Positions 1-64,000 of a stretch of 64,000 nt of DNA are shown one piece after another (positions within the stretch are counted from its first letter, which is position 1; every line of letters starts with the position of its first letter). The stretch spans positions 186,001-250,000 of the forward strand of contig NZ_JAHCTB010000004.1 of assembly GCF_018476645.1 (NCBI RefSeq), given 5' to 3'. This DNA comes from Aequorivita echinoideorum (GTDB lineage: Bacteria > Bacteroidota > Bacteroidia > Flavobacteriales > Flavobacteriaceae). A program made the position numbers and the translations under genes. The notes under the pieces were generated by a model. That model ran no database searches. It was given only the letters and a program-made list of their open reading frames with translations, and was not told the DNA's origin.

Positions 1-593
1 ACATTATCTGTATGTCCTTCAACCATTGCTTCAAAATCTGGCTTGCCGTTGATTACTTTAGCAACTTTTCCAAGAATTTCGGTCGCTCTGGAAGAAATTT
101 GATAGCTTCCGCTCTTGAAGATTACTTTGTCTGAAAGTGAAATGTAAACCACACCTTTTTCAACGTTTACTTCGATGTCTGGATCATTTACGCCCACTTC
201 TCTTTTTAGGCTGGTAACCAATGCAAGGGTAACACTATCCTTTTTGGTCAAAGCATCCTGCAAACGTGAAATTTTAAGATCTTTTTCTTTAAGGCTTTCC
301 AAGGATTTTTCAAGATTTGTAGCTCCTTTTGAAGTTAACATGGTAAGCTCTTTTGAACTTTGAATCAAATCTGCATTCGTCTTTTTCATGTCCGCAAGAC
401 GTTCCTCAAGCTCTTTTGCACGAGCTGTGGAAGCCGCTCTTTCAGCTAAACAGTCATTAAGTTTTACAGTTGCCGTATTCAATAAATCCTGTGTTTCCTT
501 TTGTTGGGCTTCCAATTCAGCATATTTCTTTTTAGAAACACAAGATGTGAAAGCCACGCTTGAACACACCGCTAAAATCAATAGTTTTTTCAT
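1..593 (-). CDS. OmpA-family lipoprotein, N-terminal part (runs off left edge)
   Basis: Only the first 197 residues are in the window. The ATG at 593-591 opens a lipoprotein signal whose lipobox FTSC places the lipidated Cys at residue 18. A long Ala/Glu/Lys/Leu-rich region follows (about residues 22-105) and looks like a coiled coil. The last visible residues read VEGHTDN, the characteristic start of the OmpA C-terminal peptidoglycan-binding motif. Family knowledge: such proteins tie the outer membrane to peptidoglycan. The exact subfamily (Pal-like or longer OmpA/MotB-like) cannot be decided because the C-terminus is missing. It lies downstream of the minus-strand glycosyltransferase across a gap of about 117 bp in which I see no hairpin. 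Confidence 0.85.
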   Translation of the reverse strand, partial: MKKLLILAVCSSVAFTSCVSKKKYAELEAQQKETQDLLNTATVKLNDCLAERAASTARAKELEERLADMKKTNADLIQSSKELTMLTSKGATNLEKSLESLKEKDLKISRLQDALTKKDSVTLALVTSLKREVGVNDPDIEVNVEKGVVYISLSDKVIFKSGSYQISSRATEILGKVAKVINGKPDFEAMVEGHTDN

Positions 594-710
594 AATTTTT
601 TGAGTTATTTGAATGTTAATATGATTAGGTCTGCTTTAAAAATTAAAAACCAAAATTATTAAAATGAGCTACAGGCAAAAAACGATTAACAATACTTTAA
701 GTAAATAAAT

Positions 711-1703
711 CTAAAGCTCATAAAAGTTTTTTATTTTCTTTATAAAGTATTGATATACAATGGATTTAACTGAATAATACCTTTCTTTTGAAGCGTATTT
801 TTTTCTTTTTGAAAAAAACCTAAAAAACAGGCCATAAAAACTTGCGTGTGCTCGGCCCACTGCTATAAAATGCTTAGGTTTTCCTTGAAACAAAAATTGA
901 AACGCGGCCAAACCATCCAGCACCATTCTGAAAAATATAACAACAAAAGTTTTGTTGCCCGAACTGTTTTTCAAAATATTCAATAACGAATTTCTGAAAT
1001 TATAAAATGTCTTTTTGGGATTCAAAGTGGCCAAAGTTGCACCGCCAACGTGGTAAATTCGGGAACTTCCCACATAAAGCACGCGCCCGCCGTTGGACTT
1101 TAGACGCCAACAAAGATCAATTTCTTCTTGGTGCGCAAAATAATCCTCGTCAAGTTTTCCAGCCTTTACAAATGCTTCCCTGCGCACAAAGAGACAGGCA
1201 CCGGAGGCCCAAAATATTTCGGAAATATCATCATATTGGCCAGTATCCTTTTCCAAAGTGTCAAAAATGCGCCCTCTACAATATGGATACCCATATTTAT
1301 CAATAAATCCACCCGCAGCACCTGCATATTCAAAAAACTCCTTGTTTTTATAATCCAGAATTTTTGGCTGTGCGGCTACAACTGCTTCATCTTTTTCAAA
1401 TTCTGAAATAATGGGTTTCAGCCAATTTTCGGTAACTTCCACATCGCTATTCAGCAAAACAAAGATATCCTCCTTCAGGTTTTCAAGGGCATCATTGTAC
1501 CCTTTTGCGTACCCGCCATTGACTTTATTTTGAATGATTTTAACGGAGGGAAATTTTTCAGCAACAAACGCTACGGAATTATCCGTCGAAGCATTATCTG
1601 CCAGATAAACTGTAGCTTCCCGGGAATGGAGCATCACTGAAGGCAGAAACCGCTCCAGCAAATCCTTTCCATTCCAATTCAAAATAACTACGGCTACATT
1701 CAC
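711..1703 (-). CDS. Family 2 glycosyltransferase
   Basis: A 330-residue protein with a GT-A fold start: VAVVILNWNG at residues 3-12, the nucleotide-binding ADNASTDNS near residue 35-43, and LLNSDVEV near residue 83-90, which stands in for the metal-binding DxD. The middle region (WASGACLFVRREAF, then an HQEEIDLCWRLK segment) matches the acceptor side of rhamnosyl-type GT2 enzymes. The C-terminal third is hydrophobic and basic, consistent with association with the inner face of the membrane. The likely role is adding a sugar to a surface polysaccharide or glycolipid; donor and acceptor are unknown. It lies 21 bp downstream of the HsdR_N-domain gene and is probably co-transcribed with it. Confidence 0.85.
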   Translation of the reverse strand: MNVAVVILNWNGKDLLERFLPSVMLHSREATVYLADNASTDNSVAFVAEKFPSVKIIQNKVNGGYAKGYNDALENLKEDIFVLLNSDVEVTENWLKPIISEFEKDEAVVAAQPKILDYKNKEFFEYAGAAGGFIDKYGYPYCRGRIFDTLEKDTGQYDDISEIFWASGACLFVRREAFVKAGKLDEDYFAHQEEIDLCWRLKSNGGRVLYVGSSRIYHVGGATLATLNPKKTFYNFRNSLLNILKNSSGNKTFVVIFFRMVLDGLAAFQFLFQGKPKHFIAVGRAHASFYGLFFRFFSKRKKYASKERYYSVKSIVYQYFIKKIKNFYEL

Positions 1704-1724
1704 AATGGCAAAGATAGATTTTTG

Positions 1725-2183
1725 CTAATTTTTTGAAACTTTATTATAGGAGGGAATTTCTTTCAAAAAATGATAGCATTCTTTTTCAAAATCCATTTGG
1801 CAATAATAGTGTTGCAATCCGTTTGAAACCATTAAATATTGCGCTTCCAAAGCCAAATTATAGCGTGCAATCTGGTCAAACGTATGTTGGGTAATGGGCA
1901 CGGAGGGCGCTTTGCATTCAATGATCAAGAATATGCTGCCATCGTTTTTAAAAAGTACAACATCGTATCGTTTAATAATGCCGTTCAGTTTCAATTGTTT
2001 TTCAACGTTGATAAGGCTTTTTGGGAATCTTTTTTCCTTAAGAAGAAATTGTACCACGTGCAATCGCACCCATTCTTCTGGCGTGAGGACAACGAATTTT
2101 TTTCTGATTTCATCAAAAACCAACGTTTTATTTTCGCTACTTTTGAAGCGAAAGGAATACTCCGGGAAGTTGAGTTTTTGCAT
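1725..2183 (-). CDS. Orphan HsdR_N-type (PD-(D/E)xK) domain protein
   Basis: About 152 residues starting at the ATG at 2183 (MQKLNFPEYSF); an ATG 15 bases upstream is possible but adds residues that look unrelated. The body resembles the N-terminal nuclease domain of type I restriction HsdR subunits: YDVVLFKNDGS supplies the Asp, IIECKAP the E-x-K, and QIARYN a downstream Gln/Tyr motif. No hsdM, hsdS or helicase module is nearby, so it is not a complete restriction system. The position, divergent from holA, is one I associate with flavobacterial genomes, which suggests a housekeeping DNA role. The function is unproven. Confidence 0.75.
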   Translation of the reverse strand: MQKLNFPEYSFRFKSSENKTLVFDEIRKKFVVLTPEEWVRLHVVQFLLKEKRFPKSLINVEKQLKLNGIIKRYDVVLFKNDGSIFLIIECKAPSVPITQHTFDQIARYNLALEAQYLMVSNGLQHYYCQMDFEKECYHFLKEIPSYNKVSKN

Positions 2184-2232
2184 TGAACAAAGAAACAAAT
2201 TTCAAAAGAATATCTCCAAAAATTTAAATTGA

Positions 2233-2294
2233 ATGTCCCCTCGAGCGCAGTCGATAGGTCATTAAGTAGTTCTCGACTGCGCTCGAACAGACAT
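2233..2294. repeat. Palindromic intergenic element (tcgagcgcagtcga arms)
   Basis: Perfect 14-base inverted arms lie at 2241-2254 and 2273-2286 around an 18-base loop. Outer arms atgtc/gacat (2233-2237 and 2290-2294) extend the stem with mismatches. It sits between the divergent HsdR_N gene and holA, where a terminator for either gene is not expected. From general familiarity, this palindrome core is common between genes in flavobacterial genomes; copy number here cannot be checked. Confidence 0.75.
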
Positions 2295-2304
2295 AAAATT
2301 CTAA

Positions 2305-3309
2305 ATGCCTTTAGACAAAGTAAAATCCATTATAGCTGATATTAAAAACGGAAATACGAAACCCATTTATTTTTTGATGGGGGAGGAGCCCTATTATATT
2401 GATGGAATTTCAAAATATATTGAGGAAAACGTATTGACCGAAGCTGAAAAGGGCTTCAACCAAATGGTGCTCTACGGTCGTGATATTACCATAGAGGATA
2501 TTGTGAGCAATGCGAAGCGCTACCCAATGATGGCTGAAAAACAGGTGCTTATTGTGAAAGAGGCTCAAGATCTTTCCCGTACTATTGAAAATTTGCTGGG
2601 TTATGCTGAAAACCCACAGCCCACAACGGTTTTGGTTCTTTGCTATAAATATAAAACGCTGGACAAACGCAAAAAACTATCCAAAGCGGTGGCGAAAACA
2701 GGAGTAGTTTTTGAAAGTAAAAAATTGTACGAAAACCAAGTGCCGGATTGGATAAAGCGTGTGCTTGCCGGAAAAGGATACACCATTACGCCAAAAGCCG
2801 CGCAAATGTTGGTTGAATTTCTTGGGAATGATTTGAGCAAAGTGAACAACGAACTTGAAAAATTACAGCTTATAATTAAACCCGGCGAACAGATTACCCC
2901 ACAATTGATAGAAGAAAATATTGGTATAAGCAAGGATTTCAACAATTTTGAGCTTCAAAATGCAATTGGCGAAAGGAATGTAAAAAAAGCGTTTGCCATC
3001 ATTCAATATTTTTCACAGAATCCCAAGAACAATCCATTGGTAATGACCGTTGCGTTGCTTTACAGTTTTTTCTCAAAATTGCTGAAATACCACGGGTTAT
3101 CAAATAAAGCTGAAGCCGCCCGGGCACTGGGTGTCAATCCTTATTTTCTTAAAGATTATCAAACCGCGGCGCGCAATTACCCTATGAAAAAAGTGAGCGC
3201 CATTATTGGAAATATTCGCGAAATAGATATGAAAAGCAAGGGCGTGGGTGCGGCCAATCTCTCACAAGCAGATTTGTTGAAGGAGTTACTGGTCAAGATT
3301 TTCAATTAA
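2305..3309 (+). CDS. holA: DNA polymerase III delta subunit
   Basis: A 334-residue protein of normal HolA length. HolA is the clamp-loader subunit that opens the beta sliding clamp. The N-terminal pseudo-AAA+ domain starts with KPIYFLMGEEPYYIDG (about residues 19-34), typical of delta, which lacks a working Walker A. The middle carries PDWIKRVLAGKGYTITPKAAQMLVE, and the C-terminal helical domain (LLKYHGLSNKAEAARALGVNPYFLKDY) is the collar region. The ATG at 2305 directly follows the palindromic element. It appears to be the only gene of its unit, as DoxX is convergent downstream. Confidence 0.95.
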   Translation: MPLDKVKSIIADIKNGNTKPIYFLMGEEPYYIDGISKYIEENVLTEAEKGFNQMVLYGRDITIEDIVSNAKRYPMMAEKQVLIVKEAQDLSRTIENLLGYAENPQPTTVLVLCYKYKTLDKRKKLSKAVAKTGVVFESKKLYENQVPDWIKRVLAGKGYTITPKAAQMLVEFLGNDLSKVNNELEKLQLIIKPGEQITPQLIEENIGISKDFNNFELQNAIGERNVKKAFAIIQYFSQNPKNNPLVMTVALLYSFFSKLLKYHGLSNKAEAARALGVNPYFLKDYQTAARNYPMKKVSAIIGNIREIDMKSKGVGAANLSQADLLKELLVKIFN

Positions 3310-3341
3310 ATTTTTTCGGAAATATTTCGGCAGAAATTTTA

Positions 3342-3716
3342 TTATTTTCTATCGATGGAATATTTTCCGCTTCCCAAAAGGGCAATCGCAATGAATGCTA
3401 CTAAGTAAAGTATGGCCAATTCCTTTGTTCCCAATGGATCGCTTGCGTGGACAACAAATGCGGCCACAGCCATCGTGATAATTATGGGCACGGATGCCCA
3501 ACGGGCTTTAAATCCAATTATTACTAAAATTGGGCAAACAACTTCACCAATCACCGCCAAGATTAATGAAATAGGTCCACCAAGACCGATGGGATCACCG
3601 AATTCAAAATTTCCTGAAATAAGCTGCATTAGCTTAGGGATGCCGTGGGTTAACATCATAATTCCGAAACCTATTCTTAAAAGCAGGAGGCCTAAACTGT
3701 AATTTGTAGTATTCAT
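3342..3716 (-). CDS. DoxX-family membrane protein
   Basis: A 124-residue protein with four hydrophobic segments. The first contains LLLLRIGFGIMMLTHGIPKL (about residues 10-29), the typical opening of the DoxX/DUF417-like family, with Arg and the His-Gly pair conserved. The family is found with quinone- or redox-linked membrane functions, but the biochemical role is unknown for most members. It is convergent with holA across a 32 bp gap. The start at 3716 is the only ATG that keeps the first membrane helix whole. Confidence 0.85.
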   Translation of the reverse strand: MNTTNYSLGLLLLRIGFGIMMLTHGIPKLMQLISGNFEFGDPIGLGGPISLILAVIGEVVCPILVIIGFKARWASVPIIITMAVAAFVVHASDPLGTKELAILYLVAFIAIALLGSGKYSIDRK

Positions 3717-3909
3717 ATAAATGAAATGATTGATTTTCTTCTAAAATAAACAATTATTTCGCTTAAAATATTTGGTAACATTCAATTTACAATTTTTTAA
3801 AATTCAGCTATAAAACCATTTCATTTTCGAGAAAATCTTAAACTACAGGTAAAGACATTCAAATTAAGGGGCTATACTTTAGCGCAAACTTTAAAACAGA
3901 TATTTTAAA

Positions 3910-6900
3910 ATGAAAAAAATTACATTTATTGTAGCCTTTTTTGCTGGTCTTGCAGCATTTGCGCAGGAAACATTGATTACAGGATACGTAGATTCACCTT
4001 GTAGTGGCGCTGCCGGAAGGGTGCTTGAAATTTATGTTGATGGGACGGTAGACTTAACGGGTTGGGCAGTTCAACGTCAATCCAATGGAGGTACATTTGG
4101 ATCCAATATCGATTTGTCAACATTTGGAACCATTACTGATTCCTTTATTTATTTAACCAATGATGATACCGTTCTTCTCAACGAATTTGGGATTTCCACC
4201 AATGTTCTTGTGAATGGTGGAATTAGTTCCAATGGTGATGACGCCTTCCAGATAATAGATAATACCGCTGCCGTTATTGATCGTTTTGGTGAAAATGGTG
4301 TGGACGGAACAGGGACCGCTTGGGAACACGAAGATTCCTATTATTTGAGAAATAATTTCTCCACGCCAAACGCCGGAAATTTTGTTGCCAGCAATTGGAC
4401 TTTTGGAGCTTTGCAGATTTTGGATAATCAAGGTTTGTGCTATGGTGCCGCGGCATTGAGTACTATTGTGGCTTTGGGGAGCTATCAGCACGGCAGTGTT
4501 GTTGTAGCTCCACAACTGAGTATTACTGAAATTTTCTCAGGCCAGGAAGGTGCAGATTTGACTGCAGATTGGTTCGAAATTGAAAATACAGGAACGGTTG
4601 CATACGATGTTGCCGTAAATGGAGCCCTGTTTTATGATGATGATTCTGCAGCTGGTGCTGAAGCGGACATAATTAATGGAATAAATACCATACAGCCAGG
4701 CGAATTTGCAATCTTAGTAATAGGTAACGCGGCTGATGTTACAACTTTTACGAATGTTTGGAGCCCAGTTATCAACTTAACAGGTGTGGCCATAGGATTT
4801 ACCGATGGTGCAGGACTTGGTGCAGGCGGTGATGCCGTTACGCTTTGGTTGAATGATCCTTTAACTACTTCGCCCATTGCTTCGGGTTCGTATCCGGATA
4901 CCGCGGCCAATGACGGACAAACTTATGATGTAGAACTTTCTGCATTCAGTATCGTGGGCAATTCCAATGGTGCGGTTGAGACAATCGCTTTGGGCGGTAC
5001 AAATTCAGATGTTCCAAATGTTGGTTCTCCCGGGAATGGACCGGCTGTTACTGCAGCTTTTGTTCAATACGGCGCACCCTACGCTTCAGTTTCTGAAGAT
5101 GGCGGTTCAGTTACTGTATCTGTAGAAGTTACCCAGGCACCTGCTCTTGCGGGAACTGTGGATGTAAATTTAGTAGCTGGAGGAACTGCTGTTGAAGGTA
5201 CAGATTTCACATTTGCAAACACACAGACACTAACTTTTGTGGCCGGTAGCACTGCACCGCAGACTATTACAATTCCTATTATTGATAATACAGTTGATGG
5301 TAGCGACATCTTTTTTGTGCTTGGTCTTTCAAATGCAACTAATATTCAATTGGGTAGCGAAGATCTTTTTTCGGTTTATATTTTGGATGATGATACTGAA
5401 GTGCCCGTTGCAAATACTTCAGAATTGGATGCCAATTATCTCACCAGCTATTTGGTAGATGCCGGAGGCACTGCCGAAATTACGGCGTATGATCCCGCAA
5501 CCCAGCGATTATTTGTAACAACGGTTGGTGCTGTTGAAATTTTGGATTTTTCAGATCCTGAAAATATTTCTTCTATTGAAACTTTAGATATCACATCTTT
5601 TGGAAACAGCGTGCAGAGCGTTGCTGTGAGTAACGGAATCCTTGCCGCTGCTATTGCCGCAAATGATCCTACGGACAATGGTTCGGTGGTTTTTATGGAT
5701 ACGGATGGAAATAACGCGGTTTCAGTTGAAGTTGGCTCGCTTCCAGATATGCTTACGTTTACGCCAGATGGTACTAAACTTCTGGTTGCAAATGAAGGTC
5801 AACCAAGCAACGACTATACAATAGATCCGGAAGGATCAATTTCGGTAATTGATGTTACTGGCGGTTTGAGCGGAATTACACAAGCAAACGTTACAACATT
5901 AAATTTCAACGCTTTTGATGCACAGCAGGCTGCTTTGGTTGCTGCGGGAGTTCGTATTTTTGGTCCGGGCGCTTCGGTTTCACAGGATTTGGAACCAGAA
6001 TATATTGCCGTTTCAAACGACTCGCAAATGGCATACGTTACGCTTCAAGAGAACAATGCTTATGCAATTGTTGATCTTTCAACTATGGAAATCACCGATG
6101 TTATTTCCTTCGGTTTAAAAGACCATAGTTTGGCAGAAAATTCTTTGGATACTTCAGATGAAACTGATTTTATTTTTAACGCTTCTTGGCCAGTTAAAGG
6201 CGTGTACATGCCGGATGCAGTTTCATTTTATTCAGTTAATGGAATGGATTACATAGTAACAGCAAATGAAGGCGATGCGCGGGATTATGATGGATATGCC
6301 GAGGAAAGAAAATTGGGTGATGCGGATTTCCTTCCAGACCCCGCTATTTTTACAAATCTGGATATTCTTAATTTGGAAACAAATCTGGGCGATATCAACT
6401 TTACAGCTGCTTCCGGTGATGCCAATGGCGATGGACTTTACGAGGAATTGCACGTTTTTGGTGGTCGCTCCTTCAGCATTTTTGAAGCCGCAACAGGAAA
6501 CTTGGTTTATGATAGCGGAAATGATTTTGAAGTAATTACTGCTGCAGACCCAACTTTGGGCGGAATTTTCAACGCGAGCAATGACAATAACAACTTCAAA
6601 AACCGAAGCGATAACAAAGGACCAGAACCGGAAGGCGTTTTGGTAAAGGAAATCAATAATGAGTTTTACGCTTTTATTCTTTTGGAAAGAATAGGTGGAA
6701 TGATGGTCTACAATGTTACGGACCCAACAAATCCTGTTTTTCTGCAATATTTGAATAGCAGAGGAACCGTGCCAGGTGATCCCGAAAGTGGAGATTTGGG
6801 TCCAGAAGGAATTGTTTATGTGGAGCCAGCAGATAGCCCAACCGGCAACGCGCTAGTTATTCTTTCAAACGAGGTAAGTGCGACATTGAGCATTTTCTCG

Positions 6901-7146
6901 CTTGATAATGTAACGCTCTCCACAAATGATTTTGACCTTGCGGACAATACATTTGCGATGTACCCAAATCCGGCACAGGACGTTGTTTTCTTTAGCAAAC
7001 CAAGCAATTACAATGTGTATGATATGTTGGGCATATTGGTTAAATCTGAAATCAATAGTTCCTCAATTAAAATAAATGGTCTCAAAACGGGAACCTACAT
7101 TGTAAAAAATACAGAGGGTATTTCTAAAAAACTTATTGTTAAGTAG
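3910..7146 (+). CDS. T9SS-secreted choice-of-anchor I protein with lamin-tail and Calx-beta domains
   Basis: A 1078-residue secreted protein. A signal peptide (residues 1-19, ending FAQ) is followed by two lamin-tail-like beta domains (about 20-175 and 200-380, the second opening LSITEIFSG), a Calx-beta domain (about 385-495, with VEGTDFTF and a closing ILDDD), then a large beta-propeller-like region of the choice-of-anchor I family (about 500-985). The protein ends in a T9SS type A sorting domain (YPNPAQDVV about residue 1018, ending SKKLIVK). Family knowledge: T9SS cargo crosses the outer membrane and may be anchored on the surface. Choice-of-anchor I proteins are sometimes annotated as alkaline-phosphatase-like, but I see no catalytic motif to confirm this. 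A strong terminator follows. Confidence 0.85.
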   Translation: MKKITFIVAFFAGLAAFAQETLITGYVDSPCSGAAGRVLEIYVDGTVDLTGWAVQRQSNGGTFGSNIDLSTFGTITDSFIYLTNDDTVLLNEFGISTNVLVNGGISSNGDDAFQIIDNTAAVIDRFGENGVDGTGTAWEHEDSYYLRNNFSTPNAGNFVASNWTFGALQILDNQGLCYGAAALSTIVALGSYQHGSVVVAPQLSITEIFSGQEGADLTADWFEIENTGTVAYDVAVNGALFYDDDSAAGAEADIINGINTIQPGEFAILVIGNAADVTTFTNVWSPVINLTGVAIGFTDGAGLGAGGDAVTLWLNDPLTTSPIASGSYPDTAANDGQTYDVELSAFSIVGNSNGAVETIALGGTNSDVPNVGSPGNGPAVTAAFVQYGAPYASVSEDGGSVTVSVEVTQAPALAGTVDVNLVAGGTAVEGTDFTFANTQTLTFVAGSTAPQTITIPIIDNTVDGSDIFFVLGLSNATNIQLGSEDLFSVYILDDDTEVPVANTSELDANYLTSYLVDAGGTAEITAYDPATQRLFVTTVGAVEILDFSDPENISSIETLDITSFGNSVQSVAVSNGILAAAIAANDPTDNGSVVFMDTDGNNAVSVEVGSLPDMLTFTPDGTKLLVANEGQPSNDYTIDPEGSISVIDVTGGLSGITQANVTTLNFNAFDAQQAALVAAGVRIFGPGASVSQDLEPEYIAVSNDSQMAYVTLQENNAYAIVDLSTMEITDVISFGLKDHSLAENSLDTSDETDFIFNASWPVKGVYMPDAVSFYSVNGMDYIVTANEGDARDYDGYAEERKLGDADFLPDPAIFTNLDILNLETNLGDINFTAASGDANGDGLYEELHVFGGRSFSIFEAATGNLVYDSGNDFEVITAADPTLGGIFNASNDNNNFKNRSDNKGPEPEGVLVKEINNEFYAFILLERIGGMMVYNVTDPTNPVFLQYLNSRGTVPGDPESGDLGPEGIVYVEPADSPTGNALVILSNEVSATLSIFSLDNVTLSTNDFDLADNTFAMYPNPAQDVVFFSKPSNYNVYDMLGILVKSEINSSSIKINGLKTGTYIVKNTEGISKKLIVK

Positions 7147-7171
7147 TTTATTTTCATTTTTGTTTTACTGT

Positions 7172-7206
7172 AAAACCCGTCCCTATTTTGTGGACGGGTT
7201 TTTTTA
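7172..7206 (+). terminator. Rho-independent terminator after the T9SS cargo gene
   Basis: Perfect 11-base stem aaaacccgtcc (7172-7182) and ggacgggtttt (7192-7202) with a 9-base loop, followed by a T run. It begins 25 bases after the stop codon and separates the cargo gene from menA. Confidence 0.92.
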
Positions 7207-7214
7207 TTTAAACG

Positions 7215-7222
7215 TATTTTTG
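7215..7222 (+). promoter_or_regulatory. Bacteroidota-type -7 box for menA
   Basis: TATTTTTG matches TAnnTTTG and lies 18 bases before the menA ATG, directly after the preceding terminator. I see no well-placed -33 TTG, so this is a moderate call. Confidence 0.5.
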
Positions 7223-7240
7223 TTCCAAAGTAAAAAATGG

Positions 7241-8182
7241 ATGACAAAAATTAAGGCTTGGATTGCTGCTGCGAGATTACGAACGCTACCACTTTCAGTT
7301 TCGGGGATTATTGTTGGGGCTTCATTTGGAAATGCTGCACTTTATCCATCAACGCTTCATATCTTTGTAGGCGGCGGTGTAATACCCTTCTGGAAAAGTT
7401 CTTTTTTCTGGCTCGCAATACTAGTCACAATTGGCTTTCAAGTTCTTTCAAACTTTGCCAATGATTACGGCGATGGAATTCGTGGGACCGATGCCAAGCG
7501 TACGGGCGAAAAGAGGATGGTAGCTTCCGGAATAATTTCACCAAAACAGATGAAAACCGGAATGATCATTACCGGAATAATCACTTTCTTTTTAGCGACC
7601 ATTCTTATTTTTTTGGCCTTCGGAAATACTAACTTTTTCATTTCCTTCATATTTTTCAACCTCGCAATTCTTTCTATTATCGCCGCCGTAAAATATACGG
7701 TTGGTAAAAAAGCGTACGGATATTCCGGCTTGGGCGATGTTTTTGTATTTCTTTTCTTCGGAATCTTGAGCGTTTTGGGAAGTTATTTCCTGTACGTGCA
7801 TAGCCTTCATTGGCAATTGTCGCTTCCCGCAACGGCAATTGGCTGCTTCAGCACCGCGGTTCTTAATCTTAACAACATGCGCGATATTGAAAGCGACACC
7901 CTTGCGGGGAAAAACACGCTGGTTGTGAAAATTGGGTCGAGGCGCGCGAAGCGATACCACGCATTTTTGCTGCTTTTCGGAATGGTCTGCGCCATCGTTT
8001 TTTCGCTTTTGAATTATGTTCAACCGCTTCAGTTCATCTACATCATCGCTTTTATTCCATTTCTACTAAATATAAAAACCGTGTTCAAAAATAAAGTCCC
8101 GATGTTATTGGATTCAGAATTAAAGAAGATTGCGCTCTCCACTTTTTTGTTTGCAATCTTGTTTAGTATATTTATGAAATAA
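7241..8182 (+). CDS. menA: 1,4-dihydroxy-2-naphthoate polyprenyltransferase
   Basis: A 313-residue UbiA-superfamily membrane enzyme that joins DHNA to the polyprenyl tail, giving demethylmenaquinone. The first prenyl-diphosphate-binding Asp motif is NDYGDGIRGTD (with KRTGEKRMV after it) and the second is NNMRDIESDTLAGK; about eight hydrophobic segments surround them. The ATG at 7241 (MTKIKAWIAAARLRTLP) is chosen because the open frame upstream to 7136 would cross the previous gene's terminator and encodes no family sequence. It heads the run menA, UPF0173, four-helix gene, menC, CPBP, menE. Confidence 0.93.
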   Translation: MTKIKAWIAAARLRTLPLSVSGIIVGASFGNAALYPSTLHIFVGGGVIPFWKSSFFWLAILVTIGFQVLSNFANDYGDGIRGTDAKRTGEKRMVASGIISPKQMKTGMIITGIITFFLATILIFLAFGNTNFFISFIFFNLAILSIIAAVKYTVGKKAYGYSGLGDVFVFLFFGILSVLGSYFLYVHSLHWQLSLPATAIGCFSTAVLNLNNMRDIESDTLAGKNTLVVKIGSRRAKRYHAFLLLFGMVCAIVFSLLNYVQPLQFIYIIAFIPFLLNIKTVFKNKVPMLLDSELKKIALSTFLFAILFSIFMK

Positions 8183-8195
8183 AAAAAGAAAATTT

Positions 8196-8876
8196 ATGAA
8201 AATTACATTTTACGGCCAGAATTGCCTGGGTATTGAATTGAAAGGAATCAATCTATTGGTGGACCCATTCATCACTGGGAACGATCTCGCAAAGGATAAA
8301 ATAAACATAAAGGATTTAAAGGCAGATTACATCTTACTCACGCACGCGCACCAGGACCATACGCTGGATGCGGAGGAAATTGCCAAGAATACGGGCGCTA
8401 CCATCATCAGCAATTATGAAATTTCCAATCATTACGAGGACAAAGGTTTTACCGTACACCCTATGAACCACGGTGGAAGCAAGAAATTTGACTTCGGAAA
8501 GTTAAAGTACGTGAACGCAATCCACACCAGTTCTTTTCCGGATGGAAGCTACGGCGGGCAACCTGGCGGTTTTGTTTTGGAAGGGGAGCGCAAGAATATT
8601 TACATTGCTGGGGACACAGCGCTGACGATGGATATGAAATTGATCCCGATGCAAACAAAGTTGGATTTGGCAATTTTGCCGATTGGCGACAATTTTACAA
8701 TGGGTATTGATGATGCCATTACCGCCAGCGATTTCGTGGAATGCGATAAAGTATTGGGCGTGCATTATGACACCTTTGGTTATATTGAAATAGACCATGA
8801 AGAAGCAAAGCGAAAATTCTACGATGCCGGCAAAGATTTGATGTTGCTGGAAATTGGGGAAAGTATAGAATTATAG
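8196..8876 (+). CDS. UPF0173-type metal-dependent hydrolase (metallo-beta-lactamase fold)
   Basis: A 226-residue MBL-fold protein. The zinc motif LTHAHQDHTLD (about residues 48-58) is followed by NHGG, a second His region (IHTSSFPDGSYGGQPGG), YIAGDT with its metal Asp, and GVHYDTFGYI near the C-terminus. The substrate is unknown in the UPF0173 family. It lies 13 bp after menA in a menaquinone cluster that shows no DHNA-CoA thioesterase. MBL-fold enzymes such as glyoxalase II hydrolyse thioesters, so that role is possible here but only inferred. Its stop codon (8874-8876) lies inside the octamer array that opens the four-helix element. Confidence 0.85.
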   Translation: MKITFYGQNCLGIELKGINLLVDPFITGNDLAKDKINIKDLKADYILLTHAHQDHTLDAEEIAKNTGATIISNYEISNHYEDKGFTVHPMNHGGSKKFDFGKLKYVNAIHTSSFPDGSYGGQPGGFVLEGERKNIYIAGDTALTMDMKLIPMQTKLDLAILPIGDNFTMGIDDAITASDFVECDKVLGVHYDTFGYIEIDHEEAKRKFYDAGKDLMLLEIGESIEL

Positions 8877-8922
8877 ATTATTGGATTGCTAGATTGCTAG
8901 GTTGTTGGATTTTTGGATAATT
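8867..8922 (+). repeat. Octamer array, left border of the four-helix element
   Basis: Seven units of 8 bases in one register: agaattat, agattatt, ggattgct, agattgct, aggttgtt, ggattttt, ggataatt. The first two units contain the end and stop codon of the upstream hydrolase gene. The segment 8904-8918 is a perfect 15-base inverted repeat of 9285-9299 on the far side of the gene. Confidence 0.8.
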
Positions 8923-8926
8923 TGAA

Positions 8927-9277
8927 ATGCACAGGTTTAAGGATTTAGAAATTTGGAAACAGAGTAGGGCATTTTGTAAAGATATTTATGAAATCACTTC
9001 AGTATTTCTGGAAGCTGAAAAGTTTGGGTTGATTTCCCAATTAAGAAGAGCCAGTGTTTCGGTTCCATCGAATATTGCCGAAGGTGCGTCGCAAAATTCC
9101 AATAAGGATTTTGGAAGATTTTTAGAAATAGCGATAGGTTCTTGTTACGAAATTGAGACACAGTTACTCATAGCAAATGATTTGGGATTTATAAAGGGAG
9201 AAAGTTTGAATCCAGTACTTTTAAAATTAGAAGCCATAATCAAAATGACCTCAAAATTTAAATCAACCTTAAAATAA
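8927..9277 (+). CDS. Four-helix bundle protein (23S rRNA IVS / Avd-like family)
   Basis: A 116-residue protein with the family signature: MHRFKDLEIWKQSRAFCKDIY, then QLRRASVSVPSNIAEGASQ (about residues 38-56) and a C-terminal helix pair (EIETQLLIANDLGFI). Relatives are encoded in intervening sequences of bacterial 23S rRNA genes and include the Avd accessory protein of diversity-generating retroelements; many bacteria have stand-alone copies of unknown function. Its size is normal and the frame is intact. It is out of place inside a menaquinone cluster and is bracketed by inverted octamer arrays, with its own stop codon (9275-9277) inside the right array. No reverse transcriptase or variable repeat is present, so this is not a DGR. 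Confidence 0.9.
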   Translation: MHRFKDLEIWKQSRAFCKDIYEITSVFLEAEKFGLISQLRRASVSVPSNIAEGASQNSNKDFGRFLEIAIGSCYEIETQLLIANDLGFIKGESLNPVLLKLEAIIKMTSKFKSTLK

Positions 9278-9304
9278 TCCAAAAATCCAAAAATCCAACC
9301 ACCA
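9273..9304 (-). repeat. Octamer array, right border of the four-helix element
   Basis: Four units of 8 bases (aataatcc, aaaaatcc, aaaaatcc, aaccacca); read on the minus strand the unit is ggattttt, as in the left border. The array holds the four-helix gene's stop codon and ends 3 bases before the menC TTG start. Confidence 0.8.
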
Positions 9305-9307
9305 AAA

Positions 9308-10357
9308 TTGACTGCAACTTTCCAAAAATACATCCTCAACTTCAAACGTCCCAGCGGTACTTCGCGGGGAATAATGAATAGTAAGGAAACTTATTTTATT
9401 ATTCTTCGCAATGAGGAAAAATTTGGTATTGGCGAATGCGGAATTTTACGCGGACTAAGCATTGACGATCGTCCAGATTATGAAGAAAAACTGAAATGGA
9501 CCTGCGAGAATATTTCTTTAGGCGAAGAAAAGTTATATGAAAGCTTAGTTGAATTTCCATCCATCCAATTTGGAATTGAAACCGCATTAAAATCTTTGCA
9601 ATCAAAAAACCCGTTTGAATTATTTCCTTCGGAATTTACGCGAGGCAAAATCCCCATTTCCATAAACGGATTGGTCTGGATGGGAGACAAAGTTTTTATG
9701 AAGCAACAGATTTCAGAAAAATTGAAAGAAGGTTTCAGCTGCATAAAAATGAAAATTGGCGCCATAGATTTTAAAACTGAAATAGAATTGCTGAAATCCA
9801 TTCGAAAGGAATTTTCAGCTTCAGAAATTGAATTGCGTGTAGATGCAAACGGTGCATTTTCAAAAAATGAGGCATTGGAAAAATTGAAAATTCTTTCAGA
9901 TTTAAAGTTGCATTCCATTGAGCAACCCATAAAACCGGGCCAATGGCAGGAAATGGCCCTTCTTTGTGAAGATTCGCCATTACCAATCGCATTGGACGAG
10001 GAATTGATTGGAATTTTTTCAGAAGTTGAAAGAGAAAAATTATGCAGCACCATACACCCTCAATATATCATTTTAAAACCTTCATTAATTGGCGGTCTTC
10101 GCGGAAGCGATAGTTGGATTTCGTTGGTTGATAAGAACAAAGCAGGCTGGTGGATTACTTCAGCCCTGGAAAGCAACATTGGCTTAAATGCCATTTCGCA
10201 GTATTCATTTACAAAAAACACTACCTTGCCCCAAGGTTTGGGAACAGGGAGTTTGTACACAAATAACCTTGAAAGTCCGCTGGAAGTTTCCAATGGAAAA
10301 TTAAAATATAATCCCAATAAAAAATGGATCCTCGACGCGTTGGGATTTAGTTATTAA
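9308..10357 (+). CDS. menC: o-Succinylbenzoate synthase
   Basis: A 349-residue enolase-superfamily enzyme that dehydrates SHCHC to o-succinylbenzoate in menaquinone synthesis. Visible motifs are CIKMKIGA (catalytic Lys in K-x-K, about residues 137-144), ELRVDANGAF (metal Asp), SIEQPIK (metal Glu), LDEELI and the C-terminal TSALESNIG. The N-terminus YILNFKRPSGTSRG is conserved in flavobacterial MenC and can only be reached from the TTG at 9308, as no upstream ATG is in frame. That TTG sits directly after the octamer array, so insertion of the four-helix element may have replaced the original start region. CPBP and menE follow at short spacing. Confidence 0.92.
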   Translation: MTATFQKYILNFKRPSGTSRGIMNSKETYFIILRNEEKFGIGECGILRGLSIDDRPDYEEKLKWTCENISLGEEKLYESLVEFPSIQFGIETALKSLQSKNPFELFPSEFTRGKIPISINGLVWMGDKVFMKQQISEKLKEGFSCIKMKIGAIDFKTEIELLKSIRKEFSASEIELRVDANGAFSKNEALEKLKILSDLKLHSIEQPIKPGQWQEMALLCEDSPLPIALDEELIGIFSEVEREKLCSTIHPQYIILKPSLIGGLRGSDSWISLVDKNKAGWWITSALESNIGLNAISQYSFTKNTTLPQGLGTGSLYTNNLESPLEVSNGKLKYNPNKKWILDALGFSY

Positions 10358-10374
10358 AATTTTATTTTACAGAT

Positions 10375-11325
10375 ATGTTTATAGAACAGGCATTTAAATT
10401 TCTGCACGAATGGTGGCGGTATTTGGTAGGATTAATCATAATTTTTGTGGCTACCCAAGTTGGCTCCATACCTTTGCTAATAGGCGTTTTTATGAAAATA
10501 TATAACGATGGTGGCGATATTATGGGCATTGATGATCCAAATGTTTTAATGACGGCTTTGGACGCCAACCTCACCTTGTTTTTGATGCTTTTGAGTTTTG
10601 CCATAGGATTATTTGCGCTCTATTTGGTAGTTAAATATTTGCACAGACAACCTTTTGAAACGCTCACAACAAGCAGAAATAAAACCGACTGGGGTCGCGT
10701 GTTTTTTGCATTTGGACTTATAACCATTACCACGGTTGTACTCACAGTTTTGGATTATATGAGCAATCCAGAAGATTATGTGTTTCAATTTCAAGCGGTT
10801 CCATTTATAATTTTGGCTGTAATCTCGTTATTGATGATTCCGTTGCAGACCAGTTTTGAGGAATATCTTTTCCGTGGTTATCTTATGCAGGGAATTGGGG
10901 TATTGGCTAAAAACCGTTGGTTGCCTTTGTTGATAACTTCCGTGATCTTCGGAGGATTGCATCTTGCGAACCCTGAGGTGGAAAAATTGGGCAATATTAT
11001 TATGGTATATTACATTGGTACCGGTTTTTTCTTGGGCATTATGACGCTTATGGATGAAGGGATGGAACTGGCACTTGGCTTTCACGCGGGCAATAATTTA
11101 ATTACTGCCGTGCTCGTTACCGCAGACTGGACCGTTTTCAAAACACCGTCCATTTTGAAGGATATTTCTGAACCCTCGGCGGGATTTGACGTGCTGGCCC
11201 CGGTATTGATTCTATATCCTATCTTTTTGGCAATAATGGCTTGGCGCTACAAATGGAAAAATTGGGGCCAAAAACTTTTTGGAAAGGTAGAAGAACCACT
11301 TGCGCTGAAAGGCGAGCATTTGTAA
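10375..11325 (+). CDS. CPBP-family intramembrane metalloprotease (Rce1/Abi-like)
   Basis: A 316-residue membrane protein with about eight hydrophobic segments and the motifs of glutamate intramembrane proteases: FEEYLFRGY (Glu162, Glu163, Arg167), FGGLHLANPE (His196) and HAGNN (about 239-243). Family knowledge: eukaryotic Rce1 trims prenylated proteins, while most bacterial members have unknown substrates. It lies between menC (17 bp upstream) and menE (10 bp downstream), so it is probably translated from the men transcript. Why a protease travels with menaquinone genes is not known. Confidence 0.88.
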   Translation: MFIEQAFKFLHEWWRYLVGLIIIFVATQVGSIPLLIGVFMKIYNDGGDIMGIDDPNVLMTALDANLTLFLMLLSFAIGLFALYLVVKYLHRQPFETLTTSRNKTDWGRVFFAFGLITITTVVLTVLDYMSNPEDYVFQFQAVPFIILAVISLLMIPLQTSFEEYLFRGYLMQGIGVLAKNRWLPLLITSVIFGGLHLANPEVEKLGNIIMVYYIGTGFFLGIMTLMDEGMELALGFHAGNNLITAVLVTADWTVFKTPSILKDISEPSAGFDVLAPVLILYPIFLAIMAWRYKWKNWGQKLFGKVEEPLALKGEHL

Positions 11326-11335
11326 ATTCAAAACT

Positions 11336-12397
11336 TTGCAACATCTTCGCCATAAAAATTTTAGATTAAACGGAAATGCATTCGCATCCGCGGAAGAATT
11401 AATCGGTTTTGCTGAAAAACTACAATTCTCCAAACAAGAATTTGAAATTGCCATAGGAAAATTTATTGCGGAATGGCTTTCTGAAGAATCATATATTCTT
11501 GTGAAAACCTCTGGTTCCACGGGCATTCCGAAGCAGATAGAACTTCCGAAGAAAAACGTAGCCAACAGTGCCCGCGCCACAATTGGCTATTTCAATCTAT
11601 ATGAAAATACAACCGCACTGTTGTGCCTCCCCGCCGAATTTATTGCGGGCAAAATGATGCTGGTACGCGCCATGCTGGCCGGCTGGGATTTATATTCGGT
11701 TGAACCGGGAAGAGAACCATTAAAAAATCTAAATATTCATTTTGACTTCGCAGCGATGGTTCCCTATCAAGCTTTCCATTCGCTCTCCCATTTGAAAAAA
11801 ATAAAAAAAATGATTGTAGGGGGTGGCGCGGTCCCAAAAAGTCTTGAAGCAAGTTTTCAAAAAGTCCCGACCCGTATTTTCGCCACGTATGGAATGACCG
11901 AAACTATCAGCCATATCGCCATCAGACCAATTAATGGTCCTGAAAAATCAATGGTGTATGCCGCCTTGCCCAAAGTTAAATTCAGTTTGGATTCACGCGA
12001 TTGCCTTCAAATTATAGCTCCAGAAATTAATGAACAAACCGTTGTGACCAACGATGTAGTAGAACTTATTTCGGACACTTCTTTTAAATTTTTGGGAAGA
12101 ATTGACAATGTGATAAACTCTGGTGGCATTAAGATTTTCCCTGAAGCGGTGGAGGAGAAGCTATCAGATTATATAATTTTTCCTTTTTTTATTGCTTCAG
12201 AAAAAGATGTAGCACTGGGAGAGCGAATAATTTTAGTCGTGGAATCTGAAAATGAGGATACGGATTATTCCGAAGTGTTCAAAATACTTTCCGCGTACGA
12301 AAAACCAAAGAAAATCTACACAATAAAAAACTTCGTCTATACTGAAACGGGAAAAGTGAAACGTGCGGAAACATTAGGGTCTATTTTAAATTCGTAA
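11336..12397 (+). CDS. menE: o-Succinylbenzoate-CoA ligase, short form
   Basis: A 353-residue acyl-AMP-forming ligase that activates o-succinylbenzoate to its CoA ester. Motifs: P-loop KTSGSTGIPKQ (about residues 57-67), ATYGMTETISH (about 183-193, with YGMTE), LGRIDNVINSGGIKIFPEAVEE (hinge and A8 region) and TGKVKRAE near the end with the catalytic Lys. It is shorter than Gram-positive MenE, mainly because the N-terminal subdomain is reduced. The start is taken as TTG 11336, since no in-frame ATG precedes the P-loop; this is the weakest part of the call. It closes the men run and is convergent with the SRPBCC gene. Confidence 0.88.
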   Translation: MQHLRHKNFRLNGNAFASAEELIGFAEKLQFSKQEFEIAIGKFIAEWLSEESYILVKTSGSTGIPKQIELPKKNVANSARATIGYFNLYENTTALLCLPAEFIAGKMMLVRAMLAGWDLYSVEPGREPLKNLNIHFDFAAMVPYQAFHSLSHLKKIKKMIVGGGAVPKSLEASFQKVPTRIFATYGMTETISHIAIRPINGPEKSMVYAALPKVKFSLDSRDCLQIIAPEINEQTVVTNDVVELISDTSFKFLGRIDNVINSGGIKIFPEAVEEKLSDYIIFPFFIASEKDVALGERIILVVESENEDTDYSEVFKILSAYEKPKKIYTIKNFVYTETGKVKRAETLGSILNS

Positions 12398-12405
12398 AAA
12401 TTATT

Positions 12406-12855
12406 TTAGGCTTCAGCAATCTGTTTTAAAATCTTATTTCGGGTTTTTAGAAATTTCGTCAAATAATTTTTTAGAAATAAAATATCTGCCATTTTTCCGA
12501 AAATTCCGAAAGGCGATTTGTATTCAAAAATATCTACCATTAAAGTTCCGCAATCGATATTTTTGAAATGGTGCTCATGTTTAAAGCTCTCGAAAATTCC
12601 CTCCACCATTTCATCCACAAAATAATTTGGTTCTTCAAATTCAGTGATTTTTGAAGTAAGAGTTTGGTAAAATCCCAAATGTTTTGCTCTCCAGGTTACA
12701 GTTTCTCCAAGTTCAATTAATCCCTTGGTTTTTCCGGCAATTGCAGTTTCATTGGTTTGTTTTGCGGAAATTTTGTGCAAATCTATGTTTCGTGAAAGAT
12801 CAAAAACATTTTTTACGTCTGCATTTATTATTGTCTCAAGTATAATTTTTGGCAT
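12406..12855 (-). CDS. SRPBCC-superfamily (START-like) protein
   Basis: A 149-residue protein beginning MPKIILETIINADVKNVFDLSRNIDLHK, the usual first strand and helix of the helix-grip START-like fold, then GETVTWRAKHLGFYQTLTSKI and a C-terminal helix. The fold binds hydrophobic ligands; the ligand here is unknown. The frame stays open upstream to 12924, but those extra codons are encoded by the octamer array and carry no family similarity, so the start is placed at 12855. It lies downstream of the lipoprotein gene in the minus-strand run with recF. Confidence 0.8.
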   Translation of the reverse strand: MPKIILETIINADVKNVFDLSRNIDLHKISAKQTNETAIAGKTKGLIELGETVTWRAKHLGFYQTLTSKITEFEEPNYFVDEMVEGIFESFKHEHHFKNIDCGTLMVDIFEYKSPFGIFGKMADILFLKNYLTKFLKTRNKILKQIAEA

Positions 12856-12891
12856 TACAATATATTTCTCACACAAAAAAATCCGATTTTC

Positions 12892-12931
12892 AACTATCCA
12901 AAAATCCAATAATCTAAAAATCAAATTTCCT
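12892..12931 (-). repeat. Octamer array between lipoprotein and SRPBCC genes
   Basis: Five units of 8 bases (aactatcc, aaaaatcc, aataatct, aaaaatca, aatttcct), the same family as the arrays around the four-helix gene. The stop codon of the lipoprotein gene (12914-12916) lies inside the array. Confidence 0.7.
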
Positions 12932-13330
12932 AAATTTTGAATAGGTGTAAATTTTATTATCCCTGTTTTTTACTTTAAGTAAGCTATCTTTTGCTTCAAT
13001 AACCGTTTCTTTCCAACTATCAAAAGGAGTTTTGTAATAAAGCCGAAGGCTGTCATCCTCGATTTTCAGGATAAATTTTTCTGAAGCGCCATTGGTCACA
13101 AAACTGCCATCAATTTTTGGCGAAACCTTGGTGCGCGTGCCACTATCGCCTTTCATTTCCATAAAATCAATGACGGTATTAATTTTAAATTCCTTCTTTT
13201 TTCCATCCGGCATTTGTACCGTTTTTATCTCCCAGTATCCATTGAGCTTGTTTTTTTGCACTTCGGGATTCGGTTTTGAACAGCTTGTTGCTAAAATTGT
13301 AATAGCGAAAATGGTGACGAAATAGTTCAT
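12914..13330 (-). CDS. Small lipoprotein, lipocalin-like fold likely
   Basis: A 138-residue protein with a lipoprotein signal (lipobox LATSC, Cys17). It continues KLNGYWEIKTVQMPDGKKKEF, resembling the first strand of small lipocalin-like (beta-barrel) lipoproteins, with repeated strand-like segments FILKIEDDSLRLYY and TVIEAKDSLLKVK. It is probably exported and lipid-anchored; the ligand is unknown. It lies 8 bp downstream of recF on the same strand. The last residues and stop are provided by the octamer array, so the original C-terminus may have been different. Confidence 0.7.
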   Translation of the reverse strand: MNYFVTIFAITILATSCSKPNPEVQKNKLNGYWEIKTVQMPDGKKKEFKINTVIDFMEMKGDSGTRTKVSPKIDGSFVTNGASEKFILKIEDDSLRLYYKTPFDSWKETVIEAKDSLLKVKNRDNKIYTYSKFRKFDF

Positions 13331-13338
13331 AATTTTAA

Positions 13339-14418
13339 TTAAAGCGGAAACATTTTATACGTTTGGTGCACTTTTTTTATAACCTCTTCCGTACGTTCGG
13401 CGTGGGTATCGCTAATAAAAAGCTGCCCAAAATTTTCATTATCCACCAAGGAAATTAAATGCTCCACGCGGGTTTCATCCAGTTTGTCAAAAATATCATC
13501 AAGTAGCAGAATAGGATTGGTCTTCGAATGATTTTTAATAAAATCGAACTGCGCCAATTTCAGTGCAATCAAATACGATTTTTGTTGTCCCTGCGAACCA
13601 AATTTCTTGATGGGGTGGCCGTGAATTTCAAAAATAAGATCGTCTTTGTGTATTCCAAAATTGGTGTATTGTGAGAATTTATCTTTGGTGATATTTTTTT
13701 CAAGTAGCGTCAATAGATCATTTTCCTGTAATTGACTCTCATACGTAAGATTGATTTGCTCCTCGCCACTGCTAATAGATTTGTACCTCTTCAGAAAAAT
13801 GGGTAAAAATTCGGCTAAAAATGCGGTGCGCTTGCCGAAAATTGACGTACCAAAAGTATGGAGCTGCTCGTTGTAAATGTCAATGGTATCCTGACTGAAG
13901 GTGTTATTTGCGGCAAAATATTTTAAAAGTGAATTACGCTGGGCGAGCACTTTATTATATTTTATGAGTGTGTTCAAATAATCCGTATCACGTTGCGAAA
14001 TAACGCCATCAATAAATTTTCTACGGGTGTCACTACCCTCAATAATCAAATCCCTATCTGCCGGCGAAATAATTACAAGTGGCAGAAAACCAATATGTTC
14101 ACTGAATTTATCGTACGCTTTTCCATTTCTTTTAATGATTTTTTTCTGACCCTTTTTTGCGCTCACCACTATTTTTTCTGAAGAATTTTGCTTTTCGTAG
14201 AAACCTTCAACTACAAAAAATTCTTCGCCGTGCTTTATATTCTGTAATGTTATGGGATTGAAGTAACTTTTTCCGAAGGATAGATGGTAAATGGCGTCCA
14301 GGATATTGGTTTTTCCAACGCCATTATTCCCAACAAAGCAATTGATTTTTGGGTCAAATTGGAAAGTTTCGGCTTCAAAGTTTTTATAATTTATGAGCGA
14401 TAATTTTTGTAAAATCAT
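13339..14418 (-). CDS. recF: DNA replication/repair protein RecF
   Basis: A 359-residue SMC-like ATPase that helps load RecA at single-strand gaps. Motifs: Walker [16 protein letters not shown] (about residues 28-42), a signature-like [18 protein letters not shown] near 290, and Walker [15 protein letters not shown]. The start ATG at 14418 ([14 protein letters not shown]) matches the family N-terminus; the open frame further upstream to 14478 is not similar to RecF. It heads the minus-strand run recF, lipoprotein, SRPBCC and is divergent from the TPR gene. dnaA is not adjacent (it lies near 58 kb), as often in this phylum. Confidence 0.95.
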
Positions 14419-14528
14419 ATAAATGAGGTAATTGTATTTCAGAATAAATCCCAAACAGGAAAGAATACAACGCTGCAAATTATTGAAAAATAAGAAATAT
14501 TTATCCTTTTAAATTCCATTAAAAATTT

Positions 14529-14536
14529 TATTTTTG
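14529..14536 (+). promoter_or_regulatory. -7 box for the TPR gene
   Basis: TATTTTTG followed by cgcc, 20 bases before the ATG at 14557; it fits TAnnTTTG. I see no clear -33 TTG at standard spacing. Confidence 0.5.
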
Positions 14537-14556
14537 CGCCACAATAAACTAAAATT

Positions 14557-15324
14557 ATGGCAACATACAATAAACGCGGAGGCAAACCGAAAACGAAAGT
14601 TGAAAAGGAAACTGTAGTTGAAGAAAATAGTACAACTGCAGAAGTTTTTAACACGCTGGACGAAGGCGCTTCAAAAACGGAGGCTTGGGTTGAAAAGAAC
14701 CAAAAAGTTATCCTTGGGGTAATTGGTGCCGTGGCCGTTTGTGTGTTGGGATTTTTTGCTTATCAAGAGTATGTCCAAAAACCAAAGGAAGCAGAAGCAA
14801 TGAACGAAATGTTTCAAGCACAGAATTATTGGGAACAAGCATTGACCGCGGAAGCAAAGGATTCACTTTATAACCTTTCGCTCAAAGGGGGCGAAGGAAA
14901 ATACGGGTTTATTGAAATCATTGAAAATTACGGCGGTACCAATGCTGCAAACCTAGCCCATTATTATGCTGGAATGGCTTATTTGAACACCAATAAATAC
15001 CAAGAAGCTATTGACCAGCTGGATAAATTCAGCAGTGATGATGATATTTTGGCACCGTTGGCCAAAGGCGCCATTGGAGATGCCTTTGCACAATTGGGCC
15101 AAAACGATGAGGCTTTGAAATATTATGAGGAAGCAGCGACTATGCGCACAAATGATTTTACCACGCCACGATTTCTTTTGAAGGCTGGAATTGCAGCACT
15201 TGCGGTTAATAATAACGATAAAGCTTTGAAGCATTTCAAGACCATTTCTGACGACTATCCAAAATCTTCGGAAGCTACGAAAGCGGAAGTTTACACAGGT
15301 CGCGCGGAAGCAATGAACCAATAA
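14557..15324 (+). CDS. Membrane-anchored tetratricopeptide repeat protein
   Basis: A 255-residue protein with a charged cytoplasmic N-terminus, one membrane helix (KVILGVIGAVAVCVLGFFAY, about residues 50-69), then TPR helices. The clearest repeat units are NLAHYYAGMAYLNTNKYQEAIDQL and KGAIGDAFAQLGQNDEALKYYEEA. Topology and repeats resemble YfgM-type proteins that bind the Sec translocon or periplasmic chaperones, but orthology is not shown. It overlaps nothing and ends one base before ribH, so the two are almost certainly co-transcribed. Confidence 0.85.
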   Translation: MATYNKRGGKPKTKVEKETVVEENSTTAEVFNTLDEGASKTEAWVEKNQKVILGVIGAVAVCVLGFFAYQEYVQKPKEAEAMNEMFQAQNYWEQALTAEAKDSLYNLSLKGGEGKYGFIEIIENYGGTNAANLAHYYAGMAYLNTNKYQEAIDQLDKFSSDDDILAPLAKGAIGDAFAQLGQNDEALKYYEEAATMRTNDFTTPRFLLKAGIAALAVNNNDKALKHFKTISDDYPKSSEATKAEVYTGRAEAMNQ

Positions 15325-15822
15325 ATGGCTACAAAGAATACAAATTTATCGGCTTACGATAAAAACACAATCCCAAACGCGAAGGACTTTCGGTTTGGGA
15401 TTGTTGTTTCAGAGTGGAACGCAAATATTACAAACGGAATGTTTCAGGGCGCTTTTGATGCCTTGAAGGATTGCGGTGCCATCAATGAAAATATTGTGCG
15501 GTGGGACGTTCCCGGAAGTTTTGAACTTATTTACGGTTGTAAACGGATGGCACAAAGTTTTGATATGCTCGATGCCATAATTGCAATAGGATGCGTAATT
15601 CAAGGCGAAACAAAACATTTTGATTATGTATGCGAGGCGGTTTCCCAAGGTATAAAAGATTTGAATGTTCAAGGAAATATCCCCGTTATGTTTTGCGTGC
15701 TTACAGATAATACGATGCAACAATCCATTGACAGAAGCGGTGGAAAGCACGGAAATAAAGGCACCGAAGCTGCCATTGCTGCTATAAAAATGGCACAGCT
15801 TCGCAAAGATTCGAAATTTTAG
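15325..15822 (+). CDS. ribH: 6,7-dimethyl-8-ribityllumazine synthase
   Basis: A 165-residue lumazine synthase, the penultimate step of riboflavin synthesis. Motifs include FGIVVSEWNANIT (substrate pocket with Trp, about residues 24-36), VPGSFELIYGCKRM, GCVIQGETKHFDYVCEAV (the catalytic His region) and PVMFCVLTDNTMQQSIDRSGG. Its ATG abuts the TPR gene's stop codon with no gap. No FMN riboswitch is visible upstream, since the gene lies within a transcript. The other riboflavin gene here, ribD, is about 46 kb away. Confidence 0.96.
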   Translation: MATKNTNLSAYDKNTIPNAKDFRFGIVVSEWNANITNGMFQGAFDALKDCGAINENIVRWDVPGSFELIYGCKRMAQSFDMLDAIIAIGCVIQGETKHFDYVCEAVSQGIKDLNVQGNIPVMFCVLTDNTMQQSIDRSGGKHGNKGTEAAIAAIKMAQLRKDSKF

Positions 15823-15896
15823 AAAACCGATTTCCGATAATTGATTTACTTTTATAGTCATCGTATAGATATGCGATCATCTCTTTTCTGAATTTA

Positions 15897-15924
15897 TTCA
15901 TAATTCAATATTCACCATTCATTT
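15897..15924 (+). repeat. Heptamer array downstream of ribH
   Basis: Four units of 7 bases of the form ttcannn (ttcataa, ttcaata, ttcacca, ttcattt). Just after the ribH stop, at 15825-15845, a weaker 7-base register (accgatt, tccgata, attgatt) is visible. The rest of the 195-base spacer shows no gene. Confidence 0.55.
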
Positions 15925-15996
15925 AAACCTCTTTACAACGGTACGGTAATTGTAAAAACAGCTTTGAAAATCCTTTAAAAAGGATTGTATTTTAAG

Positions 15997-16004
15997 TAAC
16001 TTTG
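15997..16004 (+). promoter_or_regulatory. -7 box before the 94-residue membrane protein
   Basis: TAACTTTG fits TAnnTTTG and lies 13 bases before the ATG at 16018. No standard-spaced -33 element is seen. Confidence 0.45.
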
Positions 16005-16017
16005 AAGCTGAATAATT

Positions 16018-16302
16018 ATGGGAATAATAAGCAAACGTAAAAACAAAAAATTCAGTTACAAGCCACGGCATTTTGAGCACGATGGCGAAAGCAGCCCTTT
16101 TGCAATTGAACACAAATTTGACAAGTTTCGCACGACAGTAGGCGATAATAAAGGCCTCAAAGGAAAATTTAAATCGGCTTGGGAAGACCTGCGAAGGACT
16201 TCAGATAAAAATGCAAATATTAGATTGCTCATCATTATTGGGTTGCTTGTTTTATTTTTCCTATATATCATAGGGTTTGATCTTTCCATTTTCCACGCAT
16301 AA
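16018..16302 (+). CDS. Conserved small membrane protein next to ribH and mutL
   Basis: A 94-residue protein with a basic N-terminal half (GIISKRKNKKFSYKPRHF) and one C-terminal membrane helix (LLIIIGLLVLFFLYIIGFDL, about residues 69-88). In related genomes the equivalent gene is often labelled riboflavin synthase subunit beta, apparently only because it sits beside ribH. Nothing in the sequence supports a riboflavin role: it has no lumazine-synthase motif. It ends 5 bp before mutL, so a shared transcript is likely. Function unknown. Confidence 0.7.
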   Translation: MGIISKRKNKKFSYKPRHFEHDGESSPFAIEHKFDKFRTTVGDNKGLKGKFKSAWEDLRRTSDKNANIRLLIIIGLLVLFFLYIIGFDLSIFHA

Positions 16303-16307
16303 ATTCA

Positions 16308-18173
16308 ATGGCGGATATCATTCAGTTATTACCGGATCACGTAGCTAACCAAATTGCGGCTGGAGAAGTTGTACAGCGGCCAGCTTCCGTTGTAAAGGAA
16401 TTACTGGAAAATGCCATTGACGCAAAAGCAACATCAATTACGCTTATTATCAAGGATGCGGGAAAAACGCTTGTCCAGGTTACGGATAATGGGATGGGGA
16501 TGAGCGTAACGGATGCCCGATTGAGTTTTGAACGCCATGCCACGTCAAAAATAAAAGCTGCGGAAGATCTTTTCAATCTGCACACCAAAGGTTTTCGAGG
16601 TGAAGCTTTAGCATCCATCGCCGCAATTGCCCATGTAGAATTAAAAACAAAAACGGATAATTCTGAAATAGGGACGCACCTTACCATTGAAGGGAGCAAG
16701 GTGATTTCACAAGAACCTGCGGTTGTGCCGAAGGGTGCCACAATTTCAGTTAAAAATCTTTTTTACAATATTCCAGCCCGGCGCAATTTTTTAAAGAGCA
16801 ATCCTGTGGAAACCCGTCACATTATTGATGAATTCCATCGCGTGGCCTTGGCGCATCCCGCAATTGCTTTTCAAATGCTTCACAATGGCAGCGATGTTTT
16901 CAATTTACCTGCTTCCAATTCGCGGCAGCGTATCGTAAATATCTTCGGAAGTAAAACAAACGAAAAATTGGTTCCCGTAAATGAAGAAACCGAAATTCTG
17001 AAAGTAGAAGGTTTTGTGCTGAAACCTGAATTCGGGAAAAAAAGTAGGGGAGACCAATTCTTTTTTGTAAATGACCGCTTTATAAAAAGCCCGTATCTGC
17101 ACCACGCAGTAGCATCCGCCTTTGATGGTTTGGTGAAAGATGGCATCCATCCCGGGTATTTTCTTTTTTTGGAAGTTGATCCACATTCCATTGATATCAA
17201 CATACACCCAACCAAAACCGAGATAAAATTTGATGACGAGCATTCCATTTATGCGATGCTCCGTGCCACGGTAAAGCATAGCCTTGGGCAATTCAGTATT
17301 GCTCCGGTACTTGATTTTGAAAGGGATAAAGGTTTTGATACCCCGTATGAATTCAGCAAAAAACAACCCACCGCACCCTCGGTGGAAGTAGATCGCGATT
17401 TTAATCCGTTCAAGGAAAAACCGAAGCAGGCCAATATTTCATTTCCTTTTAAAAGAGAACAAAAGCAATCCTGGGAATCGCTTTACGTAGGTTTGGAAGG
17501 TAGCTTTAATACTTCGCCTGCATCTCCCGGTTCTTCATTGGAAAGTGTGGAAATGGAATTTGAAAGCGATGAAGTTACCGGAAGCCTTTTTGAAAACAAA
17601 GAGGCGGAAAGTAGCCAGATTACGTTTCAACTTCAAAATAAATATATTATTAGTCCGCTGAAAAGTGGGATTATGGTCGTGCACCAAAACCTTGCCCACC
17701 AGCGTATTCTCTATGAAGAATTCTTAAAAAATATTACGGTCAAGGAAGCCGTGAGCCAACAATTGCTATTCCCGTTGCAGCTGCATTTTTCAAAACCGGA
17801 TATTGAAATTCTTGAAAAAGTACGCGAACAGCTGGAAAATACAGGTTTTGTATTTTCCGGTTTTGGGGAGGAAAATGTAGAGATAAACGGCATTCCCGTA
17901 CTGATTATGGAAAGTCATGTTGTAAATTTGTTGCAGCACGTGGTAAATGACATAAAAGAAGAAGTGCCAGATTCCGGATTTAGCCAGAATGATATGCTCG
18001 CAAAATCATTGGCGGCAAGTATGGCCATTAAAACGGGTGTTTCTTTGAACAAAGAAGAACGGGAACATTTAATCAACCAGTTATTTGCGTGCAAGGAACC
18101 CTCGGTAAGTCCATCAAACAGACCAGTTTTCACAACGATGGACGTAACCGATTTTGATAAAAAATTCATTTAA
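16308..18173 (+). CDS. mutL: DNA mismatch repair protein MutL
   Basis: A 621-residue GHKL ATPase that links MutS to downstream repair. N-terminal motifs: ELLENAIDA (Glu31 and Asn35 region), DNGMGM (60-65) and TKGFRGEALASIAA (93-106). The variable linker (about 340-430) leads to the dimerisation domain. The endonuclease motifs of nicking MutL proteins are degenerate: the position of DQHAAHER reads HQNLAHQR (459-466), and the position of the CPHGRP motif reads SPSNRP (601-606). This copy therefore probably lacks metal-dependent nicking activity. It is followed 50 bp later by the rhomboid pair. Confidence 0.95.
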   Translation: MADIIQLLPDHVANQIAAGEVVQRPASVVKELLENAIDAKATSITLIIKDAGKTLVQVTDNGMGMSVTDARLSFERHATSKIKAAEDLFNLHTKGFRGEALASIAAIAHVELKTKTDNSEIGTHLTIEGSKVISQEPAVVPKGATISVKNLFYNIPARRNFLKSNPVETRHIIDEFHRVALAHPAIAFQMLHNGSDVFNLPASNSRQRIVNIFGSKTNEKLVPVNEETEILKVEGFVLKPEFGKKSRGDQFFFVNDRFIKSPYLHHAVASAFDGLVKDGIHPGYFLFLEVDPHSIDINIHPTKTEIKFDDEHSIYAMLRATVKHSLGQFSIAPVLDFERDKGFDTPYEFSKKQPTAPSVEVDRDFNPFKEKPKQANISFPFKREQKQSWESLYVGLEGSFNTSPASPGSSLESVEMEFESDEVTGSLFENKEAESSQITFQLQNKYIISPLKSGIMVVHQNLAHQRILYEEFLKNITVKEAVSQQLLFPLQLHFSKPDIEILEKVREQLENTGFVFSGFGEENVEINGIPVLIMESHVVNLLQHVVNDIKEEVPDSGFSQNDMLAKSLAASMAIKTGVSLNKEEREHLINQLFACKEPSVSPSNRPVFTTMDVTDFDKKFI

Positions 18174-18223
18174 AAATAACTCTGAAAGGAGTAAAATAAT
18201 CCCTGATTTCAAGGGAAAACTTT

Positions 18224-18958
18224 ATGGGAAGAATAACCGATACAGTAAAATTTCTTTTAATAATAAATGTACTTTTTTTTATAGGTACACAGTTTACTGG
18301 CGAAATTGCGTATAAGCTCTTTTCGCTATTTTATTTTGAGAATCCGAACTTTCAATATTGGCAGCCGATTACGCATATGTTTATGCACGGCAATTTTTTC
18401 CATATTTTGTTTAATATGTATGCGTTGTGGGCATTTGGGTCGCCTTTGGAAATGCGCTGGGGGCAAAAAAAGTTTCTTTTCTTCTATTTTTCCGCCGGAC
18501 TTGGCGCCGCCCTAATACATACACTTTTTAATTACTATCAAGTTCACAGCGGGATGGAAGCTTTGATGAATGCTGGACTGGGAGAATCTCAAATTATGGA
18601 GATTTTGACATCGGGTAGGTATGACACACGAATATTGGATTCAGTATCTCAAGACGTGGTACAGCGAACGTATGATGCGTTCAATACGCCGGCGGTGGGT
18701 GCTTCAGGGGCAGTTTATGGTGTATTGGTGGCGTTTGGGATTATGTTCCCAAATATAGAATTGATGCTTATTTTTCTTCCCATCCCCATTAAAGCAAAAT
18801 ATTTTATCCCAGGGCTTATTTTAATGGATTTAATATTTGGGATCACCGGAACGCCTACGGGAATCGCGCATTTTGCCCATTTGGGCGGCGCACTTTTTGG
18901 GTTTATAATGGCTTGGTACTGGAAAAAAAATAGTTTTGACAATCATCGCTGGAATTAA
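18224..18958 (+). CDS. Rhomboid intramembrane serine protease 1
   Basis: A 244-residue membrane protein. Visible rhomboid features are HMFMHGNFFHILFNMYALW (about residues 62-80, with the H-x-x-x-N helix), catalytic Ser in GASGAVYG (about 159-166) and the general-base His in AHLGGALFG (about 220-228). An extra polar segment of about 50 residues (HSGMEALMNAG to QRTYDAF) lies between the second helix pair and the catalytic Ser helix. The ATG at 18224 is used. The final TAA overlaps the ATG of the next rhomboid at 18958, which implies coupled translation. Confidence 0.92.
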   Translation: MGRITDTVKFLLIINVLFFIGTQFTGEIAYKLFSLFYFENPNFQYWQPITHMFMHGNFFHILFNMYALWAFGSPLEMRWGQKKFLFFYFSAGLGAALIHTLFNYYQVHSGMEALMNAGLGESQIMEILTSGRYDTRILDSVSQDVVQRTYDAFNTPAVGASGAVYGVLVAFGIMFPNIELMLIFLPIPIKAKYFIPGLILMDLIFGITGTPTGIAHFAHLGGALFGFIMAWYWKKNSFDNHRWN

Positions 18959-19830
18959 TGGCAACCAATCTTTCATACCAATACAAAATGTCGAGCGTGG
19001 TGGTAAAGCTCATTATCATCAATGCGGCAATCTACTTAGTTGTTAGCTTGGCATCTTTTCTTTTCAGTGTAAGCCCGCAATATTTAACGCGCTGGTTTGT
19101 ACTCAGCGATAATTTTACGACTATTTTAATCCATCCGTGGTCCCTTATAACCTACAGTTTTCTGCATTTTGGGTTTTTCCACGTATTGTTCAATATGCTT
19201 TGGCTGTATTGGTTTGGACAGTTCATTTTAAATCTTTTCACGGGTAAAAGATTGCTTACCGTGTATTTGCTGGGTGCGCTTTTTGGCGGATTGCTTTTTG
19301 TGCTGGCATATAATTTATTTCCTGTTTTTGCTGAAAGTAGAGGTTATTTAATTGGCGCTTCCGGTGCGGTCACTGCCATTATGGTTTTTATCGCCACTTA
19401 TACGCCAAATACCGAAGTCAGAATATTTACTTTCAGAATAAAACTTTGGCATATTGCAGCTTTTTTATTTGTACTTGATTTGGTGCGGATTCCCACGTCG
19501 GGGAATGCGGGAGGTTTGATAACGCACGTGGGCGGAGGTATCTTTGGTTATTTTTATGCCGTGCAGCTTTCCAAAGGCAAAGATATTGGTCTCTGGTTTG
19601 AAAATTTTATGGACTGGATAGCAAACATTTTTAAGCCTCGAACAAAAAAACCGCTGAAAACAGTTCACAGAAAAGCACACACGGCTCCACGTCGTTCTTT
19701 TGACAAGGAAACGAAATCTGACAATCAGAAAAAGGTAGATGCCATTCTGGATAAAATTGGAAAAAGCGGTTATGAAAGCCTTACCAAAGAAGAAAAAGAT
19801 TTCCTGTTCAAGGCCGGAAAAGAAGACTGA
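18958..19830 (+). CDS. Rhomboid intramembrane serine protease 2 with C-terminal extension
   Basis: A 290-residue rhomboid: HPWSLITYSFLHFGFFHVLF, catalytic Ser in GASGAVTAIM (about residues 131-140) and His in THVGGGIFGY (about 185-194). After the membrane domain comes a basic linker and a cytoplasmic tail ending VDAILDKIGKSGYESLTKEE, a small domain often found behind flavobacterial rhomboids (DUF6576-like by memory). The start overlaps the previous stop and its own stop overlaps the next start (19830), so three genes form a tight unit. Substrates are unknown; the paired paralogues may share or process each other's targets. Confidence 0.92.
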   Translation: MATNLSYQYKMSSVVVKLIIINAAIYLVVSLASFLFSVSPQYLTRWFVLSDNFTTILIHPWSLITYSFLHFGFFHVLFNMLWLYWFGQFILNLFTGKRLLTVYLLGALFGGLLFVLAYNLFPVFAESRGYLIGASGAVTAIMVFIATYTPNTEVRIFTFRIKLWHIAAFLFVLDLVRIPTSGNAGGLITHVGGGIFGYFYAVQLSKGKDIGLWFENFMDWIANIFKPRTKKPLKTVHRKAHTAPRRSFDKETKSDNQKKVDAILDKIGKSGYESLTKEEKDFLFKAGKED

Positions 19831-20852
19831 TGCGAAAAAGACGGGCATTCAATAATCTGCTGTACTGGTGCAACCTGTTTGTTGCGCTTTTGTTGTTGAT
19901 TTCCTTTGTGTTGCCGTACCTCCCGCCGAAAACCTTTCCTACACTTTCGCTGCTCAGTTTGGTAGTTTCGCTATTGATAATTGTGAATATTATTTTCGCT
20001 ATATATTGGGCGGTCCAGTTTCGCAGAAGGTTTTTTGTTTCATTTCTGCTCTTGGCAGTCTCATATTTTTATTTCAATGTTTTTTTTGAAATTTCTTCGG
20101 AAGGTGATGCTTCAGAATATGAAAACACGCTTTCGGTCTTAAGCTATAACGTCCGGCTTTTCAATGCATACGAAGAAAACCCAAAGGAAGATGCCCAAAA
20201 GGTAATTTCAGAAATATTGAAAGAGCAAGCCCCGGACGTTATCTGTATTCAGGAATTCTATAAGCCAAATTCCATTCAATTTACTGGGTATCCCTATAAA
20301 TACATTCATTTTAAAAGCGAAAAGGCAAAACTGGGCCACGCCATATTTTCAAAATATCCACTAATTAAAACTGGAGCGTTTGATTTTGCTGAAACCTATA
20401 ACAACACCCTGTATGCAGATGTTTTAAAAAACAAGGACACAATCCGTGTTTATAGCGTTCATTTACAGTCGCTTGGTATAATTCCAAGAGTTAGTTTTTT
20501 ACAGGAAAGCGATAATGAAAAACTGAGAAAGCGCGTTTCCACTGCTTTTGAAAAACAGCAAAACCAAGTTTTTAAAATCCTGGAGCACAAATCCAAAGTG
20601 AAATATAGAACGCTGGTTTGTGGCGATTTTAATAATACGCCATTTTCGTACAGCTACCGAAAACTGAAAGAGGGAATGCAGGATGCCTTTCGCGAAAGGG
20701 GCAATGGACTGGGAACGACTTTTAAATTTGAAAAATATCCCATGCGGATAGATTATATTTTTGCTTCCGAAGATTTTGAGGTACTTTCCTTTGAAACGTT
20801 AAATAACACATTTTCAGACCACTATGCAATCCGTGCGACGCTGGGGTGGTAA
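19830..20852 (+). CDS. Membrane-anchored endonuclease/exonuclease/phosphatase-family protein
   Basis: A 340-residue protein with three N-terminal membrane helices (to about residue 90) and a DNase I-like EEP domain: LSYNVRLFNAY (Asn), ICIQEFY (metal Glu), VCGDFNNTPFS (catalytic Asp and Asn), MRIDYIFAS (Asp) and FSDHYAIRA (catalytic Asp-His). All catalytic residues are present. The fold covers nucleases, sphingomyelinases and inositol phosphatases, so the substrate cannot be chosen; topology puts the domain on one membrane face. The start TGATG overlaps the rhomboid 2 stop. Confidence 0.88.
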   Translation: MRKRRAFNNLLYWCNLFVALLLLISFVLPYLPPKTFPTLSLLSLVVSLLIIVNIIFAIYWAVQFRRRFFVSFLLLAVSYFYFNVFFEISSEGDASEYENTLSVLSYNVRLFNAYEENPKEDAQKVISEILKEQAPDVICIQEFYKPNSIQFTGYPYKYIHFKSEKAKLGHAIFSKYPLIKTGAFDFAETYNNTLYADVLKNKDTIRVYSVHLQSLGIIPRVSFLQESDNEKLRKRVSTAFEKQQNQVFKILEHKSKVKYRTLVCGDFNNTPFSYSYRKLKEGMQDAFRERGNGLGTTFKFEKYPMRIDYIFASEDFEVLSFETLNNTFSDHYAIRATLGW

Positions 20853-20892
20853 ACAATTTACATTGATCAATTAGCAATAATTTATTATCTCT

Positions 20893-21516
20893 CTAAATTT
20901 TCAATAATTGATTTTCTAAATAAATAAGTGCGCTGGGCCCTTCGTTAAATAGCAAGTCCAAAACCGAGAGATTTGGCAGAAATTCGTGATTCTCTTCCAA
21001 AACCTGAGTGTAGGCTTCGGGCTTGAAGTCACTGCTTTTTTTGGCATCAACCAGATACCGAAAATCCATTTCCTCGGGCTCAATTTTATAGGCCACCGTT
21101 TTGCTCACATTCACTTCCATTCCCAAAAGTTCACAAAGTACTTCGAAAATCGTAAGATTGTGTTCCAGTAAACTCTCCACAGGTTTTGTAAAAAGGTGTT
21201 CCAAATCATCCTCGTAATATTCAAAAAAGGGAGAGGTCCTGTACGCATTTTGAATACTCTTCCAGTGTTGTTCCTGCCAAGGGAAATCGTTTTCTACAAT
21301 AACATCCTTCGTTTTTCGCCGTTTTCCGCTTTTGCTGTGTTTTATGGGAATATTCAAAAGCAATTTGCCATTGCTGTGCGCAATAAAAGTACGGTTACGG
21401 TAGGTTTGTTTTTGGTAATTATCCTCAACTTCAAAAACTACGCTGTCAGCCTGCGCAACGTAGGCCATCTGTTCAATTGTAGGAAAATAGGAGGGATGGA
21501 GTAGGATTGTTTTCAT
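20893..21516 (-). CDS. WbqC-family protein
   Basis: A 207-residue protein with the family opening ILLHPSYFPTIEQMAYVAQAD, then FEVEDNYQKQTYRNRTFIAHSNGKLLLNIPIKH and DFPWQEQHWKSIQNAYRTSPFFEYYEDDLE. WbqC-like proteins occur in surface polysaccharide clusters in some bacteria, but in flavobacteria they are housekeeping neighbours of lepB and dapB; here lepB is not adjacent. Function unknown. It is convergent with the EEP gene and divergent from parC across a 230-base AT-rich spacer in which I find no gene. Confidence 0.88.
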   Translation of the reverse strand: MKTILLHPSYFPTIEQMAYVAQADSVVFEVEDNYQKQTYRNRTFIAHSNGKLLLNIPIKHSKSGKRRKTKDVIVENDFPWQEQHWKSIQNAYRTSPFFEYYEDDLEHLFTKPVESLLEHNLTIFEVLCELLGMEVNVSKTVAYKIEPEEMDFRYLVDAKKSSDFKPEAYTQVLEENHEFLPNLSVLDLLFNEGPSALIYLENQLLKI

Positions 21517-21746
21517 TCATTTTACAAAATGAGGATAATTTAGCTGGAATTTTTCTAATTTTAAATTTTAAACTTGATATAGAGTTTTGAAAGTCCAATG
21601 ATAATAAAATTTACATCAAATTGAAAAATACCTATCAATCTTTTAGAATGAAATTTTCTAAATATAATCTGCTTTTTAAAATCTAAAACCTAAACAAGAA
21701 ATTTTAATTTATTTAAATAAAATAACTTCTTTACTTTTCAAAATAA

Positions 21747-24398
21747 ATGAGTGACCAACTCAACAATAACGAAGACGAATTAATCCCAAACGAAGAACCA
21801 ACTTCTTCCGAGGAAACCATCACCAAAGTCACGGGTATGTACCGCGATTGGTTTTTGGATTATGCCAGCTACGTAATCCTGGAACGCGCTGTGCCCGCCA
21901 TTGAGGATGGTTTTAAGCCCGTACAGCGTCGCATTATGCAAAGCATGAAGGATTTGGACGATGGGCGTTACAACAAGGTTGCGAATATCGTTGGGCACAC
22001 GATGCAGTACCATCCGCACGGCGATGCAAGTATCGGCGATGCGATGGTACAAATTGGCCAAAAGGATTTACTAATCGATACCCAAGGAAACTGGGGAAAT
22101 ATTTTGACGGGCGACGGCGCAGCGGCTCCGAGATACATTGAGGCGCGCCTTTCCAAGTTTGCATTGGATGTGGTTTATAACCCGAAAGTTACCACGTGGC
22201 AGGCTTCCTATGATGGTAGAAAAAAAGAGCCGATCAATCTTCCGGTAAAGTTTCCGTTGCTTTTAAATCAAGGTGGGGAAGGAATTGCGGTTGGGCTTTC
22301 CACAAAAATACTTCCGCATAACTTTTTGGAACTCATTGATGCTTCCATCAAACATTTGCAGGGAAAGAAATTCCAAATCTATCCCGATTTTCCAACGGGC
22401 GGATTGATTGATGTTGCCGATTACAACGATGGGCTTCGCGCCGGTAAAATTCGCAGTCGGGCGCGCATTAACCAATTGGACAAAAATACGTTGGTAATTA
22501 CTGAAATTCCCTTCGGAACAAATACTTCATCTTTAATCGATTCCATATTAAAGGCAAATGACAAAGGCAAAATAAAAATCAAAAAAATTGAGGACAATAC
22601 CGCTGCCGAAGTGGAAATCCAGATTCATTTGCCCAGCGGCATTTCGCCCGATAAAACTATTGATGCGCTGTACGCTTTTACCGCCTGCGAAAGTTCCATC
22701 TCGCCGTTGGGGTGCGTAATTGAAGATAACAGACCGTTGTTTATTGGAGTTTCGGAAATGCTTCGTAGAAGCACGGACCGCACCGTGGAGTTGCTGAAAA
22801 GCGAGCTTGAAATTCAATTAAATGAATTGGAAGAACAGTGGCATTTTGCTTCTCTTGAACGGATTTTTATTGAAAACAGAATCTACCGGGACATTGAGGA
22901 AGAAGAAACCTGGGAAGGCGTGATCTCGGCTATCGACAAAGGTTTGCAACCGCATATTCAACATTTGAAGCGTGCGGTGACCGAGGAAGATATTGTTCGG
23001 TTGACAGAAATTCGAATCAAACGGATTTCAAAATTCGATATTGACAAAGCCCAGCAAAAGATTGATGCTTTGGAAGATAGCATAGCTCAAATAAAGCATC
23101 ACTTAACCCATTTAATTGAATATGCTATTGATTATTTCAAAAGATTGAAGAAGGATTATGGCAGCGGTAAACAGCGAAAAACCGAAATCAGGACTTTTGA
23201 TGATATTGAGGCAACCAAAGTGGTAATTCGAAATACGAAACTCTACGTAAACCGCGAGGAAGGCTTTGTGGGAACGAGCCTTAAACGTGACGAATACGTT
23301 ACCGATTGCAGCGATATTGATGACATTATCGTTTTCACGGAAGATGGAACGATGATGGTGACCAAAGTGGATGCAAAAACCTTTGTGGGCAAAGGGATAA
23401 TCCACGTCGCCGTTTTTAAAAAGAAGGACAAGCGAACTATATACAATTTGATTTATAAAGATGGTGCGCGCGGTGCAAATTATGTAAAGCGTTTTGCAGT
23501 AACCTCAGTTACCCGCGATAAGGAATATGATTTGACAAATAGCACCAAAAGTTCCAAAGTCTTGTATTTTACGGCGAATCCCAATGGCGAAGCAGAGGTG
23601 GTAACTGTGTATTTACGCCAAAGCGGAAGCATCAAAAAATTAAAATTTGACCTAGATTTTGCAGATCAATTAGTGAAGGGTCGAAATTCCAAAGGGAATA
23701 TTGTGACCAAATACACAATCAAAAAAATTGAATTGAAGGAAAAGGGTCTTTCAACGCTAAAACCCCGAAAAATATGGTTTGATGATTCAGTTCAGCGGTT
23801 AAACGTGGACGAGCGTGGAGAGCTTTTGGGTGAGTTCAGGAAGGAAGATCGCTTGCTTATTGTGAAGCAAACCGGAATTGTGAAAACCGTAATCCCAGAT
23901 TTACAGCTTCGTTTTGAGGATGACATAATTGTATTGGAAAAATGGGATCCAAAAAAGCCATTAAGTGCCATTTATTGGGAAGGCGAAAAGGAACTTTTCT
24001 ATGTAAAACGTTTCCTCATTGAGCATCCGGACAAAGAAGATTTGATAATTACGGAGCATTCAAATTCCTATCTCGAAAAGATTTTTACGGATTATCGCCC
24101 GATGGCCGAAGTGGTTTTTGCCAAAAAAAGAGGGCAGGAGCGTGAGGAGAATTTAGAATTGAATCTAGAGGATTTCATTGCAATAAAGGGAATAACCGCA
24201 ATGGGCAACCAGCTTACCAAGGAAAAAGTGTTAGAAATAAATACTATGGAACCTTTGCCTTACGAGCCGCCAGCGCCCATTGAAACAGAGGAAATTGATG
24301 TTGTGGATGAAGAGGATATTGCTTCGGAAAACACGAATGCTGAAAATACCGGGAATGATTCTATTGCAGATGAAGACGGGCAGGGGAGGCTGTTTTAA
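21747..24398 (+). CDS. parC: DNA topoisomerase IV subunit A
   Basis: An 883-residue type IIA topoisomerase breakage-reunion subunit. The catalytic Tyr is Tyr130 in AAPRYIEARL. The quinolone-contact helix reads HGDASIGDAM (91-100), with Ala94 where E. coli GyrA has Ser83 and Asp98 at the Asp87 position. The winged-helix and tower regions are followed by a C-terminal beta-pinwheel with loose repeats and an acidic tail, which has no clear GyrA-box. This, and the 616-residue partner at 45 kb, favours ParC over GyrA. Its partner parE lies about 21 kb away on the other strand, whereas the pair is often adjacent. Confidence 0.88.
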   Translation: MSDQLNNNEDELIPNEEPTSSEETITKVTGMYRDWFLDYASYVILERAVPAIEDGFKPVQRRIMQSMKDLDDGRYNKVANIVGHTMQYHPHGDASIGDAMVQIGQKDLLIDTQGNWGNILTGDGAAAPRYIEARLSKFALDVVYNPKVTTWQASYDGRKKEPINLPVKFPLLLNQGGEGIAVGLSTKILPHNFLELIDASIKHLQGKKFQIYPDFPTGGLIDVADYNDGLRAGKIRSRARINQLDKNTLVITEIPFGTNTSSLIDSILKANDKGKIKIKKIEDNTAAEVEIQIHLPSGISPDKTIDALYAFTACESSISPLGCVIEDNRPLFIGVSEMLRRSTDRTVELLKSELEIQLNELEEQWHFASLERIFIENRIYRDIEEEETWEGVISAIDKGLQPHIQHLKRAVTEEDIVRLTEIRIKRISKFDIDKAQQKIDALEDSIAQIKHHLTHLIEYAIDYFKRLKKDYGSGKQRKTEIRTFDDIEATKVVIRNTKLYVNREEGFVGTSLKRDEYVTDCSDIDDIIVFTEDGTMMVTKVDAKTFVGKGIIHVAVFKKKDKRTIYNLIYKDGARGANYVKRFAVTSVTRDKEYDLTNSTKSSKVLYFTANPNGEAEVVTVYLRQSGSIKKLKFDLDFADQLVKGRNSKGNIVTKYTIKKIELKEKGLSTLKPRKIWFDDSVQRLNVDERGELLGEFRKEDRLLIVKQTGIVKTVIPDLQLRFEDDIIVLEKWDPKKPLSAIYWEGEKELFYVKRFLIEHPDKEDLIITEHSNSYLEKIFTDYRPMAEVVFAKKRGQEREENLELNLEDFIAIKGITAMGNQLTKEKVLEINTMEPLPYEPPAPIETEEIDVVDEEDIASENTNAENTGNDSIADEDGQGRLF

Positions 24399-24415
24399 TT
24401 TCAATATCCAAACCT

Positions 24416-24446
24416 TTTGATTTTCAAAAGAAAAAACCTATTTTTG
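24416..24446 (+). promoter_or_regulatory. rpsA promoter (-33 TTTG, -7 TATTTTTG)
   Basis: TTTG at 24416-24419 and TATTTTTG at 24439-24446 are separated by 19 bases, the best match to the Bacteroidota consensus in this window. The start of transcription is expected near 24452, about 150 bases before the rpsA ATG. Confidence 0.8.
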
Positions 24447-24451
24447 CGCCC

Positions 24452-24599
24452 CTCTTAGCGACGAGTCAAGAATAAGAGAAATAGAACAAACTAAAACAAA
24501 CCCTTCTGTGGGATGGTCGCATAAAATTCTTGTAACAGCACAGGATACAAAGTATTGGTTTTTAAGGATTAATTCTGAAGAAATCAATTTTACAAACAA
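24452..24599 (+). promoter_or_regulatory. Long 5-prime leader of rpsA, candidate autoregulatory RNA
   Basis: About 148 untranslated bases lie between the predicted transcription start and the S1 ATG. A stem ctctta (24452-24457) / taagag (24473-24478) sits at the very 5-prime end, and further short complementary segments (ttgta/tacaa) follow. Ribosomal protein S1 represses its own translation through leader RNA in other bacteria; a similar role here is inferred, not shown. Confidence 0.4.
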
Positions 24600-26507
24600 A
24601 TGGCTGATAAAGCAAACAAAGAAGTAGCTGAAGAAAAAGCTGCAAAACAAGAAGAAAAAACAGCGGTTGCAGAAATGACAACTGAAGAAACCAACACAAA
24701 AGAGCTTGAGATAAAAGAAAACAGCAAGCCTAAAGCTGAGGTTTCGCTTAAGGAAAAAGATCCTGAAAAATTCTTAAAGGAATTTAACTGGCACAATTAC
24801 GAAGAGGGCATTGACCCTATCGATGATGGCAAGTTGGAAGAATTTGAGAAATTGGTAGCTGAAAATTTTGTTGATACACTTGACGATGAGGTTGTTGAGG
24901 GTAAAGTAGTTTTCATTACAGACCGCGATGCTATAATTGACATCAATGCGAAGAGTGAAGGTGTAGTATCCTTGAACGAATTCCGCTACAATCCAGATTT
25001 AAAAGTAGGTGACAAAGTAGAAGTTTTGATAGATGTTCGTGAGGACAGCACTGGTCAATTAATTCTTAGCCACCGTAAAGCCCGTACTATTAAAGCGTGG
25101 GATCGCGTAAATGCTGCCCACGATAAAGGAACAATAGTAAACGGTTACGTAAAATGCCGCACAAAAGGTGGTATGATTGTAGACGTTTTTGGTATCGAGG
25201 CGTTCTTGCCAGGTTCACAAATTGATGTGAAGCCAATCCGTGATTATGATGTTTACGTTGGTAAGACAATGGAATTTAAAGTGGTGAAAATCAATCACGA
25301 GTTCAAAAACGTTGTTGTTTCGCATAAAGCGCTTATTGAAGCAGATATTGAAGAGCAGAAAAAAGAAATCATCGGGCAGCTTGAAAAAGGACAGGTACTT
25401 GAAGGTGTTGTTAAAAACATTACTTCATACGGAGTATTTGTTGATCTTGGTGGCGTTGATGGACTTGTTCACATTACAGACCTTTCTTGGTCACGCATCA
25501 ACCACCCGAACGAGATTGTTGAGCTAGATCAAAAATTGAACGTAGTTATTCTTGATTTTGATGAAGATAAAACACGTATCCAGTTAGGTCTTAAGCAATT
25601 AAACCCACATCCATGGGAAGCTTTGGGTGATGAGTTGAAAGTTGGTGACAAAGTAAAAGGTAAGGTAGTTGTAATTGCAGATTACGGTGCCTTCATTGAA
25701 GTTGCCGAAGGTGTTGAAGGTCTTATCCACGTAAGCGAAATGTCTTGGAGCACGCACTTGCGCAGCGCACAGGATTTCGTAAACGTTGGTGACGAGGTTG
25801 AAGCGGTAATCCTTACAATGGATAAGGAAGAACGTAAGATGAGCCTTGGTATCAAACAAATGACTCCAGACCCATGGACAGATATCACTAAAAAATACCC
25901 TGTAGGTTCACGCCACAAAGGTATTGTTCGTAACTTCACCAACTTTGGTGTTTTTGTTGAACTTGAAGAAGGTATTGACGGTCTTATTTACATCAGTGAT
26001 CTTTCTTGGACCAAGAAAATCAAGCACCCAAGTGAATTCACAAACATTGGTGATGAGCTTGAAGTGGTTGTATTGGAATTAGATGTTGAAGGACGCAAGT
26101 TAAGCTTGGGCCACAAACAGACCGAGGAAAATCCTTGGGATAAATATGAAAACGAATTTGCCGTAGGCACTAAGCACACTGCAACTATCGATGAAGTAGT
26201 GGACAAAGGTGCAACAATCAAATTCAATGATGATATTGTAGCATTTGTACCAAGCCGTCACCTTGAAAAAGAAGATGGTTCTATGTTGAAAAAAGGTGAT
26301 GAGGCAGAATTCCAAATTATTGAATTCAATAAGGAATTCAAGAAAGTGGTAGCTTCGCACATGAGTATCCACAAAGAAGAAGAAGCTAAAATTGTAAAAG
26401 CTGCGGCTAAAAAGCAAGCTCAGGAAGCTGAGGAGGCAAAACCAACACTTGGTGATGCCAATGCAAAATTACAAGAGCTTAAAGATAGAATGGACGGTAA
26501 AAAATAA
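24600..26507 (+). CDS. rpsA: 30S ribosomal protein S1
   Basis: A 635-residue S1 protein that binds mRNA and helps ribosome recruitment. An acidic, Lys/Glu-rich N-terminal extension (about 60 residues) precedes six S1/OB-fold repeats. Clear repeat cores are GVFVDLGGVDGLVHITDLSW, GAFIEVAEGVEGLIHVSEMSW and GVFVELEEGIDGLIYISDLSW. A Lys/Ala/Glu-rich tail ends the protein. Codon use shifts visibly towards CGT, GGT and AAC-type codons compared with its neighbours, as expected for a highly expressed gene. It has its own strong promoter and terminator. Confidence 0.97.
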   Translation: MADKANKEVAEEKAAKQEEKTAVAEMTTEETNTKELEIKENSKPKAEVSLKEKDPEKFLKEFNWHNYEEGIDPIDDGKLEEFEKLVAENFVDTLDDEVVEGKVVFITDRDAIIDINAKSEGVVSLNEFRYNPDLKVGDKVEVLIDVREDSTGQLILSHRKARTIKAWDRVNAAHDKGTIVNGYVKCRTKGGMIVDVFGIEAFLPGSQIDVKPIRDYDVYVGKTMEFKVVKINHEFKNVVVSHKALIEADIEEQKKEIIGQLEKGQVLEGVVKNITSYGVFVDLGGVDGLVHITDLSWSRINHPNEIVELDQKLNVVILDFDEDKTRIQLGLKQLNPHPWEALGDELKVGDKVKGKVVVIADYGAFIEVAEGVEGLIHVSEMSWSTHLRSAQDFVNVGDEVEAVILTMDKEERKMSLGIKQMTPDPWTDITKKYPVGSRHKGIVRNFTNFGVFVELEEGIDGLIYISDLSWTKKIKHPSEFTNIGDELEVVVLELDVEGRKLSLGHKQTEENPWDKYENEFAVGTKHTATIDEVVDKGATIKFNDDIVAFVPSRHLEKEDGSMLKKGDEAEFQIIEFNKEFKKVVASHMSIHKEEEAKIVKAAAKKQAQEAEEAKPTLGDANAKLQELKDRMDGKK

Positions 26508-26528
26508 TCGCTCCATTTATAATTAATG

Positions 26529-26562
26529 AAAAGCCTTCCGGTTAATGGAGGGCTTTTTTTTT
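26529..26562 (+). terminator. Rho-independent terminator after rpsA
   Basis: Stem aaaagccttcc (26529-26539) pairs with ggagggctttt (26547-26557) with one G-T pair and a 7-base loop, then a T run. It begins 21 bases after the stop codon. Confidence 0.9.
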
Positions 26563-26666
26563 GTTTTAAATCTTCATCGTTGAAAAATAAAAAACCATCA
26601 AATTAATGAAAATCACTTTCGATAAAAATAAAAATGATTAAATTCAAAATCTTTTTAAAATTTATT

Positions 26667-29120
26667 ATGAAGCTAAAATTTATCATACCACTTCTGCTTT
26701 TAATTACGCTATCCTGCGCAACCCCAAAAAAAGCATCGAAAGGAAAATCCGAAACCACCGAAAAAGGTGCAGACAAAGACAAAGTTGCAATAAAGCCCTA
26801 CGATAAGGTTATAACCAAAGATGCCAAAACGGATGACGGACTCTTTAAAGTGCACACGGTCAAGGACGATTTTTTCTACGAAATTCCAGATTCCCTTTTC
26901 AATAGGGAAATGTTGATGGTAACCCGCATCGCCAAAACGGCTACCAACATAGGATTTGGTGGCGGAAAAACAAATACCCAAGTGCTTCGGTGGGAAAAAA
27001 AGCCCAACAAGGTATTGCTTCGGGTGGTTTCACATCAAATTTTTGCAGCTGATTCGCTTCCCATTCACGAGGCGGTGGTCAACTCAAATTTCGAACCCGT
27101 TCTATTTTCATTTGACATCCGCGCATTTAATAAAGATACTACGGCAACTGTAATTGAAGTAAATAAACTTTTTGAAACAGACGTTCGCCCGCTCGGGATG
27201 CCAAATGATTACAGGGAAGAATATAAAATAACGAGCCTTGAAAAAGAGCGTTCCTATATTGAAAGTATAAAATCATATCCACTAAATATTGAATCGCGCC
27301 ACGTAAAAACCTATGTGGCCAAAGAACCTCCCAGTAATTCAGATTTGGGTTCAATTTCGGTGGAAATGAATAACAGCATGGTGTTGCTCCCAAAGGTTCC
27401 CATGAAGCGTCGCTATTTTGATGAGCGCGTGGGTTGGTTTGCACGAGGCCAGACGGATTATGGACTGGATAGGCAGGAAAGCAAAACTGTGAAATATTTG
27501 GACAGATGGCGATTGGAAGTTAGAGATGAAGATATGGCTGCTTTTGAAAGAGGCGAGCTTGTAGTTCCCAAAAAACAGATTGTTTATTATATTGATAGGG
27601 CAACACCAGTAAAATGGAGAAAATACATAAAAGAAGGAATTGAGGATTGGCAAGTTGCCTTTGAAGCTGCCGGTTTTAAGGAAGCCATTATCGCCAAAGA
27701 TCCTCCTACGGTAGCTGAGGACCCAGAATGGTCACCGGAAGATGTACGGTATTCGGTAGTGCGTTATTTAGCATCACCTATCCCCAATGCCAATGGTCCC
27801 CACGTGAGCGATCCTAGAAGCGGCGAAATTTTGGAGAGTGACATCAATTGGTACCATAATGTAATGACGCTTCTGCGCAACTGGTATTTTGTACAGACTG
27901 CGGCGGTTAATCCCGAGGCTCGCGGTGTGGCATTCAAAGATGAAATTATGGGCAGATTGATTCGCTTTGTATCTTCCCACGAGGTGGGCCACACGCTGGG
28001 CCTGCCACATAATATGGGGAGTAGTGTTGCGTATCCCGTAGATTCGCTTCGTTCAGTGGATTTCACAAAAAAATACGGAACCGCACCATCCATTATGGAT
28101 TATGCTCGTTTCAACTACATTGCACAGCCTGGCGATGGAGATGTGGCTTTAATGCCGAATATAGGCGTATATGATAAATACGCAATTAAATGGGGATACA
28201 AGCCACTTCCAAATCTTTCAGCCGAAGCCGAAAAGAAAACATTGGACTCTTGGATTTTGGAACACGCCGGTGACCCAATGTATCGTTTTGGGAGCCAGCA
28301 AAGGGGAGTAATTGATCCCAGCAGCCAAACGGAAGACTTGGGTGATGATGCGGTGAAAGCGAGTTTGTATGGGATTTCGAATTTAAAATTGATTATGCCC
28401 AAGTTAATTGAATATACACGCGAGGATGGCAAGGATTACGAAGATCTTTCAAAAATGTATGATCAAGTGGTGGCGCAATTCAACAGATATATGGGCCACG
28501 TGGCGGCTAACATTGGCGGGGTTTATGAATATTACAAAACGTATGATCAAAATGGCGCAGTATATACCCACGTACCAAAAGCCAAGCAAGAGGAAAGTAT
28601 GGAATTTTTACAGGACCAACTTTTTGCGACACCAGAATGGTTGATCGACGAGGAAATTTTCAATAAAATTCAATTTGATGGGAGCATTGAAAATGTACGA
28701 CAGATGCAAGCAAGAACCTTGGAAAATGTCTTGGACTTTGGTAGAATGGCACGTATCATTGAAAATGAATCCATTAATGGGAAAGACAGCTATTCGCTTT
28801 TGGAAATGATGGATGATTTAAGAAGTGGCATTTTCAGTGAATTAAAAAATGGAAAGGCAATTGATACATACAGAAGAAATCTACAACGTGCCTATGTTGA
28901 TAGATTGGAATATTTAATGACAAAAGAACAGGAGGGGAGAAACCGCACAAAAGTGGATGTAAACCAGAGTGACATTCGCTCTGTGGCGCGTGCGGAACTT
29001 AAAACTTTGGACAACGACATTCGCAACGCAATTGGAAGAATCAGTGATAAAATGAGCAAAATCCATTTGTTGGATCTTCGGGAGCGTATAAATATTATTT
29101 TGAATCCGTACGCGAAATAA
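26667..29120 (+). CDS. Zinc-dependent metalloprotease lipoprotein (metzincin, DUF5117/DUF5118 type)
   Basis: About 817 residues from the ATG at 26667, chosen because it places a compact signal directly before the lipobox LSC (Cys17); an ATG at 26634 would add 11 basic and hydrophobic residues. The zinc site is HEVGHTLGLPHNM (His438, Glu439, His442, His448), the extended metzincin HExxHxxGxxH with a nearby SIMDYARFN Met-turn. The regions on either side correspond to the large proteases usually annotated with DUF5117 and DUF5118. It is probably anchored in the outer membrane or periplasm. Substrate unknown. A large hairpin follows the gene. Confidence 0.88.
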   Translation: MKLKFIIPLLLLITLSCATPKKASKGKSETTEKGADKDKVAIKPYDKVITKDAKTDDGLFKVHTVKDDFFYEIPDSLFNREMLMVTRIAKTATNIGFGGGKTNTQVLRWEKKPNKVLLRVVSHQIFAADSLPIHEAVVNSNFEPVLFSFDIRAFNKDTTATVIEVNKLFETDVRPLGMPNDYREEYKITSLEKERSYIESIKSYPLNIESRHVKTYVAKEPPSNSDLGSISVEMNNSMVLLPKVPMKRRYFDERVGWFARGQTDYGLDRQESKTVKYLDRWRLEVRDEDMAAFERGELVVPKKQIVYYIDRATPVKWRKYIKEGIEDWQVAFEAAGFKEAIIAKDPPTVAEDPEWSPEDVRYSVVRYLASPIPNANGPHVSDPRSGEILESDINWYHNVMTLLRNWYFVQTAAVNPEARGVAFKDEIMGRLIRFVSSHEVGHTLGLPHNMGSSVAYPVDSLRSVDFTKKYGTAPSIMDYARFNYIAQPGDGDVALMPNIGVYDKYAIKWGYKPLPNLSAEAEKKTLDSWILEHAGDPMYRFGSQQRGVIDPSSQTEDLGDDAVKASLYGISNLKLIMPKLIEYTREDGKDYEDLSKMYDQVVAQFNRYMGHVAANIGGVYEYYKTYDQNGAVYTHVPKAKQEESMEFLQDQLFATPEWLIDEEIFNKIQFDGSIENVRQMQARTLENVLDFGRMARIIENESINGKDSYSLLEMMDDLRSGIFSELKNGKAIDTYRRNLQRAYVDRLEYLMTKEQEGRNRTKVDVNQSDIRSVARAELKTLDNDIRNAIGRISDKMSKIHLLDLRERINIILNPYAK

Positions 29121-29143
29121 TTTTCAGAATTATCTCTGAACAA

Positions 29144-29206
29144 AAACTAAGACTTTCTAAATAAAGCAGTCGTTTGGCAGCTTCGTTTTAGAAAGTCTTT
29201 TAGTTT
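29144..29206. repeat. 63-base hairpin between the metalloprotease gene and pyrR
   Basis: Left arm 29144-29161 (aaactaagactttctaaa) pairs with a right arm at 29187-29206 with a 2-base bulge, and an inner aagc/gctt stem extends it. It lies upstream of the predicted pyrR -7 box, so it is more likely a transcript end for the metalloprotease gene than a PyrR-binding attenuator. It lacks a long T tract. Its sequence does not resemble the PyrR anti-antiterminator loop of Bacillus. Confidence 0.6.
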
Positions 29207-29270
29207 GAATTGAAACAATCATATTTTCAATCAAAATGCATTTCTTCATTTCTAAAGAATAAAAAAACCG

Positions 29271-29278
29271 TATTTTTG
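29271..29278 (+). promoter_or_regulatory. -7 box for pyrR
   Basis: TATTTTTG fits TAnnTTTG and lies 26 bases before the pyrR ATG. No clear -33 TTG at standard spacing. Confidence 0.5.
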
Positions 29279-29304
29279 AAATCTGATAAATATTCAGACT
29301 TCCT

Positions 29305-29844
29305 ATGAGCCAAAAAGTGTTATTGAACGCAACCGAAATAAACATTGCGCTTAACCGTTTGGCCTGCCAATTAATAGAAAATCACCATAATTTTTCGGAG
29401 ACCGTACTTGTGGGCATTCAACCGCGGGGTGTTTTTTTGGCAGAAAGATTAAAATCGCTGCTTGAAACCGAATATAAAATCAAGGATATAAAACTTGGGT
29501 ATTTGGACATCACGTTTTTTAGGGATGATTTTAGGCGAAGTGAAAAACCGCTTGAGGCAAACAAAACCAGAATCGATTTTATTGTAGAGAATAAAAAAGT
29601 AGTCTTTATAGATGATGTGCTATTTACCGGAAGAAGCATCCGCTCGGCATTGACTGCCATTCAATCTTTTGGGAGACCGCTGGAAATTGAACTCTTGACC
29701 TTAATAGACCGCCGTTTCAGTCGGCATTTGCCTATACAGCCCGATTATCGTGGAAGGCAAGTGGATGCCATAAACGGAGAAAAGGTAAAGGTTTGCTGGA
29801 AAGAAAATGACGGCGAAGATGCTGTTTATTTGGTTAAGAGTTAA
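29305..29844 (+). CDS. pyrR: Phosphoribosyltransferase-family pyrimidine regulator PyrR
   Basis: A 179-residue type I phosphoribosyltransferase of PyrR length. The PRPP loop is VVFIDDVLFTGRSIRSAL (about residues 98-115), and GIQPRGVFLAERL near the N-terminus matches the PyrR/uracil phosphoribosyltransferase fold. PyrR proteins sense UMP/UTP and can also make UMP from uracil; whether RNA binding is kept in this phylum is uncertain. It is followed by pyrB, joined by a spacer made of 7-base units. Its last two codons and stop (AAG AGT TAA) lie in the first units of that array. Confidence 0.92.
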   Translation: MSQKVLLNATEINIALNRLACQLIENHHNFSETVLVGIQPRGVFLAERLKSLLETEYKIKDIKLGYLDITFFRDDFRRSEKPLEANKTRIDFIVENKKVVFIDDVLFTGRSIRSALTAIQSFGRPLEIELLTLIDRRFSRHLPIQPDYRGRQVDAINGEKVKVCWKENDGEDAVYLVKS

Positions 29845-29944
29845 GATTTATGAATCAAGAATTATTTTTTGCCAACAGCCAACAGCCAACAGCCAACAAC
29901 CGATAACCAATAACAGACAACCGATAACCGACAACTGAATACTA
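29833..29944 (+). repeat. Heptamer array filling the pyrR-pyrB junction
   Basis: Sixteen consecutive 7-base units run in one register across the whole junction. They start as gttaaga x2, drift through tttatga, atcaaga and attattt, become acagcca x3, then alternate acaaccg, ataacca, ataacag, acaaccg, ataaccg, acaactg. The pyrR stop (29842-29844) is inside unit two and the pyrB ATG comes 5 bases after the last unit. There is no spacer-repeat alternation, so it is not a CRISPR array. Confidence 0.85.
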
Positions 29945-29948
29945 AAAA

Positions 29949-30884
29949 ATGGAACTAAGTGTAAAACACTTATTGGGAATAAAATATATAACCGAAGCCG
30001 ATATCCAACTCATCTTCGAAACGGCAGACCATTTCAAGGAAGTTATCAATAGGCCCATAAAAAAAGTGCCTTCACTGCGAGATATAACCATTGCCAATCT
30101 TTTCTTTGAAAATAGTACCCGTACAAAACTTTCCTTTGAGCTCGCCGAGAAAAGGCTTTCGGCAGATGTTATCAATTTTGCTTCATCGAGTTCCTCTGTG
30201 ACCAAAGGTGAAACCTTAATCGATACCGTAAATAACATTCTCTCGATGAAAGTAGATATGGTCGTGATGCGCCATCCCAATCCCGGTGCAGGCGTATTTC
30301 TTTCAAAACATATCAATGCAAGTATCGTAAATGCCGGTGATGGTGCGCACGAGCATCCCACGCAGGCTTTATTGGATTGCTATTCCATTCGGGAAAAATT
30401 GGGCGATGTAGCTGGCAAAAAAATAGTGATTGTGGGAGATATTCTACATTCAAGAGTTGCTCTTTCCAATATATTTGCGCTTCAAAAACTTGGAGCTTCC
30501 GTAAAAGTGTGCGGTCCAAAAACATTGATTCCCAAATATATAGAAGAATTTGGTGTAGGTTTTGAACCAAATCTAAAAAAAGCCCTGGAATGGTGTGATG
30601 TTGCAAATATGTTGCGTGTGCAAAACGAACGGATGGATATAAGCTATTTTCCAACTACACGCGAATACACACAGCAATTTGGGCTGAATAAAAAATTGCT
30701 GGATTCGCTTGGGAAAGAAATTCTTATTATGCATCCGGGTCCTATCAATCGCGGGGTAGAAATTACAAGTGATGTGGCAGACAGTAAGCAATCGATTATA
30801 TTGGAACAAGTTCAAAACGGGGTTGCGGTACGTATGGCGGTAATCTATTTATTGGCTTCAAAAATAAAACACGATGAAAATTAA
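29949..30884 (+). CDS. pyrB: Aspartate carbamoyltransferase catalytic subunit
   Basis: A 311-residue ATCase that joins carbamoyl phosphate and aspartate in UMP synthesis. Motifs: FFENSTRTKLSFELAEKRL (carbamoyl-phosphate loop, S-T-R-T), VMRHPNPGAG, NAGDGAHEHPTQALLDCYSI (the HPTQ motif) and MHPGPINRGVEI (the PGP loop). No pyrI regulatory subunit is seen nearby. The start ATG at 29949 comes just after the heptamer array. Its end overlaps the next gene by 11 bases. Confidence 0.96.
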   Translation: MELSVKHLLGIKYITEADIQLIFETADHFKEVINRPIKKVPSLRDITIANLFFENSTRTKLSFELAEKRLSADVINFASSSSSVTKGETLIDTVNNILSMKVDMVVMRHPNPGAGVFLSKHINASIVNAGDGAHEHPTQALLDCYSIREKLGDVAGKKIVIVGDILHSRVALSNIFALQKLGASVKVCGPKTLIPKYIEEFGVGFEPNLKKALEWCDVANMLRVQNERMDISYFPTTREYTQQFGLNKKLLDSLGKEILIMHPGPINRGVEITSDVADSKQSIILEQVQNGVAVRMAVIYLLASKIKHDEN

Positions 30885-31209
30885 AAATCATAACAATTTT
30901 GTTGTTTTGGAAGATGAAAAAGATGATATCGCAGATTTTGCGAACTTCATCGAAGCCCAAGTTCCTTCAAAATACAAAGGGCAGAACGTGGTGCTCAACC
31001 TTTTAAAATATGATTCGTTAGTGCTGCCTGAACTTCTTTTATTTTTGAATACTTCCAACCTTCACCGAAAAACAAAACAATCCTTCGTAATTGTGAACGA
31101 CGCGATTAATCCAGATGAAATTCCCTACGAAATTATAGCGGTGCCAACCCTCAAAGAAGCTGAGGACATTATTGAAATGGAAGAAATAGAACGCGATTTG
31201 GGATTTTAA
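30874..31209 (+). CDS. Conserved small protein between pyrB and rnz
   Basis: A 111-residue soluble protein with alternating strands and helices (MKIKNHNNFVVLEDEKDDIADF, then QNVVLNLLKYDSLVLPELLLFL and SFVIVNDA). The pattern recalls a small STAS-like alpha/beta domain, but there is no diagnostic motif and I do not assign it. It begins 11 bases inside the end of pyrB, indicating translational coupling, and is followed by rnz after a spacer that is largely a heptamer array. Confidence 0.7.
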   Translation: MKIKNHNNFVVLEDEKDDIADFANFIEAQVPSKYKGQNVVLNLLKYDSLVLPELLLFLNTSNLHRKTKQSFVIVNDAINPDEIPYEIIAVPTLKEAEDIIEMEEIERDLGF

Positions 31210-31230
31210 AGTAGTTTTCAGTCGCGGTTT

Positions 31231-31318
31231 AATAATGAATATTGAACACAACTGCAAAATTCTAAATTTTTAAACCCTAAACCCTAAACCCTAAACCTTA
31301 AACTTGAAACTTGAAACT
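31231..31318 (+). repeat. Heptamer array in the rnz leader, including the start codon
   Basis: Units of 7 bases run from 31256 (aaaattc, taaattt, ttaaacc, ctaaacc x3, ttaaact, tgaaact x2) and a weaker 7-base register (aataatg, aatattg, aacacaa) reaches back to 31231. The rnz TTG start (31311-31313) and codons 2-3 are inside the last units. The middle units are identical in sequence to a plant-type telomere repeat, which I regard as coincidence. Confidence 0.85.
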
Positions 31319-32228
31319 GACAATTTTAGGCTGCCATAGTGCCACCCCTACCGTTTCTGCCCACCCAACCGCACAGGTCTTGGAAATAAAGGGACATCTA
31401 TTTTTGATAGATTGTGGCGAGGGAACACAGGTTCAGTTACGAAAGTATAAAATTAAATTTTCGCGCATCAGGCGTATTTTTATCTCCCATTTACACGGCG
31501 ATCATTTTTTTGGACTCGTGGGATTGATTTCCACGTTTCGGCTTATGGGAAGAAATGCTGAGCTTCACGTTTACGGTCCCAAAGGGATTAAAGAGGCCAT
31601 TTTGCTTTTTCTAAAATTGGGGAAATCATATACCAATTATCCCTTATATTTTCACGAACTCGACACCACTATTCCCGAGCTCATTTTTGAGGACGACAAG
31701 GTTTCGGTGGAGACTATTCCTTTGGAGCACAGGGTTTATACCAACGGATTTTTGTTTCGGGAAAAACCTGCGGATCGCACGCTCAACGTTGATGCTGCAA
31801 GGGCTGCAAATGTTGATTTAAGCTATTACAATAAAATAAAGCAAGGTTTTGATGTTGAAAACAAGGAAGGAAAAATAATTCCGAATAAGGAAATCACCTT
31901 TGATCCACCAGCTCCAAAATCGTATGCTTACTGCAGTGATACCGCATATCATCCACAAATGGTTGACCAGGTTACAGAGGTGGATGTTATGTATCATGAA
32001 TCCACTTTTCTGGAGGAACACCACCATTTGGCTGAAAAAACTAAGCATAGCACCGCAAAGGAAGCAGCTGCAATTGCCAAAAAGGCGAAAATAAAAACAC
32101 TCATTTTAGGGCATTATTCAGGGAGGTATGGCAATTTGGAATTTTTCAGGAATGAAGCTCAGGAAGTTTTTTTGGGCAAAATTGAATTGGCAGAAGATGG
32201 AAAGCGTTTTGATTTTTCAAAAAAATGA
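31311..32228 (+). CDS. rnz: Ribonuclease Z
   Basis: A 305-residue metallo-beta-lactamase enzyme that trims tRNA 3-prime ends. Motifs: GCHSATPT (about residues 7-14), IDCGEGTQVQLRKYKI (the family-specific GEGTQ), ISHLHGDHFFGL (zinc H-x-H-x-D-H, about 58-69), YCSDTAYHP and LILGHYSGRY. All metal ligands are present. The TTG at 31311 is taken as start because MKLTILGCHSATPT is the family N-terminus; it lies inside the heptamer array. Confidence 0.94.
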   Translation: MKLTILGCHSATPTVSAHPTAQVLEIKGHLFLIDCGEGTQVQLRKYKIKFSRIRRIFISHLHGDHFFGLVGLISTFRLMGRNAELHVYGPKGIKEAILLFLKLGKSYTNYPLYFHELDTTIPELIFEDDKVSVETIPLEHRVYTNGFLFREKPADRTLNVDAARAANVDLSYYNKIKQGFDVENKEGKIIPNKEITFDPPAPKSYAYCSDTAYHPQMVDQVTEVDVMYHESTFLEEHHHLAEKTKHSTAKEAAAIAKKAKIKTLILGHYSGRYGNLEFFRNEAQEVFLGKIELAEDGKRFDFSKK

Positions 32229-32357
32229 GCGTTGAAGTATTTGATTTTCTTACATATTTATGTTTCGCATCCATTGCGCTAAAATTTTAATACATATTTA
32301 ATAGCCCGCTATTTTAAAGCTTCGGCAAAACTAGTAACTTGCGTGAAAACATCGATT

Positions 32358-33014
32358 ATGGCTGAAAACCTTCATTCCGTGCGGAAATCTTATGAAAAGG
32401 ATGAGCTCTCAAAAAAATCAATTGCGGAAAAACCGATGGATCAGTTCAGCCATTGGTTTTCAGAATTGAAGAAAACCAACGAGCTCGACGAAATCCACGA
32501 ATTAAATGCAATGACCCTCACAACAATGGGTATCGACGGGTTTCCAAAAGGACGCGTAGTTCTTCTGAAAAAATTTGATGCGGAAGGTTTTTATTTTTAT
32601 ACCAATTACGGGAGTGAAAAAGGCAAGGCCATTGCCGAAAATCCAAAGGTCTCACTCTCTTTTTTTTGGCCAAATCTGGAACGGCAGGTAATCGTTAAAG
32701 GTATAGCCGAAAAAACTTCAGAAGAGGATTCTTCAGAATATTTCCATTCCAGGCCTAAAGGCAGTCAGCTGGGAGCTGCGGTCTCCCAGCAAAGTTCTGT
32801 GGTGGAATCCAGGGATATTTTAGAAGAAAAATTGAAAGAACTGGAAAAGAAATATGAGAATGTTGAAGTTCCCAAACCCTTGGAATGGGGAGGTTACAAA
32901 ATTACACCGCTCTTTATGGAGTTTTGGCAAGGGCGCCGCAATAGGTTGCACGACCGCATTCTTTACACCTTGGAAAAAGGCGGTACTTGGAAAATTGAAA
33001 GGTTGGCACCCTAA
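32358..33014 (+). CDS. pdxH: Pyridoxine/pyridoxamine 5-phosphate oxidase
   Basis: A 218-residue FMN enzyme that makes pyridoxal phosphate. Motifs: AMTLTTMGIDGFPKGRVVLLKKFD, FYTNYGSEKGKAIAENP, FFWPNLERQVIVKG (FMN contacts) and the C-terminal WQGRRNRLHDRILY with the substrate-binding R-x-H. The ATG at 32358 (MAENLHSVRKSYEKDEL) matches family starts; a GTG at 32343 is possible. The 129-base upstream spacer contains a direct repeat of acatattta and no gene. Confidence 0.95.
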   Translation: MAENLHSVRKSYEKDELSKKSIAEKPMDQFSHWFSELKKTNELDEIHELNAMTLTTMGIDGFPKGRVVLLKKFDAEGFYFYTNYGSEKGKAIAENPKVSLSFFWPNLERQVIVKGIAEKTSEEDSSEYFHSRPKGSQLGAAVSQQSSVVESRDILEEKLKELEKKYENVEVPKPLEWGGYKITPLFMEFWQGRRNRLHDRILYTLEKGGTWKIERLAP

Positions 33015-33049
33015 TCCGTTAAAAAGAAAGAAATCCTGCGCCATCCATT

Positions 33050-33063
33050 AAACTTAAAACTTA
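33050..33063 (+). repeat. Two AAACTTA heptamers joining the sixA start codon
   Basis: Two exact copies of aaactta; the last base of the second copy is the A of the sixA ATG (33063). Only two units, but the same unit family and the same position relative to the start codon as in rnz. Confidence 0.45.
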
Positions 33064-33548
33064 TGAAAACACTATATTTTGTTAGGCACGCAAAATCTTC
33101 TTGGAAATACGATGTTGATGATCATAAACGTCCATTGAAAGGCCGCGGAGAGCGCGATGGAAAATTGGTTTCAAAAGAAGTGAGCCTAAGTATTGAGCAG
33201 CCCGAAAAGATAATCAGTAGTGATGCCACACGGGCATTGACCACGGCGCATTTTTTCAAAAAAGCGTTAAAAGTGGACGATGCAAATTTTGAGACGAATC
33301 ACGACCTATACGATTTTAGTGGCCAGAACGTAATGCGGATTATAAAATCCCTTCCAGATAATCTTGACACAGTAATGATCGTTGGGCACAACCACGCATT
33401 TACTTCCGTAGTAAATATGCTGGGGAACAAATACATTGAAAATGTGCCAACATGTGGCTTTGTGATGCTACAATTTGAAGAGGAAAAATGGAGCAGTATA
33501 ACTACGGGAAAAACCGTAAAAACCGTATTCCCCAGGGATCTTAAATAA
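33063..33548 (+). CDS. SixA-type histidine phosphatase
   Basis: A 161-residue member of the histidine phosphatase superfamily. The phosphate-accepting motif is VRHAKSSW (about residues 7-14), RPLKGRGERD follows, and the second catalytic His is in VGHNHAF. SixA of E. coli acts on phosphohistidine of phosphorelay or PTS proteins; substrates here are unknown. Its TAA overlaps the ATG of ppk1 at 33548, so the two are translationally coupled, which hints at a link with polyphosphate metabolism. Confidence 0.88.
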   Translation: MKTLYFVRHAKSSWKYDVDDHKRPLKGRGERDGKLVSKEVSLSIEQPEKIISSDATRALTTAHFFKKALKVDDANFETNHDLYDFSGQNVMRIIKSLPDNLDTVMIVGHNHAFTSVVNMLGNKYIENVPTCGFVMLQFEEEKWSSITTGKTVKTVFPRDLK

Positions 33549-35644
33549 TGACCGAGAAAATAGAAACCCACACCAGCAAGCGCAACATATACAATAACAG
33601 GGAGTTAAGTTGGCTCCAGTTTAATGCGCGCGTATTACAGGAAGCAAATGACAAAAAAATTCCGCTTATTGAAAGGCTTCGGTTTTTGGGGATTTTTTCA
33701 AATAATCTTGATGAATTCTTCAAAGTGCGTTATGCCACAATAAAACGCATTGTGGAAGCGGGAAAAATGGGCAGAAATTTTTTGGGCGGTATTTCGGCAA
33801 AAGATCTTTTGGAGGAAATTACCCAAACTGTGATAGACCAGCAAGCGCATAGTTTGAACATTCTAAGCGATATTCAGGAAGAACTTAAAAAGGAGAATAT
33901 ATTCATTATTGATGAAACGGAAGTTTCACCGGAGCAGAGCAAGTTTATTTCAGAATATTTTGTGCGGAACGTGAGCCCGGCGATGATGACCATTATGATT
34001 GGTGAACTGGATGAATTCCCAAGTTTGCGGGACAGTGCCGCCTATCTTGCGGTAAAAATGGTAATGAGCAAGGAAGACGAAACCTTTGAAGCCAAGCATA
34101 ATTACGCCCTTATTGAAATCCCACGTACCATAAACAGGTTTGTTGTGCTGCCGCAGGAAGGGGAAAAGCAGTATGTAATAATCCTTGACGATCTTATCCG
34201 GCATTGCCTGCACAATATTTTCAGTATTTTTAAATACGAAAGTATCTCTGCACATATGATCAAAATTACGCGCGATGCGGAATTAGACATTGATAGCGAC
34301 TTAAGCCGAAGTTTCATCGATAAAATTTCAAAAAGCGTAAAAAATAGAAGTGTGGGAGATCCCGTGCGCTTTGTTTACGATAAAAATATTGATAAAACTA
34401 CGCTTCAATTTCTTCTGAAAAAGATGGGAATTGATAAAACGGACAGCATTATTCCCGGAGGCCGTTATCACAACCGAAGGGATTATATGGGCTTTCCAAG
34501 ATTGGGACGGCCAGATTTACAGTATGAGCCAAAGGAGCCGTTGCCCATTCCCGGGCTAAGCCTGCAAGGTAGCCTTTTTGATAAAATTGCAGAAAAGGAT
34601 TATTTGCTGCACACGCCGTATCAAACATTTTCATACGTGGTAAAATTTTTGCGCGAGGCGGCGCTGGACCCTAAAGTGAAATCGATAAGAATTACCATTT
34701 ATCGCCTAGCGGAAGTTTCGCACATTGCGAGTTCGCTGATAAATGCAAAGAAAAATGGAAAGGACGTAACCGTACAGATTGAGCTGCGGGCGCGTTTTGA
34801 TGAGGAAGCGAATATTGGCTACGCCGAACTTTTACAGAGCGAGGACATCCGGTTGATATTTGGCGTAAAGGGTTTAAAGGTGCACAGCAAGGTTTGTTTG
34901 ATTGAAAGATTGGAGAACGATAAATTGATGCGCTACGGAATAATAAGCACAGGAAATTTTAATGAATCCACGGCACGAATTTACACGGATTATACACTGT
35001 TTACTGCAGACCAGAGAATTTGTAAGGAAATATATAAGGTTTTTGAATTCTTCGAAGTAAATTATCAAGTAAAAAAATATAGGCATTTAATAGTTTCGCC
35101 ACACTACACGCGCAATGCGCTCTATCATTTAATCGAAAATGAAATAAAAAACAAAAAAGCAGGCTTGCCCAGTGGAATCAAATTAAAATTGAACAGCCTT
35201 TCAGATTTTAAAATGATTGACAAATTGTACGAAGCGAGCAGGGCTGGGGTAAAAATAAAAATGATCGTGCGCGGAATTTGTTGCCTTATTCCCGGCGTGG
35301 AGGGAATGAGTGAAAATATTGAGGCAATTAGCATTGTGGGAAAATTTTTGGAACATCCGCGATTGTTTATCTTTGAAAACGCGGGCGATATTAAGGTTTA
35401 TATTTCTTCCGCAGATTTTATGGGAAGAAATCTGGATAACCGGGTAGAAATTACGTGCCCTATTTACAACGCGGATATAAAAAAGGAGATTTTGGAGAAT
35501 TTTGAAATAGGCTGGAGCGATAATGTGAAAGCACGTGTAATAAGCATTAAAAATGACAATGCCTATTTGAAGAATGACAAACCTCCCGTCCGTTCCCAGT
35601 TTAAAATGTATGATTATTATTTAAACAAATTAGAAGTAAAATAG
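33548..35644 (+). CDS. ppk1: Polyphosphate kinase 1
   Basis: A 698-residue enzyme that makes polyphosphate from ATP. The N-terminal segment NRELSWLQFNARVLQEA is diagnostic; the catalytic region carries GLKVHSKVCLIERLEN with the autophosphorylated His and NFNESTARIYTDYTLFT; a second conserved His lies in EHPRLFIFENAGDIKVY, near the C-terminal SSADFMGRNLDNRVEI. The length is normal. It is overlapped at the start by sixA and followed one base after its stop by the ppx/gppA gene, giving a compact synthesis-and-breakdown module. Confidence 0.96.
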   Translation: MTEKIETHTSKRNIYNNRELSWLQFNARVLQEANDKKIPLIERLRFLGIFSNNLDEFFKVRYATIKRIVEAGKMGRNFLGGISAKDLLEEITQTVIDQQAHSLNILSDIQEELKKENIFIIDETEVSPEQSKFISEYFVRNVSPAMMTIMIGELDEFPSLRDSAAYLAVKMVMSKEDETFEAKHNYALIEIPRTINRFVVLPQEGEKQYVIILDDLIRHCLHNIFSIFKYESISAHMIKITRDAELDIDSDLSRSFIDKISKSVKNRSVGDPVRFVYDKNIDKTTLQFLLKKMGIDKTDSIIPGGRYHNRRDYMGFPRLGRPDLQYEPKEPLPIPGLSLQGSLFDKIAEKDYLLHTPYQTFSYVVKFLREAALDPKVKSIRITIYRLAEVSHIASSLINAKKNGKDVTVQIELRARFDEEANIGYAELLQSEDIRLIFGVKGLKVHSKVCLIERLENDKLMRYGIISTGNFNESTARIYTDYTLFTADQRICKEIYKVFEFFEVNYQVKKYRHLIVSPHYTRNALYHLIENEIKNKKAGLPSGIKLKLNSLSDFKMIDKLYEASRAGVKIKMIVRGICCLIPGVEGMSENIEAISIVGKFLEHPRLFIFENAGDIKVYISSADFMGRNLDNRVEITCPIYNADIKKEILENFEIGWSDNVKARVISIKNDNAYLKNDKPPVRSQFKMYDYYLNKLEVK

Positions 35645-35645
35645 G

Positions 35646-36560
35646 TTGTTGAATATTGAAAAATATGGAGCGGTAGATATTGGCAGTAACGCAATTAGGC
35701 TGCTTATTGCCACCGTTATTGAACAGGAGGGAAAGGATACGCACTTTAAAAAAACTTCGTTGGTGCGCGTACCCATCCGTTTGGGTGCAGATGTTTTCCT
35801 TGAAGGAAAAATTTCTGAAGCCAACGCTAAAAGAATGGTTGATGCCATGAAAGCATTTACCCTTTTAATGAAAACCCACGGAATAAAAAGGTTTAGGGCT
35901 TGTGCAACATCTGCTATGAGGGAAGCGCAAAATGGAGCCGAAATAGCTAAATTGATTAAAAAGGAAACCGGACTGACCATTAATATTATAGATGGTAATG
36001 ATGAAGCCAATATAATAGCTTCTACAGATTTAAAGAGCTTAATTCAAGATGATAAGGTTTTTTTATATGTTGATGTGGGTGGCGGAAGCACCGAATTTAC
36101 AGTTTTCGCAAATGGAAAAACCGTGGCTTCCCGAAGTTTCAAATTAGGAACCGTCCGTCTTCTCGAAGGGCAAGTAGAGGACAGTATGTGGCAGGATGTT
36201 GAAGATTGGATAAAAAAGGAGACCAAAAGCTACCCCAAGGTTTCTATGATAGGGAGCGGCGGTAACATTAATAGTATTTACAAAAGCAGTGGCAAGAAAA
36301 TAGGAAAACCATTGAGCTACTTTTACCTATCCAGTTATTACGAATACCTAAAATCATTCTCCTACGAAGAACGTATTTTTGAGCTTGATATGAATCCAGA
36401 TAGGGCAGATGTAGTAGTTCCAGCAACACGAATTTATCTGTCGGCAATGAAGTGGAGCAAAGCCAAGAATGTATATGTTCCAAAAATTGGTTTAAGTGAC
36501 GGAATTATAAAAAGCCTTTATAATGAAAAAGTTGCGGAGGAAATCACTGTTGACAATTAG
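35646..36560 (+). CDS. ppx: Ppx/GppA-family exopolyphosphatase
   Basis: A 304-residue short Ppx/GppA phosphatase (no C-terminal HD domain). Motifs: GAVDIGSNAIRLLI (phosphate 1 loop, about residues 8-21), ACATSAMREAQNG, IDGNDEANIIAS, YVDVGGGSTEFTVF and GSGGNINSIYKSSG. It can hydrolyse polyphosphate or pppGpp; which is not decidable. The start is a TTG at 35646 (or 35649), directly after the ppk1 stop, as there is no ATG before the first motif. The stop codon is inside a heptamer array. Confidence 0.9.
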   Translation: MLNIEKYGAVDIGSNAIRLLIATVIEQEGKDTHFKKTSLVRVPIRLGADVFLEGKISEANAKRMVDAMKAFTLLMKTHGIKRFRACATSAMREAQNGAEIAKLIKKETGLTINIIDGNDEANIIASTDLKSLIQDDKVFLYVDVGGGSTEFTVFANGKTVASRSFKLGTVRLLEGQVEDSMWQDVEDWIKKETKSYPKVSMIGSGGNINSIYKSSGKKIGKPLSYFYLSSYYEYLKSFSYEERIFELDMNPDRADVVVPATRIYLSAMKWSKAKNVYVPKIGLSDGIIKSLYNEKVAEEITVDN

Positions 36561-36579
36561 CAATTAGCATTTAACGTTT
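36552..36579 (+). repeat. Heptamer array over the ppx stop codon
   Basis: Four 7-base units (gacaatt, agcaatt, agcattt, aacgttt). The ppx TAG (36558-36560) is formed across the border of the first two units, so the last residues of Ppx are array-encoded. Confidence 0.6.
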
Positions 36580-36635
36580 ATCTATTGAAGATAAATTTTG
36601 TAAAAATTTAAATTAGCTGCCTTTTATTATCAAAT

Positions 36636-38126
36636 TTATTCCACTTTAAATTCACGCATTTCTTTTAGCGGTTCCAGCGTGTTGATGTTTGTCCAGATGG
36701 ACGCATCGTATGCGTTTAATAATTGATATTCATCTGTTGGGGCTTCCGAGAAAACCTGAAATTCTGAAGTATCTAGTGCAGTTGTTTCTAAAAGCAACAA
36801 CTCGTTCTTCTCCATCACATGTCCTTCGATCATAAAATCAAATGCTACTTTATTTTTTTCCGAAGCATTATTCTCAATAAATTTTAAGGGCCTGTGCACA
36901 TAAATGTATGAGCCGGATTCTTGGTTGATGTATTTTGGAAAATAGCTGTTCAACTTTTCATTTTTGGTATAGATTATTGTTCCAGATTGGATGTCTTCAG
37001 CATATTTAATCCCCAGTAAAAACTTCAGATTTAATTTTTCGCCGCTCTTTCCTTCGGCAAAGGAATATTCAATTTTCAGAATGGCATAATCCTCATTTGA
37101 AATATATATTTTGCCCTCGTATTTCGCCTTTCTGCGATCTGGGATAAATGATACTACATACACTAAATTCCCATTAAAGTCTGAAATCTCATCAAGTTCG
37201 TATTCATAATACTTAGGTTCTGTGATAAAATCCATTTTTTCAGGGGAATCAAACATAAACTCTTGGATGGTTTGCGCCATTTTTTTTCTCACATCTGCTG
37301 GAATAATTTTTTGATCTTCTTCAATTTCCTCTTTAATCTGGTTGGTTTCCGTCAGGGACATTTTTTCTTCCAAAGTAAAAAGACCCGATTTTAACTTATA
37401 CGTTTTGGTAGTATCAAGGTGCCGCAGAATTATGGTTGACGCTTTTTTTTGAATATTTTCAAAAGAAACCTTGTTATTGATATCAAGAAGTTTGGTGGCC
37501 TTTATAATTTCAATTTTTTGATTTTCTGAATCTTGATTATAAAGATTGCACAACATATCAATATATCGCTGTGCGGGCGGCCTGTTTGTTACATCATTGG
37601 ATAATTTCTGCAATTGCTGGTTGCTTTGTTGCAGTTGTGATTTATTGAAACCCGTGGATTTTTCAATTTCTATTTCCACGGAAGAAGGTTTAAAAAACGA
37701 ACTCTGTCTTTTGAACAGTTTATACTTTGTATTCCCGCTAATATAATTACTGGGCAAATTTTTCCTAACGCGTTGCATGATACTATCGGCATTGGGGCGC
37801 TGGTTGCTCACGTAGACCGTGCTCAGCTGGTTCAGGGCTTCAGAGAGGCGAATAATATGATTCTTTTCACGCAGTTTTTTCAATGTTACTGTTTGGCTCA
37901 AATAACCCATCGCCGAAGTGGTCAGCTCCACATCCCCTTGACTTTGCGCTGCATAAAAACTGAAATTTCCTTCCGTATTGCTCACCACGCCCTCATTTTT
38001 TCCATACTGAATTGTAACAAAAGGAATGGGTTCTGAGGTTTTGGCATCAACAATTTTTCCAGAAATATCTTGTGAAAAGCCCAACTCGACTAAAAGTAGG
38101 CAGAAGGCGAAGCATATTTTTTTCAT
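36636..38126 (-). CDS. Exported protein with carboxypeptidase-regulatory-like domain
   Basis: A 496-residue protein with a signal peptide (residues 1-18, ending GFSQ) followed by a CarboxypepD_reg-like beta-sandwich (DISGKIVDAKTSEPIPFVTIQYGKNEGVVSNTEG, about 19-105). The remaining 390 residues carry no TonB-dependent receptor plug or barrel and resemble the DUF5686-like/outer-membrane associated proteins of this phylum only loosely. The likely location is the periplasm or outer membrane. It is a single gene, convergent with ppx, and divergent from the MFS gene. Confidence 0.75.
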   Translation of the reverse strand: MKKICFAFCLLLVELGFSQDISGKIVDAKTSEPIPFVTIQYGKNEGVVSNTEGNFSFYAAQSQGDVELTTSAMGYLSQTVTLKKLREKNHIIRLSEALNQLSTVYVSNQRPNADSIMQRVRKNLPSNYISGNTKYKLFKRQSSFFKPSSVEIEIEKSTGFNKSQLQQSNQQLQKLSNDVTNRPPAQRYIDMLCNLYNQDSENQKIEIIKATKLLDINNKVSFENIQKKASTIILRHLDTTKTYKLKSGLFTLEEKMSLTETNQIKEEIEEDQKIIPADVRKKMAQTIQEFMFDSPEKMDFITEPKYYEYELDEISDFNGNLVYVVSFIPDRRKAKYEGKIYISNEDYAILKIEYSFAEGKSGEKLNLKFLLGIKYAEDIQSGTIIYTKNEKLNSYFPKYINQESGSYIYVHRPLKFIENNASEKNKVAFDFMIEGHVMEKNELLLLETTALDTSEFQVFSEAPTDEYQLLNAYDASIWTNINTLEPLKEMREFKVE

Positions 38127-38286
38127 AGGAATGTGAGTAGTTGTATTTTTTATAGACGTGTTTGGGAAATGTTTGTTACATCATTATTTCTTTAAAAATT
38201 GATGACCAAAACCTTTTGCGAAACCTTTTTTTAATTTCTTTTTTAGAAAGTTGTAATTGCTAAATAGTATTTTAGCCACTGTAAAA

Positions 38287-39447
38287 ATGACCCCTAAACT
38301 CACCAACTCCATATTGTATTTAATGAGTATTTCTGCTGGACTTGTGGTGGCAAATCTCTATTATAATCAGCCATTGCTTCATGAAATTGCAATAGCGTAT
38401 GGAGTGAGTGAAAGTGAAGTAAGCAGCGTTGCGCTCACCACGCAATTGGGTTATGCATTCGGTTTGCTTTTCATTATTCCACTTGGTGATAAGGTTAGCA
38501 ATCATAAAATTTTGCAGTTGGATTTTGTGGTTATGATTCTTTCGCTTTTGGCTGCGGCCATATCTCCCTCGCTGATTTATTTGATAATTAGCAGTTTTTT
38601 GATTGGATTTTCCTCTGCCATTCCGCAGCTTTTTGTTCCTATGGCAGCACTATTGAGTGATGATGCCGGCAGGGGACGGGCCATTGGTATTGTAATGAGT
38701 GGACTGTTAATAGGCATCTTGGGAAGCCGGGTAGTAAGTGGTTTGGTGGGCGAACAGTTTGGTTGGCGATCTATGTATTACATTGCGGCGGTAATGATGG
38801 TTCTTTTATTTGTTCTGCTGAAATATAAGCTCCCCAAAATATATCCCCGCTATTCAGGTAGTTACGGAAGCCTTATGAAATCCATTCTCCATTATTTTAA
38901 AACTGAACCCGCCTTGCGTCTAGCATCGCTGCGGGCGGCGCTTTCCTTTGCGGGTCTCAGTGCTTTTTGGACTACATTGGTTTTTTTAATGGAAGATTCC
39001 TTTAATTATGGAAGCGGAGTTGCTGGTTTATTTGGATTATTGGGAATTGTGGGAGCACTTGCCGCAGCTGCGGTTGGCAAGATGAACGATAGATACAGCA
39101 AACATAAAATAATTGTGGTTTCCATTGGATTGTTAATACTTTCGTACGCCATTTTTATGGTTTCCGCACATTCGCTTTTAGGCCTGGTTGCCGGAGTAAT
39201 TCTGGTAGATTTGGGACAGCAGGCACTACATATTACCAATCAAAACATTATATTTTCCAAAAATCCTGAGGCGAGAAATCGGGTGAACACCGTTTACATG
39301 GTTTCTTTTTTTATCGGTGGCGCGCTGGGCACAATGTTGGGTGCCTTTGCTTGGGAACATTATAAATGGCTGGGTGTTTCTGGGCTTGGCTTGATACTTT
39401 CGGTGTTGATTCTCATAGTTCATTTTATTTTTAGAAAAGTAGCATGA
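38287..39447 (+). CDS. Major facilitator superfamily transporter
   Basis: A 386-residue membrane protein with about 12 hydrophobic segments. The cytoplasmic loop motif between helices 2 and 3 is GDKVSNHKILQLD, with a weaker copy GKMNDRYSKHKII in the second half. The opening LVVANLYYNQPLLHEIA is typical of a group annotated as YybF/drug-efflux-like MFS proteins; the substrate is unknown. The start is the ATG at 38287; a TTG at 38257 would add 10 residues without support. Confidence 0.85.
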   Translation: MTPKLTNSILYLMSISAGLVVANLYYNQPLLHEIAIAYGVSESEVSSVALTTQLGYAFGLLFIIPLGDKVSNHKILQLDFVVMILSLLAAAISPSLIYLIISSFLIGFSSAIPQLFVPMAALLSDDAGRGRAIGIVMSGLLIGILGSRVVSGLVGEQFGWRSMYYIAAVMMVLLFVLLKYKLPKIYPRYSGSYGSLMKSILHYFKTEPALRLASLRAALSFAGLSAFWTTLVFLMEDSFNYGSGVAGLFGLLGIVGALAAAAVGKMNDRYSKHKIIVVSIGLLILSYAIFMVSAHSLLGLVAGVILVDLGQQALHITNQNIIFSKNPEARNRVNTVYMVSFFIGGALGTMLGAFAWEHYKWLGVSGLGLILSVLILIVHFIFRKVA

Positions 39448-39510
39448 CTTCAGAAGAAAAAATATTGAAACTGAATTTTAATAGAAATATAAACCTTTAA
39501 ATAAATTATT

Positions 39511-39972
39511 ATGAAACTTACATTAATTGCGGTATCCATTTTTACACTTTCACTATTATCCTGCGGAAGCGGAAGTACTGAAAGGGCAGCACAGCAAACC
39601 GAAAAAACAATGGAGCAAAACACGATAACCGAAAAATATTGGAAACTGAAAACCCTCAATGGGAAGGATGTTGTTATGGGTGAAAATCAACTGAAGGAAG
39701 TAAATTTCACGCTGAAGAATGCTGAAAATAGAATCTCCGGTTTCGGCGGATGCAATGAATTTTCGGGAAAATATACGTTAGCGGATGGAAATTCTATTTC
39801 TTTTTCTGAAATAATCAGTACCAAAATGTATTGCGAGAACCCTATGTTCAATGAATCTGATTTTTTCAAAATGTTGGGACAGGCAAAAACATACGAGGCT
39901 GATAAAGATATGCTCACGCTACAAGATGCCTCCGGAAAAAAGTTGGCAACCTTTGAAGCCATTTACTTTTAG
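39511..39972 (+). CDS. META-domain lipoprotein (HslJ-like)
   Basis: A 153-residue lipoprotein with lipobox LLSC (Cys18). The META domain runs from about residue 45 (KYWKLKTLNGKDVV) through GFGGCNEFSGKYTL to FEAIYF at the end, with the GGCN core intact. In E. coli HslJ is a heat-inducible outer-membrane protein linked to novobiocin resistance; the molecular role is unknown. It is followed 155 bases later by cbpA, with a palindromic element between them. Confidence 0.85.
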   Translation: MKLTLIAVSIFTLSLLSCGSGSTERAAQQTEKTMEQNTITEKYWKLKTLNGKDVVMGENQLKEVNFTLKNAENRISGFGGCNEFSGKYTLADGNSISFSEIISTKMYCENPMFNESDFFKMLGQAKTYEADKDMLTLQDASGKKLATFEAIYF

Positions 39973-40000
39973 CGAGTTGTTAGTTTCTGGAATGGCAAAA

Positions 40001-40036
40001 CCACTCGCAAGGTTTTGAAAAACCCTGTAGGTATAA
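40001..40036. repeat. REP-like palindrome downstream of the META gene
   Basis: caaggttt (40008-40015) and aaaccctg (40020-40027) form an 8-base stem with one mismatch around tgaa, flanked by actcg and taggt. It resembles the acctxxxaaggtttt-aaaacctt palindromes that I know from intergenic regions of flavobacteria. Copy number here cannot be checked. Confidence 0.5.
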
Positions 40037-40127
40037 AAACTGGACTGCTAAATTTTTGTGAAGAATTTTCATTTAAAAAAATGAATACCAATACTTTTTA
40101 TAATTTCATACCACGAACAAAAAACCA

Positions 40128-41051
40128 ATGGAATTTATAGATTATTACAAAGTACTGGGGCTTGATAAAAAAGCCACCCAAGCGGATATCAAGAAAGCTT
40201 ACAGGAAATTGGCTCGCAAGCTTCACCCAGATTTAAACCCAAATGATAAAGAAGCTCAGCAAAAGTTCCAACAGCTTAATGAGGCAAATGAAGTGCTGAG
40301 CGATCCTGAAAAACGAAAAAAATACGATCAATACGGCAAGGACTGGCAACACGCCGATGCTTTTGAAGAAGCTCGTAAAAATCAAGGTTCGCAAGGATTT
40401 GGCGGCGGTTTTGGAGGACAGCGTACTTATTCTGGTGGCGGACAGCAATTTGATGAAAGTCAGTTTTCAGATTTTTTTGAAAGTATGTTCGGCGGCGGCG
40501 GTTTCAGTCGCGGTGGTGGAAGTAGGCGGCAGACCTCGCAATTTAAGGGTCAAGATTTAAGTGCCACGTTGCGTTTGAATTTGACCGATATTTTGGAAAA
40601 CCAAAAGCAAACGATAAATATCGGCGAAAAGAAAATTCGACTCACAATTCCCGCAGGAGTTGAAGACGGACAAACCATAAAAATTAAGGGGTATGGCGGT
40701 GATGGAATGAATGGCGGACCAAAAGGCGATTTGCTGATAACCTTTGAAATTTTCAACAATACACGCTTCACCAGAGTTGGCGACGATTTATATTCTTCCG
40801 AAGAAATAAACTTATATACCGCGCTTTTGGGTGGCGAAATTACGGTCGAAACATTGACGGGTAAGGTTAAATTGAATGTGAAACCGGAGACCCAAAACGG
40901 GACGAAGGTCAAATTGAAAGGCAAGGGATTGCCCAAATATAAAAAGGATGGACAACACGGAGATTTATATATTACATATAACATAAATATTCCCAAGAAT
41001 CTATCGGAAAAGGAAAAGGAATTGTTTACTGAACTTTCAAAATTGAGATAA
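40128..41051 (+). CDS. cbpA: DnaJ-class co-chaperone CbpA
   Basis: A 307-residue type II J-protein. J-domain residues 3-70 with HPD in [12 protein letters not shown] (about 29-40); a Gly/Phe-rich region (about 85-130, many GGG and FGG runs); then two C-terminal substrate-binding beta domains starting [17 protein letters not shown]. The zinc finger of true DnaJ is absent, which separates it from dnaJ. It stimulates DnaK ATPase. The TAA overlaps the ATG of cbpM (41051). Confidence 0.92.
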
Positions 41052-41341
41052 TGGCTACAAAAAAATATATTTTGGTAACACAGTATTGCCAGCACGCAAA
41101 CGTGGAGATAGCTTTTCTTGAAAATCTGCACGAATATGGATTGGTTTTAATGGAGAAAAAAGATTCTGAAAGTTATATCAATGAGAATGATATTTCAAAA
41201 ATTGAAAGGATGCTTAGGCTTCATAAGGATTTATCCATCAATTTTGAAGGATTGGACGTTATCGATAGCATGCAGAAAAGGCTTCGACAGATGGAAAAAA
41301 AGATGAAACTTCTTCAGCAAAAACTTGACTTTTATGAATAA
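41051..41341 (+). CDS. cbpM: Chaperone modulator CbpM
   Basis: A 96-residue MerR-like helical protein: ILVTQYCQHANVEIAFLENLHEYGLV, INENDISKIERMLRLHKDLSINFEGLDVI and a C-terminal coiled coil (QKRLRQMEKKMKLLQQKL). CbpM binds the J-domain of CbpA and holds it inactive. The one-base overlap with cbpA supports a stoichiometric pair, as in enterobacteria. Confidence 0.88.
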   Translation: MATKKYILVTQYCQHANVEIAFLENLHEYGLVLMEKKDSESYINENDISKIERMLRLHKDLSINFEGLDVIDSMQKRLRQMEKKMKLLQQKLDFYE

Positions 41342-41426
41342 AATCAAATCAAAATGTGGTGCTTATATTTTAAATAAAAGTTAAACCATAATTTCTGTAT
41401 TTGCCTTCTCTATATCTTTAACCCCT

Positions 41427-42473
41427 ATGAAAAAACTCTTTACAATATTGGCGTTTGCCGTTTCGGCCATTACATTCGCACAACAGGATTCAATTAGATC
41501 CCAATACTATTTCAACACCGCAAATCCCACTTTAAAGGATACTATACTAAAATCGAAAGGCCTATCGCCTTCGCTTTCAAATCAGACTTCTTTGGTTAAT
41601 ACATCCGCAAATACTTCTGTGAATGCAGCAACAATTAATTCATTAAATGCGAATTTCAAAAATGAAAATGATGCGTATACAATTGAAGGCAGCAATTCTC
41701 CGTATGAATGGAAATGGGTACGTGATGGAATTTGGACTGGTGCGGCACTGGGTGCGAGTTATTTTGGTTTGACACTAATTCAGGATAAAGACGATCTACC
41801 AGAAAGTGAAAGAGCTGCATTTTTAAATGAAGCAAGTCTCCAAGAAAAAATTGACAACATCAATTTTCTTGATAGGTGGGTAGCCGGAAAACACTCTGAA
41901 AATGCGAACAGCATCAGCGATATCCCTTTTGCAATTTCCTTTGCTGCTCCTTTCGCATTGCTCTTTGACGATGAAATAAATGACCATACGGGACAATATA
42001 TTGGTATGTATATTCAAAGTTTGGCAACCACGGCTTCCATTTACACCATAACAGCAGGTTTGGTAAACCGAAGTCGCCCATACGTATATGACAATAGTGG
42101 AGATACTTCAGAAGATAGAAGATTTAAAAACAATGGCCAACGTTCATTTTACTCTGGTCACGTTGCTGCTACTGCTACAGCAACTTTTTTCGCGGCAAAG
42201 GTTTACAGTGATTATAATCCGGATGCGAATGGGAAAGTATTTGTATGGGCAGGGGCTGCTGCTTTACCGGCGGCTGTTGGGGTCTTTAGAATGGAAGCTG
42301 GTCAACACTTTTTAACCGATGTACTTTTAGGTTATGCTTTGGGAGGCGTTACTGGAATTTTGATACCTGAGATGCACAAAAAGAAAAACGATAATATTGA
42401 TATTTACCCTAGTAGCGGAACCACATTTTTGGGCGACCCCTATAGAGGAATGGCGTTGAGCTATCGATTTTAG
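41427..42473 (+). CDS. Exported PAP2-family phosphatase
   Basis: A 348-residue protein with a signal peptide (ending TFAQ, residue 18). The PAP2 catalytic motifs are NRSRPYVY (about residues 213-220), RSFYSGHVAA (about 235-244, where Ser-Gly-His replaces the usual PSGH) and RMEAGQHFLTDVLLGYALGG (about 290-309, with the R-x5-H-x3-D pattern). Members dephosphorylate lipids such as phosphatidic acid, undecaprenyl pyrophosphate or phosphatidylglycerol phosphate. The N-terminal 70 residues after the signal are Asn/Ser-rich and probably disordered. A bidirectional terminator separates it from convergent ychF. Confidence 0.88.
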   Translation: MKKLFTILAFAVSAITFAQQDSIRSQYYFNTANPTLKDTILKSKGLSPSLSNQTSLVNTSANTSVNAATINSLNANFKNENDAYTIEGSNSPYEWKWVRDGIWTGAALGASYFGLTLIQDKDDLPESERAAFLNEASLQEKIDNINFLDRWVAGKHSENANSISDIPFAISFAAPFALLFDDEINDHTGQYIGMYIQSLATTASIYTITAGLVNRSRPYVYDNSGDTSEDRRFKNNGQRSFYSGHVAATATATFFAAKVYSDYNPDANGKVFVWAGAAALPAAVGVFRMEAGQHFLTDVLLGYALGGVTGILIPEMHKKKNDNIDIYPSSGTTFLGDPYRGMALSYRF

Positions 42474-42480
42474 AATAAAA

Positions 42481-42510
42481 AAAATCCCGCAGATGGCGGG
42501 ATTTTTTTTA
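42481..42510. terminator. Bidirectional terminator between PAP2 gene and ychF
   Basis: Perfect 10-base stem aaaatcccgc (42481-42490) / gcgggatttt (42496-42505) with a 5-base loop. It has a T run on the plus side and an A run on the other, so it can serve both convergent genes. Confidence 0.88.
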
Positions 42511-43602
42511 CACATTAAATCTGAAATGCATTATGTCTCCATCGTTAACAACATATTCTTTTCCTTCCACGCCCATTTTTCCGGCTTCCTTGACTTTATT
42601 TTCACTACCGTAATTTACATAGTCATCATATTTTATTACTTCTGCCCGTATAAATCCTTTTTCAAAATCTGTGTGGATTACACCAGCCGCTTGCGGAGCC
42701 GTTGCACCAATGGGAATGGTCCACGCCCTGACTTCCTTAACGCCTGCAGTGAAGTAAGTTTGTAGATCCAGAAGCCTGTATGCGCTTCGGATCAATTTGG
42801 CAGAACCTGCCTCGTCCAAACCTAAATCCTCAAGAAACATTTGTCTTTCTTCAAAAGTTTCCAATTCTGTAATATCAGCTTCAGTTCCCACGGCTAAAAC
42901 TAAAACTTCGGCATTTTCATTTTTTACCGCTTCCTTCACTTTTTCAACATATTCATTTCCGCTTGCGGCAGAACCCTCATCAACATTGCAAACATAGAGA
43001 ACGGGTTTATCGGTAATAAATTGAGAGTTGATAATAAACTCCTCGCGTTCGGCTTCAGATAATTCAATAGCTCGAACTGAAATTCCTGCTTCAAGGCCAG
43101 CTTTCACTTTGAGTAGCGCGGCCTCTTCTTTTTGAGCTTCTTTATTGCCAGTTCTAGCAGCGCGTTTCACTTTTTCAAGTTTTTTGTCCACCGTTTCCAA
43201 GTCCTTCAATTGAAGTTCAATATCTATAGTCTCTTTATCTCGAATGGGATTAACACTACCATCCACGTGCACGATATTATCATTGTCAAAACACCGTAAC
43301 ACATGTAGAATTGCATCGGTTTCACGAATATTACTCAAAAATTGATTGCCTAAACCTTCCCCTTTGCTCGCGCCTTTTACCAATCCAGCGATATCAACAA
43401 TCTCAACAGTAGCTGGCATAACGCGTTCGGGTTTTACCAGTTCTTCCAATTTCAATAAACGTTTATCCGGAACGTTGACAACCCCAACATTTGGTTCTAT
43501 GGTACAAAATGGGAAATTGGCACTTTGTGCTTTCGCATTTGAGAGACAATTAAACAATGTTGACTTTCCAACATTTGGCAATCCTACAATTCCTGCTTTC
43601 AT
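42508..43602 (-). CDS. ychF: Ribosome-binding ATPase YchF (OLA1-type)
   Basis: A 364-residue Obg-like P-loop protein that prefers ATP. Motifs: G1 GLPNVGKSTLFNCL (about residues 6-19), DIAGLVKGASKGEGLGN (G3 region), and a C-terminal TGS domain that includes AWTIPIGATAPQAAGVIHTDFEKGFIRAEV. The usual NKxD specificity motif is replaced by VCNVDEG, as in YchF. It takes part in translation and redox-stress control. A -7 box lies 20 bases upstream. Confidence 0.96.
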   Translation of the reverse strand: MKAGIVGLPNVGKSTLFNCLSNAKAQSANFPFCTIEPNVGVVNVPDKRLLKLEELVKPERVMPATVEIVDIAGLVKGASKGEGLGNQFLSNIRETDAILHVLRCFDNDNIVHVDGSVNPIRDKETIDIELQLKDLETVDKKLEKVKRAARTGNKEAQKEEAALLKVKAGLEAGISVRAIELSEAEREEFIINSQFITDKPVLYVCNVDEGSAASGNEYVEKVKEAVKNENAEVLVLAVGTEADITELETFEERQMFLEDLGLDEAGSAKLIRSAYRLLDLQTYFTAGVKEVRAWTIPIGATAPQAAGVIHTDFEKGFIRAEVIKYDDYVNYGSENKVKEAGKMGVEGKEYVVNDGDIMHFRFNV

Positions 43603-43622
43603 TACATTAATTTTTGAGGGTG

Positions 43623-43630
43623 CAAATATA
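43623..43630 (-). promoter_or_regulatory. -7 box for ychF
   Basis: On the minus strand TATATTTG fits TAnnTTTG, 20 bases before the start codon. No clear -33 element. Confidence 0.5.
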
Positions 43631-43767
43631 CATCTTCAAACTAAACTTTTGCTGAACTCCCGCCATCCTTTCTTTAAAAAGTTTAGGTTTTATTTAGATA
43701 AAATTTTGCAAGAACTTAACTATTATCCTAGTAGTTTTACTTCACAAAACATTAATAACCAATAGTT

Positions 43768-44250
43768 ATGAAAAAAATATTGATGAGTCTTGCAGTAGCA
43801 ACATGTACTGTTGCTGGAGTGCAAGCACAAGTAAACAAAACCGTTAAACAGGAATCTACCGTAAAGAGGGTTGTTACCAAAGAAGGTAGTGAAGTGAAAG
43901 TTAAAGAAATAAAAGACACTAATACTGAAGCCGGTGCCGTAATTGTAGAAGGTAATAATGAAACAAATCAAGAATTTCGCGAAGCTACAGTAAAGGGTCA
44001 AAATCAAGATGTTGTCGTGGACGATGTAAATATCAATGCTGCCAATGAAGAAAAGCTAATGGCTATTAAGCAGAGACAACAAGCCGAACTTGAAATGGCC
44101 ATAAAAGCCCAAAAAGAAAAAAATGAAATGGAGGCTGAAAGAATTCGCGCTGAGAAAAAGGCCGAACTACAAAGGCAAATGGAAGAAAAAAGGGCAATGC
44201 TTGAAAGAAGACCTGAAGGAATGTCTAAACTTAGCTCAAACAGGGATTAA
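43768..44250 (+). CDS. Secreted coiled-coil protein of unknown function
   Basis: A 160-residue protein with a signal peptide (residues 1-20, ending VQA) and then a highly charged body. The first part is Val/Lys/Glu-rich (KQESTVKRVVTKEGSEVKVKEI) and the second half (about residues 95-150) is a long Glu/Lys/Arg/Gln helix likely to form a coiled coil. No domain is recognised. It is a lone gene between ychF (divergent) and a bidirectional terminator. Similar small periplasmic proteins are common in this phylum and uncharacterised. Confidence 0.7.
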   Translation: MKKILMSLAVATCTVAGVQAQVNKTVKQESTVKRVVTKEGSEVKVKEIKDTNTEAGAVIVEGNNETNQEFREATVKGQNQDVVVDDVNINAANEEKLMAIKQRQQAELEMAIKAQKEKNEMEAERIRAEKKAELQRQMEEKRAMLERRPEGMSKLSSNRD

Positions 44251-44270
44251 TCTGTATTAGCTAATTTTTT

Positions 44271-44312
44271 AAAGAGTCTGTTTCAATAATCTGAAACAGA
44301 CTCTTTTTTATT
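44271..44312. terminator. Bidirectional terminator after the coiled-coil gene
   Basis: Perfect 15-base stem aaagagtctgtttca (44271-44285) / tgaaacagactcttt (44292-44306), 6-base loop, then T run. It also faces the decayed hydrolase frame that ends at 44308. Confidence 0.92.
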
Positions 44313-44529
44313 TGAGTAATTTTATCATCTCTCTCTTGTAAATTGGTGTATTTTCAAGATTATGCCCACCCATAGGCACCGTTACAAAATTGACTTGTTC
44401 TTTTGGAAGGATCTCATTCAGTTTCACGCTATTTTCGTAGTTGACCACCTTGTCCTTCTTCCCGTGAAATATGATTACCGGGCATTTTACATCTTTAATA
44501 TATTCGTGAGTTGGGAATTCATATTTTAA
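44308..44529 (-). pseudogene. Decayed alpha/beta-hydrolase, C-terminal fragment
   Basis: From about 44529 the minus strand encodes LKYEFPTHEYIKDVKCPVII, then FHGKKDKVVNYENS and PMGGHNLEN, the C-terminal part of a serine alpha/beta-hydrolase with its Asp strand (GKKD) and catalytic His (GGHN). The nucleophile elbow and the first two thirds of the domain are absent. Upstream, the reading frame stays open to 44625, but this section is made of a heptamer array and sequence that overlaps the lipoprotein gene. The frame has a possible start at 44625 but cannot be an active hydrolase. A remnant left by a deletion is the simplest reading. Confidence 0.7.
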
Positions 44530-44563
44530 GTTTATAGTTTCAAGTTTCAAATTCGAATAATTC
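44529..44563 (-). repeat. Heptamer array at the hydrolase breakpoint
   Basis: Five 7-base units (plus strand agtttat, agtttca x2, aattcga, ataattc). On the minus strand the core is tgaaact x2, identical to units in the rnz leader array. It lies exactly where hydrolase similarity begins. Confidence 0.65.
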
Positions 44564-44569
44564 GATATT

Positions 44570-45001
44570 TTATTTTTGAATGATATAACGAAAAGATTCA
44601 GCATTTTTAATAATTTCTTCACCATTCAATAAAAATTTCTCAACAACTAAGGTATCAGAACATTCACCCTTATTAACACATATTGTGAGATTTAAAATAT
44701 CTGTTTCTACATCATTTAGTTTCAGTAAATAATCTTGACCAGATTCCATATCTGTATAATCCAAATAAAGTATAATCTTCCCTTCAGTTTCTTCGAAAAT
44801 CAGCTGAATATTTTGGTTTCCACGTGTAAGCGTAATTTCTGAAGGTTTATAAATATTTTCTTCTCCAAGTAATGAATTACCGTCTATATCTTCAATTGAA
44901 ATGCTTATTTGTGGTATCAGTGGGAAAATATTCTCACAATCATCGTTACCACAAGAAAACATTATAATAAAACTTAAAATTATTATAATTTTATTTCTCA
45001 T
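44570..45001 (-). CDS. Orphan lipoprotein of unknown function
   Basis: A 143-residue protein with lipobox MFSC (Cys17), then CGNDDCENIFPLIPQISISIEDIDGNSLLG, predicted to be mostly beta strand. It contains four further Cys (two in CGNDDC/CEN and two in TICVNKGECSD) that could pair after export. The sequence is visibly more A+T-rich than nearby core genes and has no recognised domain. It overlaps the artificial 5-prime extension of the hydrolase remnant and ends about where the repeat array starts. Small exported lipoproteins of this kind are typical accessory genes in this phylum. Confidence 0.65.
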   Translation of the reverse strand: MRNKIIIILSFIIMFSCGNDDCENIFPLIPQISISIEDIDGNSLLGEENIYKPSEITLTRGNQNIQLIFEETEGKIILYLDYTDMESGQDYLLKLNDVETDILNLTICVNKGECSDTLVVEKFLLNGEEIIKNAESFRYIIQK

Positions 45002-45055
45002 AATTTAAATATCTTCCTAAACTAAATACCAACTGCCATTGGAAACTGAACACTT

Positions 45056-46906
45056 TCACTCCTCAACCCTATCCAACTCCACCTTCAAATTATCAATAAT
45101 AAACTCCTGCCTATCGGGCGTGTTTTTTCCCATATAAAACGAAAGCAATTCCTCAATGCTCATCGTTTTGTCGAGCATCACGGGATCGAGACGGATGTCG
45201 TTGCCTATAAAATGCACAAACTCATCTGGCGAGATTTCACCCAAGCCTTTAAAACGTGTGATCTCTGGCTTTGGTTTTAGCTTTTCTACGGCGTTTATTC
45301 GCTCCTCTTCGGAATAGCAATAAATGGTTTCCTTTTTATTTCGAACTCGAAACAACGGCGTTTGCAGAATGTATAAATGACCTTCCTTTATCAATTCAGG
45401 AAAAAACTGCAGGAAAAATGTAATTAAAAGTAAACGGATGTGCATACCATCCACATCGGCATCGGTGGCGATAACGATATTATTGTAGCGCAAATCTTCC
45501 ATGGAATCCTCTATGTTCAATGCCGCTTGTAAAAGATTGAATTCCTCGTTTTCGTAAACGATTTTTTTAGTCATTCCGTAGGTGTTCAACGGTTTTCCAC
45601 GCAGTGAAAAAACGGCCTGCGTATTTACGTCCCGACTTTTGGTGATGCTTCCGCTCGCGGAATCTCCCTCGGTAATAAACAACGTAGATTCCAGATTGCG
45701 TTCGTTTTTAATGTCCTGCAAATGCACACGGCAATCGCGCAGTTTTTTATTGTGAAGGTTGGCTTTCTTTGCGCGGTCCTTCGCAAGTTTTCGAATCCCG
45801 CTCAGTTCCTTCCTTTCCCGTTCAGCTTGGACTATTTTCCTTTGAATGGCATCCGCTGTCTCAGGATTTTTATGCAGAAAATTATCCAGCTGGGTTTTTA
45901 CGAAATCATTTATGAACGTGCGCACGGTTGGCAGATCGCCGCCCATATCGGTTGAGCCAAGCTTTGTTTTGGTCTGGCTTTCAAAAACCGGTTCCATCAC
46001 CTTGATGCTTATGGCGGCAACAATGGACTTTCGCACATCGCTGGCATCGTAATTTTTATTGAAGAATTCGCGGATTGTTTTCACCAATGCTTCCCGAAAA
46101 GCAGCCAAATGCGTTCCGCCCTGAGTGGTGTTCTGACCGTTTACGAAACTATGATATTCTTCGCTATATTGCGTTTTACTGTGCGTCATCGCAATCTCGA
46201 TGTCATCACCTTTCAAATGGATTATTGGGTAAGCACTATCCTCTTCGGAAATATTTTCGCTCAAAAGATCCTTCAATCCGTTTTCGGAATGGAATTTTTC
46301 ACCGTTGAAATCTATCGTAAGCCCCGGATTGAGGTAAACGTAATTTTTCAGCATTTTCTCCACATATTCATTTCTGAATTTGAAGTTTTTGAAAATGCTT
46401 TCATCCGGAATAAAAACTACTTTAGTTCCCTTTCGCTTGGTCGTTTCCTCAACTGGTGCTTCATTTGTCAATTCACCCAAGGAAAATTCCGCCGCTTTCA
46501 ATTGGTTGTCGCGAACGGACTCCACTTTAAAAAATACCGAAAGCGCATTCACAGCTTTGGTTCCCACACCATTAAGACCAACAGATTTTTTGAACGCACG
46601 GCTATCGTACTTTCCGCCAGTGTTCATTTTTGAAACTACATCTATCACTTTTCCCAATGGAATTCCGCGGCCGTAATCGCGAACTTTTACTTCTTTGTCC
46701 TTGATGCGCACCTCTATGGTTTTTCCTGCGCCCATTACAAATTCGTCGATGCAATTGTCGATAACTTCCTTTAAAAGGATATAAATTCCATCGTCCGGCG
46801 AGGAACCATCGCCGAGTTTCCCGATGTACATTCCCGGACGCATTCGGATGTGTTCCTTCCAATCGAGCGAGCGTATATTTTCTTCGGTATATTGCGTTTC
46901 GGCCAT
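45056..46906 (-). CDS. parE: DNA topoisomerase IV subunit B
   Basis: A 616-residue type IIA topoisomerase ATPase subunit. Motifs: [11 protein letters not shown] (about residues 19-29), [10 protein letters not shown] (ATP-binding Glu/Asn), [15 protein letters not shown] (ATP lid, about 109-123), [13 protein letters not shown], and the TOPRIM motifs [12 protein letters not shown] and [20 protein letters not shown]. The short length and lack of a GyrB insert favour ParE, the partner of parC at 21.7 kb. It is the only topoisomerase B gene in the window. Confidence 0.92.
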
Positions 46907-47053
46907 AAAGATTTGGTGTAGGGTTGCTAATATAAATATACGGGAGCACTTGTGAAACCGATACTTGGGAAAGTAATCAACAAGAAATTGATGTGAATTG
47001 TTAACATTTTAAACTTTGCTTATTTCATTCAATATCATTTTATGAAAAAAATG

Positions 47054-48493
47054 TCAAAGGTTGGGATTTTCATATAAAGCGATAAAAACTCCTAATTGTG
47101 AATACTCTTGTTTTAGAGACCAAGTTTTAAAAATAATGTCCAAGGTTTCATCGGTCATCGTATTTTCTATGTTGCTCATTATAATGTATTTATCCTTATT
47201 TATATCGGGATAAGGAAAATAGCTGAAATTGGCACTATTTTCAAGAGCGGTATTCTCTGTGGTGTTAATTCTCACATAAGTGCCAATTTGACCTTTTGGG
47301 ATATTATGGTTATCAATATATTTTAGCATCTTCTTTTCAATAGAAAAATAGTTTAAATGGGCAAATGAACTATCCCACGCCTGCGCAATTTTAGGAGGAT
47401 AAATCCAGAAATGCCCAGAAATCAAACCAATTGATACCACGGGAATAAGCCATTTTTTAATATTGATTTGGTTTTTTTCATCGTAAAATAAATTTACAAA
47501 TAAGATCATTGCTAAAATATAGGCGATCATTAAATACCGAGGACCCGCTGGATTGCTGAACGGCACAATTCCAAAGAAAAAAACAATTACAAAAACTATT
47601 AACATTAAAAATGTTTTATGTGTCTCGCCATTAAATCTTATAGCTTGTTTTCGATATTTCAACAGTAAAATTGATAAAGGCACAATGATAAAGACCCTAC
47701 CAAAGTCAAGATAGAATTTTATATAAACAAGCACATTTTTTGCTATAGATTGAAACGTTGCCACTTCTCTGTGCTTTGCGAAATTTGTTTGTTTTGTAAT
47801 AATTGCCCATCCTATTTCGTGATATTGATAAATAGCAAAAAGTAGAAACGTTATTAAGCCGCTTACATATGCAAAAAGTTGTGTTTTCGAACTTTTTATA
47901 TAATGATTTCTATATAATACCCAGTGGCAGATACCTAAGGCAAAAAATATATAAACGCCCCGCAAATTTGTCAATAACGCACCCGCCAATGCTATGGCAA
48001 GCAATAGTGATTTATTTTTCAGAATAGCATTACAGCCCAATAAAGTGAAAAATAGAAGTAACATATCATTGTTCAAACTTGTGGTCTGGGCCAGTAACGT
48101 GGGCTCTAAGCAAATAAAAAAGAAAAGTAACATCGAAACATTTTTCGCGAATAAGGATTTTGCCAAAATGAAGAGTTGGTAAAATACCCCCATAGTAACG
48201 AGAAGTAACAATAGCCTTGATACCCAAAGGGATCTACCGAATATTTTCCAGATTAGCGCCAAACTCGTAATCCATAGTGGCGGATGGCCAGAGTTCATAG
48301 TGCTAGGAACAATGAAACTGCTAAAATTGTTTTCAAAAATCCAATTCGCGCGCCAAAATTTAGATAAGGCATCCCAAAAAAAAGGAATATCTAGGGTTAG
48401 AAAATATTCTATTATTAAATAAAGATAAATTGGAAAAAGATATTTTGCCTTTTCTGAAACAACTATTTTTTTGAGAAACTTTAAAAAAGACAT
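47054..48493 (-). CDS. GT39-like polytopic membrane glycosyltransferase
   Basis: A 479-residue protein with about 11 hydrophobic segments. Two loops carry features of GT-C enzymes of the ArnT/PMT type: FFWDALSKFWRANW in the first long loop, with a candidate catalytic Asp, and STMNSGHPPLW. A C-terminal soluble region of about 100 residues follows the last helix. It probably transfers a sugar from a polyprenyl-phosphate donor on the periplasmic side; donor and acceptor are unknown. It is more A+T-rich than the surrounding core genes and stands alone between parE and gap, so it may be an acquired gene. Confidence 0.75.
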   Translation of the reverse strand: MSFLKFLKKIVVSEKAKYLFPIYLYLIIEYFLTLDIPFFWDALSKFWRANWIFENNFSSFIVPSTMNSGHPPLWITSLALIWKIFGRSLWVSRLLLLLVTMGVFYQLFILAKSLFAKNVSMLLFFFICLEPTLLAQTTSLNNDMLLLFFTLLGCNAILKNKSLLLAIALAGALLTNLRGVYIFFALGICHWVLYRNHYIKSSKTQLFAYVSGLITFLLFAIYQYHEIGWAIITKQTNFAKHREVATFQSIAKNVLVYIKFYLDFGRVFIIVPLSILLLKYRKQAIRFNGETHKTFLMLIVFVIVFFFGIVPFSNPAGPRYLMIAYILAMILFVNLFYDEKNQINIKKWLIPVVSIGLISGHFWIYPPKIAQAWDSSFAHLNYFSIEKKMLKYIDNHNIPKGQIGTYVRINTTENTALENSANFSYFPYPDINKDKYIIMSNIENTMTDETLDIIFKTWSLKQEYSQLGVFIALYENPNL

Positions 48494-48620
48494 CTACAGG
48501 ATATTGATATGAAATTTGAATAATTTTTTAAACCGTCAATTAATTCAAAATCAACAAATAAAAATTTTATTGCATATAGAACCAATTTTAGACTTTTAAC
48601 GAGGTTGATAAATAATAAAA

Positions 48621-48643
48621 CTCCCGCTGAATCACAGCGGGAG
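48621..48643 (-). terminator. Rho-independent terminator after gap
   Basis: Perfect 9-base stem ctcccgctg (48621-48629) / cagcgggag (48635-48643), loop of 5. On the minus strand it is followed by ttttatt and starts 17 bases after the gap stop. Confidence 0.85.
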
Positions 48644-48660
48644 CAAATTTTTTATTATGA

Positions 48661-50109
48661 TTAATAATAAGTAAACCTGCGAACCTTTGCAATGTATTTT
48701 GCCAAGCGCATAACCTGGTGGCTGTAGCCGTACTCATTGTCATACCAAACATACAGTACCACGTTTTTGCCATCCTCCGTTACGATAGTTGCGTTGCTGT
48801 CATATATTGCAGGAGCTGAAGACCCTACAATATCGCTAGATACCAATTCATTGCTAAGGGAGTATTTTATTTGTTCTACCAAATCTCCTTCGAGGGCGTA
48901 TTTCTTCATCGTAGCGTTTATGCTGTCCACAGATGTGGTGCCTTGGACTTCCAGATTTAAAACTACCAAGGATCCATTAGGTACTGGGACACGGATGGCG
49001 TTGCTGGTAAGTTTTCCGGCAAGCGATGGCAATGCTTTTGCCACTGCGCTTCCTGCACCGGTCTCGGTAATAACCATATTAAGTGCAGCTGCCCGACCAC
49101 GACGGTATTTGCTGTGCATGTTGTCCACCAAGTTCTGGTCATTTGTATATGCGTGGATCGTTTCCAAATGCCCACGTACTACTCCGAAGGAATCTTCTAC
49201 CGCTTTCAAAATGGGTGTTATTGCATTGGTGGTACAGCTGGCCGCGGAAAAAATATCTATTTTTTCTGGGTCATAATCGGTATGGTTTACACCGTGAACG
49301 ATGTTTGGCACACCTTTGCCGGGTGCGGTCAATAACACTTTTGCAGCACCCTTGGATTTCAAATGTCTGCTGAGTTCCTTATCGTCGCGAAAAGCACCCG
49401 TGTTGTCAATAACCAAGGCATCCTCAATTCCGTACTGCGTATAGTCGATTTCCTCTGGATTGTTGGCCGAAATTAAGTGAACGGTTGTTCCATTGATTAT
49501 CAACGCATTATTTTCAAGGTCTGTGCGGACTGTTCCGGGAAAATCTCCGTGAATGGAATCATACTGAAGTAATGATGCGCGTTTATCCAAAACGGTTTGA
49601 TCCATTTTTCCACGTACCACAATGGCACGAAGTCGCAATTGGTTTCCTTTGCCAGTACGTGTCATAAGCTCGCGGGCCAAAATTCTTCCTATTCTTCCAA
49701 AGCCATATAGTACCACATCTTTTGGAACAATGTTTTTGGTTTCCTTGGCATTTTTCAATTTATCTGAAACAAAAGCCAAGGCATTTGAGTATTTATCGTC
49801 TTCTAAATGGAACTCGTATGTAAGTTTACCAATATCCAATTTTGCAGGAGGCAAATCCAGGGTTTTTATGGCTTGGGCAATTTCAACGGAATCAAAAATT
49901 GAGATTGGCTTTTGAACAAATTCCCCAGCATATTCATGCAGGTTCAAAATTTCGCTTACGTTTCTATCAATAAGCTGGTTGCGGAATAGTACCAGTTCTA
50001 TGGATTTATCATACCATAGGTCGCTCACGATTTTAATAAATTCTACGGAAGCTTTTCGGCGGTCTGTTTGAAAAGAAAGTTCTTTTTCGTAAACGTCATC
50101 AAAACTCAT
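48661..50109 (-). CDS. gap: Glyceraldehyde-3-phosphate dehydrogenase with N-terminal extension
   Basis: A 482-residue GAPDH, about 140 residues longer than the common glycolytic form. The Rossmann start VVLYGFGRIGRIL is at residues 132-144 and the catalytic Cys is Cys292 in SAASCTTNAITP; the catalytic His region is HAYTNDQNLVD, and the C-terminal WYDNEYGYSHQV is normal. The extra 130 N-terminal residues are helical and charged, with no recognised domain. Long GAPDHs of this type are known in several Gram-negative groups, sometimes beside a normal-length copy. Direction (glycolytic or gluconeogenic) and cofactor preference are not decided here. Confidence 0.9.
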   Translation of the reverse strand: MSFDDVYEKELSFQTDRRKASVEFIKIVSDLWYDKSIELVLFRNQLIDRNVSEILNLHEYAGEFVQKPISIFDSVEIAQAIKTLDLPPAKLDIGKLTYEFHLEDDKYSNALAFVSDKLKNAKETKNIVPKDVVLYGFGRIGRILARELMTRTGKGNQLRLRAIVVRGKMDQTVLDKRASLLQYDSIHGDFPGTVRTDLENNALIINGTTVHLISANNPEEIDYTQYGIEDALVIDNTGAFRDDKELSRHLKSKGAAKVLLTAPGKGVPNIVHGVNHTDYDPEKIDIFSAASCTTNAITPILKAVEDSFGVVRGHLETIHAYTNDQNLVDNMHSKYRRGRAAALNMVITETGAGSAVAKALPSLAGKLTSNAIRVPVPNGSLVVLNLEVQGTTSVDSINATMKKYALEGDLVEQIKYSLSNELVSSDIVGSSAPAIYDSNATIVTEDGKNVVLYVWYDNEYGYSHQVMRLAKYIAKVRRFTYY

Positions 50110-50143
50110 AAGGAAGGATTTTTAAGAGGGTTTAAAATTGGTG

Positions 50144-50151
50144 CAAAAATA
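50144..50151 (-). promoter_or_regulatory. -7 box for gap
   Basis: On the minus strand TATTTTTG followed by caccaa; it fits TAnnTTTG and lies about 34 bases before the gap start. TTTG elements upstream are not at standard spacing. Confidence 0.5.
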
Positions 50152-50192
50152 CTCATTTCAAACGTTTTCAGCTTATAATATTTCAAAATAAA

Positions 50193-50226
50193 AAAGCTGC
50201 CAAAATGTGTACATCTTGTCAGCTTT
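50193..50226 (-). terminator. Rho-independent terminator after the DegQ-like gene
   Basis: A 16-base stem with two mismatches (50193-50208 with 50211-50226) and a very small loop. On the minus strand it ends in a T run. It lies 20 bases past the protease gene's stop and before the gap promoter. Confidence 0.8.
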
Positions 50227-50245
50227 AATCTAATTGTATGAGATT

Positions 50246-51640
50246 CTATCTAAAAATAAAGGAATTCATATTTCCTTTACTATCCATAAAAGTCATTTTT
50301 ATGGGTGTTCGGGGATCGCGCTGGCTCATAATTTTCTTTACATCATCAATATCGTTAACAGCATTGTCATTTATTTGGGTAATGATAATACCTTCAAGTT
50401 TATATTGTGCAATGTCTGGCGTGAGCGCGCGTGTTACGGTTACGCCATTTTTCAGCCCTCTGTTTTTTAGTTCTGCCGAAGTGGTATTTTTCACCTCGAG
50501 GCCAAGGTCGTCTATTGAGAACGTTTCCAATTTCACAAGTGTAACGGGAATTACTTTTTCATTTCCATCTCTTAAAACAGTAACTTCAACTACATCATTC
50601 GGTCTTTTGGAACCCAGATAACCGGAAAGATCGGCAAATTTTGTTACGCGATATCCATCCAATTGTTTAATAATGTCACCTTGTTTTATACCCGCTTTGT
50701 CCGCACCGCTTCCTTTTTCAATACCGCCTACGAAAACTCCCTCTGCAGTGCTCAAGCCGTATTTTTCAACAAAATCTGAATTGAGATTGCCAACTTGAAT
50801 ACCTAAAATTCCACGTTGTACGTTACCGTATTCCATAATATCCTCAATAACTTTTCTTGCATTATTGGAAGGTACAGCAAAGGAATAACCCACATAACTA
50901 CCCGTTTCTGATGTGATTGCAGTGTTTATCCCTATCAATTCACCGCGTGTATTTACAAGCGCGCCGCCACTATTTCCACGGTTTACAGCAGCATCTGTTT
51001 GAATAAAGGATTGCGGATTGCCATCAAATTGGTTGAGATCACGCGCCTTCGCGCTAATAATTCCCGCCGTTACGGTAGACGTTAAATTGAATGGATTACC
51101 AACGGCCAGAACCCATTCGCCCAATTTGATATTATTTGAATCCCCAAAAGGAATGTATGGAAATTCATCGCTGCCATCGATTTTTATCAGGGCGATATCA
51201 GTCATTGGGTCCGTACCTATCAATTTTGCGGTGTAGGTTCTATTATTGTTTAAGGTAACTTCCAGGTTTGTGGCATTGGCAATAACGTGATTGTTTGTTA
51301 CAATGTAACCGTCTGGCGAAATGATTACGCCACTACCGCTACCTACCATTTCCCTGGGCTGACCGCCACCTTGGAAATATTCAAAGATATTGGTGGGTCT
51401 CGTGCTTACCGTTGTGTTTTTTACGTGGACCACGGCGTGCACACTTTTGTCAGCCGCTTGTGTGAAATCGGTTTCCATCGCATTTTCCATTCCTGTATAA
51501 TTTGTGGGAATGAAATTTGAAGAATTTGAATTTTGGGGCGCAAAAGAAATTGTTTCGTCTTTCTCCAGCAATTTGTAGCCACCTAAAGTCGCCGCACCGG
51601 CTACAAGCGCGACTAAAAATAAACGAATTGTCTGTTTCAT
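50246..51640 (-). CDS. Periplasmic HtrA/DegQ-family serine protease
   Basis: A 464-residue protease. An N-terminal signal anchor (residues 5-22) precedes a trypsin-like domain with catalytic His118 (VTNNHVI), Asp148 (MTDIALIKI) and Ser224 (NRGNSGGAL). Two PDZ domains follow (about 270-360 and 375-460), the first with GIEKGSGADKAGIKQGDII. Family role: degrading or refolding damaged envelope proteins. The gene appears to stand alone, with a terminator behind it and dapF divergent in front. Confidence 0.93.
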   Translation of the reverse strand: MKQTIRLFLVALVAGAATLGGYKLLEKDETISFAPQNSNSSNFIPTNYTGMENAMETDFTQAADKSVHAVVHVKNTTVSTRPTNIFEYFQGGGQPREMVGSGSGVIISPDGYIVTNNHVIANATNLEVTLNNNRTYTAKLIGTDPMTDIALIKIDGSDEFPYIPFGDSNNIKLGEWVLAVGNPFNLTSTVTAGIISAKARDLNQFDGNPQSFIQTDAAVNRGNSGGALVNTRGELIGINTAITSETGSYVGYSFAVPSNNARKVIEDIMEYGNVQRGILGIQVGNLNSDFVEKYGLSTAEGVFVGGIEKGSGADKAGIKQGDIIKQLDGYRVTKFADLSGYLGSKRPNDVVEVTVLRDGNEKVIPVTLVKLETFSIDDLGLEVKNTTSAELKNRGLKNGVTVTRALTPDIAQYKLEGIIITQINDNAVNDIDDVKKIMSQRDPRTPIKMTFMDSKGNMNSFIFR

Positions 51641-51887
51641 TTTACGAAAAATTTTAAGTTATAAAAGGTTTTAATATGCAAAGGTTATAGCAACACACTT
51701 ACATTTTATTATTAACTTGAATCCATTCCAACAGAAAGTTGGGGAATGAATTCCAAATTTTGAAGAATTCTTTTTTTAAAACAGCTCAACAAAATTAACT
51801 ACTGTAACTAGAAAATAGTATGCCAAAATCCAGCTTTTAACTTCCATTTAACGCGGTAAATAATTCTATTCCCGAAAGTGCTTTTTA

Positions 51888-51895
51888 TATCTTTG
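51888..51895 (+). promoter_or_regulatory. -7 box for dapF, implying a very short or absent leader
   Basis: TATCTTTG fits TAnnTTTG and ends only 5 bases before the dapF ATG (51901). Transcription would start within a few bases of the start codon. I see no -33 TTG at 19-base spacing. The rest of the 260-base spacer upstream holds no gene. Confidence 0.55.
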
Positions 51896-51900
51896 CGGCA

Positions 51901-52674
51901 ATGGAAATCACATTTTATAAATATCAAGGTACCGGAAATGATTTTGTGATTATTGATAATAGAAGTCTATTCTTCCCAAAATATAATACCGAATTGGTCT
52001 TACAAATGTGTGATAGAAAATTCGGTATAGGTGCGGATGGTCTTATACTTTTGGAAAATCACCAAGTAAATGATTTCAAAATGGTCTATTATAATTCTGA
52101 TGGAAAAACAAGTTCCATGTGCGGTAATGGAGGCAGATGTATAGTGCATTTCGCAAAATTTTTAAATATCATTTCAAACCGAACAACCTTTGAAGCTATA
52201 GACGGTTTGCACGATGCAACCATCACGGAAGATTGGGTCTCGCTAAAAATGAATGATGTTGAAAGGGTTGATGTATCAGAAAAATTCACATTTTTGAATA
52301 CCGGGTCGCCTCATCACGTGCAGATGGTTCACAATCTTTTAGAATACAATGTTTTTTCTGAAGGAAAAAGAATTCGTAATAGTTACGGTAGTGAAGGTTC
52401 AAACGTAAATTTTGTGGAGCAGGAGGGAAGTGATCTTTTCGTTGTGCGTACCTATGAGCGTGGCGTCGAAAACGAAACGCTTTCTTGCGGTACGGGAGTC
52501 ACGGCGGTTGCCATAGCGATGTTTGAAAATGGATATACTTCTGAAAATAAAATTTCAGTGAAAACTCCGGGTGGAAATTTAAAGGTGAATTTCGACAAAA
52601 GTGAAAATGGCTACCGAAACATTTTCTTGGAAGGTCCGGCAAAACAAGTTTTCAAAGGAGTTTGGAAAATATGA
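51901..52674 (+). CDS. dapF: Diaminopimelate epimerase
   Basis: A 257-residue epimerase that converts LL- to meso-diaminopimelate for lysine and peptidoglycan. The two catalytic cysteines are Cys74 (SMCGNGGRC) and Cys196 (TLSCGTGVTA). The opening FYKYQGTGNDFVIID is diagnostic. Its TGA overlaps the ATG of the following acetyltransferase (ATGA at 52671). Confidence 0.97.
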   Translation: MEITFYKYQGTGNDFVIIDNRSLFFPKYNTELVLQMCDRKFGIGADGLILLENHQVNDFKMVYYNSDGKTSSMCGNGGRCIVHFAKFLNIISNRTTFEAIDGLHDATITEDWVSLKMNDVERVDVSEKFTFLNTGSPHHVQMVHNLLEYNVFSEGKRIRNSYGSEGSNVNFVEQEGSDLFVVRTYERGVENETLSCGTGVTAVAIAMFENGYTSENKISVKTPGGNLKVNFDKSENGYRNIFLEGPAKQVFKGVWKI

Positions 52675-53195
52675 CACTCAGGGGAACAAAAATATTCTTA
52701 AGGGCATTAGAAGTTTCAGATCTTGATTTTCTGTATGAATTGGAAAATGATGAGACTCTTTGGGAAGTGAGCAATACCACAACCCCGTATTCCAAATTCG
52801 TTTTAAAACAATATCTTGAAAATGCTCACCGTGATATTTATGATGTAAAGCAATTACGCTTGGTAATTTGTGAAAAGGAAACAAATTTATCCATCGGTTT
52901 TGTGGATTTATACGATTTTGATCCAAAACATAAAAGGGTTGGGTTGGGAATCGTTATTTTTTCTGAAGAAGATAAACAAAGGGGTTTTGCTGCTGAAGCG
53001 ATACATCTTATTTCAGAATATGTTTTTTCCCATTTGGACGCACATCAAATTTTTGCGGGAATAACGGAGGATAATCTAGGCAGTATTCGGCTATTTGAAA
53101 AATGCGGTTTCAAAAGGACGGGAGAAAAAAAAGATTGGATCTTTTCAAACGGGAAATTTAAAAATGAATATTTGTACCAATTATTAAATCACTAA
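52671..53195 (+). CDS. GNAT-family N-acetyltransferase (RimJ/RimL-like)
   Basis: A 174-residue GNAT protein. LRGTKIFLRALEVSDLDFLYELEN opens the fold; KHKRVGLGIVIFSEEDKQRGFAAEAIHLI holds the acetyl-CoA loop (R-G-x-A form of Q/R-x-x-G-x-G/A); DNLGSIRLFEKCGFKRTGEKKD is the C-terminal motif. The ATG at 52671 is chosen because aaaggag at 52654-52660 lies 10 bases ahead of it; a TTG at 52662 would be only one base away from that site. Substrate unknown. Confidence 0.88.
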   Translation: MTLRGTKIFLRALEVSDLDFLYELENDETLWEVSNTTTPYSKFVLKQYLENAHRDIYDVKQLRLVICEKETNLSIGFVDLYDFDPKHKRVGLGIVIFSEEDKQRGFAAEAIHLISEYVFSHLDAHQIFAGITEDNLGSIRLFEKCGFKRTGEKKDWIFSNGKFKNEYLYQLLNH

Positions 53196-53215
53196 TTTCC
53201 AATTTTTAAGCCGCT

Positions 53216-54259
53216 ATGTATATTAAAAAGATTCTAGTAATAGTAGTTTTAATGGGTGCCGTCGCTATGGGTGCATTTGCGTGGTATGTTTACAGTGTGG
53301 CGTTTTCAGGAAATACGGCATTCAATAATAAGGAAGCGCACGTTTATATTCCTTCAAATGCCACAATTGAAGATGTAATCGATGAACTTGAACCATTGCT
53401 GCGGGATACGGGATCATTTTACGCCGTGGCAAAACAAAAGCAATATATAGGAAATATTAAGCCGGGCCATTTCATCATTACGCGTGGAATGACGAACAAT
53501 GATATTATAAACACGTTGCGAAGCAGGAATATTCCCATTAATGTGAAATTCAATAACCAAGAACGATTGGAGGATCTCGCAGGGCATATTTCACAGCGTA
53601 TTGAGGCGGATAGTCTTTCGCTGATAACCGCAATGCGTGATTCAAAATTCTTACAGGAAAATAATCTGGATGAGAATACGGCACTTTCCCTTTACATTCC
53701 AAATACCTATGAATTTTACTGGAACAGTTCTGCTGAAACTTTTCGCGATAAAATGAAATTGGAATACGAGCGATTCTGGAACGAAACAAGAACTGAAAAG
53801 GCAAAGAAATTGAATTTAACCAAGCAACAAGTAATTTCGCTTGCCGCAATCGTGCAAAAGGAAACCGCAAAAGTTGATGAGCGTCCACGCGTGGCAGGTG
53901 TTTACATCAATAGGTTAAAAAAAGGAATGCTCTTACAGGCAGACCCCACCGTAATTTACGCAATGAAAAAGGAAAGTGGTGATTATAGCCAAGTGGTTAA
54001 ACGGGTTCTTTATAAGGATTTGGAACTGGATTCGCCTTACAATACATATAAATACTCAGGAATACCACCAGGACCCATTACAATGCCCGATATTTCTTCG
54101 ATTGATGCAATCCTTACTCCTGAAAATCACGACTATTACTTTTTTGTCGCTGATGTTTCTAATTTTGGCTATCATAAATTTGCGAAAACACTTGCGCAGC
54201 ACAATATAAATAAAGTGGAATACGTTCGTTGGTTGAATAATCAAGGTCTGAATAGATAG
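53216..54259 (+). CDS. mltG: Endolytic murein transglycosylase MltG
   Basis: A 347-residue YceG-fold protein with one N-terminal membrane helix (residues 5-25). It cleaves nascent glycan strands and so sets their length. Motifs: LAGHISQRIEAD, YIPNTYEFYWNSS, the catalytic Glu in AAIVQKETAKVDERPRVAGVYINRL, LQADPTVIYA and YNTYKYSGIPPGPI. All conserved segments are present. It follows the acetyltransferase by 20 bp and is followed by a second, smaller cell-wall candidate. Confidence 0.95.
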   Translation: MYIKKILVIVVLMGAVAMGAFAWYVYSVAFSGNTAFNNKEAHVYIPSNATIEDVIDELEPLLRDTGSFYAVAKQKQYIGNIKPGHFIITRGMTNNDIINTLRSRNIPINVKFNNQERLEDLAGHISQRIEADSLSLITAMRDSKFLQENNLDENTALSLYIPNTYEFYWNSSAETFRDKMKLEYERFWNETRTEKAKKLNLTKQQVISLAAIVQKETAKVDERPRVAGVYINRLKKGMLLQADPTVIYAMKKESGDYSQVVKRVLYKDLELDSPYNTYKYSGIPPGPITMPDISSIDAILTPENHDYYFFVADVSNFGYHKFAKTLAQHNINKVEYVRWLNNQGLNR

Positions 54260-54329
54260 GGTTTGTAACGTATATATTTCTTTTCACATATATTTAACGG
54301 CTTTATAATCAGATTTTTAAAATATGTTG

Positions 54330-54337
54330 TATATTTG
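54330..54337 (+). promoter_or_regulatory. -7 box before the transglycosylase-like gene
   Basis: TATATTTG followed by cgcgc fits TAnnTTTG; it lies 47 bases before the ATG at 54385. No -33 TTG is well placed. Confidence 0.5.
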
Positions 54338-54384
54338 CGCGCTTAAACACAGAGGTGCATTTTACTTCTGATTTTTAAACAAGA

Positions 54385-55032
54385 ATGAAAAAGAATATTT
54401 ATCTAATTGCAGTTTTGCTTGTTGTTACACTACTTGTAGGGACAGGTTTTATTTCAAGAGATAGCTTTGATTTTTCAGCTTACAGTACTGAAGGGTTAGA
54501 GTTAAACTACAATGTTCCCACAGAGGCAGAAATTTCAGAATTTGCTGCTCCTGTTGCACCCAAATACTACTTGTTTTTGGGGAAAACCTATGTAGGTTTT
54601 AAAGAAGCGCTTGGCTTTAAAGAATCCCGTGGCAATTACCACATCACAAATCCGTTTGGATATATGGGGAAATATCAATTTTCAGCTGCCACTTTGCGAA
54701 TTTTAGGCATCAAGAATTCTGATAATTTCCTCTATGATACCCGCCAACAGGAAGCAGCATTTTTGGCTTATACATCGTTGAATAAGTGGGTATTGCGGAA
54801 GGATATTAAAAGATATTCCGGTAAAAAAATTGCGGGAATAAAGGTGACCGAATCTGGAATACTTGCCGCGGCACATCTTGCGGGGGCTGGCAATGTGAAA
54901 AAATTCCTTAGAACCGCAGGCGAGGATCGCTTTGAAGATGCCAACGGAGCTTCAATCCGTTATTATTTGAAGAAATTTTCGGGTTATGATACTTCACATA
55001 TCGTTCCCAATCGAAGACCTATGGTAATGTAA
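54385..55032 (+). CDS. Exported lytic-transglycosylase-like protein
   Basis: A 215-residue protein with an N-terminal membrane or signal segment (residues 4-24). The central part reads LGFKESRGNYHITNPFGYMGKYQFS (about residues 75-99): a Glu in E-S-x-G-N-Y followed by G-x-Y-Q-F, the pattern of lysozyme-like (GH23/SLT or Rpf) active sites. Later come RQQEAAFLAYTSLNKWV and ILAAAHLAGAGNVKKFL, again as in SLT folds. In related genomes it is often labelled peptidoglycan-binding or LysM, but no LysM repeat is seen. The position after mltG supports a wall role. A terminator follows. Confidence 0.72.
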   Translation: MKKNIYLIAVLLVVTLLVGTGFISRDSFDFSAYSTEGLELNYNVPTEAEISEFAAPVAPKYYLFLGKTYVGFKEALGFKESRGNYHITNPFGYMGKYQFSAATLRILGIKNSDNFLYDTRQQEAAFLAYTSLNKWVLRKDIKRYSGKKIAGIKVTESGILAAAHLAGAGNVKKFLRTAGEDRFEDANGASIRYYLKKFSGYDTSHIVPNRRPMVM

Positions 55033-55037
55033 TTTGC

Positions 55038-55751
55038 CTAAAGTTGATGGATTATAAATAAGGTGGGCCTTTTGTGAAGGTCCACCTTTATTTTTTTCCA
55101 AAGTTCTGCCGAAGCGGTTTTTATATATTCTGAAGGAAGCGTAATATCGCAGGCCACGCAAATTTTAGTTTGTGGATGCAGATTTTCAATTAGGCTGGAC
55201 AGCATTTGGTTGTTTCGGTATGGTGTTTCAATAAAAAGTTGGGATTGATCCTTTTCTTTTGAAAGTTTTTCAAGCCTTTTTATTTCCGCTTTTCTTTCGT
55301 GTTTATCAATGGGCAAATAGCCATTGAAAGCAAAATTTTGACCGTTAAAACCGCTCGCCATCATAGCCATCAAAATTGAGGAAGGACCAACTAATGGAAT
55401 CACCTTTATATCCTGTAAATGTGCAAAATGGACTACTTGTGCGCCCGGATCAGCAATTCCTGGACAACCGGCATCGCTAATTACGCCTACGTCAAAACCT
55501 TCCAAACAAGGATTTAACATGGCTGGAATTTCTTCTTCTACCGTGTACTTATTTATTTCCTGAATTTTTAGAGCAGATTGCTTTTTTTCAGGTAAAATAC
55601 TTTTAATGAATCGGCGCGCGTTTTTTTCGTGCTCAACAATATAATGATCAATTTGTGATACTGCAGTTTGAACAGATAAAGGCAGAATAGTCATTGGTGA
55701 AACGTCACCCATAGGGCACGGAATTAAATAAACGCTTCCTTTTTGTTTCAT
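55038..55751 (-). CDS. RsmI-like SAM-dependent methyltransferase
   Basis: A 237-residue tetrapyrrole-methylase-fold protein. Motifs: YLIPCPMGDVSP (first SAM loop), DVGVISDAGCPGIADPGAQVV (Gly-rich loop, diagnostic of RsmI) and VIPLVGPSSILMAMMASGFNGQNFAFNGYLP. RsmI methylates the ribose of C1402 in 16S rRNA. This shorter flavobacterial form may be a divergent paralogue, so no gene symbol is given. It is convergent with the preceding gene with only 5 bases between stops, and its last 17 codons contain that gene's terminator. Confidence 0.85.
   Translation of the reverse strand: MKQKGSVYLIPCPMGDVSPMTILPLSVQTAVSQIDHYIVEHEKNARRFIKSILPEKKQSALKIQEINKYTVEEEIPAMLNPCLEGFDVGVISDAGCPGIADPGAQVVHFAHLQDIKVIPLVGPSSILMAMMASGFNGQNFAFNGYLPIDKHERKAEIKRLEKLSKEKDQSQLFIETPYRNNQMLSSLIENLHPQTKICVACDITLPSEYIKTASAELWKKIKVDLHKRPTLFIIHQL
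55060..55098 (+). terminator. Terminator embedded in the end of the RsmI-like gene
   Basis: A 12-base stem (55060-55071 with 55077-55088, one G-T pair) and a 5-base loop, then a T-rich tract on the plus strand. It serves the transglycosylase-like gene but lies wholly inside the coding sequence of the convergent methyltransferase gene. Confidence 0.82.
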
Positions 55752-57131
55752 TTAATTTATTACCAGTTTTTTAATAGCAGTAGCGCCATTTTCCGATTCA
55801 ATTTTAGCAACATAAATTCCACTGTTCAAATTTGAAGCTGAAATATTTACATCGGAAACTGAAAGATTTTTTTCAGATATAAGAACACTTCCCTTTAAAT
55901 CCACAATTTCAATACTTGAGATTTTTTCGTTCTTCATTGAAATCGTGAAATTATCTTTGGTAGGATTTGGAAAGATTTGCACATCAGCTAAATTAAAATC
56001 TTCCGTTGCCAATGTTCCCCCCAATACTTTATATATACTGCCGCTGCTTATATCAACAATATACAGTTCTTTGTTTACATCTTCGCCGAATGAAACCCAG
56101 TTTCCGTTAAAATTGCCGTATTCTTGCATGTTTCCTGCATCGTCAATGGTGCCAATTAAACCGCTGCAATAATCTGCATAAAAATAAAGTCCCTGTATAT
56201 CAGAATATACAGAACCGCGATAAACGTAACCGCCAGTTACTGAGCAATTTCCAGAGCCTGAGCCAGAGGAGTATTCGCCGAAAGGAAAAGTAAGGTCACT
56301 GGCAGGTGGGCAATTTGCTGTATTGAAAGTTTGTGAACCTTCATAGCAGCGCCAGCCGTAATTCAACCCAGCTTCGGTTACACTGGCTCTATCCAATTCT
56401 TCCACTTCACCTTGACCTACATCACCAATCCAGATATTATTTGCCGTGAAATCAAATGAAAACCGCCACGGGTTGCGAAGTCCATAGGCCCAAATTTCCT
56501 GTGCTGCCGAAGGATTACTGGCAAAAGGATTATCGGCAGGGATTCCGTAATTATTTCCTCCGGAAGGATTATCTACGTCAATCCGCAATAATTTTCCCAA
56601 TAGAAGTTCAATATTTTGTGCACGATTACCGGGATCACCGCCGCTACCGCCATCCCCGGAAGAAATATACAAAAACCCATCCGGGCCAAAAGCAAGATTT
56701 CCACCGTTGTGGTTTGTGAAGGGCTGCGCATAATCCAAAAGGGGCAGTTCTGAGCCAGCATCAGCAAGATCGGGATTGCCGCTGTCCACTGAAAATCGTG
56801 AAATCTGTGTGTCGCCATTTGGTTTGGTATAATTCACATAAAAGAAGCCGTTATTGGCATAATCGGGGTGAAACGCGAGACCTAATAAGCCTTGCTCGCC
56901 ACCGCTCGAAATGGATGAAGAGATATTGAGAAAGGGTGTAGCATTTATGGAACCGTCTGCTTGGATGATTTTTATTCTTCCGCCTTGCTCCACTACAAAT
57001 AAACGCTCATCGCCAGCATTCTGAATGTGCAGCGGCGAAGAAAAACCATTTTTGAAAAGTTCAATATCAACATCTTGTGAAAAACCTATCGCACAAAATA
57101 GTAACGGGAAGAAAAGTATTAATTTTTTCAT
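55752..57131 (-). CDS. T9SS-secreted PQQ-type sugar dehydrogenase
   Basis: A 459-residue protein with a signal peptide (ending GFSQ, residue 19), a six-bladed propeller of the glucose/sorbosone dehydrogenase family and a T9SS type A sorting domain (about 385-459, IFPNPTKDNFTIS, ending AIKKLVIN). Conserved propeller sites are EQGLLGLAFHPDY (catalytic His region), NHNGGNLAFGPDGFLYISSGDGG, YGLRNPWRFSFD and DVGQGEVEELD. It probably oxidises sugars or related alcohols outside the cell with PQQ, or binds them. The start overlaps nothing; the stop directly abuts the RsmI-like gene start. Confidence 0.88.
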   Translation of the reverse strand: MKKLILFFPLLFCAIGFSQDVDIELFKNGFSSPLHIQNAGDERLFVVEQGGRIKIIQADGSINATPFLNISSSISSGGEQGLLGLAFHPDYANNGFFYVNYTKPNGDTQISRFSVDSGNPDLADAGSELPLLDYAQPFTNHNGGNLAFGPDGFLYISSGDGGSGGDPGNRAQNIELLLGKLLRIDVDNPSGGNNYGIPADNPFASNPSAAQEIWAYGLRNPWRFSFDFTANNIWIGDVGQGEVEELDRASVTEAGLNYGWRCYEGSQTFNTANCPPASDLTFPFGEYSSGSGSGNCSVTGGYVYRGSVYSDIQGLYFYADYCSGLIGTIDDAGNMQEYGNFNGNWVSFGEDVNKELYIVDISSGSIYKVLGGTLATEDFNLADVQIFPNPTKDNFTISMKNEKISSIEIVDLKGSVLISEKNLSVSDVNISASNLNSGIYVAKIESENGATAIKKLVIN

Positions 57132-57181
57132 AGCTCAATTTTTTTTAGTGAATTACTAATGTACACAAAAAGAGTGGATTA

Positions 57182-57643
57182 TTAGTGGGAAAGTTTTTTT
57201 GCGATCTTTATACATGCTTCGTCCAGCATTTTGTAAATGTTTTCAAATCCCTCATTTCCGCCTAAGTAGGGATCGGGGACATCCACATTCTCACCTGGAA
57301 AAATTTCATCCAAAATTAGTTTCACCTTATCTCTCTGATGATCATCTTCCGCGAGGGCCAAAACATTTTTTTTGTTTGAATTGTCCATTACATATATATG
57401 GTCAAATTCATCAAAATCTTTTTTACTGAATTGCCTTCCGCGTTGGGAGGTAATATCAATCTTGTTTTTTTGCCCTATTGCAATACTTCGTTTATCCGGT
57501 AAATCTCCCACGTGCCAGTGGCCCGTACCAGCGGAATCTACATAGACTTTAGTAGTATCTACTTTGGATTTAAGGATACCTTCCGCCAATGGCGATCGGC
57601 AAATATTACCTAGGCATACCATTAAAACTTTTACTTTTTCCAA
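57182..57643 (-). CDS. Low-molecular-weight protein-tyrosine phosphatase
   Basis: A 153-residue LMW-PTP. The P-loop is CLGNICRSP (about residues 10-18) and the general acid is the Asp in VPDPYLGG. Both catalytic elements are intact. Bacterial members often control polysaccharide export kinases or stress responses; the target here is unknown. It lies 88 bp downstream of dnaA on the same strand, an arrangement I recognise from other flavobacteria. Confidence 0.92.
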   Translation of the reverse strand: MEKVKVLMVCLGNICRSPLAEGILKSKVDTTKVYVDSAGTGHWHVGDLPDKRSIAIGQKNKIDITSQRGRQFSKKDFDEFDHIYVMDNSNKKNVLALAEDDHQRDKVKLILDEIFPGENVDVPDPYLGGNEGFENIYKMLDEACIKIAKKLSH

Positions 57644-57731
57644 AATGGATATAGATTATTTATGAAAAGAATTTCTTAAAAAACAAAGAAGCTTGACTTT
57701 AGAATGCAATAGAAATTTTTAATTGTGCTAT

Positions 57732-59159
57732 TTACAGCGTAAGTTTTTTGGTCAAATCATCTACGTATTTTCGAAATTGTTTGTCCGTAGTTGATAGATT
57801 ATCAACGGTTTTGCAAGCATGAAGCACAGTAGCATGGTCGCGTTGGCCTATTTGGGAACCAATGGAAGCGAGCGATGCTTTGGTGAATTTTTTCGCGAAG
57901 AACATAGCGAGCTGTCTGGCCTGTACAATATGTCTTTTTCTTGTTTTGGATTGCAACGTATTCACATCCATTTGAAAATAATCACTCACCACTTTCTGTA
58001 TATAATCTATGGAAACCTCACGTTTGGTGTGCTTCACATAGTTATCAACAATTCTACGGGCGAGGTCTATAGTGATTTCGCGCTTATTGAAAGAGGAATG
58101 GGCAATCAATGAAATAATGGCGCCTTCCAGTTCGCGGATGTTTGTTTTAATGTTATTCGCCAAAAACTCTACAATATCCTCGGGCATTTCCACACCGTCT
58201 CTATATAGTTTGTTTTTAATGATTGCAACGCGCGTATCATAATCTGGATGGTTCAATTCTGCGGAAAGTCCCCATTTAAAACGCGATAGTAAACGTTGCT
58301 CAATATCTATCATATCCACGGGCGCCTTGTCGCTGGTCAAAATAACCTGTTTCCCGTTTTGGTGCAGATGGTTGAAAATGTGAAAGAAAACATCCTGCGT
58401 TCCAGCTTTTCCAGAAAGCAATTGAATATCATCAACAATCAACACATCAATTATTTGATAGAAATGAATGAAATCATTTCGATTGTTCTTTTTTACGGAT
58501 TCTATGTACTGTTGCGTAAATTTTTCAGCAGAAATATAAAGAACGGTTTTTTCGGGATATTTGTCCTTGATGTCAACACCAATGGCGTGTGCCAAATGGG
58601 TCTTCCCCAAACCAACGCCCCCAAAAACCAATAATGGATTAAATGAAGTTCCGCCGGGTTTGTTGGCAACTGCTAAACCTGCACTGCGGGCTAATCTATT
58701 GGATTCGCCTTCCAGAAAACTATCAAAATTGTAATTTGGGTTGAGCTGCGATTCTATTTTTACATTCCGTATTCCCGGAATAACAAATGGATTTTTAAGT
58801 TCCGGACTTTTATTTTTCAGCGGCACATCCACTTCTTGGGATTGCAGGTTGCTTCGGTTTGCACTCGGTATTTTTTCAGTAAATGGCTGCTTGTTTCCGT
58901 AGGTATTTTCCATCCTAATTATGTAAACAAGTTTTGCCGTGGGGCCCAACTCCTTGGTAAGCGCTACTTTCAGTATTTTTACATAGTGCTCCTCAAGCCA
59001 TTCGTAAAAAAACTTACTCGGCACTTGTATGCTAAGCGCAGTATCTGTAAGCTTTACGGCGTTAATTGGTTCGAACCAAGTCTTGTAAGCCTGTGAGGTA
59101 ATATTATCTTCAATGAAGGCCAAACAATTGTTCCAAACCGATTCCGCAGTTTTGCTCAT
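57732..59159 (-). CDS. dnaA: Chromosomal replication initiator DnaA
   Basis: A 475-residue initiator of normal length with four domains: N-terminal oligomerisation domain (1-85), linker (about 86-140), AAA+ domain with Walker A GGVGLGKTH (180-188) and Walker B VLIVDDIQLL, and the DNA-binding domain IV with IGQRDHATVLHACKTV. The 206-base spacer upstream has no recognisable cluster of DnaA boxes, so the origin is not placed here. A near-match to a -7 box (CATATTTG) lies about 85-90 bases upstream on the minus strand. Confidence 0.97.
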   Translation of the reverse strand: MSKTAESVWNNCLAFIEDNITSQAYKTWFEPINAVKLTDTALSIQVPSKFFYEWLEEHYVKILKVALTKELGPTAKLVYIIRMENTYGNKQPFTEKIPSANRSNLQSQEVDVPLKNKSPELKNPFVIPGIRNVKIESQLNPNYNFDSFLEGESNRLARSAGLAVANKPGGTSFNPLLVFGGVGLGKTHLAHAIGVDIKDKYPEKTVLYISAEKFTQQYIESVKKNNRNDFIHFYQIIDVLIVDDIQLLSGKAGTQDVFFHIFNHLHQNGKQVILTSDKAPVDMIDIEQRLLSRFKWGLSAELNHPDYDTRVAIIKNKLYRDGVEMPEDIVEFLANNIKTNIRELEGAIISLIAHSSFNKREITIDLARRIVDNYVKHTKREVSIDYIQKVVSDYFQMDVNTLQSKTRKRHIVQARQLAMFFAKKFTKASLASIGSQIGQRDHATVLHACKTVDNLSTTDKQFRKYVDDLTKKLTL

Positions 59160-59365
59160 AGTAAGTTATTGAGTTTTGTTTTTTTAAAAAAAGGGCGGCC
59201 AAAAAATAGGGAAAAGAGTATTTCCGCGATATCTTCTAACAGTGCAAATATGTGAACAAAAAAGTTTAAAAAAAAACTGGAGTTGGGTTGAATTTTTACT
59301 TTTTTTTCCGCATACTTCCCTTTTGCTAAAACTACAAAAAAAGAATTTCTTATAACCTAAAAATC

Positions 59366-59767
59366 GTGAAGAATACAGCTACAAATATAAGGGTTCGCTA
59401 TGGCGAAACAGATCAAATGGGCGTTGTGTATTATGGAAATTACGCCCAATATTTAGAACAGGGAAGGACCGAATGGCTTCGTGAATTGGGCTTTTCCTAT
59501 AAATGGATGGAGGCAAATAACGTCCATCTTCCCGTTGTACACCTTACTATAGATTATAAACAGCCCGCCTACTATGATGATGTTTTAACGGTGAAAACAA
59601 CATTGAAGCAAATGCCCACCGCAAAAATTGAATTCTATTACGAAATCTTTAATGAAGCTGGCCAACTTTTAATCACTGCCGAAACGGTTTTGGTATTCGT
59701 GAACAGCACCACCAAAAAATTGATGCGCGCCCCGGACTATTTGATGGAAAAATTAAAAGAGAAATAA
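59366..59767 (+). CDS. Hotdog-fold acyl-CoA thioesterase (YbgC/FadM type)
   Basis: A 133-residue 4HBT protein. The motif RYGETDQMGVVYYGNYAQYLEQGRTEWLRELG (residues 10-41) holds the catalytic Asp and the Tyr/Asn pair. Substrates in the family range from short acyl-CoAs to DHNA-CoA, and the menaquinone cluster in this window lacks an obvious DHNA-CoA thioesterase, so it is a candidate by function but not by position. The start is a GTG at 59366; there is no ATG ahead of the motif in this frame. It is divergent from dnaA. Confidence 0.88.
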   Translation: MKNTATNIRVRYGETDQMGVVYYGNYAQYLEQGRTEWLRELGFSYKWMEANNVHLPVVHLTIDYKQPAYYDDVLTVKTTLKQMPTAKIEFYYEIFNEAGQLLITAETVLVFVNSTTKKLMRAPDYLMEKLKEK

Positions 59768-59774
59768 GGCAAAA

Positions 59775-60392
59775 CTATTCCTCTTTCTTTTTTATGGAAA
59801 CTTTATAGGTTCCATCAAAAATTTGAAAAACCTTTTCGGCCTCCTTTTGCCTTACGGAGATTTCCATCTCGCAATCCAGCAGCATGGTTTGGGATTCCAT
59901 GGAAATATTCTCTTCCTTAATAATGCGCATTACGGTATTCATTTCTGGGTATTCAAATTTCAAAATAAAATGTTCATCAATGGTCTTTTCAACAATTTTT
60001 GAAATTTCCAGCGTCAATTGTGCTGAGGTTTTATAAGCCTGTATCAATCCGCCCACACCTAGTTTTGTACCTCCAAAATAACGAACAACCACCACCAAAA
60101 TATTTGTAACATCAAAAGATTGCAATTGCCCATAAATTGGCATTCCAGCGCTATTGGATGGCTCACCGTCATCATTCGCCCTGTAGTTTTCGTATTTTTT
60201 TCCCAATTGCCAAGCATAACAAAAGTGGCGCGCGGTGTGGTGTTTCTTTTGAAGTTTTTCAATACAATGCTTTACATCCTCTTCAGAAAAAATAGGGAAC
60301 GCATACCCAAAAAACTTGCTTCCTTTTTCTTTAAAAAGCGTTTCTTTTGAAGGTTTTAAAATCGTTTTGTACGTATCCCTTTTTGTTGTCAA
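59775..60392 (-). CDS. YigZ/IMPACT-family protein
   Basis: A 205-residue protein with the UPF0029 N-terminal domain: KGSKFFGYAFPI, ARHFCYAWQLGKKYENYRANDDGEPSNSAGMPIYGQL (the family signature, about residues 54-90) and VVVVRYFGGTKLGVGGLIQAY. A C-terminal DUF1949-like ferredoxin fold follows. Related proteins affect translation or proteolysis control; the role in bacteria is not settled. It is the last gene of the minus-strand run ribD, DMT transporter, yigZ, and is convergent with the thioesterase gene. Confidence 0.9.
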   Translation of the reverse strand: MTTKRDTYKTILKPSKETLFKEKGSKFFGYAFPIFSEEDVKHCIEKLQKKHHTARHFCYAWQLGKKYENYRANDDGEPSNSAGMPIYGQLQSFDVTNILVVVVRYFGGTKLGVGGLIQAYKTSAQLTLEISKIVEKTIDEHFILKFEYPEMNTVMRIIKEENISMESQTMLLDCEMEISVRQKEAEKVFQIFDGTYKVSIKKKEE

Positions 60393-60427
60393 AATTTACT
60401 TTTAAATTTCAGATTAAATTTTATTCC

Positions 60428-61300
60428 TTAGTATTTTTCCGAAGCTATCAATACAATACCAATTACTGCGAGCACGATTCCCAACCAATTCTTAGGCAAT
60501 AATTTTTCCCTAAAAAGTAGAATTCCCAAAAATGTTGAGGTCAACACAATTGCTACGTTGTTGATAGTAAACACGCCGGAGCTTTCAAAAATGTTGCTGC
60601 GCAAGGCTTGCACCAGAAAATAGATTGAAAAATAATTGGGAATTCCCAAAAAAATCCCGCCCACTACGTTTTTGAATTCAAATTGGAATTTTCCCCGAAA
60701 AGCTTTAAAAATCAAAGTGACAATTCCAATAATCGCCGCGGCGAAGAATATGGTTGCCGAAAACAGCGGGGTGTCGTCCTTCGCCACAAATTCTCCTTCC
60801 AAAAATTTTATGGTCGTATCAATAATTCCGCTGCCCAAAAACACCAAAACCGGAAAAATTAAATTCTTGGGTTTTATTTTCAATCCCTCCTGTTTTTTGA
60901 TGGAAGCCAGATAAACGGCAATTAATGCAAGCAAAATCCCTAAGAATTTTAGAATCCCCAAGTGTTCTTTATAATATATCAATCCAAAGATTATAGGAAT
61001 TACAACACTCATTTTTGTTGCAACCGAGACAACCGAAAGTCCGCTACGCTGCGTAGTAATTGCCATCAACAAAAAAACGGTAATAAAAAGTACGCCTAAA
61101 ATGAGTGTGTACGGAAACCAAATATTTTGTGGGATTTCAACAACTCTGAAATCTGTTTGTTGAAAATAAAGTCCACAGCAGCAAGCCACTACATAATTTA
61201 TAACAATAGCTTGCAGGGTATTGATATTGAATTTTGGGTACAATTTGAAAACCACGAAAATGACCGTTGAAGCCAGAATGCTAAAAAGTAATGCCGTCAA
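60428..61300 (-). CDS. EamA/DMT-family membrane transporter
   Basis: A 290-residue protein with ten hydrophobic segments in two repeated halves, the EamA arrangement (second half: LLVFGS-like start IFPVLVFLGSGIIDTTIKF, ending LGIVLAVIGIVLIASEKY). Typical substrates are amino acids or other metabolites, but none can be named here. Its start overlaps the end of ribD by 4 bases (61297-61300), so translation is probably coupled; a link to riboflavin transport is tempting but unsupported. Confidence 0.82.
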   Translation of the reverse strand: MTALLFSILASTVIFVVFKLYPKFNINTLQAIVINYVVACCCGLYFQQTDFRVVEIPQNIWFPYTLILGVLFITVFLLMAITTQRSGLSVVSVATKMSVVIPIIFGLIYYKEHLGILKFLGILLALIAVYLASIKKQEGLKIKPKNLIFPVLVFLGSGIIDTTIKFLEGEFVAKDDTPLFSATIFFAAAIIGIVTLIFKAFRGKFQFEFKNVVGGIFLGIPNYFSIYFLVQALRSNIFESSGVFTINNVAIVLTSTFLGILLFREKLLPKNWLGIVLAVIGIVLIASEKY

Positions 61301-62346
61301 AATTTTTCTTTTTTGAAGGTTTGCAATCTATCATCCTTAATGATTTTTTCTGAAACCAAATATCCCGAGAAAGTTGGGGCCGTAACCCCTTCTGAAAAGG
61401 ATATGTTGCTTTTAAAAATCAGCGCTTCATCCCATAAACCTGCATCAATAAAAGTTTGAAGGATTTTTGCTCCACCTTCAACAATAAGCGATTGAATTTT
61501 TCGCTTATGCAAAACATTACAGATTTGCTTTGCTATATTTTCTGAAAAATCGATTTCTATAAATTCAATATTTTCTTTTTTAGGGTGATTGTTTTCAGAA
61601 AAAACAAGTGTTTGCACACTTCCATCCAAAACCGAATAATTTTCGGGAATTTTCAAATTTTTATCTATTATAATCCGCACAGGATTTTCACCTTGCCAAT
61701 GCCGCACCGTCAACGAAGGATTGTCCTGCATAACCGTGCTTGTGCCCACGAGAATGGACATTTCCTCGCTTCGTAATTTATGGGCAAGCTGTCGTGAAAA
61801 TTCATTTGTAATCCAAACCGGTTTTTTTTCTTTTCGATTTTCATTTTTGGGAGCGATAAAACCGTCCGCTGTTTCTGCCCATTTCAGAAAAATATACGGT
61901 CTTTTTTGTTGATGGAATGTGAAAAATCGCTTATTCAACTCATTGCATTCCTTTTCCAAGACGCCCACAATCACTTCGCAACCTGCATCAATCAATTTTT
62001 TGATACCGCGACCTGCTACCTGCGGATTTGGATCTGTACTGCCTATTACCACGTTCCGGATCCCTTTTTCAATAATCAAATCGGCGCAGGGCGGCGTTTT
62101 TCCAAAATGACTGCACGGTTCCAAGCTCACATATATGGTTGCTTGCTTCAAAAGGCCGGGATCTTTTACGCTCGCAATAGCATTGACTTCGGCGTGTGGC
62201 AAGCCGGATTTAAAGTGCCAGCCCTCGCCGATGATTTTATTTTGATTTATAATTACACTGCCCACCAATGGGTTAGGATAGGTGGTTCCAAGCCCATTTT
62301 TGGCCAATTGAATACAGCGCGCCATATATTTTTCGTGTATCTTCAC
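61297..62346 (-). CDS. ribD: Bifunctional riboflavin deaminase/reductase
   Basis: About 349 residues. The N-terminal deaminase domain has the zinc motifs PHAEVNAI and EPCSHFGKTPPCADLI; the C-terminal reductase domain includes FLKWAETADGFIAP, SILVGTSTVMQDNPSLTVR and LIVEGGAKIL. It carries out two steps between GTP cyclohydrolase II and ribityllumazine. The start is taken as GTG 62346 (KIHEKYMARCIQLAKNG); a TTG at 62361 and ATG at 62325 are alternatives. No FMN riboswitch fits in the 27-base divergent gap to the acetyltransferase gene. Confidence 0.92.
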   Translation of the reverse strand: MKIHEKYMARCIQLAKNGLGTTYPNPLVGSVIINQNKIIGEGWHFKSGLPHAEVNAIASVKDPGLLKQATIYVSLEPCSHFGKTPPCADLIIEKGIRNVVIGSTDPNPQVAGRGIKKLIDAGCEVIVGVLEKECNELNKRFFTFHQQKRPYIFLKWAETADGFIAPKNENRKEKKPVWITNEFSRQLAHKLRSEEMSILVGTSTVMQDNPSLTVRHWQGENPVRIIIDKNLKIPENYSVLDGSVQTLVFSENNHPKKENIEFIEIDFSENIAKQICNVLHKRKIQSLIVEGGAKILQTFIDAGLWDEALIFKSNISFSEGVTAPTFSGYLVSEKIIKDDRLQTFKKEKF

Positions 62347-62373
62347 AGCGTAAAAATACAAGGTTTTAGGAAA

Positions 62374-62859
62374 ATGGACACCCCAATAATTAGGCTAATT
62401 GAAGAGAAGGACAATGCACAAATTGCAAAAGTAATTCGTACAGTTTTAGAGGATTTCAACGTCCCGAAAGTAGGCACTGCCTATGCGGATAAATCTTTGG
62501 ACACAATGTTTGAAACATACCAAAAACCGAATTCCGTTTATTTTGTTGTTGAGGAAAACGGAAGGATAATTGGCGGTGCTGGCGTAGCAAAATTGGATAA
62601 TTATGAAGGGAATGTATGCGAACTCCAGAAAATGTATTTTTTGCCTGAAGCCAGAGGGAAGGGCATAGGCGCACAGATGATGGAATTCTGTATTGGAAAG
62701 GCACGCGAATTTAATTTTGAAAAAATATATTTGGAAACCATGGAATACATGACGCACGCCCAAAAACTGTATAAACAAGCAGGCTTTGAATATATTGATT
62801 GCGCACTGGGCGATACCGGCCATTATTCCTGCCCCGTGCATATGATCAGGGATCTTTAA
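62374..62859 (+). CDS. GNAT-family N-acetyltransferase
   Basis: A 161-residue GNAT protein starting at the ATG at 62374 (MDTPIIRLIEEKDNAQIAKVIR). The acetyl-CoA site is ELQKMYFLPEARGKGIGAQMMEFCI (R-G-K-G-I-G), followed by TMEYMTHAQKLYKQAGFEYID. The same frame is open far upstream through the antisense of ribD, but that part is not coding. Substrate unknown. It is followed by the array-filled spacer before prmC. Confidence 0.87.
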   Translation: MDTPIIRLIEEKDNAQIAKVIRTVLEDFNVPKVGTAYADKSLDTMFETYQKPNSVYFVVEENGRIIGGAGVAKLDNYEGNVCELQKMYFLPEARGKGIGAQMMEFCIGKAREFNFEKIYLETMEYMTHAQKLYKQAGFEYIDCALGDTGHYSCPVHMIRDL

Positions 62860-62865
62860 ATCCCC

Positions 62866-62954
62866 CAAATTCCAAATTTTAAACCTCAAGTTAAGATAAT
62901 AGCATCCACAGCATCCACAGCATCAATAGTAACAACAGCATCCATAGCATCAAA
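62866..62954 (+). repeat. Heptamer then nonamer arrays upstream of prmC
   Basis: Heptamer units (caaattc, caaattt, taaacct, caagtta, agataat) at 62866-62900 pass directly into six 9-base units at 62901-62954 (agcatccac x2, agcatcaat, agtaacaac, agcatccat, agcatcaaa). The prmC TTG start follows 3 bases later. Almost the whole spacer is therefore periodic. Confidence 0.82.
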
Positions 62955-62957
62955 AAC

Positions 62958-63815
62958 TTGAATTTATCAGCTCTTAAAAACCATTTTAAAAAAGCTCTTT
63001 CAGAAATATATCCTTCGGAAGAAGTACAATCTTTTTTTAATATTCTTTCTGAAAAATATCTGAATCTCTCCCGAATCGAAATCGCCTTAAATCCTGAAAA
63101 GGAAATTAATGCTGAGGATTTTCAAAAATTCAATTTGGCAATGCTTCGGCTGAAAAACCACGAACCTATACAATACATAGTAGGCGAAACCGAATTTTAC
63201 GGACTTCCCTTCAATTTGAACAAGCATACCTTAATCCCTCGTCCCGAAACCGAGGAGCTGGTCGAGTGGATTTTAAATCAATTCAACAATCAACAATCAA
63301 CAATCAGCAATCAACAATTGCTTGATATAGGAACGGGCAGCGGCTGTATTGCAATTTCGCTTGCAAAGAATCTTCAAAATGTAAAAGTTTCTGCAATGGA
63401 TATTTCAAAAGAAGCTTTAAAAATGGCGGGGATGAATGCTGAAATCAATAATGTTGAAATCAATTTTTTTGAAGCTGATATTTTAAAAACGCACACGCTT
63501 CCAGCTAAATATGATGTTATCGTCTCCAATCCGCCTTACGTTCGCAATAAGGAAAAAACCCAAATGCAACCCAATGTTTTAAGGTACGAACCGGGCGGTG
63601 CACTGTTTGTTTCAAATGAAGACCCGCTTATTTTTTATCGCGCAATAGCAACAATTTCAAAAAAACATCTTAAAACCAACGGCAAACTTTTCTTTGAAAT
63701 AAATGAATTTTTAGCTGAGGAAATGTGCGGGCTAATAACGGATTTGGGTTTTATCGATATAAAAATTAAAAAAGATATATTTGGAAAAAACCGAATGCTC
63801 GCCTGCAAATTATGA
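62958..63815 (+). CDS. prmC: Release factor glutamine methyltransferase
   Basis: A 285-residue enzyme that methylates the GGQ glutamine of release factors RF1 and RF2. The N-terminal helical domain leads to YGLPFNLNKHTLIPRPETEELVEW, SAM motif I LDIGTGSGCIAI (122-133) and the catalytic NPPY (191-194). Between Trp104 and motif I is a Gln/Asn/Ser-rich run (about residues 107-121) encoded by a heptamer array. The start is TTG 62958, just after a nonamer array; no in-frame ATG precedes the conserved region. The stop overlaps the next ATG (ATGA at 63812). Confidence 0.93.
   Translation: MNLSALKNHFKKALSEIYPSEEVQSFFNILSEKYLNLSRIEIALNPEKEINAEDFQKFNLAMLRLKNHEPIQYIVGETEFYGLPFNLNKHTLIPRPETEELVEWILNQFNNQQSTISNQQLLDIGTGSGCIAISLAKNLQNVKVSAMDISKEALKMAGMNAEINNVEINFFEADILKTHTLPAKYDVIVSNPPYVRNKEKTQMQPNVLRYEPGGALFVSNEDPLIFYRAIATISKKHLKTNGKLFFEINEFLAEEMCGLITDLGFIDIKIKKDIFGKNRMLACKL
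63278..63319 (+). repeat. In-frame heptamer array inside prmC
   Basis: Six 7-base units (tcaattc, aacaatc x3, agcaatc, aacaatt) occupy exactly 42 bases, that is 14 codons, in the linker before SAM motif I. Change by one or two units would shift the reading frame; change by three would keep it. Confidence 0.85.
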
Positions 63816-64000
63816 TAGAAAAACTAGAAAAAATATGTGTCTTCTGCGGAAGCAGTGACGGCAACGATCCCGCAATTACGGAAGCCGCCATCCAGCTCGG
63901 CAAAATTCTAGCGGAGAAAAAAATAACCTTGGTGTATGGCGCTGCTAAAATTGGCGTTATGGGTACGCTTGCAAAAAGCGTTCTGGACCACAACGGTAAA
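63812..64000 (+). CDS. LOG-family protein (TIGR00730-like), N-terminal part
   Basis: The first 63 residues are in the window and the gene runs off the right edge. They read KICVFCGSSDGNDPAITEAAIQLGKILAEKKITLVYGAAKIGVMG, the opening of the LOG/lysine-decarboxylase-like Rossmann family: C-V-x-C-G-S-S, then the Gly-rich loop (here YGAAKIGVMG instead of the commoner YGGGxxGLMG). Characterised members release cytokinin bases or cleave nucleoside monophosphates. The ATG overlaps the prmC stop codon by the ATGA pattern, so it is co-translated with prmC. The PGGxGT motif that would confirm activity lies outside. Confidence 0.88.
   Translation, partial: MIEKLEKICVFCGSSDGNDPAITEAAIQLGKILAEKKITLVYGAAKIGVMGTLAKSVLDHNGK

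Follow-up and report, generated by a model that had tools for sequence, protein, structure and literature searches.

Our combined findings suggest that the short tandem arrays lying around gene borders in the 64,000-nucleotide stretch of Aequorivita echinoideorum DNA analysed here (the window) are degenerate heptameric repeats, which probably arise by replication slippage with a preferred seven-base step, are homogenised in place and are then sieved by selection at start codons and within coding frames. Heptameric repeats as such are already known, while the diversity of the units and their replacement at fixed addresses appear to be new.

A first-pass annotation had listed ten places in the window as arrays of period 7, 8 or 9. 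We evaluated them by ungapped self-comparison, with the number of segments of equal score per 64 kb in 40 dinucleotide shuffles as the chance expectation. Six of the ten are secure on this measure, with scores at lags 7–9 for which 0.00 segments are expected per 64 kb, and four are weak. The secure arrays are all on the forward strand (gene names here are from Pfam). A period-8 array of GATTGCTA/GGATTTTT-like units (8861-8918; score 17.5) spans the stop codon of a metallo-beta-lactamase-fold gene (8196-8876) and occupies most of the 50-bp spacer upstream of a 23S rRNA IVP-family gene (8927-9277). The stop of this second gene is spanned by a period-8 array of AATCCAAA (9273-9298), upstream of an enolase-superfamily gene. 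A drifting period-7 array that passes from GCCAACA to AACCGAT (29871-29946) stops 2 nt short of the start, at 29949, of an aspartate/ornithine carbamoyltransferase-family gene, presumably of the pyrB type. Another period-7 array, passing from TAAACCC to AAACTTG (31271-31318), contains the TTG start codon (31311) of a tRNase Z-like gene (31311-32228). A period-9 array of AGCATCCAC (62901-62951) lies in the spacer between the end of a GNAT open reading frame (62859) and the start of prmC (62958), and a period-7 array of AACAATC (63283-63318) lies within the prmC reading frame (62958-63815). The described placement at gene ends and starts thus holds for the first five, which lie between genes and reach, or come close to, a stop or start codon, but not for the sixth.

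Some of the listed intervals needed redrawing. The one given as 29833-29944 consists of the strong array from 29871 onwards and a weak forward-strand period-7 stretch of GTTAAGA (29833-29862; score 10.5) over the stop of a phosphoribosyltransferase gene (29305-29844), which we take to be of the pyrR type. Those given as 31231-31318 and 62866-62954 were too wide, the arrays proper beginning at 31271 and covering 62901-62951, respectively. The weak places comprise a reverse-strand period-8 array over the stop of a lipocalin-like gene (12896-12925, gene 12914-13330; 0.28 expected), a borderline forward-strand period-7 array of CAATTAG over the stop of a Ppx/GppA gene (36554-36580, gene 35646-36560; 0.20 expected), an unstranded period-7 stretch of AGTTTCA (44529-44553; 0.80 expected), and an unstranded period-7 array claimed 3' of the lumazine synthase gene (15896-15921), which we rejected as being at chance level (3.10 expected per 64 kb). 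That these four are at or close to chance level is what would speak for chance or assembly artefact as the origin of the arrays altogether, an origin that we judge extremely improbable, since shuffled sequence yields nearly none at array scores and congener genomes assembled as one contig, G016 and G017 among them, carry arrays too. For the strong arrays it is already refuted.

The genome-wide test proposed for lags 7, 8 and 9 was carried out on samples. In 864 kb of the window's genome, the window included (29% of 2.93 Mb), 31 noncoding arrays were found at lag 7, compared with 0.7 in shuffled spacers, 4 at lag 8 (0.3 shuffled) and 1 at lag 9 (0 shuffled), so that seven is the rule, and eight and nine are minor. 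The equal rank first given to the three periods was not upheld by 2,348,114 bp of non-overlapping genus DNA either, with 85 noncoding arrays at lag 7 versus 7 at lag 8 and 2 at lag 9. Other lags in this set gave 0 (lags 4 and 5), 2 (lag 6), 1 (lag 10), 8 (lag 11) and 22 (lag 14). Shuffled spacers held at most 0.7 arrays at any of lags 6–9, and 0.0 at lag 7 in the 2,348,114-bp set. Coding arrays at lag 7 numbered 7 versus the 85 noncoding ones, though noncoding DNA is only about 10% of the set. Array density across the genus samples ranged from roughly 11 to 88 per megabase. Final counts are free of overlaps, L142 and L148 having been removed and L144 and L146 shortened, and L167 was excluded from positional tests because it holds a larger satellite; the earlier tallies of units, spacer-type densities, 42 leaders and AAC/AAT core, given below, include overlapping stretches or orthologs.

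The step is fixed and its content drifts freely, as the first-pass annotation had proposed. There are 74 different leading units across the arrays (a few overlapping stretches being counted twice), and similarity between units declines with their distance along the array, identity decaying from 0.82 at lag 7 to 0.70 at lag 42 among the 31 arrays that are 49 bp or longer. In 33 of 72 drifting arrays, overlapping stretches and orthologs included, a core of AAC or AAT is retained, versus 10.8 expected. The unit list is too diverse for a fixed motif or a mobile element, and both were rejected. The arrays are not repeats of the fixed unit TAACTGA, of which the rotation AACTGAT leads 3 arrays. They are not quadruplex-forming heptamers with a G tract of at least three per unit, a CCC or GGG tract being seen by eye in 6 of the 74 leading units. 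Nor are they REP or palindromic elements, having no fixed sequence and a fold z-score of −2 or lower in 5 of 28 folded spacers.

Comparison of congener spacers revealed arrays at the same junction in other species, often with a different unit. Period-7 stretches (threshold 9, by eye) were found in 13 of 18 spacers at the pyrR-pyrB junction, 8 of 19 at the rnz junction and 7 of 19 at the sixA-like junction, with AACCTGA, AACCGAT, AACTGAT, AAATCGT, AAACCAG and others as units. Three of the 5 congeners without an array at pyrR-pyrB have spacers of 17–19 bp; such variation between species, from long periodic spacers to very short ones, agrees with the earlier view of the arrays as periodic filler. 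At three arrays, species differ by one whole unit. Between G023 and G012 this is true of an AACCTGA array (L201/L209) and a GGGTGCT array (L144/L146), and a GAAACCT array upstream of the pyrB-type gene is 41 bp long in L144 versus 34 bp in L146. The spacer upstream of this gene measures 120 bp in L139 versus 113 bp in L146. For the indel spectrum, loose gap costs proved noisy and were replaced by clean indels only. G023 and G012 are separated by four clean noncoding indels that are 5 nt or longer; three measure 7 nt and one 16, and both that duplicate a neighbour are of 7 nt. The three such indels between G010 and G017 (93% identical) are of 5, 10 and 14 nt, none being of 7.

The array at 63283-63318 corresponds approximately to residues 107–121 of the prmC product, in the linker that joins the PrmC N-terminal domain to the methyltransferase domain (Pfam), and borders are therefore not the sole location of arrays, as had been supposed. 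The linker sequence was retrieved from three of the 14 gene-bearing congeners and holds a heptad array in every case (two of AACAATC, one of AACTCAT). Judged by the length of the whole alignment, 10 of the 14 have a protein of unchanged net length, whereas the span is longer by 21 bases, or three heptads, in G002 and G009, shorter by as much in G007 and shorter by 9 in G003.

Borders are nonetheless favoured over random placement within the same spacer, on both the start and the stop side, in line with the original claim. Among 29 arrays in co-directional spacers of the window's genome and G016, 14 lie within 11 nt of a start and 15 within 11 nt of a stop, versus 8.5 by random placement in each case; in all non-overlapping data the numbers are 44 and 35 of 82, respectively, versus 28.2. 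Before removal of overlaps, the density per kb of spacer was 0.59 between co-directional, 0.50 between convergent and 0.24 between divergent genes. Start-side arrays are A+C-rich on the mRNA strand, with a mean of 0.77 versus 0.52 in 461 array-free leaders, and A+C exceeds 0.5 in 10 of 10 of them (29 of 30 in all data; 17 of 17 with orthologs removed). On the stop side, 4 of 12 arrays of the window's genome and G016 exceed 0.5, indicating polarity, but no such polarity was present in the pooled set (10 of 21).

Upstream of the start codon, adenine peaks at seven-base intervals in 42 leaders, and across all leaders, before ortholog removal, the phase lock to the start codon is strong. Together with the start-side location, the A+C-rich strand and the AAC/AAT core, these peaks are what would be expected if the arrays were a platform or leader for a protein that binds single-stranded RNA or DNA (ribosomal S1, a cold-shock protein or similar) and reads AAY every seven bases, the period being set by selection rather than mutation. 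S1, Csp or Csr binding was suggested for TAACTGA repeats (PMC4679880), and in six ortholog-reduced leaders of other genera the C phase is tight (R 0.98, p about 0.003, for one of four bases tested). We nevertheless consider such an element an unlikely explanation. Once orthologs were removed, the lock in the genus was weak (28 leaders; A phase R 0.33, p about 0.04; C, G and T not significant), and no A lock was seen in the six leaders of other genera (p about 0.8); the lock thus stems largely from common descent of the junctions. Arrays are also found at stops, in the spacers of convergent genes and inside coding sequence, and the 5 of 18 congeners without one at pyrR-pyrB argue in the same direction. 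Much less probable still is that stop-side and start-side arrays form complementary arms of a stem-loop acting as terminator or stabiliser. Folding covered 28 array spacers, with five longer ones left out, and the 5 low z-scores include strong ones (L177 5422-5521, z −6.5; L182 803-908, z −2.85), but z is above 0 in 15, and the window's own two spacers have values of 0.68 and −1.39. This excludes a hairpin or terminator as a general role, though it may hold for single spacers.

The first-pass annotation suggested end joining or break filling as the process that writes periodic filler at borders, which we regard as very improbable. The location of arrays at borders fits it, as does a median period-7 count of 59.5 in the 14 of 149 family genomes with Ku (PF02735) versus 8.0 in the 135 without (p 0.019, uncorrected for kinship). 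However, 23 Ku-negative genomes have counts of at least 50, and arrays keep their address from species to species, with differences of one unit. Moreover, the window's genome (G000) gave no match to Ku, the gene by which Ku/LigD end-joining scars would be recognised, yet has the highest period-7 pattern count of all 149, which is evidence against Ku-dependent end joining as the writer; for this genome it would be refuted if the 99.96%-complete assembly did not miss the gene. A Y-family polymerase is uninformative as a correlate, being present in 148 of 149 genomes. By the same pattern test, period-8 exceeds period-7 matches in 26 of the 149, nine of them with at least 10 period-8 matches. Family counts call for caution: 100-kb samples of G173, G044 and G155, of other genera, contained no noncoding lag-7 or lag-8 segments (two at lag 14 in G155) despite whole-genome period-7 counts of 240, 162 and 82, respectively, and a period-8 count of 139 in G155, so that part of these counts reflects clustered long arrays. 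A 100-kb sample of G117, from another genus, held 5 noncoding period-7 and 3 period-8 arrays.

In the slippage model that we favour, slipped-strand mispairing during replication or repair would add or remove units, with a strong preference for a seven-base step and almost irrespective of the letters. Single whole units do distinguish arrays between species. Recurrent gain and loss would homogenise an array, and the unit may in this way be replaced in concert at a long-lived address. Selection exerted by the neighbouring genes would decide which arrays survive, which could explain why spacers hold most of them, why they are scarcer between divergent genes and confined, within coding sequence, to tolerant linkers, and why start-adjacent arrays almost only have the A+C-rich strand as mRNA. 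Such a strand would avoid upstream AUG, GUG and UUG as well as structure, and would suit the Shine-Dalgarno-free initiation of the phylum. In F. johnsoniae, initiation is favoured by adenines and little structure ahead of the start codon, a region in which AUG is underrepresented (PMC6847099). Several findings stand against the model. It does not account for the exact preference for seven, as steps of 5, 6 or 8 would be expected too, and a sequence-blind process does not predict the AAC/AAT core. The lack of 7-nt indels between G010 and G017, the lead of period 8 in 26 family genomes and the loss of stop-side polarity on pooling count against it as well.

The first-pass annotation knew of no named mechanism, but slippage has been proposed for a class already in the literature, the heptanucleotide long simple sequence repeats (PMC4679880, PMC4692102). 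As cited there from Mrazek 2007, seven is the commonest unit length, and was related to the stretch touched by a slipping polymerase. The present arrays share that length and proposal, and are likewise head to tail, beyond chance and mostly noncoding (85 versus 7 at lag 7). Unlike that class as these papers present it, their units drift, and vary by address and by species at one address. TAACTGA direct repeats, described from Beggiatoaceae, some cyanobacteria and five Bacteroidetes including Aequorivita sublithincola, are similarly intergenic heptamers, often forward and directly upstream of a start codon. Gramella and Aequorivita spacers with them hold further heptamer repeats, and a close relative's spacer was shorter and lacked obvious repeats. 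That work follows one fixed unit, whereas here units of the TAACTGA type are one kind among many (PMC4679880). The GGGAATC and GGGGA(C/T)T repeats of Xanthomonas and Nostoc also lie between aligned genes and rarely between divergent ones, with the G-rich strand being antisense close to starts and sense close to or across stops, and mostly recur at the same gene pairs in two species, where their length and sequence vary; they are described as one G-rich, quadruplex-capable unit (PMC4692102), in contrast to the 74 leading units found here, 6 with CCC or GGG. Classic contingency microsatellites are also tandem and change by unit steps, but have units of 1–4 bases, as opposed to the longer, degenerate units here.

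It is conceivable, if rather doubtful, that long-lived addresses in Flavobacteriaceae keep only the seven-base step, the AAY core and their strand with respect to the start while all else is rewritten in concert. They would then amount to a leader element that is agnostic to sequence and defined by its period, upheld by a lineage-specific property that makes replication or repair slip by seven bases, or by eight in some genera. What sets the seven-base step is, in the papers cited here, so far a matter of proposal; the density of arrays in the genus, the species with differing units at one junction and the genera leaning to eight offer natural material on it, and on whether translation in bacteria that lack Shine-Dalgarno sequences is tuned by leaders of this kind. 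The comparison also gives a simple picture of how spacers grow.

The window (G000:C22:186001-250000) comes from a 2.93-Mb genome that is 99.96% complete. Judged by its tRNase Z-like protein, the closest named relatives are Altibacter and Aequorivita, and the genus is probably Aequorivita. The window was compared with itself without gaps at lags 2-40. Segments scoring at least 14 fell at lags 7, 8 and 9 or at multiples of these, with one further segment at lag 15; 30 shuffles of the window gave zero segments of this score at lags 7-9. The first-pass annotation had listed ten places carrying period-7, -8 or -9 arrays at gene borders. Six of them far exceed chance, whereas the other four are weak or no stronger than chance would give. 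One of the strong six, at 63283-63318, sits inside the prmC frame rather than at a border. The periodicity itself was borne out by autocorrelation over 864 kb of the same genome, in which noncoding DNA (arrays scoring at least 13, with shuffled spacers as controls) held 31 arrays at lag 7 versus 0.7 in shuffled spacers, 4 versus 0.3 at lag 8, and 1 versus 0 at lag 9. After pooling with congeners and removal of overlaps (2,348,114 bp, of which 238,091 noncoding), the noncoding arrays numbered 85 at lag 7, 7 at lag 8 and 2 at lag 9; lag 6 gave 2 and lag 14 gave 22. Coding DNA yielded seven segments at lag 7, five at lag 9, and five apiece at lags 12, 18, 21 and 27.

The units of these arrays are highly diverse, with 74 kinds of leading unit, and unit-to-unit identity drops slowly with distance along an array, from 0.82 to 0.70. 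Among drifting arrays, AAC or AAT (on either strand) was the best-kept triplet in 33 of 72, compared with 10.8 expected, a count that partly includes orthologs and overlaps. Composition of the mRNA strand varies with array position. Arrays beside the start of the downstream gene were A+C-rich in 10/10 cases in the window's genome and the comparison genome G016, in 29/30 across all non-overlapping data and in 17/17 after ortholog removal, compared with a mean A+C of 0.52-0.54 in array-free leaders. Arrays beside the upstream stop codon leaned towards T+G in the first two genomes (4 of 12 above 0.5 A+C), a lean absent from the pooled data (10 of 21).

The arrays also favor gene borders. Their density per kb of spacer was 0.59 in co-directional, 0.50 in convergent and 0.24 in divergent spacers, with overlapping stretches still included. 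Genes were called with a simple hexamer-based caller, so that individual start positions may be wrong, and random expectation refers to placement at random within the same spacer. In co-directional spacers of the window's genome and G016, 14 of 29 arrays ended at most 11 nt from the start of the downstream gene and 15 of 29 began at most 11 nt from the stop of the upstream one (8.5 at random for each); in all non-overlapping data the figures were 44 and 35 of 82, respectively, against 28.2 each. Within the window, whose protein families were assigned by Pfam, a PF05635 gene (23S rRNA intervening-sequence family; 8927-9277) lies amid protein-coding genes, flanked by two period-8 arrays.

The same junctions carry arrays of other units in other species. 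The gene names pyrR, pyrB, rnz, sixA and UPF0173 are putative labels, in part those of the first-pass annotation. At a low threshold of 9 and counted by eye, a period-7 stretch occurred in 13 of 18 congener pyrR-pyrB spacers, at the rnz junction in 8 of 19 congeners and at the sixA-like gene in 7 of 19. Five pyrR-pyrB spacers were without one, and three of these measured just 17-19 bp in the printed form that includes flanks; two Altibacter loci had no array at the pyrR-pyrB, rnz or sixA-like junctions. Units at these junctions vary from species to species, and the rnz-pdxH spacer has period 7 (GCACCCC) in two congeners and period 9 in two others. Three arrays differ by one whole unit between genome G012 and G023 or G018. 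In a 93%-identical pair no 7-base event was seen; the clean noncoding indels that reached 5 bases or more had lengths of 5, 10 and 14. A nine-base unit resembling GCATCCACA was observed at differing junctions of different species (window 62901-62951; fetched loci L139, 10967-11030, and L149, 9010-9040).

Heptad arrays were present in the prmC linker of all three congeners fetched, of 14 that have the gene; two carry the window's unit and one another unit. Measured over its whole aligned span, wherever the changes lie, prmC equals the length of the window's protein in 10 of the 14, differs in G002, G007 and G009 by three heptads (exactly 21 bases, two being longer and one shorter), and is 9 bases shorter in one further congener. 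This comparison makes the strongest case for an array remaining in place while its unit is replaced. Near this linker, at 63435-63473, prmC also contains two copies of a 15-base in-frame repeat.

Heptads were also observed within larger structures. In L167 (G000:C21:40001-60000), about four copies of a satellite with ~190-base units span 7139-8128, and these units are themselves composed of heptads (CCAACAG, CATTCAA). In locus L177, two complementary heptad arms of a single spacer, at 5422-5521, pair into a long hairpin with a fold z of -6.5.

We surveyed 149 family genomes for AAC occurring four times at seven-base intervals, a pattern that leaves the rest of the unit free. Overlapping positions were counted, and clustered arrays account for the counts of some genomes. 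Matches occurred in 128 genomes (median 9), and the window's genome had the top count (337). The eight-base equivalent matched in 111 (median 2; 3 in the window's genome); period-7 matches outnumbered period-8 matches in 104 genomes, with the reverse in 26 and equality in 19. Ku was present in 14 of the 149 and was not found in the window's genome. The median period-7 count was 59.5 in Ku-positive and 8.0 in Ku-negative genomes (p 0.019, with neither kinship nor the testing of two families corrected for). In a genome of another genus, period-8 arrays (AACCCAAT, AACTTTAT) cluster in one region (G155:C1:246508-258935). Short scattered period-8 sites of the AACNNNTCAAC/AACNNTTAAAC form, seen in G170, G161, G078, G100 and others, are more suggestive of a shared dispersed motif than of long arrays.

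Slippage with a seven-base step is the most likely maker of these arrays, through which units would be gained and lost. Repeated slippage events may homogenize each array and so replace its unit, and neighboring genes would filter the arrays. Mismatch repair misses loops longer than about four bases, which may go some way to explaining the rarity here of units of 1-4 bases; such escape is no account of the rarity of units of 5 and 6. The A+C bias at starts is probably caused by translation initiation, which is consistent with ribosome profiling in F. johnsoniae, where upstream adenines and low structure promote initiation and the region around the start is depleted of AUG (PMC6847099).

PMC4679880 and PMC4692102, which refer to Mrazek 2007, report an excess of heptamers in bacteria and a proposal that slippage causes it, along with the idea that the polymerase touches a stretch of seven bases. 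The G-rich heptamers of Xanthomonas and Nostoc share the border polarity of the arrays here (PMC4692102), and TAACTGA and other heptamer repeats are mentioned for Aequorivita sublithincola (PMC4679880). By title and abstract start, in a search that covered few subscription papers, we found no treatment of sequence-diverse heptad arrays in Flavobacteriaceae, and we thus take these arrays to be a new form of the known heptamer repeats.
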